The notes below the pieces were generated by a model, which worked only from the letters and a program-made list of their open reading frames with translations, did no database searches and had not been told where the DNA came from. DNA of 64,000 nt. Source: Sorex araneus (Eukaryota; Chordata; Mammalia; Eulipotyphla; Soricidae). A program made the position numbers and the translations under genes. Numbering within the stretch: the first letter of the stretch is position 1; the number at the start of each line of letters is the position of its first letter. This document shows positions 1 to 64,000 of this stretch, in pieces. The stretch spans positions 194,573,000 through 194,636,999 of the forward strand of contig NC_073306.1 in assembly GCF_027595985.1 (NCBI RefSeq), given 5' to 3'.

Positions 1-287
1 GCAGAGTGTGTGTGTCTGCAGTAAGTAATGCAGGAATGGTGGTAAGTGAAGAATTTATTATTATAACCCCAGAGAGACAATATAGCTACTTTAGGGGGAG
101 TATTTAAAGAAAAATAATAAAGTTATTAGAAAGTGAAATGGAAAAATAAGTTTCCAAATAATAATGAGGTCCTCAAAACTAAATAGGTATCTTCTAATTA
201 CACATCAACATTTAAATGTAACTTTAGGAATAAAATTTTTTCTTTATTCTCAAAATTGGTGCAAAAGGTTTGTTTGTTTGTTTGTTT
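1..287. other. AT-rich flank, no gene seen
   Basis: No coding exon, RNA gene or clear repeat is recognised here. The sequence is AT-rich and ends in a short (TTTG)n tract that leads into the LINE-1 tail that follows. It probably belongs to the intergenic space, or to an upstream intron, of the giant mucin gene. Confidence 0.4.
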
Positions 288-490
288 TTCTTTTTATTGA
301 ATCACCATGAGAACAATTACAAAGCTTTCCAATCTAAGTCTCAATCATACAATGATCAAACACCCAACCCTGCACCAGTGCACACCCTCCACCACCAAGA
401 AGCCCAGTATACCCCCATCCCACCCCTCCCCTCGCTGCCCTGCCTATGTGGCTGAGGATTTCTACCTTCTCTCTCTCTCTGCTTTGATCA
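288..490 (-). mobile_element. LINE-1 3' tail fragment
   Basis: The bottom strand matches the 3' UTR of the LINE-1 copy that ends at 42600. Shared landmarks are the 'ctgccacagaggcagg'-like segment, the 'gggcactggtggagggatgggt'-type segment and the terminal 'gtgattca' before the A-rich tail, which appears here as a T-rich start. It is a short, 5'-truncated insertion in reverse orientation. Confidence 0.7.
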
Positions 491-625
491 TATTCAATAT
501 ATCTGATCTGACAAAAGATCCACCATTATTATTTGGAAGTTCCCCAACATTCAGACCTGCTAAAAAAAAGCATCATTAGATAATTTGTTTTCTATTGCTG
601 ATATGAAGAGCATTTTGGATTTCTG

Positions 626-2331
626 ATATTAAATTGCCGTTCGTAATTTGTCTGGAGGGATTTCTGCCAAATGCTGCTGGGTTCCGAGATTGTTCTGTGT
701 GCCTGTGGATCAATTATGACTGTTTAGGAGCCAGGAGCCATTCGTGGTGGCAGCTCAAGGCCTCATTGGGGCAGGGAGAGGGGCTTTTCTACCCCCCTCC
801 CATGAGGCCCCGTGTGTCTCGTCACTGTAGTCTTATATCTGTCTGTCCAATAGGCTCTGAAGAGGTGGCAGCCACTGCGCCCCTGGGGAAAAAAGGTGGA
901 AGGGACCAACATCTTTCCCCACCCAGGTGGCATGGTGCCGTAGTTTAATGCTCAATCCAGATGCATTTCTGCCAAAAGCCCCTGGATTCCAAGATTTGTC
1001 TGTGTGCCTCTGGGATCATGGCCATTCAGGAGCCAGGAGCCGTTCGTGGGCGGCAACTCAGGGCTTCCTCGAGGTGGGGAGAATGGCCGGTTCTATCACT
1101 CATTGGGTGAGGACCCACATGTCACGTCACTGTAGTCTCATACCTGGCCGTCCAATAGGCTCTGAAAAGGTGGAGGCCACTTCGCTGCAGGGGAGAAAAG
1201 GCGGAAGGTACAAACACCTTTCCCTACTCGGGGTGGCATGGGGCCATAGTTTAATGCTCCGTCCAGATGCATTTCTGCGAGAAGCCACTGGGTTCTGAGT
1301 TTGGTCTGTGTGCCTCTGAGATCATGACCGTTCAGGAGCCTGGAGCCATTCGAGGGGGGCAACTCGGGGGCCTCGTTGAAGCAGGAAAAGGGGTCGGTTC
1401 CACCCCCTGTCTTCTGAGGCCCACGTGTTGCCACTGTCTCTCTAGTTTTGGGCAGGGGAAGAGGCTAGATCATTCATTTTCCATTGATCACTTTGTATAC
1501 CAGGAAAGATCACGTGGGTGCATAAGCTGCTGCCCGCTTCAGAGAAATAGACCTGTAGCCACATCAGAGCCATGCTTGTAGAAGCTCATGGCTGCTGGGA
1601 TTCCATCTGGAGAAGGCGGGGAGACGGAACTAGCTCCAACTTGGGATTTAGGAGACGTCCGCTCAGTATGGAGCCCAGAGAATTCACCAGTGTTGTGGTG
1701 CCTGCTAGTTTTCTCAACTACTGAGTGTGGCAAGATGGTGTTGGTGTTGGGTTGAGGGTGTGACCTCAGCATCAGGTGCGGGCTGGGAGCCAGGATGGAA
1801 CTTCCCGGTTCTAGCACCACCATGCGTTTCAGAGGAACAGTCTTGTAGCCACAAACCAGAGCCATGCTTGTAGAAATTCATGATCGTCAGAATTCCATCG
1901 GGAGAAGGCGGGGAGATGGCACCTGCTCCATCTGGGGGTCCCGGAGATATGGGCTCGATATGAAGTGCAGAGAATTCTCCAGTGTTGTGGTGCCCGTTGG
2001 TTGTCTTCACTGCTGAGTGTGGCAAGGTGGAGCCCGGGGAGGGCTGAGGGCGTGACTTTGGCATCGGGGTGGGCTGGGAGGCAGGTTGGAACTCCACAGT
2101 TCCAGCGCCACCATGCAGTTCGGATGAATAGTCCTGTAGCCATACACCGGAGCCATGATTATAGAAGCTCATGGTCCATCTGGAGAAGGTAGGGAGATAG
2201 CACCTACTCCATCTGGGTGTCCCAAAAATACAGGCTTGGTATGGCGCTCAGAGAATTCTCCAGTGTTGTGGTGCTTGCCGGTTTTCTTTACTCAAAAGCA
2301 TCTCTTTTTAACTGTCTTCCTGTGTTCATAC
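626..2331 (+). repeat. Two sets of tandem monomers, retroelement 5'-region type
   Basis: Two kinds of tandem unit lie head to tail. Monomer A, about 306 bp, begins near 660, 965 and 1270; each copy carries 'atttctgcc/g', 'ggagccaggagcc' and 'ccaataggctctgaa'. Monomer B, about 292 bp, begins near 1566, 1858 and 2150; each carries 'gagccatg.tt.tagaa.ttcatg' and 'gagaattc.ccagtgttgtggtgcc'. The segment is GC-richer than its surroundings and has no convincing protein frame. Tandem promoter monomers are known from the 5' UTRs of rodent LINE-1s, so this may be a LINE 5' region; an LTR-type element is the alternative. It appears to continue at 2908 after a later insertion. Confidence 0.6.
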
Positions 2332-2907
2332 AAAAAAAGTACTTGCTCCATTTTGTTCTCTCTCTCCTTTTGGGTGTTGTGGTTTGCAATAGGGTTATTA
2401 AATAGAATACCCTGCCACAGAGGCAAGGTGGGGTGGGGGAATGGGATTAGGGGATGGGAAAGATACACTGGGTTCATTGGTGGTGGAGAATGGACACTGG
2501 TAGAGGGATGGTCTCTCGAACATTGTATGAGGGAACACAAGCATGAAAATCTGCAAATCTGTAACTGTACTCTCACAGTGATTCACTAATTAAAAAAAAT
2601 AAATTAAAAAATATAATTACTGTCATCCCATTGCTCATTGATTTGCTCAAGTGGGTACCAGTAATGTCTCCATCGTGAGACTTGTTGTTACTGTTTTTGG
2701 CATATTGAATACGCCACAGGTAGCTTGCCAGGCTCTGCCGTGCGGACGAGATATACTCGGTAGCTTGCCAAGCTCTCCGAGAGGGGCCGAGGAATCAAAC
2801 CCAGGTTGGCTGCAGGCAAGGCAAACACCCTACTGCTGTGCTATTGCTCCAGCCCCCCCAAAAAATAATAATAAGTTCTATATCCTAAAAAAAAAAGTAC
2901 TTGCTCC
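2332..2907 (+). mobile_element. Truncated LINE-1 3' end with target-site duplication, SINE nested in its tail
   Basis: An 18-bp direct repeat, seven A then 'gtacttgctcc', lies at 2332-2349 and again at 2890-2907. Between the copies is a LINE-1 3' UTR fragment (about 2350-2610) with the same 'ccctgccacagaggcaaggtgggg' type landmarks and 'gtgattcactaat' end as the copy at 42400-42600, followed by a reversed SINE and an A-rich remnant. The arrangement fits a 5'-truncated LINE-1 insertion whose tail later received a SINE. Confidence 0.7.
2618..2862 (-). mobile_element. Shrew-type SINE, long variant
   Basis: Read on the bottom strand it starts 'ggggctggagcaatagcacag' and continues through 'cctctcggagagcttggcaagctacc' and 'gcctggcaagctacctgtgg' to 'agcaatgggatgacagtaat'. 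The same variant occurs on the + strand at 29580, 42828 and 61437. The head resembles a tRNA-derived SINE promoter region. Confidence 0.8.
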
Positions 2908-3215
2908 GATATTATGGACCAAGAGCCCCAGGAAGATCACGTTACTGCAGCAGTCTACAAACACCAGTCTCGTGAAGGCCGGAAGCGTGGCCGATGGTGG
3001 TGCCTGGGACATGCCCACCTATATCGCTACCCCAGGACGCCGGGATGCCGCCATCGCCATCACCACTGCTGCATCTGTCGTGACTCCGAACATACCCTAT
3101 GCTGGCTGCTCGCGCCGGCCTTCTGTCACCTCCTCAGCCACCAGCATTGTGGGTTGATGAGCCGTGTAGTTTACACATTGCCCCGGCGCCATTCATCCAA
3201 GGGGGGGTGCAAAAT
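2908..3215. other. GC- and CpG-rich segment of unknown nature
   Basis: This stretch is clearly more GC-rich than the AT-rich surroundings and has many CpG pairs (for example 'gccggaagcgtggccg' and 'gctcgcgccggcc'). After removing the insertion bounded by the direct repeats at 2332 and 2890 it becomes continuous with the tandem-monomer element, so it may be its downstream part. Frames are open for 150 codons or so on the + strand, but they run across the repeat junction and show no recognisable domain. It lies about 100 bp before the signal-peptide exon, so a role as promoter or 5' UTR cannot be excluded. Confidence 0.35.
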
Positions 3216-3303
3216 TTTTCACCTTCGTATCACTGAGCAGTTTGGTAAAATTCACTCTCTCATTGCCAAGCTTATGAATTTGTTTCTGTTTCTCTACTTA
3301 CAG

Positions 3304-3373
3304 GGGTTAAAAGGACAAGATGAAGGCTCTTATTTTGACTGGACTCATCCTGACCTTTGCCACTTGCTTTCCG
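3304..3373 (+). other. Exon: short 5' UTR plus signal peptide of the giant mucin
   Basis: A pyrimidine-rich tract ends in the acceptor 'tctacttacag' at 3303. Sixteen bases later the ATG at 3320 opens an 18-codon frame, MKALILTGLILTFATCFP, which ends exactly at the donor CCG|GTAAG (3374). A short UTR plus signal peptide in one exon closed by a phase-0 intron is the standard second exon of casein/SCPP genes. The peptide has a Lys near the start and a hydrophobic core, like those of MUC7, PROL1, SMR3 and FDCSP. No first exon or promoter was identified upstream. Confidence 0.85.
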
Positions 3374-3681
3374 GTAAGACTTTATACAATTGAAAATTAG
3401 CACTACAGAAGTAACACTTTTATGAATATCATGATAATAAAACAAGGTTCAGGGTGACATTGTGTTTTTCTATTGTTAAATTAAGTATTTGCATTTTATG
3501 AAATTTCATTATTTAGAACATAACTTGTATGACTATATCTTTTGCACTTTTTGTTTGGGGGCCACACCCAACAATTCTCAAGGCCTAGCCCCAGTTCTGT
3601 GGTCAGGGATTTCCTCTAACAGTGCTCAAGACAGCCAAAGCAATATCCTGCTCTATTCTCTTGAGCTATGTCTCCTGACTA

Positions 3682-3716
<35 letters not shown>

Positions 3717-6700
3717 TACATATTATATATATATTATGTACTTTCTATAGTTAGCTTGGGTATCTTGAATTTTATTACCTATTTTTTCCCTTTATGTATT
3801 CTGTGGAGTTTTATTTTTTTAAATGCCTTGACCTTCTAAATTTCTATACAAAAATTCTTCATATCTATTCATAAACATATAGCTTTCAACATTTCAAAAT
3901 TACTATTAATATTCAATTAAGTTTGTTTCTTTGTATTTAATTAAACTATTCCAAAGATCCTTTCTTTTCTGGCATAACTATAATTTTCTTACACAATTCT
4001 TCCACAGCATTAAATGTCTCAGAAACAGTCATTATGAACCAGAGAGATTTGGGTTTTTGACATCTGAATTTCTGAGTTCAACATCAAATACGATTATGTA
4101 AATTCTATACTAGAGTTAAGTAATAATTCTTTTATTGGATTTTATATAACATCACAGTTGCCCGACAATGTATCTATTTTGCCAGGTTCTAAATGAATAA
4201 TTTTCTTTTAATTTCATAGGTTTAGTACAGATATATTTTAAAACTAATTATATTTTCCTAAGTGTATTTTATTGAATGGTCTATATTTTGTTGAATTTTC
4301 TTCATGAATACTCTGAGTGTCAAATGAAATACCCAAGCATTTTTTTCTAAGTATCCACTTGTTAGTTAACATTTACAGAATAATATAATAGTATTAATTT
4401 ATTTAATAATTAATTTAATAATATAAAATTAAATTAAATCAATTTATATCAAACTCAGAACTAACACACGTCCCATCTAAAAAAGCAAAGTAATTTGTAT
4501 CTAAAATAAAAATGAATATTCATATTTGATTTTAAAATTTGCTGCTGATTCCTTTTATTCTTCCTCCCTTCAGTTCAGTGAAAGTCAGCAGTCACAGAAC
4601 CAGGCAATAGGAAAGACAATCAAAAATCCATCAGTCCAAAGTTCTTCTGACAAAATATCAGAAAGCAGATCTCCACCCTGCCACGTCAATAGAATTCCTA
4701 AAGCTGTTTCTCATGCCTCTGCACCAGCAGTACAGACTAACAAAGCCGCCAGTAGATTGTCTTCAAATCCTAGGACTTCAACTGTAAAGAAAAAACCCGT
4801 GCAATCTTCACAAAAACAAAATCTGCAGGTGAAGCCTAAGAAAAAGACACTGATGGCCAATAAAGGGTTACCACCCTCCTCCTCTGGTGTCAAAAAGCAA
4901 AATGCTCCACGTGGGACAAGCAAATCTCTGAAGCCATCCATAAACAGTAAAAGGACAACTGAAAAAAACAAAGAGACTGCAGCAACATCAAAAACAGCTT
5001 CTACCATCAAGAAAACTGAAAATGCACCTGAAAAACCCACATCTGTCTCTGGCAAAAAGCAAAATTCGCCAACAGCAGTAGCAAAAAGAATTCCAGCTAC
5101 AAAGAAAAACCCTCAAAACTCTAAGAAACCCCTACCTCCACCTGTGAAGAAACAATCTACAGCCCTGGCAGCACCCAAAACAGCAGCCACCCGAAAGAGT
5201 TCACCCAGGAAGAAAACTGTTCAGACACAAAGAAAGAAGGAAGCAGTCACTCCGGTCAAAAAGTGGCCCGTTAAGGCAGCAGCTACTGCGACAGCTTCCA
5301 ATCCCACTAAATCTAGAAAGGCAACACCTGAAACTGCCAAGAAAAATCAGAACCCAGCAAAAGCAGTTGCAGCAGCCCCCCAAGAATGTTCACCCAAAGA
5401 GAAAACTGTACTTAACGAACACAAGAAAACAGTAGTCCCAGTCAAGAAGGGGCCTGTTAAGGCAACAAAAACAGCAGCAGTTTCCAAAGCCAAGAAGGAA
5501 AACCCAACTAGACCTAAGGCAATACCTGTAATTGGCAAGAAAACTCAGAACCAGGCAAAAGCTGTTGCCGCAGCCCCCGGGGAAAGTGCAACCAAAAAGA
5601 AAACTGTACAGAACCAAACGAAGAAATCAGTAACTCCGGTTGAAAAGGGACCAATTAGGGCAGCAGGAACCAGAGCAGCTTCCAAAGTTAAAACAGAAAC
5701 TCTTACAGGGTCTAAAAAGAGAGCACCTATGTCTTCCAATAAAAAGCTACATGAACCCAGAAAACTTGCATCAAAAAGCAAAAAGTCTATAGCCAAAACT
5801 AAAGTGCCAAAGATATCCAAGAAACCTCTTGCTGCACCTTCCAAGAAAGATGTGAATCATACTAAACCAGCACCAAAAACATCAGAAACTTCAAAGAAAC
5901 AAGCAAATCAATCTAAATGTGTCTTGTCTAAACCTAGAGGAAAACAGTCAAATCTAGCAAAAAGCAAGGCTCCAGCTCTCATAAACACTGGGAACCAAAA
6001 AGAAAATCTAAAAAAGTATAAACCAGCTGCCAAAACAGGGATCAGTGAGTCTAAACCTAGTCACAAAGGACACAAACATCCTATAGCTAAGAAGCAAATG
6101 CAGAAGAAATCTACATCGGGTGTAAGGACTGCAAAAGCAGTTCCTAATAGAAAACCTATAAAAGCATCACCAAAAGACATAAAAGGGCTTAAAGAAAAGC
6201 AGTCTAAATCCCCTGAAAGAAAAAGACAACCTCCATCATCATGCAGAACTGAAAAGCAATCTGAAACAAGAAGACCTAGAGTTTTCCCAAACAGGTTGAA
6301 ACAAAGAGGACCTAAAAACATTCGAGCTTCACCACATCCTCAACCCTCCATCCCATCTAAATCTCATAACTCTCGAAGACGACCACCAAAAAACAGTCCA
6401 CGACCACAACCAAATAAACCAAGTGGTCATCAGTTTTACCCTCCTCCACCAAGACCATGGCCTGTTCCCCCTCCTCCCCAGGCAAACCAAAATAATCCTT
6501 ACATACCACCCTGCCATAAGCCAAAACCTCCAACAAAGTCAACAGACATGAAAGATATCACAAATGATAACCCAACTGGTGAAGTCTCTACTGAAGATGA
6601 GATTTCTGACTCATCTACCAGCTGTACTCCTACATCCAACAGCAAAACATCAGTTGCCCCAATTAGTATGACTACTGAAGACACCACTACTGCTAAAGAT

Positions 6701-9700
6701 GCCACAACTACTATGAATAATGCCACAAATACCACAACTAGGCCTACATCCTCCTTAGCGGGCACCACTACTCAGTCTGTGAGTAAAACTGCTGCACCAA
6801 CCACTGTATCAAGCGGAGCTACTACTACAACTACAGCAGCCTCCACAACTACAGAGGAAAGTACTGCCACAACTATTGCTACTAAAACTTATGCTGCTGC
6901 TGCTACCACTACACCTACTGGTACCACAACCACCAAAACTAGCCCTATATCCTCCTCAGCAGGCACCACTACTCAGTCTGCGAGTACAACTGCTGCATCC
7001 ACAACTACAGTAACAGGGGGAGCAATTACTACAACTACAGTAGGCTCCACAACTCCAGAGGGTAGTACTAATAAAACTGTTGGTACCACAACTTCTGAGA
7101 CTACTACAACTACACCTACTGGTACCACAATCACAACTAGCCCAACATCCTCCTCAACAGGCACCACTACTCAATCTGTGAGTACAACTGCTGCACCCAC
7201 AACCACTATATCAGGGGGAGCTGCTACAACAACTGCAGCAGCCTCCACAACTCCAGAGGGTGGTACTACCACAATTGTTGCTATCAAAACTTCTGATGCT
7301 GCTACCACTATACCTATTGGTGCCATAACCACCACAATTAGCCCTACATCCTCCTCAGCAGGAAACAAAACTAACTCTGTGAGCATAGCTGCTGCACCAC
7401 CAACAACAGTGTCAGGGGGAGCTGCTACTACAACTGCAGCAGACTCCACAACTCCAGAGGATAGTATTACCACAACTTTTGCTATCAAAACTTCTGTGGC
7501 TGATACCACTACACCTACTGGTGCCACATCCACCACAATTAGCCCTACATCCTCCTCAGTAGGCATCACTACTCATTCTGTGAGTACAACAGCTGTACCT
7601 AGAACCACAGTGTCAGGGGGAGCTACTACTACAACTGAAGCACGCTCCACAACTCCAGAGGTTGGTACTACAACAACTGTTGCTACCACAACCTCTGTCA
7701 TTAGTACTACACCCCCTTCCGCTCCTACAACATCTAAGTCAAGTGGGACAAATACCACACCAAGTATTTCTCCTTTTACTACTGAACATAATACATTCAC
7801 AACCATGGGGAAAGCACCCACCCAGAACTCTGCTGTTACAACTGGAGTAGCTCAGGTCACCATGAAACCCAAAGATGACACAACTATTGAAACTCCTAAT
7901 ATAGTGGATGAAAAAAACCCTGATGAAGAAGATGCGACTACCAAAGACACCACTACTGCTAAAGATACGACAGCTGCTTTAGATGATGCCACAACTCTGA
8001 CAACTAACGCCACATCATCCTCAGCAGGCAGAACTACTCAGTCTGTGTGCAAAACTGCTCCACTGACAACCACAGTACCAAGGGAAGCAACTGCTTCAAC
8101 TACAGTAGCCTGCAAAACTCCAGAGGGTGGTAATACCACAACTGTTGCTAACACAACTTCTGATGCTGCTACCACTAAACCTACTACTGCCAAAACTACC
8201 ACAAATAGCCCTATATCCTCCTCAGCAGGCACCACTTCTCAGTCTGTGAGTACAAGTGCTGCACCCACAACCACCATATCAGGGGCAGCTGCTACCACAA
8301 GTACAGTAACCTCCACAAGTCCAGAGGATGATACTAACAAAACTGTTCCTACCACATTTTCTGCTGCTACCACTACACCTACTGGTGACACAACCACCAC
8401 AACTAGCTCGACATCCTCCTCAGCAGGCACCATTATTCAGCATGTGAGTAAAACTGCTGCACCCAAAACCACAGTATCAGGGGGAGCTGCTAGAACAACT
8501 GCAGCAGCCTCCACAACTCAAGAGAATGGTACTACCACGACTGTTCCTACCACAGATTCTGCTGCTACCACAATAACTGCTGGTGTCACAAACACCACAA
8601 CTAGGCCAACATCCTCCTCAACAGGCACAAGTACTGAGTCTCTGAGGAATACTGCTGCACCCACAACCACAGTATCAGGGGGAGCAGCTACTACAATTGC
8701 AGCAGCTTCCACCACTCCAGAAGATGATATTACCAAAACTGCTGCTACCACAACTTCTGCCACTGCAGCTACCATGACACCTACTGGTGCCACTAGCCAT
8801 ATATCCTCTACAGAAGGCACCACTAGTCAATCTGTGACACACACTGCTTCACTGACAACAGCCGTATCAAGGGACGCTATTACTACAGCTACAGCAGCCC
8901 CGACAACTCCAGAGGATGGTAATACCACAACTGTTGCTACCACAACTTCTGCTGCAGCTACCACTACACCTACTGGTGCCACTTTCATCACAACTAGCCC
9001 TACAACCTCCTTAGCTAGCACCACTAGTGCTTCTGTGAGTACAACTGCTCCACTGACAACCACAGTATCAGGAGTAGCAGCTACGGCAACTTCAAAAGAC
9101 TCCCCAACTGAACAGAATGTTACTACCACAACTGTTGGTACCACAACTTTTGCTCCTGCAACCTCTACACCTATTGGCGCCTCAACCATCACAACTAGCC
9201 CAATATTCTCCTCAACAGGCACCACTACTCAGTCTGTGAGTACAACTGCTGCACACACAACCACAGTATCAGCGAAACCTGCTACTACAATGGCAGCAGC
9301 CTCCCCAACTCCATATGATGCTATAACCACAAATGTTGCAACCACAACTTCTGCCACTGCTGCTACCACTACATCTACTGGTGCCACAACCACCACAAGT
9401 ATTCCAAAATCCTCTTCAGCAGGAATTACTACTCACTCTGTGAGTGCAACTGCTCCTCCGATAACCACAGTGTCAGGTGTAGCTAATACTACAACTGCAG
9501 CAGCCTCCACAACTCCAGAGGATGGTTCTACTACAAATTCAACGGCAGCAACCACTACACCTATTGGTTCCACATCCACCACAACAAACCCTAAATCCTC
9601 CTCAGCAGGCTACACTACTCATTCTGTAAGTACAACTGATGCACCTACAACCACAGTGTCAGGGGAAACTACTAGAACTGTAACAACCTCCACAATAACA

Positions 9701-12700
9701 GATGATGATACTACCACAAATGTTGCTACCACAACTTCTGCCACTGCTACTACCACTACACCTACTGGTGCCACAACCACGAGAACTATCCCCACATCGA
9801 CATCAGCAGGCACTGCTACTCAGTCAGTGAGTAAAACTGGTTCTCCAACAACCAAGGTGTCAGGAGGAGCTACTATTACAAGAGTACCAGCACCCACAAA
9901 TCCAAAAATTGATTCAACCACAACTGTTGCTACCACAACTTCTGCTGCTGCTACCACTACACACACTAGTCCCAGGACTAAAACATCTAGCCCTACATCC
10001 TCCTCAACAGTCACCACTACTCAATCTGTGAGTAGAACTGATGCACAGACAACCACTCTATTTAGGAGAACAACTACAACTAGAGCAGAAGTCTCCACAA
10101 CTCCAGATGATGGTACTACCACAAATTTTGTTACTAGAACTTCTGCTACTGCTACCAATACACCTACTAGTGCATCAACCACGACAACTAGCCCTATATC
10201 CTCCTCAGTTAGCACCACTATTCAGTCTGTGGGTATAACTGCTGCACCAGCAACTACAATATCAGGAGGAGCTACTTCCACAACTGTAGTAACCTCCACA
10301 ACTACAGAGGATGGTACTACCAAAAATCTTGCTACCACCGCTTCTGCCTCTGATATTACCACTACATCTACTGGTACCACAATCAACACAACTATCCCTA
10401 CATCCTCTTCAGCAGGAATTACTACTCAGTATGTGAGTACAACAGCTCCTCCGACAATCACAGTGTCAGGTGTAGCTACTACTACAACTGCAGCAGCCTC
10501 CACAACTTCAGAGGATGGTTCTACCACAACTGTTGCTACCACAACTTCTGCGGGTGCTGCCACTACACCTACTGGTTCCACATCCACCACAACTACCCCT
10601 AGATCCTTCTCAACAGACTACACTACTCATTCTGTAAGAAAAACTGCTGTGCCCACAACTACAGTATCACTGGAAGCTACTAGAACTGCAACAGCCTCCA
10701 CAACTCCAGCTGATGCTACTACCACAAATGTTTCTACCACAACTTCTGCTGCTTCTACCCCTACACCTACTAGTTCCACAACCACAACATCTAGCCCTAC
10801 ATCTTCCTCTGCAGTCACCACTACTCAGTCTGTGAGTAAAACGGCTGCACAAACAAACACAGTATTTCGAGGAACTGCTACTACAACTGCAGAAGTCTCC
10901 ACAGCTCCAGAGGATGGTACTACCACAAATTTTGCTGCCACTACTTCTTCTACTGCTACCGATACACCTACCCATGCCTCAACCAACACAACTAGCCCTA
11001 TATTCTCCTCAGCTGGCACCACTACTCAGCCTGTGAGTACAACTGTTTCACCAGCAACCACAGTATCAGGGACATCTACTACCGCAACTCTAGCAATCTC
11101 TAAAATTCCAGAGTATGGTACTACCACAAATATTGCTACCACAACATCTGCTTCTGCTGCTACCACTAAACCTAATGGTACCACAACCACCACAACTATC
11201 CCCACATTGACCTCCACTGGCACTAATACTCAGTCTGTGAGTAAACCTGATTCTACAACAAACGCAGTGTCAGGTGGAGCTACTATTACAACAGTACCAG
11301 CACCCACAACTCCAGAATTTGGTACTACCACAACTGTTTCTACCACAACTTCTGCTGCTGCTACCACTACACTTGCTAGTCCTATGACCACAGTATCTAG
11401 CCCTACGTCCTCCTCAGCAGTCAACACTGCTCAGTCTATAAGTACAACAGCTGCACAGACAACCACAGCTTTAGGGGGAACTATTACTACAACTGCAGAT
11501 GTCTCCACAACTCCAGAGGATAATAACACTACAAATTTCCCTAACACAATTTCTGCTACTGTTACCAATACACCGACTGGTGCCTCAACCACCACAGCAA
11601 GTCCTATATCCTCCTCAGTTGGCACCACTATTCAGTCTGTGGGTATAACTGCTGCACCCGCAACTACAATATCAGGAGGAGCTACTTCCACAACTGTAGT
11701 AACCTCCACAACTACAGAGGATGGTACTACCAAAAATCTTGCTACCACCGCTTCTGCCTCTGATATTACCACTACATCTACTGGTACCACAATCAACACA
11801 ACTATCCCTACATCCTCTTCAGCAGGAATTACTACTCAGTATGTGAGTACAACAGCTCCTCCGACAATCACAGTGTCAGGTGTAGCTACTACTACAACTG
11901 CAGGAGTCTCCACAACTTCAGAGGATGGTTCTACCACAACTGTTGCTACCACAACTTCTGCGGCTGCTTCCACTACACCTACTGGTTCCACATCCACCAC
12001 AACTACCCCTAGATCCTTCTCAACAGACTACACTACTCATTCTGTAAGAAAAACTGCTGTGCCCACAACTACAGTATCACTGGAAGCTGCTAGAACTGCA
12101 ACAGCCTCCACAACTGCAATTGATGCTACAACCACAAATGTTTCTACCACAACTTCTGCTGCTTCTACCCCTACACCTACTAGTCCCACAACCACAACAT
12201 CTAGCCCTACATCCTCCTCTGCAGTCACCACTACTCAGTCTGTGAGTAAAACGGCTGCACAAACAAACACAGTATTTCGAGGAACTGCTACTACAACTGC
12301 AGAAGTCTCCACAGCTCCAGAGGATGGTACTACCACAAATTTTGCTGCCACTACTTCTTCTACTGCTACCGATACACCTACCCATGCCTCAACCAACACA
12401 ACTAGCCCTATATTCTCCTCAGCTGGCACCACTACTCAGCCTGTGAGTACAACTGTTTCACCAGCAACCACAGTATCAGGGACATCTACTACCGCAACTC
12501 TAGCAATCTCTAAAACTCCAGAGTATGGTACTACCACAAATATTGCTACCACAACATCTGCTTCTGCTGCTACCACTAAACCTATTGGTACCACAACCAC
12601 CACAACTATCCCCACATTGACCTCCACTGGCACTACTACTCAGTCTGTGAGTAAACCTGATTCTACAACAAACGCAGTGTCAGGTGGAGCTACTATTACA

Positions 12701-15700
12701 ACAGTACCAGCACCCACAACTCCAGAATTTGGTACTACCACAACTGTTTCTACCACAACTTCTGCTGCTGCTACCACTACACTTGCTAGTCCTATGACCA
12801 CAGTATCTAGCCCTACGTCCTCCTCAGCAGTCAACACTGCTCAGTCTATAAGTACAACAGCTGCACAGACAACCACAGCTTTAGGGGGAACTATTACTAC
12901 AACTGCAGATGTCTCCACAACTCCAGAGGATAATAACACTACAAATTTCCCTAACACAATTTCTGCTACTGTTACCAATACACCGACTGGTGCCTCAACC
13001 ACCACAGCAAGTCCTATATCCTCCTCAGTTGGCACCACTATTCAGTCTGTGGGTATAACTGCTGCACCAGCAACTACAATATCAGGAGGAGCTACTTCCA
13101 CAACTGTAGTAACCTCCACAACTACAGAGGATGGTACTACCAAAAATCTTGCTACCACCGCTTCTGCCTCTGATATTACCACTACATCTACTGGTACCAC
13201 AATCAACACAGCTATCCCTACATCCTCTTCAGCAGGAATTACTACTCAGTATGTGAGTACAACAGCTCCTCCGACAATCACAGTGTCAGGTGTAGCTACT
13301 ACTACAAATGCAGCAGCCTCCACAACTTCAGAGGATGGTTCTACCACAACTGTTGCTACCACAACTTCTGCGGGTGCTGCCACTACACCTACTGGTTCCA
13401 CATCCACCACAACTACCCCTAGATCCTTCTCAACAGACTACACTACTCATTCTGTAAGAAAAACTGCTGTGCCCACAACTACAGTATCACTGGAAGCTGC
13501 TAGAACTGCAACAGCCTCCACAACTCCAATTGATGCTACTACCACAAATGTTTCTACCACAACTTCTGCTGCTTCTACCCCTACACCTACTAGTCCCACA
13601 ACCACAACATCTAGCCCTACATCCTCCTCTGCAGTCACCACTACTCAGTCTGTGAGTAAAACGGCTGCACAAACAAACACAGTATTTCGAGGAACTGCTA
13701 CTACAACTGCAGAAGTCTCCACAGCTCCAGAGGATGGTACTACCACAAATTTTGCTGCCACTATTTCTTCTACTGCTACCGATACACCTACCCATGCCTC
13801 AACCAACACAACTAGCCCTATATCCTTCTCAGCTGGCACCACTTCTCAGGCTGTGAATACAACTGTTTCACCAGCAACCACAGTATCAAGGGCATCTACT
13901 ACCGCAACTCTAGCAATCTCTAAAACTCCAGAGGATGGTACTACCACAAATATTGCTACCACAACTTCTGCGGCAAATAATACACTTACTGGTGCCTTAA
14001 CCACTACAACAAGCCTTATGTCCTCCTCAACTGGCAACACTACTCCATCTGTAAGAAGAACTGCTGCACCAGAAACCATAGAATCAGGGGCAGCAACTAC
14101 CACAACTGTAGCAATCTCTCAAACTTCAGAGGATGGCACTACCACAAATCTTGCTACCACCACTTCTGCTTCTGATGCTACTGCTATGTCTACTGATACC
14201 ACAATCACCACAACTATCCCTACATTCTCTTTAGCTAGCACCACTTCTCAGTCTGTGAGTACAACTGCTCCTTTGACAACCACAGTGTCAGGTACTACTA
14301 CAACTGCAACAGCCTCCACACCTTCAGAGGATGTTTCTAACACAACTGTTGCTACCACAACTTCTGCGGCTTCTACCACTACACCTACTAGTTCTATATC
14401 CACCACAACTACCCCTAGATCCTCCTCAGCAGACTACACTACTCATTCTGTAAGAACAACTGCTGTGCCCACAACTACAATATCACTGGAAGCTGCTAGA
14501 ACTGCAAAAGCCTCCATAACTCCAGCTGATGCTACTACTACAAATGTTTCTACCACAATTTCTGCTGCTGCTACCCCTACACCTACTAGTCCCACAACCA
14601 CAACATCTAGCCCTACATCCTCCTCAGCAGTCACCACTACTCAGTCTGTGAGTACAATTACTATAACAGCAACCACAGTATCAGGGGCAGCTACTACCAC
14701 AAATGTAGAAACCTTCACAACTCCAGAGGATGGTTCTACCACAACTGTTGGTACAACAACTTCTGCAGCTGCTACCGCTACACCTACTGGTTCCACATAT
14801 ACCACCAATAACCCTAATTCTTCCTCAACAAGCTACACTGCTCATTCTGTAAGTACAACTTATGTGCCTACAACCAGAGTATCAGGGGAAGCTAATAGAT
14901 CTGTAACAGCCTCCACAACTCCAGATGATGGTACTACCACAATTTTTGTTACCACAACTTCTGCCACTGTTGCTACCGCTACACCTACTGGTGCCACAAA
15001 CACCACAACTTTCCCCACATCGAACTCAGCAGGCAATACATCTCAGCCTGTGCATAAAACTGGTTCTCCAGCACCAAATGTGTCAGGTGGAGGTACTATT
15101 ACAACAGTACCAGCACCAACAAATTCAGAAATTGGTACTACCACAACTTTTGCTACCGCAACTTCTGCTGTTGCTACCACTACATCTATTAGTCCCACAA
15201 CCACAACATCTAGCCCTACATCCTCCTCAGCAATCACCACTATTCAGTCTGTGAGTACAACTGCTGTACAAGCAAAAACAATATCAGGGTCACCTACTAC
15301 CACAACTGTAGCAACTTTCAAAACTCCAGAGGATGGTTCTACCACAGCTGTTGCTACCACAAATTCTGCTGCTGCTACCACTACACCTACTGGTTCCACA
15401 TCTAATACAAATAACCCTAATTCCTCCTTAGCAGGATGCACTACTCATTCTGTAAGTACACCTGATGTGCCTACAACCACAGTATCAGGGGAAGCTATTC
15501 TATTTGTAACAGCCTCCACAACTCCTGATGATGCTACTATGACAATTGTTGCTACCACAACTACTGCCTCTTCTGCTACCACTACACCAACAGGTGCCAC
15601 AATCACCACAACTATCCCCACATCGAACTCAGGAGGCACTACTACTAAGCCTGTGTGTAAAACTGGTTCTCCAACAACCAAGATGTCAGGTGGAGGTACT

Positions 15701-18700
15701 ATTACAACAATACCTGCACCCACAAGTCCAGAAATTGGTACTACCACAACTGTTGCTACCACAACTTCCGCTGTTGCTACCACAACACCTACTAGTCCCA
15801 CAACTACAACATCTAGACCTACATCCTCCTCAGCAGCCACCACTACTCAGTCTGTGAGTACAACTGCTGCACAGACAACCACAATATTTTGGGGAAATGC
15901 TACTAAAACTGCTGAAGTCTCCACGACTCCAGATGATGGTACTACCATAAAGTTTGCTAACACACCTTCTTCTACTGCTACTGATACACCTACTGGTGCC
16001 TCAACCACCACAAGAGGCCCTATATCCTCCTCAGCTGGCACCACTACTCAGTCTGTGAATACAACTGCTGCATCGGCAACCACAGTATCAAGGGAAGCTA
16101 CCACCACAACTGCAGCAACCTCCACAACTCCAGAAGATGGTACTACCACAGATGTTGCTATGACAACATATGCCTCTGATGCTACTACTACATCTACTGG
16201 TAGCATAATCACCAAAACTACTACTACATACTCTTCAGCAGGAATTACTATTAAGTCTGTGAGTTCAGCAGCTCCTCTGACAACCACAATGTCAGGTGTA
16301 GCTACAACTACAACTGCAGCAGCCTCCACAATTTCAGAAGATGGTGCTACCACAACTATTCCTACCACAACTTCTGCGGCTGCTGCCACTATACCCACTG
16401 GTTCCAGATCCAACACAACTAACCCTAGATCCTCCTCAGCAGGCACCACTACTCAGTCTGTGAGCAAAACTGGTTCTCCAACAAACACAGTGTCAGGTGG
16501 AGCTACTATTAGAACAGTACCAGCACCCACAACTCCAGAACTTGGTACTACCACAACTGTTTCTACCACAACTTCTGCTAATGATACAACTACACCTACT
16601 AGTCACATAACCACAGTATCCAGCCCTATATCTTCCTCAGCAGTCAACACTTCTCAGTCTGTAAGTACAACAGCTGCACAGACAACCACAGATGTAGGAG
16701 GAACTATTACTACAACTGCAGATGTCTCCACAACTCGAGAGGATGGTACTACCATAAATTTTGCTACAACAATTTCTGCTACTGTTACCGATACACTGAC
16801 TGGTGCCTCAACCACCACAACAATACCTATAATCTCCTCAGTTGGCACCATCACTAAGTCTGTGAGTACAACTTCTGAAAAAGCAACTACAGTATCAGGA
16901 GCAGCTAGCACCACAACTTTAGCAACCTCCACAAATCCAGAGGATGGTACTACCACAAATGTTCCTTTGAGAACTACTGCCTCTGATGCTACCACTACAT
17001 CTATTGGTACCACAATCAACACAACTATCCCTACATCCTCTTCAGCAGGAATTACTACTCAGTATGTGAGTACAACAGCTCCTCCAACAATCACAGTGTC
17101 AGGTGTAGCTGCTACTACAACTGCAGCAGTCTCCACAAAGTCAGTGGATAATTCTACCACAACTGTTGCTACCTCAACTTCTGCGGCTGCTGCCACTACA
17201 CCTACTGGTTCCACATCCACCACAACTACCCCTAGATCCTCCTCTGCAGACTATACTACTCATTCTGTAAGAACAACTGCTGTGCCCACAACTACAGTAT
17301 CACTGGAAGCTGCTAGAACTGCAACAGCCTCCACAACTCCAGCTGATGCTACTACCACAAATGTTTCTACCACAACTTCTGCTGCTGCTACCCCTACACC
17401 TACTAGTCCCACAACAACAACATCTAGCCCTACATCCTCCTCAGCAGTCACCACTAATCAGTCTGTGAGTATAACTGCTGTACCAGCAACTACAGTATCA
17501 GGGGAAGGTACTACCAAAAATGTTGCAACCTTCACAACTCGAGATAATGATTCTACTACAACTGTTGCTGCCACAACTTCTGTGCCTGCTTTAACTACAC
17601 CTACTGGTTCCCCATCTATGACAAATAACCCTAATTCCTCCTCAGCAGGCTACACTACTCATTTGGTAAGTACACCTGATGCGCCTACAACCACAGCATC
17701 AGGGGAAGCTACTAGATCTGTAACAACGACAACAACTCTAAATGATGGTACTACCACAATTGTTGCTACCACAACTTCTGCCGCTGTTGTTAACACTACA
17801 TCTACTGGTGCCAAAACCACCACAACTATCCCTACATCAAACTCAGCAGGTACTACTAAAAGGCCTGTGCGTAAAACAGGTTCTGCAACAACCAAGCTGT
17901 CAGGTTCAGCTAGTACTAAAACAGTACCTGCAAGCACAATTCCAGAAATTGGTACTAACATAACTATTGCTACGACAACTTCTGCTGTTGCTACCAGAAC
18001 ACCTACAAGTCCCACAACTACAACATCTAGACCTACATCCTCCTCAGCAGTCACCACTACTCAGTCTGTGAGTACAACTGCTGCACAGACAACCACATTA
18101 TTTTGGGAAAATGCTACAAAAATTGCTGAAGTCTCCATGACTCCAGATGATGGTACTACCACAAAGTTTGCTAACACACCTTCTTCTACTGCTACTGATA
18201 CACCTACTGGTGCCTCAACCACCACAACAAGCCCTATATTCTCCTCAGCTGGCACCACTACTCAGTCTGTGAGTACAACTGCTGGACCGTCAACCACAGT
18301 ATCAGGAGCAGCTACTACCACAACTGTAGCAACCTCCACAACTCCAGAGGATGGTACTACCACAGATGTTGCTATGACAACATATGCCACTGATGCTACA
18401 ACTACATCTACTGGTAGCACAATCACCAAAACTACTACTACATACTCTTCAGCAGGAATTACTATTAAGTCTGTGAGTTCAGCAGCTCCTCTGACAACCA
18501 CAATGTCAGGTGTAGCTACTACTACAACTGCAACAGCCTCCACAATTTCAGAAGATGGTTCTACCACAGCTATTCCTACCACAACTTCTGCGGCTGCTGC
18601 CACTATACCCACTGGTTCCAGATCCACCACAACTAACCCTAGATCCTCCTCAGCAAGCACCACTACTCAGTCTGTGAGCAAAACTGGTTCTCCAACAAAC

Positions 18701-21700
18701 ACAGTGTCAGGTGGAGCTACTATTAGAACAGTACCAGCACCCACAACTCCAGAATTTGGTACTACCACAACTGTTTCTACCACAACTTCTGCTAATGCTA
18801 CCACTATACCTACTAGTCCCATAACCACAGTATCTAGCCCTACATCCTCCTCAGCAGTCAACACGGCTCAGTCTGTAAGTACAACGGCTAAACAGACAAC
18901 TAAAGATTTAGAGGAAACTACTACTACAACTGCAGGTGTCTCCACAACTCCAGAGTATGATAACACTACAAATTTTGCTACCACAATTTCTGTGACTGTT
19001 ACCGATACATCTACTGGTCCCTCAAACACCACAACAAGCCCTATATCCTCCTCAGTTGGCACCACCACTCAGTCTGTGAGTACAACCTCTGCAACAGCAA
19101 CTACATTATCAGGAGCAGCTATTACCACAACAATAGAAACCTCCACAAATCCAGAGGATGGTACTACCACAAATGTTGCTTTGAGAACTTCTGCCTCTGA
19201 TGCTACCACTACATCTACTGGTACCACAATCAACAAAACTATCCCTACATCCTCTTCAGCAGGAATTACTACTCAGTATGTGAGTACAACAGCTCCTCCG
19301 ACAATCACAGTGTCAGGTGTAGCTACTACTACAACTGCAGGAGTCTCCACAACTTCAGAGGATGGTTCTACCACAACTGTTGCTACCACAACTTCTGCGG
19401 CTGCTTCCACTACACCTACTGGTTCCACATCCACCACAACTACCCCTAGATCCTTCTCAACAGACTACACTACTCATTCTGTAAGAAAAACTGCTGTGCC
19501 CACAACTACAGTATCACTGGAAGCTGCTAGAACTGCAACAGTCTCCACAACTCCAATTGATGCTACTACCACAAATGTTTCTACCACAACTTCTGCTGCT
19601 TCTACCCCTACACCTACTAGTCCCACAACCACAACATCTAGCCCTACATCCTCCTCTGCAGTCACCACTACTCAGTCTGTGAGTAAAACTGCTGCACAAA
19701 CAAACACAGTATTTCGAGGAACTGCTACTACAACTGCAGAAGTCTCCACAGCTCCAGAGGATGGTACTACCACAAATTTTGCTGCCACTACTTCTTCTAC
19801 TGCTACCGATACACCTTCCCATGCCTCAACCAACACAACTAGCCCTATATTCTCCTCAGCTGGCACCACTACTCAGGCTGTGAGTACAACTGTTTCACCA
19901 GCAACCACAGTATCAGGGACATCTACTTCCGCAACTCTAGCAATCTCTAAAACTCCAGAGTATGGTACTACCACAAATATTGCTACCACAACATCTGCTT
20001 CTGCGGCTACCACTAAACCTATTGGTACCACAACCACCACAACTATCCCCACATTGACCTCCACTGGCACTACTACTCAGTCTGTGAGTAAACCTGATTC
20101 TACAACAAACACAATGTCAGGTGGAGCTACTATTACAACAGTACCAGCACCCACAACTCCAGAATTTGGTACTACCACAACTGTTTCTACCACAACTTCT
20201 GCTGCTGCTACCACTACACTTGCTAGTCCTATGACCACAGTATCTAGCCCTACGTCCTCCTCAGCAGTCAACACTGCTCAGTCTATAAGTACAACAGCTG
20301 CACAGACAACCACAGCTTTAGGGGGAACTATTACTACAACTGCAGATGTCTCCACAACTCCAGAGGATAATAACACTACAAATTTCCCTAACACAATTTC
20401 TGCTACTGTTACCAATACACCGACTGGTGCCTCAACCACCACAGCAAGTCCTATATCCTCCTCAGTTGGCACCACTATTCAGTCTGTGGGTATAACTGCT
20501 GCACCAGCAACTACAATATCAGGAGGAGCTACTTCCACAACTGTAGTAACCTCCACAACTACAGAGGATGGTACTACCAAAAATCTTGCTACCACCGCTT
20601 CTGCCTCTGATATTACCACTACATCTACTGGTACCACAATCAACACAGCTATCCCTACATCCTCTTCAGCAGGAATTACTACTCAGTATGTGAGTACAAC
20701 AGCTCCTCCGACAATCACAGTGTCAGGTGTAGCTACTACTACAAATGCAGCAGCCTCCACAACTTCAGAGGATGGTTCTACCACAACTGTTGCTACCACA
20801 ACTTCTGCGGGTGCTGCCACTACACCTACTGGTTCCACATCCACCACAACTACCCCTAGATCCTTCTCAACAGACTACACTACTCATTCTGTAAGAAAAA
20901 CTGCTGTGCCCACAACTACAGTATCACTGGAAGCTACTAGAACTGCAACAGCCTCCACAAGTCCGGCTGATGCTACTACCACAAATGTTTCTACCACAAC
21001 TACTGCTGCTGCTACCCCTACACCTACTAGTCCCACAACCACAACATCTAGCCCTACATCCTCCTCTGCAGTCACCACTACTCAGTCTGTGAGTAAAACT
21101 GCTGCACAAACAAACACAGTATTTCGAGGAACTGCTACTACAACTGCAGAAGTCTCCACAGCTCCAGAGGATGGTACTACCACAAATTTTGCTGCCACTA
21201 CTTCTTCTACTGCTACCGATACACCTACCCATGCCTCAACCAACACAACAAGCCCTATATCCTTCTCAGCTGGCACCACTTCTCAGGCTGTGAGTACAAC
21301 TGTTTCACCAGCAACCACAGTATCAAGGGCATCTACTACCGCAACTGTAGCAATCTCTAAAACTCCAGAGGATGGTACTACCACAAATATTGCTACCACA
21401 ACTTCTGCGGCTGCTGCTACCACTAAACCTACTGATGCCACAACCACCACAACTATCCCCACATTGACCTCAACAGGCACTACTACTCAGTCTGTGAGTA
21501 AACCTGGTTCTCCAATAAACACAGTGTCAGGTGGAGGTACTATTACATCAGTACCAGCACCCACAACTCCTGAATTTGGTACTATCACAACTTCTGCTAC
21601 CACAACTTCTGCTTCTGCTGCCACTATACCTACTAGTCCCATAAGCAAAACATCTACCCCTACATCCTCCTCAGCAGTCAACACTGCTCAGTCTGTAAGT

Positions 21701-24700
21701 ACAACGGCTGCACAGACAACCACAGATTTAGGGGGAACTACTACTACAACTACAGATGTCTCCACAATTCCAGATGATGGTACTACTACAAATTTTGCTA
21801 ACACAAATTCTACTACTTCTACCGATACAGCTACTGGTGCCTCCACTACAACAAGCGCTATATCCTCCTCAGTTGGCACCACTACTCAGTCTGTGAGTAC
21901 AACTTCTGCAATAGCAACTACAGTATCGGGAGCAGCTAGTACCACAACTATAGCAACCTCCACAAATCCAGAGGATGGTATTACCAAAAATCTTGCTATG
22001 ACAACTTCTTCCTCTGATGCTACCACTACATCTACTGGTACCACAATCAACACAACTATCCCTACAACCTCTGCAGCAGGAATTACTACTCAGTATGTGA
22101 GTACAACAGCTCCTCCGACAATCACAGTGTCAGGTGTAGCTACTACTACAACTGCAGGAGTCTCCACAACTTCAGAGGATGGTTCTACCACAACTGTTGC
22201 TACCACAACTTCTGCGGCTGCTTCCACTACACCTAATGGCTCCACATCCACCACAACTAACCCTAGATCCTCCTTAGCAGACTACAACACTCATTATGTA
22301 AGAAAAACTGCTGTGCCCAAAACTACAGTACCACTGGTAGCTGCTAGAACTGCAACAGCTTCCACAACTCCGGCTGATGCTACTATCACAAATGTTCCTA
22401 CCACAACTTCTGCTGCTGCTACCACTACACCTACTAGTCCCACAACCATAACATCTAGACCTACATCCTCCTCAGCAGTCACCACTACTCAGTCTGTGAG
22501 TACAACTGCTGCACATACAATCACATTATTTGGGGGAACTTCTACTACAACTGCAGAAGTCTCCACAGCTCCAGAGGATGGTACTACCACAAATTTTGCT
22601 ACCACAACTTCTTGGGCTGTTACCAATACACCTACTGTTTCCTCAACCACTACAACTAGCCCTATATCCTCCTCAGCTGGCACCACAGCTCATTCTGTGA
22701 GTACAACTGCTCTACCAGCAACCACAGTATCAGGGGCAGCTACTACCCCAACTGTAGCAACCTTCACAACTCCAGAGGATAGTACTACCACAAATGTTGC
22801 TACCACAACATCTGCCGCTGCTACTAACACTACACCTACTGGTGCCACAACCACCACAACTATTCCCACATCAACCTCTGCTGGCACTACTACTCAGTCT
22901 GTGAGTAAAACTGTTTCTCTGACAACCACAGGTGGAGCTACTATTACAACAGTACCAGCACCCACAACTCCAGTAATTGGTACTACCACAACTTTTGCTG
23001 CTGCTAGCACTACACCTACTGATCACACAAACACAGTATCTAGTCCTACATCATCCTCAGCAGGTGCCACAATTCAGTCTGTGAGTATAACTGCTGCACT
23101 GACAACCACTATATCAAGGGGACCTACTACTACAACTACATCAATCTCCACAAGTCCAGAGGATGGATCTACCACAACTGTTGCTGCCACAGCTTCTGTT
23201 TCTACCACTTCACCCACTGGTACCACAGTCACCTCAACTAGCCCTACATCCTCCTCAGAAGGCACCGCCACTCACCCTGTGAGTATAACTGTTGCACCCA
23301 CAACCACCATGTCAGGGGGAGCTTCTACTACAAATGCAGCATCCTCCACAACTCCTGAGGATGATACTACCGTAAATGGTACTACCGCAAATGTTGCTTC
23401 CACAACTTATGCCGCTGCTTCTACCACTACACCTAGTGATGCTAAAATTACCAAAACTATCTTTAGATCCTTGTCAGAAAACATTACTACTCACTCTGTC
23501 AGTACAACTGCTGCACCAACTACCACAGTATTAGGGACAGTTACTACTACAACTGCAGCAGCCTCCACAAATCCAGAGAATAATACTACAAAGTTTTCTA
23601 CCACAACTGCTGCTGCTGATGTTACCACTACATCTATTAGTGCCAAAACCAACACAACTGGCCCTACATCCTCTGCATCAGGCACTACTACACAGACTAT
23701 GAGTACAACTTCTGAACCGACAACCACAGTATTAGGGGGAACTACTACTACAACTACAGAAGCTTCCTTATATACAGCTACCACAAGTTCTGTGCCCTCT
23801 ACCACTACACCTACTAGTGCCACATCCACCACAACTAGCCCTACATCCTCCTCAACTGGCACCACTAGTCATTCTGTGAGTACAACTGTTGCACCAACAC
23901 CCACAAAGTCATGGGGAGCAAGTACTACAACTTCACCAGCCTCCACAATTCTAGAGGATGTAGCTACCACAACTATTACTACCACAACTTCTGCTGCCAC
24001 TACCACTACACCTACTGGTGGCACACCCACCACAAATGTCTCTACATCCTCCTCAGCAGACATCTCTACTCAGAATGTGAGTATAACTACTACACTGAAA
24101 ACCACAGAATCAGGGAGAGCTACTTCTACAACAGCAACAACATCCACAAATCCAGAGGATGGAACTAATACAACGGCTGCTACCACAACTTCTGCTGCTA
24201 CTACCACTACAACTATTGATGCCACAACACCCAAAACTAGCCCAAATTCCTCTTCAGCAAGCACTACTACTCAGTCTGTGAGTACAGCTCCTGCACCCAC
24301 AACCACAGTATCAGTGGGAGCTACTACTGTATCTACTGCAGCTTCCACAACTCCAGAGGATGGTACTACCACAACTGTTGCTAACACAACTTCTCCTGCT
24401 GCTAACTCTATACCTACTGGTGCCACAATCACCACAACTAGCCCAACATCCTTCTCAGCAAGCACCAGTATTCATTCTGTGAGTACAACTGTTACACCCA
24501 CAACCACAGTATCAGGAGGAGCTGCTACCACAACTGCAGCAGCCTCTGCAACTCCAGAGGATGGTACTACCACAACTGTTGCTAACACAACTTCTCCTGC
24601 TGCTAACTCTATACCTACTGGTGCCACAATCACCACAACTAGCCCAACATCTTTCTCAGCAGGCACCAGTATTCATTCTGTGAGTACAACTGTTACACCC

Positions 24701-27475
24701 ACAACCACAGTATCAGGAGGAGCTGCTATCACAACTGCAGCAGCCTCCACAACTCCAGAGAATGGTACTACCACAACTGTTGCTAACACAACTTCTCCTG
24801 CTACTGCGATCACTACACCTACTCGTGCCACAACCAACACAACTATCCCTATATATTCATCTGCAGGTACCACTATTCAGTCTGTGAGTTTAACTGCTGT
24901 ACCGACAACCATAGTATCAGAAGGAGCTACTACTACAACTTCAACAGACTCTACAACTCCAAAGGATGGTACTAACACAACTGTTGCTACCACTACTTTT
25001 GCTGCTACTGTTACCACTGCACCTACTAGTGCTGCAACCACCACAACTCGCTCTACATCCTCTGTATCAGGCACCACTCAACAGACTGTGAGTACAACTG
25101 CTGCAATGACAAGCTCAGTATCAGGGGGATCTAATACTACAACTGCAGCAACTTTCTCATATACAGAGGATGGAACTACCACAACTGTTGCTACCACAGC
25201 TTCTACTGCCACTACCACTTCACGTACTGGTGTCACAACTAGCCTAAATTCCTCTTCAGTAGGCACCACTACTCAGTCTCTGAGTATAGCTGCTGCTCCC
25301 ACAACCACAGTATCAGGGAGAGCTACTATTACAACTGCAGAAGCCTCCACAACTCCAGAGGATGATATTATAACAACTGTTGGTACCACAACTTCCAGTG
25401 CTGCTACTACCACTACTTCTACTCGTGCCACTACCACCACAACCAGCCCTACATCCTCCTCAACAGGCACCAATTATCACTCTGTGAGTACAGCTGCTGC
25501 ACCGACTACCACACTATTAGGAGGAGCTACTACTACAACTGCAGCTACCTCTACAACTCCAGAAGATGGTACTATTACAACTGTCACTGCCACAAATTCT
25601 GCTGCTGCTACCACTAAACGTACTGGTGCCACATCTACCAAAACTGGCCCTAGATCCTCCTCAGCAGACACTACTCCTCAGTCTGTGAGTACAAATTTGC
25701 CACTGACAACCACAGTGTCAGGTGAAAATATTACTACAAATCCAGTAGCCTACACAACTTCCGAGGATCGTACTACCACAACTGTTGCTATTACAACTTC
25801 TACTGATGCTACCACTGCACCTTCTGTTGCCACTACAACAACTACTCCTATATCCTTCTCAGTACGTTCCACAATTCAGTCTGTGAGTGCGACTGCTGCA
25901 TCAACAAGAACAGTATCAGAGGGAGCTACTACTACAACTGCAGCAGCCCCCACAACTCCAGAGGATGGTACTACCACAGCTGTTGCTACCACAACTTCTG
26001 CTGCTGCTACCTCTGCACCAATTGGTGCCACATCCACCACAACTAGTCCTACGTCCTCCTCAGCAGATATCACTACTCAGTCCATGAGTACAACTTCTGT
26101 ACCGGGGACCACAGTATCAGGGGGAACTACTACTACAACTGCAGGACCTTCCACAACTCCAGAGGATATTATTACCACAAGTGTTGGTACCACAACTTCT
26201 GCTGCTGTTACCACTACACCTTTTACTCCCACAACCACCACAACTAGCCCTACATCCTTCTCAGCAGGCACCACTTCTGAGTCTGGGAGTTCAACTGCTG
26301 CAACAACAACCACAGTATCAGGGGGAGCTATTACTACAACTGCAGCAGCCTCCACAACTCCAAAGGGTGATACTACCACAACTGTTACTAACCCAACTTC
26401 TGCTCCTCCTACCACTATACGTACTGGTACCACACCCACCACAACTAGCCCTACATCCTCCTCAGCAGGCAGCAATATTACAACTGCAGCAATCTCCACA
26501 ACTCCTAATGTTGGTACTACAACAACTGCTGCTACTACAACTTCTGTCACTGTTACTATACCTCCTTCAACTCCCACTACAACTACAGCCAGTGTTGCCA
26601 CCACCACACCAAGTATTTCTTCTTTTACTACTGAATCTGATACATTGACAACTGTGATTGAAGCCACCACTGAGAACTCTGCTGCTGCAACTATAGAAGC
26701 TCAGGTCACCATTGAACAAGAAGACACAACTACTGAAGCTGGGGATGAGAAAGAAGAAGATGAGAGTACTGAAGACATCACAACTCCGACTGAAGATGAT
26801 ACAGCTGCTGTTACAGCTATAGAAGATCCATTCATTATTGAAGAAAACAAGAATACTGAAGACACCACAACTCCTGCTGAAGATGCTACAACTGCTGTTA
26901 TAGTTATAGAAGATCCGTTCATTATTGAAGAAGAAGACACAACTACAGAAGCTGAGGATGAGGAAGATGAGAGTACTGAAGACACCATAACTCTTGATGA
27001 AGATACTACAGCTGGTGTTACAATTATAGAAACTCAGGTCATCATTGAAGAAGAAGACCCAACTGCTGAAGCTGAGGATGAGGAAGAAGAAGATGAGACA
27101 ACTGAAGACACCACAACTCCTGCTGAAGATGCTACAACTGTACCAGATAATGCTACAACACCTTCAACTGACTTCACAGCCACAGAAGCAGATTCCACCT
27201 CTGAAAGTACTGCTACAACCACTGCAGAAGACACTACAACTGCAGCTGCTACTTCAGCACCATCAGATACTACCACCTCATCACCTAAAGAAACATTCAT
27301 TGCTCCAGCCAGCACAACAGTAGCAACAGCTACTACAACTGAAGCCAGTACTATCCCAACTGCTCCTGGTTCATCTAATGATGCCATAACTGCAGGAGTC
27401 ACTACCACGACAGTAGCAGCAACTACAACAGCTTCAGCCAGTATTGTCAACATTGAATCTCAAAAAACTTTGTAA
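3320..27475 (+). CDS. Giant secreted mucin-like protein of the SCPP cluster (7,651 residues, two coding exons)
   Basis: The coding sequence joins 3320-3373 to 4574-27475, phase 0 at the junction. Predicted order by residue: signal peptide 1-18; Ser/Gln-rich start (FSESQQSQNQA); Lys-rich basic region about 60-610; Pro-rich segment about 610-675; Thr/Ser/Ala-rich tandem repeats about 715-7360; acidic Glu/Asp/Thr region about 7390-7545; short Thr/Ala-rich end. No transmembrane segment or GPI signal is seen, and cysteines are very few, so it is probably a secreted, non-gel-forming mucin. The repeats are ideal O-glycosylation targets, and some NXT sites occur. The start of the mature chain recalls MUC7, PROL1 and FDCSP. 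The frame stays open through about 97 repeat units whose length changes are multiples of three, which argues for selection on the protein. Function is not known; salivary, milk or epithelial mucus is an inference. The internal ATG at 4526 lies in the intron and was not used as start. Confidence 0.85.
3551..3675 (-). mobile_element. Divergent SINE fragment
   Basis: The sequence 'ggggccacacccaacaattctcaagg...' follows the reversed SINE consensus (gggtcacaccc...cactcagg...), with many changes. It is an old copy lying in the first identified intron of the mucin gene. Confidence 0.5.
3680..3736. repeat. (TA)n/(CA)n microsatellite
   Basis: About 12 TA pairs are followed by CA and TA-rich dinucleotides. 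It is a simple repeat within the intron. Confidence 0.85.
4700..6340 (+). other. Lys-rich basic region of the mucin
   Basis: Roughly residues 60-610 are dominated by Lys, Ala, Pro, Ser and Thr, with strings such as VKPKKKT and KKNPQNSKKPLPPPVKK, giving a strong positive charge. The composition resembles histone H1 tails but contains no H1 globular domain. A weak tandem repeat of about 64-66 residues occurs three times (near 5210, 5401 and 5600), with the shared pieces KKTV, VTPVKKGPVKA and AKAVAAAP. Such a charged stretch could bind acidic surfaces, mineral, or the acidic tail of the same protein; this is inference. Confidence 0.75.
6340..6540 (+). other. Pro-rich segment of the mucin
   Basis: About 67 residues rich in Pro, His, Arg and Asn include PPPPRPWPVPPPPQ and PPCHKPKPPTK. 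It lies between the basic region and the Thr-rich repeats. The order basic then Pro-rich then Thr repeats is also that of MUC7, whose Pro-rich segment likewise has isolated Cys and KPP motifs. The similarity may reflect shared descent or only composition. Confidence 0.65.
7755..8010 (+). other. Internal copy of the C-terminal acidic module
   Basis: The translation TTPSISPFTTEHNTFTTM is followed by an acidic run with IVDEKNPDEEDATTKDTTTA, and this interrupts the repeats. It parallels the protein's end, where TTPSISSFTTESDTLTTV precedes the acidic tail. Sequence just after it (TTAKD..., then NATSSSAGRTTQSVCKTAP) parallels the entry into the first repeat near 6680-6790. It therefore looks like a fossil of an older, shorter gene end. 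Confidence 0.7.
10231..13960 (+). repeat. Higher-order repeat, 1,410-bp unit of seven 67-residue repeats (2.6 copies)
   Basis: The segment beginning 'ggtataactgctgcacc' at 10231 recurs at 11641 and about 13051, exactly 1,410 bp apart each time, and the copies are almost identical base for base. A further block at about 19240-21400 matches the same unit, displaced by 7,437 bp from the second copy. This points to recent unequal crossing-over in blocks of seven units. Confidence 0.85.
15445..19870 (+). repeat. Higher-order repeat, 2,214-bp unit of eleven repeats (two copies)
   Basis: Corresponding points recur with a constant offset of 2,214 bp (for example 15847 and 18061, 16048 and 18262, 16654 and 18868, 17260 and 19474). 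The copies are more diverged than those of the 1,410-bp family, so this block duplication is probably older. Confidence 0.75.
26700..27150 (+). other. Acidic C-terminal region of the mucin
   Basis: Glu/Asp-rich sequence with Thr has about four imperfect copies of a motif of roughly 30-40 residues: IEDPFIIEE or IETQVIIEEED, then TTTEAEDEEEEDE, then TEDTTTPAEDATT. There are several potential casein-kinase-type acidic Ser/Thr sites, but no typical SCPP SXE cluster stands out. It is the opposite in charge to the Lys-rich N-terminus. Confidence 0.75.
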
Positions 27476-27719
27476 CAGGTAAATTACTACGTGTAAAGGA
27501 TTATGTTTTAAAAAATTCTTGTAGTTTAATATTGTTGTCTATATCTCCTGGCAGTTTACATAACATTTTCTCATAATCTCTCAATACTTATTTTTTATGA
27601 CTGTACAGGTAGAAATTCAGGAAATCTTTTATTTTACATATAGAATACTATGGTATGGGATTTGCTGAAATTTAGTACATATGGGAGTATAATTCTAGCC
27701 AGGGCTAATATAAAGGTAT

Positions 27720-27860
27720 CAGGTCAGAGAGTCTGGTAGGTAAGGCTCCTGCCTTGCACAAGCTTTGACAGCATTTATGGTCCCCAGAAGACTATATTGA
27801 GTAATCACTGAGCACAGAGACAGGAGTAATCCCTGATCGCATCAAGATGTGGACAAAAAA
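27720..27860 (+). mobile_element. Divergent SINE fragment
   Basis: Landmarks 'ggtaaggctcctgccttgcac', 'tatggtcccc' and 'actgagcacagagacaggagtaatccctg' follow the + strand SINE consensus with many substitutions. Confidence 0.6.
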
Positions 27861-28016
27861 CAAACCAAATAAATGAATTAAATGAATAAAAACATCTTAA
27901 TTCTTAAGAAAATACACTGAAATCTTAGGATTAAAGAATAGCAGTTCCATAAAGCAATTAATTAAAATCAAAATTGCTCTCTATTACACTGAAATTCATA
28001 TAAATATATATTTTAT

Positions 28017-28187
28017 TTTTTTTCCTTTTTGGGTCACACCTGGTGATGCACAGGGGTCACTCCTGGCTCTGCACTCAGGAATTACCCCTGGCACTGCTCA
28101 GGGGACCATATGGGATGCTGGGAATCGAACCCAGGTCAGCCGCATACAAGACAAACGCCCTACCTGCTGTGCTATCACTCCAGCCCT
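28017..28187 (-). mobile_element. Shrew-type SINE, standard variant
   Basis: Bottom-strand copy running from 'agggctggagtgatagcacagcaggtag' to 'tgggtgtgacccaaaaagg', with a T-rich (tail) start on the + strand. It is well preserved, so it is relatively young. Confidence 0.85.
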
Positions 28188-28912
28188 ACATATATACTTT
28201 AAAGCAAAAGTTCTTGAATATTATGAATAACCTGATTCATATTCTTGAATTTTCATAACTATAACTCAGATAGTACTTCACAATGAAAATTAACCAAATA
28301 TTACAAACATAGCAATGAGTACGACAATCAAGAAATTTTAAGCAGTTATACTTTACACAGCTATACAAAAGTGACACCTCAGTTAAATTCAAATGGAAAT
28401 GAGAATGATCCTACTATTATTGAAGAAAATGTATGAGGAAGATTTAGCCAACAAAATTAATTACAATAAAAAATTTTCTAGATTATAAAACCATGTCAAA
28501 GATAGAACGAGCATACCTAAGATTAATTTGGAAAAAGGAGTTGATGAAATATACATCAAATTTTAAATGGGGTTTTAAAACTGATGAAAGCATCGTAGTA
28601 GAAGTAAAAAAAGATGAAATAAACCTTAAATATATTAATTGTGTCTTACTCTAAGCAAAATATCTGACTAGATTTATTTTACTATAAAATATAATTATGA
28701 ACTATCAGGTGTGGTGGTGGGGTTTAGGGACCAACATGTAGACAATTATAGAATTAATTAGATAATAATTAATAATAATAATTAATTAATTATAGAATTA
28801 ATTCCATATAAGTGTTAAATAGCAAGTTTAAAATAAGTAGGTAATGTCTAAGGCAATTTAATATTAAAAATTCATTAATTGTATATCAATTATGTGTTTC
28901 TCTTTGTTTTAG

Positions 28913-29095
28913 GTTTCATTCCCTGAAGTAATAAACTTCTTGCCTCAACTATTTCCAATGTGCTCAAGAATTAATTGCCTTCACATTCCAAAAATTTAGA
29001 CCACCCTAGAAATTCTGCTTCTTTCTTTCATCTTAGATGTGTTCATTTTAACTTCTTCAGCTTTCATTTAATAAACTCTTTTCAAACTCACTTGT
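28913..29095 (+). other. Terminal 3' UTR exon of the giant mucin
   Basis: It follows a strong acceptor ('tttgttttag|GTTTCATT') and contains AATAAA at 29070-29075. It has no reading frame of note. A stand-alone 3' UTR exon is the family pattern and is also seen here in CSN3. Its presence makes the giant gene a self-contained transcription unit. Confidence 0.7.
29070..29075 (+). terminator. Poly(A) signal of the giant mucin gene
   Basis: AATAAA is followed by a GT-rich stretch ('cttgtttttgtatg') at about 29093-29106, as expected for cleavage near 29090-29095. Confidence 0.7.
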
Positions 29096-29577
29096 TTTTG
29101 TATGCATTTATATATGATACGATCACATATTTGGAACTGAATTAAAAGATTAATAGATCTGGCTCTCTAAAGAATTCCAGATAGAGAGCAAGAGGAACCA
29201 AATGATGGTCTCCTTCCTTTGAGGAAACTTTTAAGAAGACCCTTTGCCTTGGCCACCCCCTCCACCCTAAGGCTCTGAAGACATTAGAAAACAAAAAGCC
29301 TCTTTCCAATGTTACCTCTCAGGAAGGCCTTTCCTCCCCCACACTGGGCTGACGGTGGGCTGGAGGAGGCACTCTCAGCTCTGGACTCCCTCGTGGCGTG
29401 TCCTGAGCATCTATTGCTGTCCAGATTGTATCGAGGGCAGCCACAAGCCTGGCATGTGCTCTACCATCCCTTTGTTGCCAGGAAGTGAGCTTTCCTGAGG
29501 AAAGAAGAATGGTTTTAGTTATCTGGTGGGCTCAGTTGTTTGTAAAAACAAACAAACAAACAAAAAAAACACCTGAG

Positions 29578-29832
29578 CCTCAAGTTAGGCCAAACAAATA
29601 ACGCAGCGGTTGGGCGTTTGCCTTTCACACGCAGACCTGTGCTCGATTCCTCCGCCCCTCTCGGAGAGCCCGGCAAGCTACCGAGAGTATCCAGCCCGAG
29701 AGGCAGAGCCTGGCAAGCTACCCGTGCATATTGGATATGCCAAAAACAGTAATAATAAGTCTCTCAATGAGAGACGTTACTAGTGCCCACTCGAACAAAT
29801 CGATGAGCAACGGGATGACAGTGACAGTGATT
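29578..29832 (+). mobile_element. Shrew-type SINE, long variant
   Basis: It contains 'gcagcggttgggcgtttgcc', 'ctctcggagagcccggcaagctaccgagagtat', 'gcctggcaagctaccc' and 'caacgggatgacagtgacagt'. It is the same variant as the copy at 2618-2862, here on the + strand. Confidence 0.8.
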
Positions 29833-29839
29833 CATCAGG

Positions 29840-30600
29840 AAGAGAACATGACCACTTTGTGATGTATAGACTATTATCTATACCCTAGATTAAGCTTAAA
29901 ATGATCTCTCTGGATTCATGGTAAAGGGTGGCTTTTCCTGGGGACATTTTGCTTCATTTCCTAAACTACTGTCCTCTGGCCAAGTTAGCTTTTCCTAACC
30001 CCAATAGGGGCCTTTTCAATTACTTCTTTTTGAGTCATGACAGAGCTTGTTCCATGACCATGCTCTTAGTCTATCATGCTTCTTATGGCCCTTAGGCTGT
30101 CCCATGTCAAAGACAGGGTAACTTACAGCTTGCCCCTGGGTCTTTCCAAGTTCCTCAGTGGAACCCTGTCTTGGGTTGTAAGGAAGTAATGACAATCTAA
30201 GGGCAACTGAGGCTTAATTCAAGTAAATATGATGTATGTCCAGGAGTTAATATTTCCAGTCAGTTAACTCCCATAATACCGAAGCATAGTATTAACTGTC
30301 TTCCTGTCTATACAAAAATGACATTTCTCTAAAATAAAAATATGCAAAGGGAATAAAGGAAAGAGAAAAACAAACATTTCACTTACATGTACAAAATCCA
30401 GAGCCAGCAGAAGGTTTGATTTTGCAAGTTACCATATCTGATCTAGAGGTATTTGTTTATAATAGACGGGGAGGAACAACAAAAAGGAGAGGTTACAGAT
30501 AAACACAGAGGATGGAGAGTCTGGTATAATCAGGTGTGCCCCAAGAGCACTGTTATGGGTGTAACTCAATTAACATAAGCTCTTTGCAGGAGGAGAAAGG
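29840..30600. repeat. LTR-like dispersed repeat, copy 1
   Basis: It is similar along several hundred bases to 44470-45000. Both contain 'catgac...cttgttccatgacca.gctctta', 'aggaagtaa..gcaactgaggctta', 'gtcttcctgt..atacaaaa' and 'aaacacagagga'. It could be a solo LTR of an endogenous retrovirus, but no coding remains are seen. The flank 29140-29575 is not identified. Confidence 0.5.
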
Positions 30601-31480
30601 AAAACCCATTGTTAAGCCTAAAATTCTTGAAATTATAATATAATAATATTCCAAAACCGTTACAAAAATAACTAGTAACCACAGAGTGCTAGTATGTGCT
30701 CTTTTTTCTATGTTCATTAATTCTCACTAGATCTTAATAATGACTACAACTACTTGGTTTTATCTCTAGACACATAAGAAAACAGATTTGGAAAGATTAA
30801 TATTTGCCAATGAAGAGTTAGAAGGGAATAGAGCTATATTCTACAAAATTGTATCCAGAATAAATATAAATTTAAATTCATACACAGCAACACTAATGGC
30901 ATAAAAATTCAACATACAATATCTGATAGAATGGTGGAGATATATAGGCACACTGGTGATAGATGGAGAGTCGTAGTGTTGTATGCACTTGTATAAAAAT
31001 CACAGTGGGTAAAGTAAAAGGTAAAAAGAGGGTAACGAAAAAGCTGACTCTGAGTATGTAAGAAATTGAAAACTTAATCACCCAATGAAGTCAACATATA
31101 AACTATAATATTACTAATACATAACCCATGAAGGGTAATTCAGAAGATTGTAATGGATATCAGTTTGGAGTTATGTTTTGCTTTTTTCTCTCCATTAAGG
31201 GACAAAAAAACAAACAAACAAACACTAATTCCATCAACTCCATGCAAAAGAAAATACTTCCAAAACAGGAATATTTTGTCTAAAATTTCAATTTCTTTAC
31301 AAATTTAGAAGATTGTCTTTGAGAGTCAGGGCACTGTGGTCTTATCAACATCAATATCCAGGGCACAGGCTCCAGGACTGACTCCACTTATCAAAAGGAG
31401 GTAAGATCCTTTTCCTAGCACACAAACCTATAGAAAGTGCTTATATTAAGTTCCCATTTAAAACACACACTAAAAACAAT
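30600..31480. other. Unassigned intergenic sequence
   Basis: AT-rich sequence without a convincing exon. A donor-like site (AGGAG|GTAAGATCC) near 31400 preceded by an acceptor-like site near 31308 was inspected, but the piece between shows no similarity to a signal peptide or known SCPP exon. Confidence 0.4.
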
Positions 31481-31486
31481 ATGTTG

Positions 31487-31895
31487 TGGGGCTGGAGACA
31501 TAGAACAGCAGGCCACGTGCTTGCCTTGTCACCGGGTTCAGTCCTGAGGAACCCATATGGTCCCTCAAGCTCCACCAGGAGTGATCCCTGAGTGTAGAGC
31601 CAGGACTAAACCCTGAGCAATGCTGGGTGTGACTCCAAAACCAATACAAGTTTAAAAATCTAAGATAAATGAAGTATACTACTAATCAATTGCTGAGCTT
31701 CAGAAATTCACATCTCGGGGCTGGAGTGATAGCACAGAGGGTAGGGTGTTTGCTTTGCATACTGCTGACCAGGGTTCATCCCAGCACCCCACATGGTCCC
31801 CTGAGCACCGCCAGGAGTTATTCCTGAGTGCGGAGCCAGGAGTTAACCCCTGTGCATCTCGAGGTGTGACCCAAACAACAACAACAACAACAAAG
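31487..31895 (+). mobile_element. Two SINE copies in the same orientation
   Basis: An older copy at about 31487-31645 ('ggggctggagacatagaacagcagg' to 'gctgggtgtgactcc') is followed by a younger copy at 31717-31895 ('ggggctggagtgatagcacagagg' to 'gtgtgacccaaacaacaacaac'). Confidence 0.8.
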
Positions 31896-31954
31896 TAATT
31901 CACATCTCCTCTTTGTTGATATGCACATTAAAGGAAGAGAAAAGGACACAATTA

Positions 31955-32940
31955 CAATGCTCTTCATCACTAATCTTCAGAGAGATGTAGATCAAAACAA
32001 CAATGAGGTATCATCTCACACCACAGAGAGTGGCACACATCAAAAAAACAAAAGCAGCTGGTGTTGGCATGGATGTGGGGAGATGGGGACTCTCCTTCAC
32101 TGCTAGTGGGAACACTGCATGGTCTTGCCTTTTTGGAAAACAATATGGATGTTTCTCAAAAAACCAGAAATTGAGCTCCCATTTGACCCAGCAATACCAC
32201 TTCTGGAATATATCCTGGAGATGCAAAAAAAGCACAGTAGAAATGATATCTGCACTTGTATATTTATTGCAGCACTATTTGCAATAGCCAGAATCTGGAA
32301 AATACCTGAGTGCCTGAGAACAGATGACTGGTTAAAGAAACTTTACTATATCTACATAATGGAATACTATGCAGCTGTTAGAAAAGATAAAACCATGAGA
32401 TTTTCATATAAGTGGACCAACATGGAGAGTATCATGCTAAGTGACATGAGTCAGAAAAAGCGAGACAGAGATTGACTGCACCCATTTGTGGCATATAAAG
32501 TAATATAATAGGTGAATAATACCTAAGGATAGTAGAGATAAAGGCCAGGAGGGCCCATGGCTTGGAAGCCTATTTCATGTGCTGGAGGGAAAGGCAGGTG
32601 GGATGGAGAAGAGACCACTAAGCAAATGATTGTTGGAGGGATCACTCGGGATGGTAGGTGCATGCTGAAAGTAGGCTATAGACCAAACATCATGGCTGCT
32701 TAGTGCCTATGTTGCAAACCATAACACCCAAACAGAGAGAGAGACAGAGTAAGAGGGATTGTGTCTTCCACAGAGGCAGGGGTGGGGAAGGGTCGGGGTG
32801 GTGGGAGGGACACTCGGAACATTGTTGTTGGAGAAAGGGCACTGGTGGAAGAATGGGTACTCAAACACTGATTGAAATGTAATCATGAAAATTTCTAAGT
32901 CTGTAATTGGATCTCACAATAATTCATTAAAATTTTAAAG
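31955..32940 (+). mobile_element. LINE-1, 5'-truncated (ORF2 end and 3' UTR)
   Basis: Translation fragments include the ORF2 C-terminal pieces HLTQQYHFWNIS and FPTAV-type residues, and 'IYIMEYYAAVRKDKTMRF' around 32350. This is the well-known LINE-1 ORF2 tail motif (MEYYAA). The 3' UTR ends with 'ctcacaataattcattaaaattttaaag'. Several frame breaks show it is dead. Confidence 0.85.
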
Positions 32941-33019
32941 ATATTATAAAAGAAGAAAATAGCAGGAAAATATGCTTTTGCACTAACATTTATAAGCAAT
33001 GAATATTTGATTCCTCTTA

Positions 33020-33300
33020 AATACTTGATTTAAAAATGTTTTCTCCCATTTGGAAGCCTGCTTTTTGTCCTCATATTTTCTTTGCTGTATTAAAACTTTT
33101 ATATTTGACATAGTCCCAATTGTACCTTTTCTTTACTTTCTATTGGGCTTCACTTATACAGAAATATCATTACAAATGCTGATGCTCTGAACTGTTTTAC
33201 CTGCATTATCTTCCACAAATTATGGTTTCAGTCTTACATTGACATCTTTAAGCCATTTTTAATTCATTAATGTATAATGTTCCTGTGAGTAACTAGTTTT
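33020..33300 (-). mobile_element. Old LINE-1 3' UTR fragment
   Basis: Phrases such as 'cccatttggaagcctgctttttgtcc' and 'cacttatacagaaatatcattac' are typical of ancient mammalian LINE-1 tails read in reverse. It has no coding potential. Confidence 0.5.
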
Positions 33301-33302
33301 AC

Positions 33303-34466
33303 TTTATTTTTATTTATTTATTTATTTGTTTATTGAATCACTGTGGGGTACATTTACAAACTTGCATCCTTTCGTGTTTGCATTTCAGTCATACAATGAT
33401 CATTTACCCATCCATCCACCAGTGCCCATTCTCCTCCACCAATGTTCCCAGCATGCCTCCCACTACCCCCATCCCATCCCCCACCACCCCACCTCACTTC
33501 AGTGGTAGGGTATTCCCTTTTATTCTATCTACTTTTGGGTGTTGTGTTTGCAATAGAGCTATAGAGTGCCCATCGTATTTGGTCTATAGTCTACTTTTGG
33601 CACGCACCTTTGAACCTGAATGGATCCTCCCAACATCCTCTACTTGGTGTTCCCTTCTCTATCTGAGCTGCCTTTTCTCCCAGCATGTGAGGTCGGTTTC
33701 CAAGCAGTAGAGCAGACCTTTTGGTCCTTATCTCTACTACTCTTTGGTGTTAGTCTCCCATTCTGTTAGTTTATATTCCACAGATGAGTATAATCTTTTT
33801 ATGCCTGTCCCTTTCTTTCTGATTCATTTCACTTAACATGATACTTTCCACGTTGATCCACTTATATGCAAATTTCATGACTTCATCTTTTCTAACAGTT
33901 GCATAGTGTTCCATTGTGTAGATATACCAAAGTTTCTTTAACCAGTCTTCTGTTATTAGACACTGGGTTTTTTTTTTTGTTCAGATTTTGGCTATTGTAA
34001 ACAGTGCACCAATGAATATAAAAGTGCAGGTGTCACTTTTACTATACTTTTTTGCCTCTCCGGTATATATTGCCAGGAGTGCTATTGCTGGGCCAAATGG
34101 GAGCTCAAATTCTAATTTTTTGAGAACCGTCCATACTGCTTTCCAAAAGGGATGAACCACTTGGCATTCCCAACAGCAGTGAAGGAGAATCCCTTTCTTC
34201 CCACATCCATGCCAACTCTGGTTGCTTTTGTTTTTTTGGATGTGGGCAGTCTCTGTGGTGGGAGATGATATCTCATTGTTGTTTTGATCTGCATCTCCCT
34301 GATGATTAGTGATTTTGAGCATTTTCTCATGTGCCTTTTAGCCATTCGGATTTCTTCTTTGAGAAAGTTTCTGTTCATTTCATTGCCCCATTTTCTGATG
34401 GGGTTGGACGTTTTCTTCTTGTTGAGTTGAACCAGTGCTTTGTATATCCTTGATATCAACCGCTTC
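33303..34466 (-). mobile_element. LINE-1, 5'-truncated, reverse orientation
   Basis: It starts with the reversed tail (TTTA-rich, then 'ttgaatcactgtgggg'). The bottom strand carries ORF2 C-terminal pieces (around 34000-34460, [21 protein letters not shown] and IALLAIYTGEAKKYSK). It faces the + strand copy at 31955-32940 tail to tail. Confidence 0.85.
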
Positions 34467-34489
34467 TTTTATATTTTTACATTTATATT

Positions 34490-35168
34490 TGATCTCTTGC
34501 CCCCACACCTGGCTGTCTTCACCCAGGGCCCCTCGGAGGATGTGGGTTTTAGTTTTCCTCCCCACCCTGAGCAGAGTCCCTGCCACTGAAGACCTCCAGA
34601 GCCCAGCCACAGCCATGCTCAAGGCCTCTCTCCACACATTTAGACGAGCCTCATGATGAAGGAACCAACAGAGGAACCCAGGTGTGTGGGAACCGAGGCT
34701 GAGATCTCCAAGGCTGCTCGGATCAGGACTGGGCCTCTTCCATCCAGATACCCCATATTCTAGTATATAGGCGGTCACACCCAGGGACTGCCCCTGGTGC
34801 CGTGTAATCCCACCAATGGCCAACATCCAGAGACTATAAAACCAAGCTCCCAGAAGCACACAGCCGCAAAGTGACATCTTATAGCCCAGTTCTCCCTCTG
34901 GGAGAACTTCGAAGGCTACCGAGAGTTTCCTGCCCACATGGGAGAACCTCACAAACTCCCCGTGGCGTATTCATATACCAAAGCCAGTAACAATGATGGC
35001 TCTCATTCCCCTGACCCTGAAAGACCCTCCAACGGGGCACAATTGGAAAGGACACATAAAGAAAAGCTTCTAAAATCTTGGGGCTAGGACGAATGGAGAT
35101 GTTACTGAGACCACTTGAGAAATTTGATGATCAACAGGATGATGATGATGATGATGATGATGATATTT
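34490..35168 (+). repeat. Composite dispersed repeat ending in a (GAT)n tract
   Basis: The last third (from about 34885, 'ttctccctctgggagaact...') is shared with 51605-51895: both contain 'accgagagtttcctgcccacatggga', 'gtgtattcatat', 'ctcattcccctgaccctgaa' and 'aagatgttactg'. It ends in about nine GAT repeats (35138-35165). It resembles a SINE-derived composite with a longer 5' part. No gene is seen. Confidence 0.5.
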
Positions 35169-35438
35169 TTATTTCCAATCATCAGCCCCTTTCCCCTTGA
35201 CCTTATAGTTATAAAAGTGATTATTGAGTAAAATGAGATATGCGTAAAATGGTAAAGGGGGATGGTTACCTCTGTGTAATTTTCTTATTATTTTCAAATT
35301 TCAAAAAGTTAATCCCTAGTCATACTAAACATTGGATGGACAAATGATTTTAAACTTGCTAAAGTTTCTGCTTAAAAGTGAGGACCCTTATGCTAGGGAT
35401 TTCACTAAAGTTCTTCACTTTTTCATTTCATTCAACAG

Positions 35439-35609
35439 GTCAGTAGGACCATTGAAACAAATTCACAATTTTATTACCCCTCTTACCAATATCCATATGG
35501 ATTCTACCTACCATTCTTTTATCAAAGATATCCCTGGTTTCGATTTTACTACATTCCTATTCCAATCAATGTGCCTCTCTCTACACCTACCCCTACTGAT
35601 CAGCCGTAA
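35439..35609 (+). CDS. FDCSP: FDCSP C-terminal coding exon (partial; upstream exons not found)
   Basis: After the acceptor 'ttcatttcattcaacag' (ending 35438), 56 codons run to TAA at 35607-35609. The peptide starts VSRTIETNSQFYYPS and continues through YPYGFYLPFFYQRYPWFR and YIPIPINVPLSTPTPTDQP. It lines up along its whole length, with only a one-residue length difference, with the last coding exon of human FDCSP as I remember it: the FPYPYP-like aromatic/Pro start, the R(F/Y)PWFR core, the PIPI motif and the Pro/Thr-rich end. FDCSP is a small secreted protein of follicular dendritic cells and of saliva and gingival epithelium, and it lies just upstream of CSN3 in other mammals, as here. No matching signal-peptide exon or short linker exon was found between 29100 and 35438. 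Either they were lost, are too diverged, or the exon at 3304-3373 serves this gene. Confidence 0.8.
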   Translation, partial: VSRTIETNSQFYYPSYQYPYGFYLPFFYQRYPWFRFYYIPIPINVPLSTPTPTDQP

Positions 35610-35646
35610 GCAAAGAGACACAGTGCAGTTTAAAAGGAAATGACAG
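35439..35646 (+). other. FDCSP: FDCSP penultimate exon with donor site
   Basis: The exon continues 37 bases past the stop to ATGACAG|GTAGGT (donor at 35647). This leaves the rest of the 3' UTR for a downstream exon, as in the other genes of the cluster. Confidence 0.75.
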
Positions 35647-36488
35647 GTAGGTATATGAAGTTCAAAGCATGGGGGGTCATTTTGTTGTTGTCTTAAATTT
35701 GTAAAGCATTATCCTTTGAAGAATATTCAGTGCTGGCAATTGGTTTCTTTCAAATATTATTTCTCCCATAGAAACTGTTAGGGTCTCTTTTCATAGATGT
35801 GTCCATGAGCCTTTCCATGATCTCAATCCCTCATTTCCTATGATATAATATATATAAAGCCTCTCCTACTGAAGTACTCTGGGGGCTGCAAAGAAAGTAC
35901 AAGGGTAAGGTTTAAGATATTTTGGAGACAAATTTTTGCATTTTCTGTATCATCAACTTTGCATTTTGGCCCTGAGTCAGAGGGCTAAAGAATGCAAACC
36001 TTAATCAAAGAAATCTCCATAAATACAACTGTAGATTTGGATTTTAAGATAAACTTCAATTTATTCCTTAGAAAATTATATATTCCTTTAATCAACATTA
36101 AAATCTCAAACAGTTTCTGATTGTCACATTATAACAGAATCTTAAAGGTTGGATAAATCCCTAAAATAGAAGGCTTTATCTCCTCATTGTATCATAAGTA
36201 AAGTGAATGGCTTGTCAATTACCTAATAAGGTGAGGTAATTTAGACTGTAATAAACATTACGTTGGAATGCTTGAATTATTCTAGGGCACAAGGACTTTT
36301 ATCTAATATATAACATAAAAGGTTTCGCCTTCCTTCCTATATCTAGCCAGTTTTCTCGAGTAGAAATCAAAGTAGTCTTTCAATTAAATATAGTTATATG
36401 ATAATATTTATAATTTAAATGAAACATGCAAGTTCATAAAGAAATTATCTGTTGCATTCAATAATACTTTGCCTTTTACCTATTTCAG

Positions 36489-36565
36489 GTAACTCTAAAC
36501 TATAGGTAAGCTACTTCCTTAAAGAATAAATATTCCAATGAATAAAAGTAATGCAATGAATTAAT
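36489..36565 (+). other. FDCSP: FDCSP 3' UTR exon with poly(A) signals
   Basis: The acceptor 'ttttacctatttcag' ends at 36488. Two AATAAA hexamers follow, at 36525-36530 and 36541-36546, then a GT-rich stretch ('atgtgtggtgttctc'). The exact cleavage point is an estimate. The intron before it (35647-36488) shows no other feature. Confidence 0.6.
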
Positions 36566-36599
36566 GTGTGGTGTTCTCTCATTAAGACCTTTAGTAGTC

Positions 36600-38995
36600 C
36601 TCTGTAGTAAGTTTAAAAGAAATATATGCATTTTCTAATTTCTAAATTTGGCTTACTATTAGGAATCCAAAGTAAATTGTAACATACATAAATATCTTGA
36701 GAACTATCCTTCTAGATAAAGTATGGTAAGTTAGGGTGACCCAAATCAAACCTTCCTGCATTTAAGGTCTATTCAGTGGCTATGCTAAATAATTGCACTG
36801 ACTGTGTACCCAAGAACTAGAGACATGTAGAGAGATTTCATTTAAGTCAACTTTTCACTAATTTATTTTCAATATTTAATTGGGTCAACAATATATTCAA
36901 ATATATTGCATATATAATATAAATTGCATGCATATTATGTCATATTGCACAAACTTATATATACAGCTTGAAATTGGAGACAGTATTTTTAGTATTCTTT
37001 TTTGAAGCTTATTAGCTTATGATGGTTGCGCTTGATGGTTGAAAAAAGAATACTAAAAATACTGTCTCAAATTTCAAAAAACTCAAATTTAGATCATTCA
37101 AAAGTAATGTTTCTATTTTGCCTATGGTTTATTTATGTTTCCTATGTCATATCACTGAATTTTCAAAAATCATACAGTACTTAAAATTAAAATGCGGGCA
37201 AATTGAAGAACCATGGAAGTCCTGCAGACTTATATAGAGTTCATGTGTAATGGGGAAAAGTTATAAACTGGACAATGCAACCGAGCTAAGTACTAATTTC
37301 AACAGCATATTTACTAAAACTAAATCTGAGTCAAGGATAGTAGAATCAAATACTATTAACGTTCTATTTTCATGTTGCTTAAGAGAACCCCATGCTCGAA
37401 GAATAACTGCCAGTCATCTCCTCAACTGTTAAACTAGATGCTATACTGACTGCTCCAAAGTTATCTTTCAAAATATATATTTACCTTTAATTCTAATTAT
37501 TCAAATACTTTAGAGACCTACAATATGAAATTCATTTTTCTGCATGAGTATGAGTCCTGAAAGTTTTAATCACGAGCTTCATTTTTATAGACTTCCTTCC
37601 CCTTGTTACCATCATCAGGCCAGATCACCTTCCATCCCTGTTGCGGCTCCGGGGCGTTGCCAATCATCTCCACAGTCATCTCTACTCATCTTCACTATCA
37701 CACAGCTGTGCCTTTCCTATGGCCTTTGTTTCTCACTGTTCATATTCAATTTTTTTTCATGGCCAATTTTCAATATTATTCCTTCATGAGGATCTTTCTT
37801 CTGCTCTGAACAGAAATAAGTCACTTGACTCTTGTCCACTGCATTTTATTTTAACTTTGAAAAATTAATCACATTTTTACCTTCTAATTAAAAATTCATT
37901 AACATTTTTGTATCCTTCTTCAGAGGACCATAAACTCCTAGCATATTATAATGCTACTAGTCTCCATTGAATAGCAAAATAGAAGGTACCAGTGAACATA
38001 TGAGAAACAGAAAATATAAATAAAACTTCAAGAGTTTTATTAATTTTAATTAATAAAATCCCTAATCTTAATTAAAAGAGCTTTTATATCTGACTAAAGA
38101 GATTACATATGCTTTAAAAAAATTCACTTTTTTATTAAAAAACCAAGTTCAAAGGAGTTAGTTTATCAAGTGCATATAATCTTTCAGATGAGGGCATATA
38201 ATCTTTCAGATGAGCTAATTGTACATTCAAAGGTTTCATGAACACTATGGAAGAACAGCTTGTCCTGGTAATCAGTTCTCCTAAATTTCATAATGAGCAT
38301 TCTAGAAACAAACCCTTAAAGGAGGAAAAGAAGGAGGTGGTGATGAAAATGAACTTTCCTGGAGAACATTTCAAAAGTCATCTAAGTTTCTAATTGCACA
38401 ATGAGCTTTTCATGGTATCACAATTGCAGCCTTTATCCTCATACAGAAGTTATCAGGAATTAAGATTGTATTTCTCCCCCAAAGGTTTAAAACTAGCTCA
38501 GAGAGGGAAATTCTGTCTGACCCATCAGCTGAGTGCAAATCAAGGCCTAATGAGCCTCTTGGCAGAACTTGCATGTGTAAATTGTTGACTTCCTTGGTCA
38601 TGTTCAGCAATTAGAAGTTATTCAAATATTAAATATTCACTTTTTGGTATTAAAATAAGTCAATCCATTTAAAACCACAGAAAAGCCAACAAGAAAGCCA
38701 AGCCATCCTCAACATAGTGTTAAATTTTATAAGGATTGCTCTCTATTGACATTTTAGTTGACATATAAGAAACCATTATCTGACTGAAGAAAAGAACCCA
38801 GAAGAAACAAAACCAAGCTTGCTAAATTTTATCTTAATTTATGCCCTAAACTCTCAAATTAGAACTTTCATTTTATTCACTTCAAATTATGTTACTGATA
38901 TTTCTGGAGGAAGAAAAAATTATGCATTGCTATTACTTTCAACTACTAGGTTTTTGAAGCAAATAAAGTCTATTAAACTTAACCAGTTATTCCTT
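36600..38995. other. AT-rich intergenic region
   Basis: No exon, SINE or LINE was recognised apart from the hairpin at 36977-37068 and a short direct repeat of 'gcatataatctttcagatgag' near 38173-38213. Short open frames here have no recognisable similarity. Confidence 0.5.
36977..37068. repeat. Inverted repeat, 27-bp perfect arms
   Basis: The left arm 'gagacagtatttttagta...' (36977-37003) is the exact reverse complement of 37042-37068, with a 38-base loop. The match continues imperfectly outside (AAATT/AATTT). The loop carries 'gatggttg' twice. It could be a foldback element or a relic of a palindromic insertion; nothing indicates a pre-miRNA. Confidence 0.75.
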
Positions 38996-41250
38996 ATATT
39001 TGAGGAACATCATTTTTCTTCTCAATTCTTTGATTGTTTGTAGCTGTCCAATGTTGCCAGCACCATTTGTTATAAAGGCTTTCCTTGCTCCACTTCACAT
39101 TTCTTGCTCCCTTATCAAAGATTAGATGATCATATGTTTGAGTGTGTGTGCAAGGATATTCTACCCTGTTCCATTGGTCTACTGATCTGCCTTTGCTCCA
39201 GTACCATACAATTTTAATTACTAGTGCTTTGTAGTACAGTTTGAGGTTGGGGAAGGTGATGCCTCTCATATTCTTTTTCCCAACATTGCTTTAGCTATTT
39301 GTGGGGACTTGCTGTTCCACATGAATTTCAGGAGTGTTTGGTCCAGTTCCTTGACGAATGGCATGGGTATCCTTATAGGGATTGCATTGAATCTGTTAAT
39401 GCTCTGGGGAGTATTGTCATTTTGATAATGTTAATTCTCCCAATCAATGAGCAAGAGATGTGTTTCCATTTTCTCATGTCCTCTTTTATTTCGTGAAGTG
39501 ACGTTTTGTAATTTTCTCTGTACAGGTCCTTCAGCTCCTTAGTTGAGCTAATTCCAAAGTACTTGATTTTCTGAGGCATGATTGTAAACAGGATTGCTTT
39601 TTTAAATATCACTTTCTTCTCTCTCATTACTTGCATATAGGAAAGCCTTGGACTTTTGGTATTGATTTTATGGCTTGCAACTTTACTACACATCTATTGT
39701 TTGGATGAGTTTCTTGGTAGAGGCTTTGGAGTTCTCTAAATATAATATCATATCATTTGCGAATAGTGAGAGCTTGATTTCTTCCATTCCTATCTGTATG
39801 CTTTTTCTTGCCTAATCGCTATTGCAAATATTTACAGTACTATATTGAACAGAAATGGTAAGAGTGGGCATCCTTGTCTTGTCCCTGATCTTAAAGGGAA
39901 AGCCCTTAGTTTTTCCCCATTGAGGACAATGCTTGCTATAGTCTTGTGGTAGATGGCTTTAACTATATTGAGGAAGTTCCCTTCTATACCCATTTTGGTG
40001 AGAGTTTTCATCATGAGCAGGTGCTGGATCTTGTCAAATGCCTTCTCTGCATCTATTGATATGACCATATGGTTTTTATCTTTTATTTTGTTGATATGGT
40101 GGGTTATGTTGATTGACTTCCGAGTGTTGAACCATCCTTGCATCCCAAAGATGAATCCCACTTGGTCATGGAATATGATATTTTTGATGAGTTGTTGGAT
40201 TCTATTGGCTAATATTTTGTTGAGGATCTTTGCATTTGTATTCATCAGAGATATTGGTCTGTAGTTTTCTTTTTTTGTGGTGTCTCTGTTTGCTTTTGGT
40301 ATTAGGGTAATATGTGCTTCATAGAAACTGTTTAGGAGTGTTTCTGTTTCCTCGATTTCCTGGAAAAGCTTAAAAAGAACTGGCAATAGGTCCTCTTTAA
40401 ATGTTTGGAAGAATTTGCTAGTGAATCCATCTGGACCTGGACTTTTGTCTCTGGGGAGACTTTTGATTACAGTTTCAATTTCCTTGATAGTAATGGTTCT
40501 ATTCAGGTATTCCAAATCATCTTGGTTCAGCCTTGGGAGGCTATAGGAATCCAGGAATTTATCCATTTCTTTTAGATTCTCTTGTTTTGTGGTGTACAGA
40601 CTTTTGAAGTAGTCTCTGATGATCTTTTGAATTTCTTTGGTTTCTGTTGTGATGTCCCCCTGATTTGGTTTATTAGAGTTCTCTCTCTTGCTCTGTGAGT
40701 CTTTCTAGTGTTTTATCTAGCTATTTATTTTCTCAAAGAACCAGCTCTTAGATTCATTGATCTTTTGGATTGTTTTTTTGGGTTTCCATGCCATTGATTT
40801 CTGCTCTAACTTTTATTATTTATTTCCTTCTGCCTGGTTTGGGCTCCTCTTGTTGGTCCTTTCCTAAGGTCTTGGTCTGTGAGGTCAAGTTATTTATGTT
40901 GGCCCTTTCTTCCTTCCTGAGATATGACAGAGCTATAATTTTTCCCCTTAATACAGCTTTAGCTGTGTCCCACAGGCACTGGTAGCTCATGTCTTCATTC
41001 TTCATTCTCAGGTACCTTTTGGTTTCTTCCTTGATTTCCTCCCTGACCCACTCATTGTACAACATTGAGTTGTTTAATTTCCAGATGTATGATTTGGTCC
41101 CCTGCATCTGTGCATAATTAACTTCAGTGCATCATGGTCTGAGAAGATAGTTGATACAATTTCTGTCTTCCTGATTCTATTGTGGTATGCTTTGTGACCC
41201 AGGGCATGATCTATTTTGGAGAATGTAAATGGGCTCAGACCTATTCCTAA
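38996..41250 (-). pseudogene. LINE-1 ORF2 (inverted 5' half of a LINE-1 insertion)
   Basis: The bottom strand encodes broken ORF2 pieces: an endonuclease end (about 41070-41260, IDHALGHKAYHNRIRKTEIV), then the reverse transcriptase start (39832-40566) with [26 protein letters not shown] and [11 protein letters not shown], then a downstream piece with FNKWCW-like NKWCWQHWTAT (about 39000-39270). Stops and frameshifts separate them, and the catalytic FADD region is not in the open frame. It abuts the + strand 3' half at about 41250. Confidence 0.9.
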
Positions 41251-42602
41251 CACCATGCACAAAAGTCAGATCAAAATGGATTAAAGACCACAACATCAGA
41301 CCAGAATCCAAAAGGTACATTGAAGACAAGGTCGGCAAAACCCTCCACAACATCGAAGCTACAGATATCTTCAAAGATGACTCGCCACTGACCAGGCAAG
41401 TGTAAACAGAGATAAAAAAAAATGGGACTACTTTAAACTGAGAAACTTCTGCACCTCAAAAGATACAGTGACCACAATAGAAAGACAGTCTACAAAATGG
41501 GAAAGGATATTCACGCAATACCCATCTGATAAGGGGTTGATATCAAGGACTTACAAGGCACTGGTTGAACTCCACAAGGAGAAAACATCCAACTCCATCA
41601 GAAAATGGGTTGATAAAATAAACAGAAACTTTCTCAAACAAGAAATACAAATGGCTAAAAGACACATGAAAAAATGCTCCTCATCACTAATCATAGGACA
41701 GATGCAGATCAAAACAACAATGAGATACCATCTCACTCCACTGCTGTGGGAATTCCAACTGGTTCAGCCCTTTTGGATAACAGTATGGATGCTTCTCAAA
41801 AAAATAGAAATTGAGCTACCATTTGACCCAGCAATAGCACTCCTGGCAATATATCCCAGAGATGCAAAAAAGTATAGTAAGTGTGACATCTGCACCTATA
41901 TGTTTATTGCAGCATTGTTTACAATAGCCAAAATCTGGGAAAAAAACTGAGTGCCCGAGAACACATGACTGGTTTAAGAAACTTTGGTACATCTACACAA
42001 TGGAATACTATGCAGCTGTTAGAAAAGATGAAGTCATGAAGTTTGCATATAGGTGGATCAACATAGAAAGTATCATGTTAAGTGAAGTGAGTCAGAAAGA
42101 GAGGGACATACATATAAAGATTGCATTCATTTGTGGAATATAAAGTAACAGAATGGGAGACTAACACCCAAGCGCAGTAGAGATAAGTACCAGGAGGATT
42201 ACTTCACAGCTTGGAAGCTGGCCTCACATGCTGGTGAAAAAAGCAGCTCAGATAGAGAAGGAACCACCAAAAAAAGGGTGCTAAGTGGGCCCACTATGGA
42301 TGGGAGATACGGACTGAAAATAGACTATAGACTGAGCATGATGCTACTTTATACCTCTGTAGCAAACACACACCCAAAAGGAGAGAGAGAGCAAAAGGGA
42401 ATGCCCTGCCACAGAGGCAGGGTGGGATGGAGGGGACTGGGTGGGGGTTGTAGAAGGGATGCTGGGACCATTGTTGGTGGAAAATGGGCACTGGTGGAGG
42501 GATGGGTACTGCATCATTGTATGACTGAAATGAAGCACAAAAGTTTGTAAGTCTGTAACTTCATCACATGGTGATTCACTAATAAAAAAATTTTTTAAAG
42601 TA
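41250..42602 (+). mobile_element. LINE-1 3' half, same insertion in opposite orientation
   Basis: It begins near 'caccatgcacaaaagtcagatcaaaatgg' and encodes ORF2 C-terminal pieces (41468-41950: [35 protein letters not shown]), the 'MEYYAAVRKDE' region near 42000, then the 3' UTR and the end 'tggtgattcactaataaaaaaa'. Together with the inverted half it forms a typical 5'-inverted LINE-1. Confidence 0.9.
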
Positions 42603-42827
42603 AAATAAAACTTTGATTGTTACTATTAATGGAATGTTTCTTTCTTTAAATCTGTCCAACCACCATTTCCTTTTATAACCTAATGTTAGGTTTTACAAAA
42701 AGGATTTACTTAGACATTGTTTTCCAAAGTTGGCTTCTTGAAGCATTAATCTCAGAGGACTGGGTAGGAAGTATTATTCAGGCTTAAAATCTCTTAAAAT
42801 ATATTTACATATATTGATATTCTTTCG

Positions 42828-43020
42828 TCCCTCTCGGAGAGCACAGCAAGCTACCAAGAGTATCCCACCTGCATGGCAGAGCCTGGCGAGCTACCAGTGG
42901 GTATTCTATATGCCAAAGACAGTAACAAGAAGTCTCACAATGGAGAAATTACTGGTGCCCACTCAAGCAAATCAATGAACAATGGGACAACAATGCTACA
43001 GTGCTACAGATGTAGTAGCA
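42828..43020 (+). mobile_element. Shrew-type SINE, long variant, 5'-truncated
   Basis: It starts at 'cctctcggagagcacagcaagctacc' and continues to 'aatgggacaacaatgctacagtgctac', like the 61437 copy but without the first 60-70 bases. Confidence 0.75.
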
Positions 43021-43200
43021 CTGTATGGTAACATTCTACATATATAAATATGGGTTTTATCGTCGTTATTTTGGGTTTTTTGTTTTGTCTTTTTGCTTTT
43101 CTTTTTTTTTTTTTTTTAGTGACCAGTGCTGGGAATTTCTCCCAGGACCTCAGACATGCATAGCAAGCATTCTACCACTGAAATTTGAAATGATGGTTTT

Positions 43201-43384
43201 AGGGGTTGGAGCAATAGCACAGCGGAGAGGGCATTTGCCTTGCACGTGGCCAACCCGGGTTCAATTCCAAGCATCCCATATGGTCCCCCGAGCACTGCCA
43301 GGCGTAATTCCTGAGTACATGAGCCAGGAGTAACCCCTGTGCATCTCCAGGTTGACCCAAAAAGGAAAATAAATAAATAAATAT
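43201..43384 (+). mobile_element. Shrew-type SINE, standard variant
   Basis: It runs from 'ggggttggagcaatagcacagcgg' to 'gttgacccaaaaaggaaaataaataaataaat', complete with an A-rich tail. Confidence 0.85.
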
Positions 43385-43804
43385 GACAGTTTCATGAAAA
43401 TTATAGTTTAGAAGGTGATTTTATCTAACTACATTTCCCTGAACCAAATAGACCATATAACAATTCCCAATTCATTTAAAATAGCTGTTGAAAACTATTC
43501 TGTTTCTAAACATATTGTTCTAAACTGTAACTTAATATAACCCATTATTGAGGTAGAACAGTCATGTGGAGTTTAAATACCCATTACTGAAAAAGGCTTT
43601 TTTTTTTAAATAGTTACTTTAGATCTAAATTTATATCCACTGTCCTGATAGTTTCATAGGGAAAGGACTTGCATGGTCCCATATAATCTCTCATACTTCA
43701 TTTATGCACTAAAATAATTGAATACTTATTTGTATCATGTGCTAAAATGATTGATTTAAACATAAGGACTTTGTTTAAGAATTTTAGCACTAGAAAGTCA
43801 ATGC

Positions 43805-43948
43805 AAAAGTATTATGCTTCGCACACAGCTGACACCAGTTCAATACCCAGAGCACTTCCAGGAACAATCCCTGAGCACAGTACCAGGAGTTGCCCTGAGC
43901 ACTGCCAGATGTGGCCCCAAACCTAAAGCAAACAAACAAACAAAAAAT
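43805..43948 (+). mobile_element. Divergent SINE fragment
   Basis: 'atgcttcgcacacagctgacaccagttcaatac', 'aatccctgagcacagtaccaggagt' and the (CAAA)n tail follow the SINE consensus. Confidence 0.6.
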
Positions 43949-43974
43949 TACATTCTAGTGTGTAAAAAACTAAG

Positions 43975-45005
43975 GCATGCCGAGGGGCGTGTGCACTCTC
44001 GGGCTCTCCGGGCAGTTCTGTCTCACCACCCGCTTTCGGTGCTCTGGAACCGCTGTGTATGGGCTGGATCCGGACGGCCATTGGCCAAGGACAGGCGAAG
44101 GAAGAACGAGGACCAAGCTGGTTGCTGATTAGTTACCGTTTATTTAAACTTCCATCTTTCTCATCTCCCGCACTCCTGGCTCCGTCCTCTCTCTGGATCT
44201 ACCGCAGAAGATTCTTTTCTTCACTAGTCGTTCCCCCTACTTGTCTCTCTTCACCTTGCCCTCGAGGCTACACACAGCCAGGAAGCAAAATCAACATAAG
44301 AAAGCCCTTCCTGAGGGCCTGGCATTCCAAAGCCCTTCCTGATGGCCAGCAGGTAAAATACCTCTTAAGGTTTTTCTCCTTTCCTTAGTCCAAGAACTTA
44401 TTCACATCTTAATACTAGTTATTTTTGTATGGACATAGCAAGAGATACATTGAGGCTTGCACGGCAGCTCTCCTGGCAACATCTTGCCACAGACTTAGAC
44501 TATAGCACTCAGGCCAGATTAATCATTCCTCACCCTAGCAGGGTCCGAATCTAGGTATCACTGTTTGGATCATGACAGTATTTGTCCATGACCAAGCTCT
44601 TAACTTATAGTTAGGCACTTTGGCCAGGCCCATCTCGATGCCAGGGTAGCACACTACTCACCTCATGCCCTGGATCCGTCTCGTCCCTCGTCGGGACCCT
44701 GCTTTTGAGGGTGCTAGGAAGTAAGGGCAGTTGAGGCTTAGGTTGAGAGAACAGATGCCCAGGAGGAAAATATCATGTAGAGTCAAATGACTCCCAGGTT
44801 ACAAAAGCATGGCATTTGCTAAGTCTTCCTGTGTCCATACAAAAGGACATGGCTCTGAATAAACTATGCAAAGGACTCAAGGAGAGGAGAAAAACAATAT
44901 ATACAAGTCAACAGAACATTAAGAAAGAAGCTACAAATAAACACAGAGGAATAGGAGCACTGTGGTGGGAGTAACCCAATAAACCTAAATTATCAGAGGT
45001 TATGT
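43975..45005. repeat. LTR-like dispersed repeat, copy 2
   Basis: The 3' half (about 44470-45000) is homologous to 29840-30600. The 5' part is CpG-richer ('gccgaggggcgtgtgc', 'gatccggacggcc') than the background, as young LTRs often are. No gag, pol or env remains are visible. A solo LTR of an endogenous retrovirus is the favoured reading. Confidence 0.5.
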
Positions 45006-45112
45006 TATCCTACAGTAGTGAGGGTAGAAAAAATATGTACTAAATTTCAACATGTGATAACATACATATTAATACAAATGTCCCTATAACATATTTACAA
45101 GGTTTGTTTTTT

Positions 45113-45315
45113 AATTTTTAGTTATGTTTGGGAGAGAATGTGAATCATACCTACCAGTGCTCAGGGGCTATTCCTGGTTTGTGCTCAGGACTGACCTCTG
45201 GCAGTATTAGAGAGATCAGATGTGGTGCCTGAGTTTTAATGAGGATAGCCACTGCCACAGACATATGCAAAGCAAGTGTCTCACCTCCTATAAGATCTCC
45301 CTGACCTTTTACTAC
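45113..45315 (-). mobile_element. Divergent SINE fragment
   Basis: 'accagtgctcaggggctattcctgg', 'tgtgctcaggactgacctctggc' and 'aagatctccctgac' match the reversed old SINE type. Confidence 0.5.
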
Positions 45316-48300
45316 TTGTTAATTTGTTTGACTTTGCTTTGTTTTACTGCATGGGTAAATTCCACACAGGATTTGTGGGTTTTTTAAAAAATTTTTATCA
45401 TTTGGCAAAGTATAATACAATAAAAGTTATTATTTAAATTCATTAGAAGAAACATTAATGAAGTGCAAATGAATAGATTATCTTAACTGGGATTTAACCC
45501 TGACTGAGAGTCAAAAGGAAAACTAACAAATATTGCAGTAAGATTCTGTTTAGTAGATAGCATTTAGGATAGATTTCTTTATATTAATCGTTTATAGGTC
45601 TATATCCAGTTTCTCATTTAATTATCATAATGCTCTGAAGGGAGTATGTCAATTCAATAATATCTAGGCATGGTTGAAACTTCTGACAAAAGATGAGTCA
45701 AATCAAAGTAGCTGAATCTAGTTAACAACAACTACATAAGCTAGTGATAAATTGACAACTAAAGTCCCTTCCCTCCAATAATTTCAGAAAGTTTCTAATT
45801 TCTTTTAATTAAACAAGGCTTCATAAGAGTTGTAAAATAAGACCAGAGTGGCACACTGAAATTCAGCTGTAATTACTCCTAATGAGAGCCCAGGTTCCTC
45901 AACCTTCTCAGGTTAAGCTAGTTCTACTACTCTCGTAGAAATTTAGTCTAAGAATATTCCATCTCTTAGTTACACACATCAAATAAATTAGTAAAAATTA
46001 TTAGTGATAAATTATACTTAATAAATTAATAAGGCAAGTAAATTAGAATTCTAGTAGAAGTAGATAATATTGTTGTCCACTTTAAGAATTCTTGGTGACT
46101 ATGTTCTGCCTTCATCTGGAAGAGAGCAGTGATTCCCACTTTTCTATCTAGTTGACCTTGATTTGATACTGGCAGCTCATATGGCCCTCTACCAGGAGTT
46201 ATTCCAGAGCCAGGAATAAGCCATAAAAAATGCTGAGTATGCCAACCCAATCCTGCAATTATTTATTCAAGTACTTATTAATTGGGCAGACATCCATTTT
46301 TTTCTCAAAGTTATGACTCAGTAATGAAGAGTAAATAAAAATGTGTAACCCAAAGAGACCAAATACATAGTACCTTATATGTGTAACAGATAGATTTATA
46401 CACCAGGGACTATATATGAATTTTAAAAATTACTTCACTTGATGCTATGTTGTAATAAAATAAAAGAGTGAAATATTTGAGTAGTGGAAAAAAGGAAAGA
46501 AATTACTTGAAAAAGTAACCAGGAGACAAAAAATCTGAGACGATATTTATTCAAGTTGATCTTAACAAAATATAGGAGACACTAATGAAATAAATTGAGG
46601 TAAGAATATTCGTAAACTATATGCACAAGCAAAAAGTTCCTGATTAGGGAATAAATTTGGCACCTTATAGGAACAAAAATGTCACTGAAGTGGCAGTCCG
46701 GAGGACTAGTTACATACCTCTATCACGAGAGCATAGTGCTAAAACATAGAGTTGGGTAGTTAAATCATTGTCTGTGTATGTAGTGGCTCACACAGTGGAG
46801 CTAGGTAATGCAGTACTGTAATTTCATAAGCTCACATTTAAAACACTGTGAAACAGAACATTTTGTGATAAGTGGAATGGCAATCAACTTGTTTGTGTGT
46901 GTGTAATTGTAGATCTGGAATTATTCAGTAATATTATTGAAATTTTAATATTATTATATACAAATTTAATACATATAAATATATTTGGCTTTTCTGCTAC
47001 ACCGGCAGTGCTCAGGGCTTTCTCCTAGCTCTGTACTCAGCGATCATTCCTGGCATTGCTTGGGACCATAGTGGGTGCTAAAGATCCAACCCAGAGAGGC
47101 CACATGGACGACAAGTGCCCTGCCACTGTACACCTCTCAGTCCACCATATGCATGATTTCACTATTAACAGTCTCTTATTCTAATGATCCTTCTTGCAGA
47201 TACATATGTTTTATCTCTGTGCTTTTCTTCTGGTGGTACTCATAACACATAGTTTTACTTTGCTCTGTTTCATTGTATTTCTTAGCTATTTTGTTCATAC
47301 CAGTTCTTATTACTTTAGCTCCTGTCTTAGGGATTTTGAACCTGCCATCTTAACTTGAACAATAGAAACTAACTATTATGAGAAAATGGGACATCTCAAT
47401 TCAGTTTGTACAAACTCAATAAACATTCTGTAGTTCTGATGATTGTTCCTAACTTTCTAAAACATGAAATAGTTCTAAGAAAAAAGGCAGGAATTCTAGA
47501 ATAACTACAATGCTGACATTATTTATTGTCTTCATTCTGGCAGTCCTACAATGATTCTTGTAAATAGCTTGGTTTGGCCATATCTTTAGAGCAAAAATGA
47601 AGCCACAGTTAATATTTTCCCAGATGAAAGCCAAAAAAAAAGTTCTCCTGAGTTATCTAAGAAATTGTTTAGGTATCTGTATTTTAAAGTATCACCTATA
47701 TCTCTGAATTTGAGTTTATATGATTTTGAATCTATTAGTAAGAAAAAGCTCTCTTGAATCATAACAATTATCTCCGATTCAATAACTTAACCTTGTTGAT
47801 TTAGAATTGTTCAGTTAAATTATTGAAATTTTAAAATATAAAAATCCGAATTCATAAGATATGTAACTAACAAGTACATATGAATGATAACTAAACAATA
47901 CATGCAGCAGCACAAATGCAAGTGAATTCAAACTTTATATTAATCAAAATATTTTAGACATGAAATTTATTTATAATAAGTTGCTGGAGTGTATGTCAGA
48001 GTAGACAGTATTCTAATTTTTAAATTTTAATACTTGCAATTCTGAAGAAAGATCTCCACCATAATTCATAGCATATATAGGGATGGTTGATATTCAGATT
48101 CAAAAACTAAATATAAATATTTAAAACTAGAAGTGTTTGGATAATTGTTTTTTATTTCAGCAATAACTTTAAATTTAAACAAGTATGATTAGTTGGTTTC
48201 TTATTTTTCAATTTGTCTATATCCCTACCAAACAAACATCCATTCTTTTTTTTAATAAAATAGTATGGTTTCTTGTCAAACTTTATGAGTGAGAAAACAC

Positions 48301-48450
48301 TTCCCCATATTATTCTTCATTTCATTAACTAACATTGACCCAAAGATGACCTTGCTGTCATCAAATCTTTCCTCTTTGTCATCATCTTCTTATTGGATAA
48401 AAAGTAGGAGGAAAATTAATCGCGTGATACAAGTCACTTATACTCTTCAG
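45316..48450. other. Intergenic DNA upstream of CSN3
   Basis: AT-rich sequence without a recognised gene. It holds weak SINE relics near 46150-46245 (+) and 46990-47145 (-). The CSN3 promoter and any mammary enhancer would be expected towards the right end, but no STAT5-type TTCNNNGAA cluster was confirmed by eye. Confidence 0.4.
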
Positions 48451-48477
48451 TTATTTATCTTGGGTCTTCTCTACAAC

Positions 48478-48531
48478 TGAGTAGCCAACTCAGCCTTCTG
48501 CCAAGCAAGACCTGACAGGCACAAGGAAGAG
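48478..48531 (+). promoter_or_regulatory. CSN3: Candidate CSN3 first (5' UTR) exon and start region
   Basis: A stretch 'ccttctgccaagcaagacc' ... 'gcacaaggaagag' ends in a GTAATA donor at 48532. A TATA-like 'ttatttat' lies at 48451-48458, about 30 bases before the supposed start. Joined to the acceptor at 52040 it gives 'caaggaagag|gtgcaATGATG', which resembles kappa-casein leaders from other mammals as I recall them. The donor is not strong, so this is tentative. Confidence 0.4.
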
Positions 48532-49632
48532 GTAATAATATTGAAATGCCCAAAGAGAATGACTCCTTTTCACGGCAGTCGATAATGACAGCACTAACGT
48601 TAATTTAGAAGCTCCTTTGCTTTCCTTTTGCTTTTATGGGTGAGCTTGCGTATGTTCTGGCATCCGTTTGATATTGGTTTTAAACATGATACTGGTTTTA
48701 GATTCTAAATAGTGTCCTGATCAAGCATATTTTAACTTAGCTTCTGGTAAAAGTCAAGATTTCATGTTAGCTCAACTAATGAGGCCAGTGCAAATTCTGG
48801 AAGACCTTTAAGATGATGAAACTATTTCTATGGAGGAAATGTGGAAGCTAACTCTTCAGAAAGATGGACATGTAGCCATATCTTAGATTAACCCAAATTT
48901 CATTTAAAATTTTATATCTATGTAGATCATAACTATTTGCTATATTGTAAGGAATATTTTAAAATATGTCTCTTAAAACATCATGATAGTTGAAAAGCTG
49001 GAAAGTTTCACAAATACTTTCTGCCTTAGCGAGGAATCAAGGCAAATGCAAGTACTCACTGGTTTAACTGACAAGTATAGTTTTATGAGCAGTTCATGTT
49101 TAATATTAAAAAAGGTGAAATTGTTATCAATTTAAAGTATTTGTATGCACATATATGTGTGTTGCTAACTAACATTTTGTGTTAATTGAAAAGGAGTATG
49201 TTATTCACCATAGAAATGTCATTGTCATAATCCTAGAGCTAATACATAATTATAATGAAATATTATTGTCTATGTTAAATGTACTAATTCATGAACATAA
49301 ACAGGAGAAAATTCTTAGTTTTTTTAACCATAAATAGAAAAAATAAGTAACACACAAACAGTTTTAATTACAATTACAATGTTAGTCATCATCCAATATT
49401 AAATGCATCCAATTCATTTTCACAATTTTTGTCAGTATATATTTCACCGCAGAATTGCCACAGCACTTATGGCAAATTTTTTTCCAAAGAAGGGTGCAAC
49501 AATTAAGTGTAGTCATTATAAAGGTCATAAATCAATCTTTGGACTGAAGAACAAGGGTAAGACAATTACGCAGAAAAACAGCATGATTTTGTTAATAATA
49601 ATATTTGAAAAATGAGAAAATAGAAACTCCTT

Positions 49633-50070
49633 CCTGGGGATGGGAGTAATACAGCAGGTAGATGCTTCCCTGAAATACCAGATTCTATCCCTGGAACCAC
49701 ATATGGTCTATCACCCCTGCCACAAATGATCCCTGAACACAGAAACATTTATAAACTCTGAGCAACACTGGGTGCAGTCCCAGAACAATAAAACAAACAG
49801 TAAAAGAAACTCCATAAACCTAAGTAAAATTTGCATTTTCTTCAGGTTATTTAAAATTGATCTTACAATGAGTTCTTTCACCTAACTGTATTTGGAGGGT
49901 GAAGGTTGTACCATATCCAACAGTGCTCAGGGCTTACACCTAACTCTGTGCTCAGGGATCACTCCCGTGGTGCTCAGGGTAACATATGTGATGCCAGGGA
50001 TAAAATGAGGGTTGGTCACATACTAGGAAAGCACTTTATCCATTGTACTCTTTCTCTGGCTCCATCTAAC
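49633..50070. mobile_element. Two old SINE copies
   Basis: A + strand relic at 49633-49795 ('gggatgggagtaatacagcaggtag' to 'cactgggtgcagtccc') is followed by a - strand relic at 49895-50065 ('ccaacagtgctcagggcttacacc' to 'actctttctctggctcc'). Both lie in the presumed first intron of CSN3. Confidence 0.55.
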
Positions 50071-51035
50071 TATATATTGCAATTATTCTGGCATATGATT
50101 GAAGCAGATGTTCTTCTTAACCATTATTGCCTAAGAATCTGAGACTAATGAAGTGTCTTTATTGTAGTGTAAAACTTTTGCAGTGTAAAACTAAAACCTT
50201 GACAGAAACTAACTCCAAATAGATTTAAAATTAATTTATTTCACAAATACAATATGTATTATAATATAAAAATATTTGAAATATTAACCTTCTAAAAACT
50301 GCAATTTAATGGAATAAAGAATCAAATCCATATGTGTGTCTCAGCTTACTGTGTGACACTTTTAAGAAGACAAAGTGAATTTTTTCTCTAAATATTGCTT
50401 TTATAATAGCACATTGTAATTGTTGTATTTACAGTTTTTATTAACATAAAATTAATTATATCTTTTCTTTCATTACTGAAAAATAAGCTTCAAGACACAT
50501 GCACAGCCACTCAGTATGGTCCTGTTAAATCAATCCAGAAAATAGAAGACTTTAGAGATAAGTTAGCTCAAAACCTCCTCTTCTAGAAAGTAAGAAATAT
50601 AAAGTCTAGGAAAGGGAAAATTTTTGATCAAAGTTTTACAAGCTAGACATTGATGTGAAACTCAGTCCTCCAGACAATGTTATATATCAGTCTTTAGTCC
50701 CAAGCAATGGTTTCCATTGCTTACAAAGCAGAGTATCATTCAGGGTCTCTTTCTTTCCCAGAACTTTCTTTTTAACTATATCTTTCCCATCTCCGAAAGC
50801 ACACCTTCCAAAATGTCCATGAATGTCTTCGATATTTCCCTCTTAAACACTTGAAAAGTTTCTCAATTAATGTCTACAGAAGCACCTTCTATCTTAGGTG
50901 CCATCTCCTACACCCCCCACCCCGCAACACCCCCCCACACACACTTAGTTAATTCTCTTAAGTAAACCACATTTGTAACATTTTCCCACTTTCTTTCCTT
51001 TTGCAGTAATTTGCCTATGTTTCACTTTTCTTTCT
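50070..51035. other. Presumed CSN3 first intron, unassigned part
   Basis: AT-rich with a C-rich patch near 50912-50945. No exon or repeat family recognised. Confidence 0.4.
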
Positions 51036-51485
51036 CAACTTTATTTTTAATTGAATGACCATGAGATACAGTTACAAAGCTTTCATGTTTGAGTTTCAGT
51101 CATACAATGATCAAGCACCCATCCCTTCACCAGTGCACATTAACCACCACCAATGTCTCCAGTATCTTCACTGCCCCCCCCCAACCCATCCCTCCCCGCA
51201 TCTATGTCAGACAATTTCCCCCATACTCTCTACTCCTGGGCATTATGGTTTGCAATATAGATACTGAGAGACTATCACATTTGATCTTTATCTACTTTCA
51301 GCACATCTCCCAACCTGAATGATTCCTCCAACCATCATTGATTAGTGATTCCTTCTCTATTCCAGCTGCCTTTTCCCCCAGCTCATAAGACAGGCTTCCA
51401 ATTATAGAGCAATATTTCTGGCCATTGTGTCTACTGTTCTTGGGTGCCAGTCTTATATTATGTTATTTTATATTCCACAAATTCA
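51036..51485 (-). mobile_element. LINE-1 3' tail fragment
   Basis: The reversed 3' UTR begins 'tttaattgaatgaccatgagatacagttacaaagctttc' and continues with the 'cagtgcacattaaccaccaccaatg' landmark shared with the other tails in this window. Confidence 0.75.
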
Positions 51486-51599
51486 ATTTTTACAGTTGGA
51501 ATCATTTTAATAATCTCAAAATTTGTATAAATTTGTATAGTGCCTCTTTCCTAGTAAATTCTTCACATGTTAAATCATTAAATAGCCTTATAATGGAAC

Positions 51600-51895
51600 T
51601 TTAAATAATACATCCAGAAGTTTAGCCTGCTTCTCCCTTTGGGAGAAACTGGCAGTCTGCTGAGAGTTTCTTGCCCATATGGGACAGCCTTGCAAGCTTC
51701 CCATGGTGTATTCATATGCAAAATCCAGTAACAAGCTGGATCTCATTCCCAGGACCCTGAAGAGCCCCCAGTATAACATCGTTGGGAGGGCCAAGTCCAG
51801 ATGGACTTCTAAGATCTCAGGGAAAGGACGAAATAAGATGTTACTGGGCCCGCCCGAGAAATTGGTGATTAACAGGCTATCGTGATCCAAAAGTT
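51600..51895 (+). repeat. Dispersed repeat related to 34885-35165
   Basis: It shares 'cttctccctttgggagaa', 'gagagtttcttgcccatatggga', 'gtgtattcatat' and 'gatgttactg' with the composite repeat near 35 kb, but lacks the GAT tract. Confidence 0.6.
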
Positions 51896-52040
51896 ACATG
51901 AAAGAATTGTGATGTAAGCTTTCCCTAAAACTTTTACTGAAATGTTTCTTTGCATTGACAGCATCTTGCCTTTTTCAAGAAAAATATTTTCCAAATCATT
52001 AAAAAATTATTAGTTTTGTTTTTCAAATTTTGTTTTCTAG

Positions 52041-52102
52041 GTGCAATGATGAAGAGCTTTTTCTTAGCTTTGAATATCCTGGCATTAGCCCTGGCTTTTA
52101 TG
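52041..52102 (+). other. CSN3: CSN3 signal-peptide exon
   Basis: The acceptor 'tgttttctag' ends at 52040. Five leader bases precede two consecutive ATG codons, as in other kappa-caseins, and the exon ends ATG|GTGAGT (donor 52103). Confidence 0.9.
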
Positions 52103-55100
52103 GTGAGTTGATTATCTTATTAGTTTATATTATGGCATATGTTCTAATAATGAATAAAGAAATTCTAATCCAAGATTAGAACTTCTTTTAATTAAATTAC
52201 TGCCCTATACATACTTTCATTTCTTTTTTTTAGATTTATTTATTTTTTAATTAGTGAGTCACCGTGAGAGTACAGTTACAGACTTATACATTTTCACGCT
52301 CATGTTTCCCTCATACAAAGTTCGAGAACTCATCCCTTCACCAGTGCCCCTTCTCCACCACAAATTAATCCAGCATCCCTCCCCACGCTCCAATCCCATC
52401 TCCCCCGACCCCATCCTTTTCGTTTTTTTTTTTTGTTTGTTTGCTTTTTCGGGTCACACCCAGAGATGCACAGGGGTTACTCCTGGCTTTGCACTCAGGA
52501 ATTACTCCTGGTGGTGCTAGGGGACCATATGGGATGCTGGGAATCGAACCCGGGTTGGCCGCGTGCAAGGCAAATGCCCTACCCACTATGCTATTGCTCC
52601 AGCCCTACACTTTCCTTTTTTTAGGGACTAAATTCTTTAAAAGAGTAGAAGCTTGGTTAAGCCTTTTCTCCAGTTTTACACACATTGAAACATCTGCCTT
52701 TAACATCCAAACATTATCTTATCTTTTGATATATTCTTTACCATTATAGCTACTGGCTGATTTCTTCCTATAATTCTGTTCAGTTTCACTTCTGTTGTTG
52801 TTCTTTTTGGAATTTTTCTTGAATTACATGTGTTTTAAGAGTATCAGACCAAGAAAAGGTTTTACTCTTTAAAAAAAAATTGCTTATTTATATTACTGAT
52901 ATGGCTATTGCTCTGTTTAATTTGTATGTTCATTTGGGATTCTCTGGGGATTATTTCCCAATAGAAAAAAATATAAGGTAATGTTACAACACTCTTTAGA
53001 CTGAACATATTTGGAGGGCACTAGTCCTTGTTTTATACTTCTTCTTTTATTATTTGGTTTGATTGGTTTTCCTGCCCCACCAGCAGTACTCAGCACTTAA
53101 TCCTAGATCAAGTAACTATATATGGTACAGGGGATCGAACCTGGTACCTGCCATGTGCGAGAAAAGCAACTTACCTGTTGAACTATCTCTAGGGGCTCTA
53201 AGGGCCCCTTATATCTTTTATTATTAAAGCTACACTTGCTTTTCAGGTAAAATACCTTAAATTATTTCAGTAGATAATTTTCAAGTCAAAGTTATTAATA
53301 AAAATTAACATGGCCTTCATATTTATTTTTTTATTTAGTCTCTGAAATTCTATTTGATTTTTGCTACTCACACACTTAGACTTTGGACTAAACTTTAAAT
53401 CATAAAATGATGCATAACATGTCCTGTAGCAATCTCTTATTGGATTTATTTGAACATGCTATTTGCCCCCATAACATCTTACTATTTCACAAGGACTTCA
53501 AAGTTTAGGCACACAGATAAAGAATTCAACTTAAAATGAAATTTTATAGATTGTATCATTTTATGTTATGGGTAATCAAAAACAATACAATATTTCCCTG
53601 TGCATGTTGCAATCCAGAATTAAGAAAAATGCTTTCTTAAAAAATACAAGTCGACACTGGAGAAACACTAAAGGGTAAAGGCTACTGCAGACCCACGACC
53701 AGCACCATATATGGTCCCCGAGCACCCTCAGTACTGACCCTTGAGCGCAGAATCAGGAGTAAGCTGGGTATGGCTCCCCCACCCCAAAATCTATTTAAAA
53801 CACCACCAAGTGTATGACATTTATGGATTGATTTTATGCTGCAGGCTATATTTGAAATTTAAGTAAACTTCATAAGTCATTTTAATAGAACAGATAAAGA
53901 AAAATTGGGCCAATGTTACATTTCACAATTACATTTTAATAATCAATATATATATATTTAGTTTTTTTACTTAAGCAAATATGGACAGGGTTCAAATGAT
54001 CATGTGACTTCTAATAATTTCAGTTTGGAGGCCACAACTACTGTGTTCAGGAGCCACATATGACTCTTGCTCAGGTGCCACTCCTGGCTCCCTGCTTAGG
54101 GGCCACACCTGGTCCTCTGCTCATGGACCACACCAGGTATTGTGGCTCAGAACCGCGTGCCATGTAGAGTTGTTGAGGCCATGTCAGGGCTGCAACTGCA
54201 CAGAAGGCAAGTGCCTTAACATCTCTACCATTTCTGCTCTTAATCTCTGTACTAAAAATGGTGGCTTCTAAAGACAACTTGATCAGGCAGTTAGTGTTAC
54301 TATTTTAATTAGTATATTGCTATAACATACACATTAGCATGTTGCTTCTCAAGTGGTTCCCAGGCCTTTTAAATAAAAAAAAAAATAGACATTTGTGTAC
54401 TATGTTAAAGCACAAAGAATAGATTTTCTCTTTATTAAAAATATCTTTTTATTAAACCATAGAAACAAGCTAGCCCTAGCCTTGCTACTTTTTTTTAACA
54501 TCATGCTTTTCACATTTTTTTAATCTCACCAGGGTGCAGAGGCACAAAACCAAGAACAAAACCAAGAGCAGGCAACAGTAAGTACTTTATTATCACTTCA
54601 ATAAGAGATGTGACTTGTGAAGTTTTTTTCTGCTAAGATAATGACATTAAAATGGCATGTCTGAAAATTAAATATCTACTCTCCATAAATATTTACTCTC
54701 CATACATATCCATACATACAGGACTGGGAAGTAGTTTAGTGGTTAGGGTTTTATGTCTAACCTGAGCAACTATAGCAAAGCTTTCTGCAAAATAGCTTTA
54801 ACTTATCCCTATCATCACATCGTTCTGAGTACTACCCGTATAGGCTAGACTCTTAAAACTATGGTTTACCGTACAGATTACCTCATTCAATCCGTTGGAA
54901 CTATTATAATTTTTAATATTTATTGGAAATCAAGGAGTGGAAGGGAAGGGTACAAGTCTAGCACTATAAAATAATGCTATCATTAGTTTTAGTACTTATA
55001 ATATTTACGTATTCAACACCAAATGCTTCATTATTTTAAGAACTCAATTATCTGTACACTTCAACCCAAATAATGCCATTCTGTGTCATTCTTTTGCAGC

Positions 55101-55561
55101 TCTGTGAGAATGAGAAAACAAATTTTGATCAGCACATTCTCAAGCTTGCTCCAGTTCATTATCTGTTAAATAACTATTTTCACTACATGTCCAGTTACTA
55201 CCCACATAGACCAGTTGTGCCCATGGGCAATCAATACATGTTTTATCCATTTTATGCCAAGCCAGTTGTAGGCATGCCACATATCCAAATTCCTCAGTGG
55301 GAAATCCTGAAAAATATGTATGCATCCTCTATGATCCGTTATCCAAGTCTGCACCAAACATCTATGCCCACTGCCCCCAAGAATACTCAGGATGAAACAG
55401 TTATCCCTACCACTGACTCTACCATGACTATGGAGCCTACTCTTTTTCCTGCCACTGAAACCACAGTAAAAACTGCAGCAACTTCAGAAGCTTCTTCAGA
55501 ATTCTTCATGACGAGCACAGCTGAGACTACCACAGCTTCAGTTACTTCACCCTTGGCTTAA
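52046..55561 (+). CDS. CSN3: Kappa-casein, three coding exons, 187 residues
   Basis: Coding parts are 52046-52102, 54533-54577 and 55100-55561, all in phase 0 with GT/AG borders. The signal peptide starts MMKSFFLALNILALALAFM, almost the same as in other mammals; cleavage is likely after residue 21-23. The mature start is AQNQEQNQEQ. The main exon opens LCENEKTNFD with the single Cys36 typical of the N-terminus. It continues through the Tyr/Pro-rich para-kappa region (YAKPVVGMPH, QIPQWEIL) and the Thr-rich macropeptide, ending EASSEFFMTSTAETTTASV. Kappa-casein is the O-glycosylated surface protein that stabilises milk micelles; it is made in mammary epithelium. The length is normal (about 180-190). 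The usual Phe-Met or Phe-Ile bond cut by chymosin is here Ser122-Met123. No stops or frameshifts are seen. Confidence 0.95.
52103..54532 (+). other. CSN3: CSN3 intron after the signal exon, rich in repeats
   Basis: It contains a reversed LINE-1 tail (about 52225-52425) immediately followed by a reversed young SINE (52426-52606). Old SINE relics lie near 53060-53200 (-) and 53650-53800 (+), and a reversed degenerate relic at 54020-54235. The remainder is AT-rich. Confidence 0.75.
52426..52606 (-). mobile_element. Shrew-type SINE, standard variant
   Basis: The bottom strand runs from 'agggctggagcaatagcatagtgggtag' to 'tgggtgtgacccgaaaaagc', followed by its A-rich tail (T-run on the + strand). 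It is nearly intact. Confidence 0.85.
54533..54577 (+). other. CSN3: CSN3 small coding exon
   Basis: Fifteen codons (GAEAQNQEQNQEQAT) lie between 'taatctcaccag' and ACA|GTAAGT. The NQEQ motif is present twice, where cattle have it once, which suggests a small internal duplication. Confidence 0.9.
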
Positions 55562-55592
55562 AAATTCTAAGGAAGCATCAAAGCCAACACAG
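55100..55592 (+). other. CSN3: CSN3 main coding exon
   Basis: It opens after 'cattcttttgcag' (55099) and ends CACAG|GTAAAT (donor 55593), 31 bases after the stop. It encodes most of the mature protein. The ATG at 55073 lies in the intron before it and is not a start. Confidence 0.9.
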
Positions 55593-56961
55593 GTAAATTA
55601 GCAAAGTAAGATTCATGGATTTGTACACAGAATCATGACATTTAAAATAGCTTTAGTGAAGTATTATGGAGACTGATAACCTTGACTAATTGTCACCTTA
55701 ATTTACATATACCACTGCATTGATATATTAGAGTCTGTCCCAATAAAAAATGAAATATAATCTGATTTCATAAAATAAAGAAATATAAAGGATCTTATTA
55801 TCAAAGTTTTCTCAAGGATTAGAGTACTCCTAGCATCCCTCGATTTTTAAATTTTTATTCAAGCACAAAGGCAGAATAGTTCAAGATTGTCACACTATTT
55901 TCTTGTATCAGTACTGAGTTTTTCTAGAATAATTTGTTGTAAAAAAATAAATATACATACATTTTAATTACTTAACAATACAGTACTCTTGCTTTGACAT
56001 AAATAGAAAGGAAATAATGTATTTTCAACTTGTTCCTTTATTCAAGCATGATTTCTAAAAGGATATCTGAAGCTTGGCATTCCAAATTTTTCCTGTTTTA
56101 AGATAAACTTATAGGAGAATTCGGCCTGGCACTGCATACTCTTACCCCCACACCCAGCACTACTGGTATAGCACTGGTGATCCAGGAGCACTGCACCGTA
56201 TACCTGACGTGAGCACTGAACCCTTAGGGCCAGCCCAATCAGGCAAAGTATGTCTGAATGATTCTCGCGTCCTTGAGCAGCTCTGGAACAAATATTAAAA
56301 AAAAAAAAAAAAAGTTAAACAATTGTAATTCTCTTTTTTTTTTTTCTTTTTGGGTCACACACAGCGATGTTTAGGGTTTACTCCTAGCTCTGCACTCAGG
56401 AAACACTCCTGGAAGTGCTCGGGAATCATTTGGGATGCCGGGGATCTAACCTGGTTGGCTGTGTGCAAGACAAATACCCTACCGCTGTACTATCATTCAG
56501 GCCGACCATTCAAATTCTTAAGTTAAAAAGCACTTACGCAAAAATGATACTTTTAGAACAGAAAATGTTATGCTGGCAGCAGAGTGTGCTCAGAGCTACT
56601 CCTGGCTTAATGCTCTTGGGGTCACCCAGGCAATGCTTGTAATCAAAATACAATTATATGGTATTTTAACAACAATGAATATTTCTATAGCTATAGCTGT
56701 TTCAACTGCATATGTATGAATTTATAAGTTTAAATTATTATTTATAACCATTCATAAAGAAATGTTTAGTACCGTATCTTTCTGAAATATGAGGTGAAGT
56801 AAATTATTTTCCATTATATGCTAAATCTAAATTCAAATCTTTAATTTTGCAAGGTTTTCCAAGGTGTAAGGAATAAATCATGGATATAAAATTAAATTGT
56901 CTATGTAAGAACTGTTAGTACATTCTGGACTAAATTCCTAAATTGTCATCATTTTTTATAG
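55593..56961 (+). other. CSN3: CSN3 last intron
   Basis: It holds a SINE-like relic ending in a poly(A) run at about 56110-56315 and a reversed SINE at about 56330-56505. No coding sequence is seen. Confidence 0.7.
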
Positions 56962-57090
56962 GTCTTATCAAAACCAAAGAACTGCTTCAAATGTTTCTTG
57001 GTCATCTGTGTGCTTTCAGTGAAGACAAAATGCAATTTCCGTGAATTTTACTTTTCCTCTTGTACAATAAAGTGAAGTGAATGCAACTGG
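56962..57090 (+). other. CSN3: CSN3 3' UTR exon
   Basis: The acceptor 'cattttttatag' ends at 56961. AATAAA lies at 57066-57071 with a T-rich stretch downstream, so cleavage should fall near 57090. Confidence 0.8.
57066..57071 (+). terminator. CSN3: Poly(A) signal of CSN3
   Basis: AATAAA in 'cttgtacaataaagtgaag'; the only such hexamer in the exon. Confidence 0.8.
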
Positions 57091-57269
57091 GTCTCTTAAA
57101 TTAAAAGGAGTCTATGTATACACCTCCAGGCTCTCTGGAACTTTGAAATTCCAAAACAAATTTGATGTGAGTTTGATGACATAAGCTTACCTGGGGGCAC
57201 ACTTGTATCTGATAATTCCATTTGAGTCTCAAGGAGTTCATGATTTAAAACCTATTACAAGCATCCTCT

Positions 57270-58235
57270 TCAAGACTAGAGAGGCAGTACAGCCAGTAGG
57301 GTTCTTGTCTTGTCAACCTGGGTTCAAACACCAGTACCACATACAGTCTCCCAACCCCATCGGAGTGATCCCTGAGCACTCATCTAAGAGAAAGCCTGAA
57401 AATGGCCAGCTGCGGCCCCCAAATCAGTCAAACAAATAAAGAAATCTTCAGGACAACACTGGAACAGCAAAATGATTTAAAGCGTCAGAATACAGTTCCT
57501 CTCTAGCCCCAATGTCTCAGAAGTAAGTTTAGATATTCCAATGTCTGCCTGGCAGTCATGAGATTCTAGAGTTTGTAGTAAATGTGAGTGTTCAAAAGTA
57601 ACATCAATATTGTCTTCTTTGCATTACTCCCCAAGGGAAATTCCAGATACAGACAAACTACATAAGACCACAAGTGCAAACACAGATGCATGGAGAATGT
57701 CCAAATACATGACAATTGTGACTCAACTGAAATTCAACCTATATGATCAATTTCCTCCAGATTGAGAACTGGAATTGAAGTTTTCAACAGCCCAAACACA
57801 CATGCCCACATACACACACTCCAGAACATTTCTAAAGCTAAAGCACTACAGCCTATAAAAGTTGGTGAAGGGGCCAGATATAGTATGGCAGATAAGGCTC
57901 TCTGCCTTTCATGTGGGCAACAGGCTTGCAATCCCCAGCATCAAATATAGTACCCTGAGTTCCACCAGGAATAATACCTGAGTGCAGTGCAAGGACTCAG
58001 CATTGCCAGGTGTGAGCCAAAAATGAAAAAACAAAAAATTTGAAAAATATTCAAAGTACAAACATAAGAAAGTTGGGTCAGAGAGATGGTGTAGGAAGTC
58101 GCTGGTGCCTGGCATGCAGCTGCTGCAACCACAGCCCTACTTATAGTCCCATGTCCTCCATTTGTTTCCCTGAAAAAGATTAGGGCACATTCCTGAGCAC
58201 AGAGATCGAAAACCTCCACATCCTAAAGACCTTTT
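57270..58235 (+). mobile_element. Three old SINE copies
   Basis: Relics lie near 57275-57440 ('gagaggcagtacagccagtagg' to 'ctgcggcccccaaatcag'), 57868-58045 ('ggggccagatatagtatggcag' to 'caggtgtgagcc') and 58070-58235 ('gttgggtcagagagatgg' onward). All are on the + strand and diverged. Confidence 0.55.
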
Positions 58236-58611
58236 TCATTTCTTCTTAAAATAAACATTTTCAGAAAAGTGAATTCATATATATTTTCTCTGTATTTAAC
58301 ACATCTTTCAAGGAATAAAACAATTTCTAAATCATTACCAAATGCTTGCTAATCTACCAGCTAGTCTTTGCTAAAATCTAAACAGATACACAACTAACAC
58401 TTACTTACAGGTTTTACCTTCTATCTCAAAAGCTAGTGTAGAAGGAAAATTTTGTCAAGAGCATGTCATAGTTGTGCTTCATTTACTATCACCACTGGTA
58501 ACATTAGAACTTTCTTGAAAAAAATTAAATGAAGTATGATTTATTTAAATAAAAACAATTTCTTACATACTATGTACAAGATATAAAACTTATCACAAAA
58601 ATATATAGCAT

Positions 58612-58782
58612 AGGGGCTGGAGCGATAGCACAGCAGGTAGGGCATTTGCCTTGCATGCGGCCAACTCAGGTTCGATTCCCAGTATCCTTATGGTCCACCA
58701 AAACACCACCAGGACTAATTCCTGAGTGCATGAGCCAGGAGTAACCCCTGTGCAATGCTGGGTGTGACCCAAAAAATACAGC
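58612..58782 (+). mobile_element. Shrew-type SINE, standard variant, well preserved
   Basis: It starts 'ggggctggagcgatagcacagcaggtag' and ends 'gctgggtgtgacccaaaaaat'. It is one of the cleanest copies in the window and a good reference for the family. Confidence 0.9.
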
Positions 58783-59129
58783 ATACTTATAAGAAACCAA
58801 TTCATTACAAATTTTATAATTTAGTCGATTCATTTACATGTATTTACCATTATTTTACATGTATGTAAAATAAGAAAGGAGCAATTTTCTCCTAAATATG
58901 AAGCAAACTACTTTGAAAAAAGATGATTCTAAAGTACTCTTGACTTATATTAATATAGTAGTATGTACAACTAAAGGGGTTGTGAAAAATAGGACTTTTA
59001 TAAGCAACAATTATCTCCTTGCTGTGAATAGTCCCATCTTTGATCAATTAGAATAACTGGTTGATATATCATACGTACCAAATAATGTATAGTAAAGTTC
59101 ATTCAAACGAGGGGGTTTGTAACTATCAA

Positions 59130-60390
59130 AAAAGGGTTTTTTCCAAAATACAAAGACATTCTACAGAATGGGAAAGAATATTTACCCAGTACCCATCCAA
59201 TAAAGGGTTGATATCAAGGATATACAATGCACTGGTTGAACTCCACAAGAAGAAAACTGCCGACCCGATCAAAAAATAAAAGGGGGGTGATGAGATGAAC
59301 AGAAATTTCCCAAAGAAGAAATCCGATTGGCTGAGAGGCACATGAGAAAATGCTCAACATCACTAATTATCAGGAAGATGCAGGTCAAAGCAATGAGATA
59401 TCATCTCATACCACAGAGATTGGCCCACATCCCAAAAAACCAAAGCAACCGGTGTTGGCATGGATGTGGGGAGAAAGGGACTGTCCTTCACTGATGATGG
59501 GAATGCCGACTGGTTCAGCCCTTTTGGAAAACAATATGGACGATTCTCAAAAAATTAGAAACTGAGCTTCCATTTGACCCAGCAATACTGCTCCTGGGAA
59601 TATATCCCATATCCTGGAGATGCAAAAAGGTATAGTAGAAATGACATCTGCATTTCTATGTTCATTGTAGCACTGTTTACAATAGCCACAATCTGGAAAA
59701 AGCCGCAGTGCCCAAAAATAGATGACTGGTACCAAAGTTTCTTTAACCTACACAATGGAAAACTATGCAGGTGTTAGAAAAGATGAAGTCATGAAATTTG
59801 CATATAAGTGGATCAACAAGGAAAATATCATGTTGAGTGAAATGATTTAGAAAGAAAGAGACATAGAAAGATTGCACTAATATATGGAATATAAAGTAGC
59901 AGAGAGGTACGAGCTTGCAATGATGCAACTTCTGGCAGAAATTTTTCTGGACTTAGTTACTAAAATACTAAAATACAGAAATCCCAATCCGTGTGGCCAC
60001 TATTGCAGCTGCATGATCTCATATCTCTTCATTCTCAGCAATGGAAAACAAAGTATCAAATGTTTCCTTTACAGCAGGTCCGACTTTGGGGGGAATCTCC
60101 AAACAATAATAGTGAGTTTTCTGTGGAAATATTGAATGTAATGTAATCAAAGTAAAGAGAAAGTAAAGTGAAATTTATCAGCTACACAGGCAGGGTGGGG
60201 GGCTGGAGGGCTGGGGGGTGGAGGGCTAGGGGGCTGGGGGGTGGGGGAGAGGTATACTGTGATTCTTGGTGGTTGAATATGTGCACTGGTGAAGGAATGA
60301 GTGTTCAAGCATTGTATAACTGAGACTTAAGCCTGAAAGCTTTGTAACTTTCCACATGGTAATTCAATTAAAATAAATAAATAACATTTT
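59130..60390 (+). mobile_element. LINE-1, 5'-truncated (ORF2 end and 3' UTR)
   Basis: It contains 'cattctacagaatgggaaagaatat' and ORF2 tail peptides (QYPSNKGLISRIYNALVEL near 59200). Its 3' UTR carries an expanded G-rich minisatellite and ends 'tggtaattcaattaaaataaataaat'. Multiple frame breaks. Confidence 0.85.
60190..60252. repeat. G-rich minisatellite in the LINE-1 3' UTR
   Basis: Tandem 'ggctgggggg(t)ggag' type units contain several runs of four to six G, a potential G-quadruplex. It lies at the place where other copies have 'gcagggtgggatggagg'. Confidence 0.7.
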
Positions 60391-60659
60391 TAAAAAGGGT
60401 CTTTGGCACAGAAAATAAAATTATATTTATATATAATGATTGTGTGATTCACACATAATCATTTATCTTCCCACATCTTGAACGTTCTAGTTTACTGAGA
60501 TTTCAAAAACCATTTTACTATTCTCTTCTATAAAAAGCTGTACCGCAAGTTTTTATATCTCCAAATACAATCTTCCTCAATTATAATACTTTACATATCA
60601 CTTTTTAAAACAATGGGCTTTTGATGCATAATTTTGTGTCCATTGACTTTCATCTACAT

Positions 60660-61370
60660 GTTCCTCTACCTATGCTCCCTTATTACTTTTAATCAATCTA
60701 ATCATTCCCATCACCCCTCATCCCCAAACCTGATACCTTAAGGTCTATAATCTAGTGTCCAAGGTTTATTACCATTTGATATCATCCATACCTTTGATTT
60801 GTTTTTCTATAGACCGCAGACAAGTGAGATCATTCCATGTATGCACTGCTTCTGCTTATTTCACTCAGAATGATACCTGCCAATTCATGCAAATTGCTAC
60901 CAACCTTCCAATTCATGCAAATTGCTACAAACTTTTCTATGATGACTACATAGCATTCCATTGTATATATACCACAATAAAGGTCTTTATTTACTCATCT
61001 GTTGTTACACATTTGGATTGCTTCTATATCCTCACTACTGTACTAAGAGCTGTAGCGGTGTGTGAAAGAGAGAAAGACAAAGAGAGAGCACGTGTGTGTG
61101 ATTTACTTTTAATAAATGTTTTGTGTTTAAAGGAGCATATATCTAGAAGCAGGATAGATGGCTTAAATGGGAATTTCATTCTTTTTTATATTTTTTGAGA
61201 AATCTCCATATTGCTTCCCAAAGATGTTAGTCCAGATGACGTTCTCACCAACAATTAATGAGGGTTCCTCTTTCAAACATTCCTACCAACACTTGTCTCC
61301 AGCTATTTTATATAAGCCATCCTCATACCTTACTGTCATTTTGATTTGTGTTTCCTGAATATTCAGAAAG
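60660..61370 (-). mobile_element. Ancient LINE-1 3' fragment
   Basis: Phrases such as 'tagcattccattgtatatataccaca' followed by 'tttactcatctgttg' are characteristic of old mammalian LINE-1 tails read in reverse. A 20-odd base direct repeat ('ccaattcatgcaaattgctac') occurs at about 60889 and 60908. Confidence 0.65.
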
Positions 61371-61436
61371 TCTTTTATAGTATTTCCATTTCCTTTTCAT
61401 CTCATCACTGAATCTGATCTTCATACTAGATATATG

Positions 61437-61690
61437 GACCGGAGCAATAGCACAGCAGGTAGGGCATTTGCCTTGCACACGGAAGACCTGGGTTTGATTT
61501 CTCCATCTGTCTTGGAGAGCCCACCTAGATACCGAGAGTATCTGGCCTGCATGGCAGAACCTGGCAAGCTAATCGTGGCATATTCAATATGCAAAAAAAC
61601 AATAACAACAAGTCTCACAATGGAGACATTACTGGTGCCCGCTTGAGCAAATCGATGAACAAAGGGACAACAGTGCTACAATGCTACCAG
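61437..61690 (+). mobile_element. Shrew-type SINE, long variant
   Basis: 'accggagcaatagcacagcaggtag', 'cttggagagcccacctagataccgagagtat', 'cctggcaagctaatcgtgg' and 'caaagggacaacagtgctac' follow the long variant from start to end. Confidence 0.85.
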
Positions 61691-61699
61691 CATATACCT

Positions 61700-63485
61700 T
61701 AGTGACTCAAAAACTCTTATGACTGCTTTAGCTGCATCACACTATCAACAGCACATCTCTGAAGCTGCTAACATTCTTTAGCTGGATCATAACACATAAT
61801 CAAATTTATGTTTCTTAACTTAGATATAACATTGTTTCTGTTTTATTTTCTTCTATTTTTTTGCTTTCTAAGTGTTGCTCAGAGAAGCCCCATGGGCCAC
61901 TCATTGAAATATTTTGCCTTGATGCTTCAGGCATGAAAAAATATACCCTAAAATCTGTACTATGTCCCTGGCCTTCTTGAAAGTACTTTACTAGGAGACC
62001 CTTTATTGAACTTCCAACAAAGTATTCCACAGTATTCTGTGCTAAAATGAATTCTGCAACTGATATTCCTTACCCTAACTTATGTGCGACTTACCACTCT
62101 CTCGTACCTACCTTTCTGCTTCTCTTTCTTGGCCATGAGCACTGTAAACATAGGAACTGCTGCCTCTTCATGGTAAAATCTAATATGGTGTAGGAGTTAT
62201 ATAAATAGCTATTAAACTGATAAGTAAAATAATAAGGGAATTGTTAGTAAAAAACACCCATTTTAATAGGATTAAATAACACATACATTTTAAAGTCAAA
62301 ATCCAGAAACATTTGACCTTTGAAGTTTATTAGTGATTATGAATCAAACTACCAAACTCAGTGACATACTGTTTGACCAATTTTAAACCAAAACAAATTA
62401 TTGCCACGTTGCCATCTAAATAAATATAAAAGTATAAAGAGAAAATGATTTTATACTTAATCTCAACTTTCAAGAAGAGAAAGTTGAATGCAAACAGAGT
62501 GATAACCACATAGCTATATCAATATTAGTACATTAATCTTAATTCTAGCATGCTCTCTTTTATTTTATTTTATTTTATTTTTATAAAGTTGCTCACAGTA
62601 ATTTATCACATTCAATGTTTCAACACCCCCATTACACCTTCAAGCACAGCATTTATAAGGATTGCATGTCCTCTTCCTAAACTCCTAATACACAACAGTA
62701 ATGACCAAACGCCTATGTTTTTGAAATTAAGAATTAAAAGCTGATATGCAAAGCTGATGCACAAAAAGACTAATTTTTATGGGCATCTTTCATTAGAAAA
62801 ATTGCTCACAGATCCCAGAAATTTCCAAAATTTAGATGAAGGTCTAACTATTACTAATATAATTTAAATAAACATAGTTATTTTCCATATTTAAAAATCT
62901 TTCTTCTGAATCATTTATTGTAACATACCTACTGGAATGAATACGACAAGAACCATAAAGAATAAACTTTGATGAACTGATGATTTCAAAAGTGTATAAC
63001 AATAAAAAGCTTATGAGAAAAAAACTTATTTTTTCCTAACATAAGATGTAACAGTGAACCAAAATATATGCACAAGAAAAATCCATGTAAACAACTAATT
63101 TTTTCAGTTAAACTTTACTTTCTTTTAGTTAGTATTAATACTTGAGAACCGGAATCATATTAAAATTTTCTCAGTCTCTCCCCAATAGGAAATTAGTAGG
63201 AGGGACAATGCAGAGATGAAGGGCTTATTTATTTAAAGAATTCTCACTAGTTTTCATTTGGAGACAACTACCGAAGAAGAGCTAGCTTCATGAAGAGAAG
63301 AGAAAATCTGACCAGAGCACAGAGAAGAAAACTCTTCTAAGGTATCTCTAGAGATAAGAACTAAAAGCATAAACTTTTCTTTTAAGAGCTTGGATTTCCT
63401 AACATAAAACAATTAGGGCATATATATATGCTAATTAAAACAATTGAATTCTAATTGAAACTTAATTAACTTAACTGAAATTGAA
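61700..63485. other. Intergenic DNA downstream of CSN3
   Basis: AT-rich with a (TTTTA)n tract at about 62555-62585. No exon of the next expected gene (CABS1 in other mammals) was found. Confidence 0.45.
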
Positions 63486-63489
63486 AAGA

Positions 63490-63665
63490 TCTGGGTCCAG
63501 AGAGATAGTACAGCAGGCAAGTCATTTGTCTTGCATACAGCCTACCTGGTTTCCATCCCAAGTACCATATATGGCACCCTGAGTCTTGCAGGGGTAATCC
63601 TTCAGAGCAAAGACAGGAGTAAACCCTGAGCATAGTTGGGTGTACCCAAAAAAGAGAAAAAAAGA
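63490..63665 (+). mobile_element. Divergent SINE copy
   Basis: It runs from 'gggtccagagagatagtacagcaggc' to 'gttgggtgtacccaaaaaag' with an A-rich tail. The remaining bases to the window end hold nothing recognisable. Confidence 0.7.
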
Positions 63666-64000
63666 AATTATAAAGAGCTGATTGCTTAGTCATATTTAAC
63701 TTGTTCTAGCACTATTTCACTAATTACTGATGAAAAATTATTATAGTCACTCAAAGGCTATTGTTCCTCTTTCACTATTTCTGCAATTTGATCACCATCC
63801 ATCTTCTAGATTATTCACATTCTATAATGGAATAACATTCTCCTATGAAATTCCATTTAAATAAATATTTATCAATCAAGCATTTTTGTTGTGTGCAAAT
63901 TGCTATCATAGTAATGCATTATTCTCTCTAATGTATTCCCTGGTGACAAAGTGGCTACCAATAATACTTACTTCAATACTTCTTGGTCTCATAAAGAAGT

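Follow-up and report, generated by a model that had tools for sequence, protein, structure and literature searches.

A 64-kb stretch of Sorex araneus DNA, here called the window and free of N throughout, raises the question of whether a very long open frame beside kappa-casein is a working mucin gene and which of its properties selection maintains. The gene, here denoted A, lies on the + strand, as do all features given with window coordinates below. Its signal-peptide exon (3304..3373), with the ATG at 3320, holds 18 codons (MKALILTGLILTFATCFP) and is bounded by CTACTTACAG upstream and by the phase-0 donor GTAAGA downstream. The intron (3374..4573), which runs from GTAAGA to CCCTTCAG, leads into a single large coding exon of 22,905 bp (4574..27478), open over 7,633 codons up to a TAA at 27473-27475 and followed by the donor CAG/GTAAAT. 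A 3' noncoding exon (28913..29095) carries AATAAA at 29070, its 3' end being that of the original prediction. That prediction had called an 18-codon signal exon, one open exon of 22.9 kb and a 3' UTR exon with AATAAA, and the sequence confirms all of them. Scans for a 5' noncoding exon or a TATA box yielded no convincing candidate common to A and its paralogue, gene C. Directly upstream of the signal exon we also noticed an insertion of ~2.9 kb (271..3206), present in A only, with GGTGCAAAA on either flank and no counterpart in C.

Gene A belongs to the SCPP cluster of casein, enamel and saliva genes, where the order of genes, all on the + strand, is ODAM, A, CSN3, C, CABS1, AMBN. Kappa-casein (CSN3, 52049..55552) has its signal exon at 52049-52102 and its main exon match at ~55103-55552, and it matched PF00997 in two scans (E=1.7e-44 and 1.9e-47). 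Other neighbours are labelled PRP, SMR3-like and T-rich, labels that we assume from composition and general background, Pfam giving no match for these genes. The SCPP-type exon layout is present in A: a short signal exon with a phase-0 donor, and a last exon that is noncoding. We read A as an intact gene adjoining kappa-casein and predicted to encode a giant secreted mucin of 7,651 aa.

The coding exon opens with a Lys-rich head (4574..6433) of 620 aa, with a net charge of +128 and a pI of 11.3. It is followed by a short Pro-rich patch (6434..6694; 87 aa, 21.8% Pro), a repeat array (6737..26659) and an acidic tail segment (26678..27157) of 160 aa with a net charge of -59. A head at +128 together with a tail segment at -59 is unusual. 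The head is mainly lysine-rich rather than proline-rich (24.8% Lys+Arg, 11.1% Pro), which weakens the parallel with the small Pro-rich proteins named earlier as the source of mucins in this cluster. Unit-by-unit alignment of the array gave 98 degenerate units of ~67 codons and TRF gave 4.9 + 92.2 copies, close to the roughly 97 in-frame units first counted. These 98 units were retained from 114 wrap-around segments, segments with <50% identity or <55 columns being dropped; the 16 dropped segments comprise 10 from the head and its junction, 5 from the tail and 1 acidic composite within the array. Ser+Thr accounts for 39-64% of each of the 98 units (mean ~51-52%; 51.8% by unit), and the Pro content of the array, 6.2%, is low for a classical PTS domain. 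A gel-forming mucin of the MUC2/5AC/5B kind, with Cys-rich VWD/CK domains, was rejected, as the whole protein has 11 Cys in 7,651 aa and a Pfam scan of its two ends (4574-7000 and 26000-27472) returned 0 matches. A tethered mucin was likewise ruled out by the hydropathy of the whole protein, in which there is no membrane-type stretch (best 19-residue value outside the signal, 1.1), along with the lack of Pfam matches in the two ends.

A chance open frame does not explain the exon. When frames of at least 200 aa were listed, the longest rival stop-to-stop frame in the array region was 207 aa, against 7,633 codons, and a neutral model predicts nonsense changes where 0 are seen. The open frame has been maintained while the array grew by blocks: nested duplications 7, 11, 14 and 37 units long lie inside it, and within units 16-79 blocks offset by 7, 14 and 37 units are up to 98-100% identical. 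Such blocks would also fit an assembly that had inflated or misassembled a shorter true array; however, the units are for the most part distinct (mean pairwise identity, 0.745), N is absent and the frame is clean. We regard an artefact of this kind as very improbable, with the exact copy number uncertain at most.

Paralogue C is intact, encodes 2,056 aa and lies 96 kb downstream of A (start C5:194672832, 3' exon ~194682156). The signal exons of the two genes are identical at 68/70 bases, and A and C have in common the splice sites, the head, the C-terminal NIESQKTL and the 3' exon, an almost shared exon layout. Because C keeps the junctions of A, it supports the model of gene A, and the secreted-mucin gene that had been placed in the casein/SCPP cluster is upheld. 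The intron behind the signal exon is 88-90% identical in three aligned parts, and noncoding divergence is 4-12% across seven blocks, the alignment having taken in 7/9 named regions. The offset between the copies stays at ~93-99 kb over many blocks (matches of at least 250 bp). A and C arose by a tandem duplication of ~95 kb, which took in kappa-casein as well as a second Lys/Thr-rich gene; a haplotypic false duplication is ruled out by the noncoding divergence and by the offset kept over many blocks. A query with the head against the 2.4-Gb genome found A and C only, among the 64/106 candidates scored. Unlike A with its 7,651 aa, C is short and has different arrays, consisting of few 67-aa-type units together with acidic composite units that have been amplified and an array rich in Gly-Ala-Thr-Thr-Thr. 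The two genes thereby form a paired natural experiment, with one origin and different arrays. Gene A is not alone: the intact, shorter copy C and related genes lie within ~110 kb. In the neighbouring gene D the 3' part is broken by stops and frame changes; its signal exon was identified by eye, the heuristic signal-exon scan having missed it.

We then asked what selection acts on. Over the unit tree 22.5 nonsense changes are expected and 0 were observed, whereas neutral unit simulations gave 17-32 in 12/12 runs and simulations with CpG hypermutation gave 30-44 in 6/6. Between A and C, 53 of the 61 noncoding indels shorter than 30 bp are not multiples of 3, a rate that predicts 17.6 frame-shifting indels for the head. 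The head shows two sets of gaps: one, confined to 17 bp, is made up of 1, 3 and 2 bp and nets two codons, and the other, of 97+64+10, nets 57 codons; the deficit of frame shifts has P ~4e-6 counting two and ~2.5e-5 with the 10-bp piece counted too. From these comparisons, the open frame and the avoidance of stops in A look strongly selected.

The amino-acid sequence behaves differently. For the head, dN/dS between A and C is 1.16 (bootstrap 0.86-1.61), and among units omega is 1.3-2.3 across six codon models. Neutral simulations, fitted with four of the six models, demonstrated that F3X4 alone raises omega to 1.56-1.99; in these four models the observed unit omega exceeds all 18 simulations (GY+FQ, 1.32 vs 0.94-1.16). 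Positive selection among units was considered and is not claimed, because gene conversion and context effects remain despite values above the simulations. Thr decays freely in the Thr columns of the units, where Ile occurs 181 and Asn 150 times among ~3,000 cells, and the data therefore do not support strict selection on single O-glycosylation sites. Constraint on the amino-acid sequence of A is not detectable; selection is on the frame. The expectation of a protein under selection thus holds for the frame (0 nonsense changes vs 17-44 simulated) and not for the amino-acid sequence (head dN/dS 1.16, units somewhat above neutral). At this locus the purging of nonsense and frameshift changes can be quantified next to missense changes that are free, which is the look expected of selection on length and composition rather than on sequence.

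A dN/dS near or above 1, for head and units alike, would also be found if A had died recently, its frame kept until lately and now neutral, its work being done by C or some other mucin. The 5' insertion that A has and C lacks, and the broken 3' part of gene D next door, fit such a loss, and a very recent one would give the same picture. Against this, junctions, frame and poly(A) signal of A are intact despite 4-12% divergence in seven noncoding blocks, nonsense changes among units are 0 against 17-44 simulated, and disordered mucins often show unconstrained missense change. We consider recent death unlikely.

We favour, with a probability of about three in four, the reading of gene A as a functional secreted, non-gel-forming mucin, born in the SCPP cluster when a Thr/Ser-rich unit was amplified in frame within the one large exon of a gene for a lysine-rich secreted protein. 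The range of mucin births in this cluster would thereby come to include very large size and descent from a lysine-rich precursor. The protein would be secreted via its signal peptide, the ~3,400 Ser/Thr of the array would be densely O-glycosylated, and the protein would be stretched into a very long bottle-brush, presumably unable to build disulphide gels because it has almost no cysteines. The cationic head probably anchors the protein to anionic partners, which may be glycans bearing sialic acid or sulphate, the surfaces of microbes, mineral, or the acidic tail of the protein itself. A lubricating, microbe-binding coat is the role we suggest, in saliva or another oral-gland secretion first and in milk second. 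The selected traits would be length and Ser/Thr content, unequal exchange refreshing the array while single residues drift.

Selection could instead rest on the cationic head of a functional secreted protein, for an antimicrobial or mineral-binding role, with the array as a tolerated spacer. Net charges of +128 (620 aa) in A and +204 (720 aa) in C point this way, as do the Lys-rich heads of genes B and B'; yet the head is conserved no better than noncoding DNA and carries very different charges in A and C, and the array frame is maintained across 19.9 kb, so that we find this improbable. Quite unlikely, too, is a giant near-Cys-free mucin whose molecules polymerise through ionic contacts of the cationic head with the acidic tail, its two paralogues tuning the process through diverging head charge and arrays amplified independently, and selection acting only on frame, length and composition; if true, this would be a new principle of mucus assembly in place of disulphides.

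Among known mucins, excerpts of PMC13345508 give human MUC4 alleles with an exon of up to 27,843 bp and human MUC12 with up to 23,080 aa, describe the MUC16 array as the most degenerate of those studied, and class MUC16, MUC4 and MUC12 as membrane-tethered. Because the exons of human MUC12 and MUC4 alleles surpass that of A in these excerpts, A is not a size record, and the suggestion that its exon equals or exceeds the largest known is withdrawn. On the same excerpts, these mucins resemble A in their giant repeat exons, with a degenerate array in MUC16 as in A, and differ from it in being membrane-tethered, A having neither a membrane-type stretch nor a Pfam match in its two ends. MUC7, ~0.4 kaa long, is located beyond SMR3/OPRPN towards AMTN. 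Gene A is not its orthologue, as judged from position (ODAM-CSN3) and unit length (67 codons vs 23 aa). Excerpts of PMC4997351 describe MUC7 as a secreted mucin of the SCPP cluster with subexonic in-frame repeats of 23 aa whose Ser/Thr-rich composition is kept as copy number varies, much like A in kind, and report shrew MUC7 to be without PTS repeats. No MUC7-like frame of at least 90 aa was present in two 10-kb pieces towards AMBN.

Pajic et al. 2022 reportedly described lineage-specific mucins in the same cluster as A, the SCPP locus, that originate when an exon gains repeats. Such birth is summarised in excerpts of PMC12776774, and no description of gene A was found among titles and abstract openings in the literature. 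As far as these partial sources go, the lineage-specific mucins are secreted, as A is predicted to be, and share with it a signal exon, one repeat-bearing exon, Thr/Ser-rich repeats and the absence of gel-forming domains. A is one more gene of this kind, though very large and with an odd charge, set apart, within the same sources, by its Lys-rich head, a Pro-rich patch that is only short, 7,651 aa, 98 units, charge-polarised ends and a close paralogue that has an array of a different make-up.

The window, C5:194573000-194636999 of a 2.4-Gb genome in 65 contigs, contains no N bases; its interspersed repeats are suggestive of a shrew. The structure drawn in the original prediction for its giant mucin gene (here called A), with its exons, frame, donors and AATAAA, was found in full in the sequence. 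The signal exon (3304-3373, forward strand) is preceded by CTACTTACAG, has its ATG at 3320, codes for 18 codons (MKALILTGLILTFATCFP) and ends CCG/GTAAGA. The large coding exon (4574-27478, forward strand, 22,905 bp) is preceded by CCCTTCAG and holds 7,633 open codons followed by TAA at 27473-27475, with a donor, CAG/GTAAAT, three bases past the stop. The 3' exon on the same strand starts at 28913, with AATAAA at 29070. The predicted protein is 7,651 aa, ~752 kDa unglycosylated. Scans for a 5' exon common to A and its shorter paralogue, C, yielded no convincing candidate.

A is located in the SCPP cluster, between ODAM and kappa-casein, a position other than that of MUC7. The order on the forward strand, with all genes in the same orientation, is ODAM (C5:194.496-.501 Mb), A, kappa-casein (window 52049-55552), the Lys/Thr-rich gene B (64747 to 68974 in coordinates counted from the window start, as below; 770-aa frame), C, the giant single-exon gene D, CABS1 (downstream of D; PF15367, E=1.3e-104), additional Thr-rich and Pro-rich reading frames, and AMBN (C5 194.946-.953 Mb).

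Elsewhere in the genome, the first 30 bases of the A signal reading frame have a single further copy, at C5:194672832. It belongs to C, an intact gene of 2,056 aa that shares with A its head and C-terminus, the arrangement of stop and donor, and the 3' exon. A 699-aa query comprising the A head and junction matched only A and C in the genome (64 of 106 candidates scored). Blocks on either side of A and C have counterparts ~93-99 kb away that are 75-94% identical, a signal exon at -43411 to -43358 is almost identical to that of kappa-casein, and B', a copy of B (-29243 to about -26147, 505-aa frame), lies within the matching blocks. Together these data indicate that a ~95-kb segment with kappa-casein, B and the ancestor of A and C was duplicated in tandem. 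Kappa-casein has one genome match and the signal exon at -43411, for which no main-exon counterpart of at least 250 bp was found, is the remnant of a second kappa-casein. After the duplication the extra kappa-casein main exon was lost, and the frames of A, C, B and B' are still open.

Comparison of the A and C heads (the Lys-rich N-terminus) over 662 codons gave dS 0.092, dN 0.107 and a ratio of 1.16 (bootstrap 0.86-1.61), and the head identity of 91.1% (1,987 sites) falls within that of seven noncoding blocks (88-96%), so that the amino-acid sequence of the head is not conserved. In the A/C noncoding DNA, 8 of 61 indels shorter than 30 bp (5,993 aligned sites) are multiples of three; at this rate the head would be expected to carry 17.6 frame-shifting indels. 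We observed three gaps, 1, 3 and 2 bp long, in a 17-bp stretch (net two codons) and a gap cluster of 97+64+10 = 171 bp (57 codons); other gaps are multiples of three, the last one listed being the alignment end. The probability is 4e-6 if two short frame-shifting gaps are counted and ~2.5e-5 if three. Neither copy has a stop, versus ~6.5 predicted (192 differences x 3.4%). The reading frame of the head is thus maintained. B' and B, compared along their first 290 codons, have a dN/dS of 0.90 (0.61-1.55); both genes have the signal exon MKNLILCMI(I/V)LNLSAFFL, a Lys-rich head, and Thr-rich and acidic repeats.

The ~97 repeat units first counted in A are borne out by TRF (unit length ~201 bp; copy numbers 4.9 and 92.2) and by wrap-around alignment, which gave 98 units of ~67 codons starting at 6737 (114 segments minus 16 dropped, one of these within the array), the exact number being assembly-dependent. 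Pairwise nucleotide identity among the 98 units averages 0.745 (minimum 0.49), and Ser+Thr averages 51.8% (39-64% in single units). Units 16-79, in the middle, form blocks at offsets of 7, 11, 14 and 37 units, with 98-100% identity in many 7-, 14- and 37-unit pairs and at most 98% in 11-unit pairs. The array was therefore enlarged through repeated block duplication, partly recent, and its flanks are older and degenerate.

The tree of the 98 units has a length of 9.97 substitutions per site with a nonsense share of 1.1%, giving 22.5 expected nonsense changes against none observed; expected counts are approximate, because gene conversion between units breaks the assumptions of a tree. Neutral simulations on this tree proposed 17-32 stops (12/12 runs), or 30-44 with a ten-fold CpG rate (6/6 runs). 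Omega among the units was 1.32 under GY+FQ, 1.43 under GY+F1X4, 2.18 under GY+F3X4 and 1.31 under MG+F1X4, compared with 0.94-1.16, 1.06-1.26, 1.56-1.99 and 0.94-1.14, respectively, in 18 neutral simulations; GY+F gave 2.29 and MG+F3X4 1.59. The unit residues thus show no sign of constraint, with perhaps a small surplus of replacement change, which we do not press. In the Thr columns 2,199 Thr are retained; where Thr has been replaced, it is chiefly by Ile (181 cases), Asn (150), Ser (140) and Ala (120). These data fit purifying selection against truncation, with sequence free and composition refreshed by block duplication. The proposal that the protein is under selection thus stands for the frame, kept with no nonsense change, and is not supported for the residues, including those of the head.

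The head (620 aa) is 24.8% Lys+Arg, with net charge +128 and pI 11.3. Before any glycosylation, the array would be mildly acidic (net -97 over 6,621 aa), and a 160-aa tail segment is 38% Asp+Glu (net -59). No membrane-type hydrophobic stretch was found in the protein outside the signal, and neither end of the coding exon has a Pfam match. O-glycans on mucin Ser/Thr stiffen the protein chain, and the ~3,400 Ser/Thr of the array, if O-glycosylated, would act likewise. The cationic head may bind anionic glycans, microbes or mineral. As the entire protein has 11 cysteines, assembly would need to be by ionic contacts.

Mucin birth from secreted proteins through exonic repeat gain was reportedly described by Pajic et al. 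in 2022. This route is established (PMC12776774), with MUC7 as a case (PMC4997351). The exon of A, thought comparable to or longer than the largest known, sets no record: according to a medRxiv preprint, alleles of human MUC4 reach 27,843 bp and MUC12 proteins reach 23,080 aa, both larger, and no exon of the human genome is larger than that of MUC12 (PMC13345508). The preprint also describes near-fixed length of MUC16 together with the most degenerate array (PMC13345508), a partial parallel to A. A literature search of partial coverage turned up no account of A, of the lysine-rich head or of A and C as a pair, which is weak evidence that they are new.

Directly upstream of the A signal exon is a 2.9-kb insertion (271-3206), absent from C, flanked on both sides by GGTGCAAAA and containing ~305-bp and ~292-bp tandem repeats; it could alter A expression. 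The A/C-copy block at -1093 to -157, matching 98146 to 99087, is 93.9% identical (96.4% in the sub-block -1093 to -400), exceeding its surroundings, and, judged by its DNA, resembles an antisense zinc-finger gene fragment.

D (119477-119530 and 120538-140073, forward strand; L008-L010, tail into L011) consists of a signal exon, MKISFLTATILNFLLNFP, and a giant exon of 6,512 open codons, Ser/Asn-rich with ~0% Cys and repeats of ~85/90 aa (composite 175 aa). Beyond its stop at 140074, related sequence up to ~146 kb is interrupted by stops and frame changes, so that D, a second giant single-exon gene, is truncated or dying. Between CABS1 and the Pro-rich genes, a Thr-rich frame of 247 aa (L017:2451-3191) with no Pfam match is perhaps another small mucin; a candidate signal exon, MKSLILIAVIFTATACFS, lies ~5.8 kb upstream.
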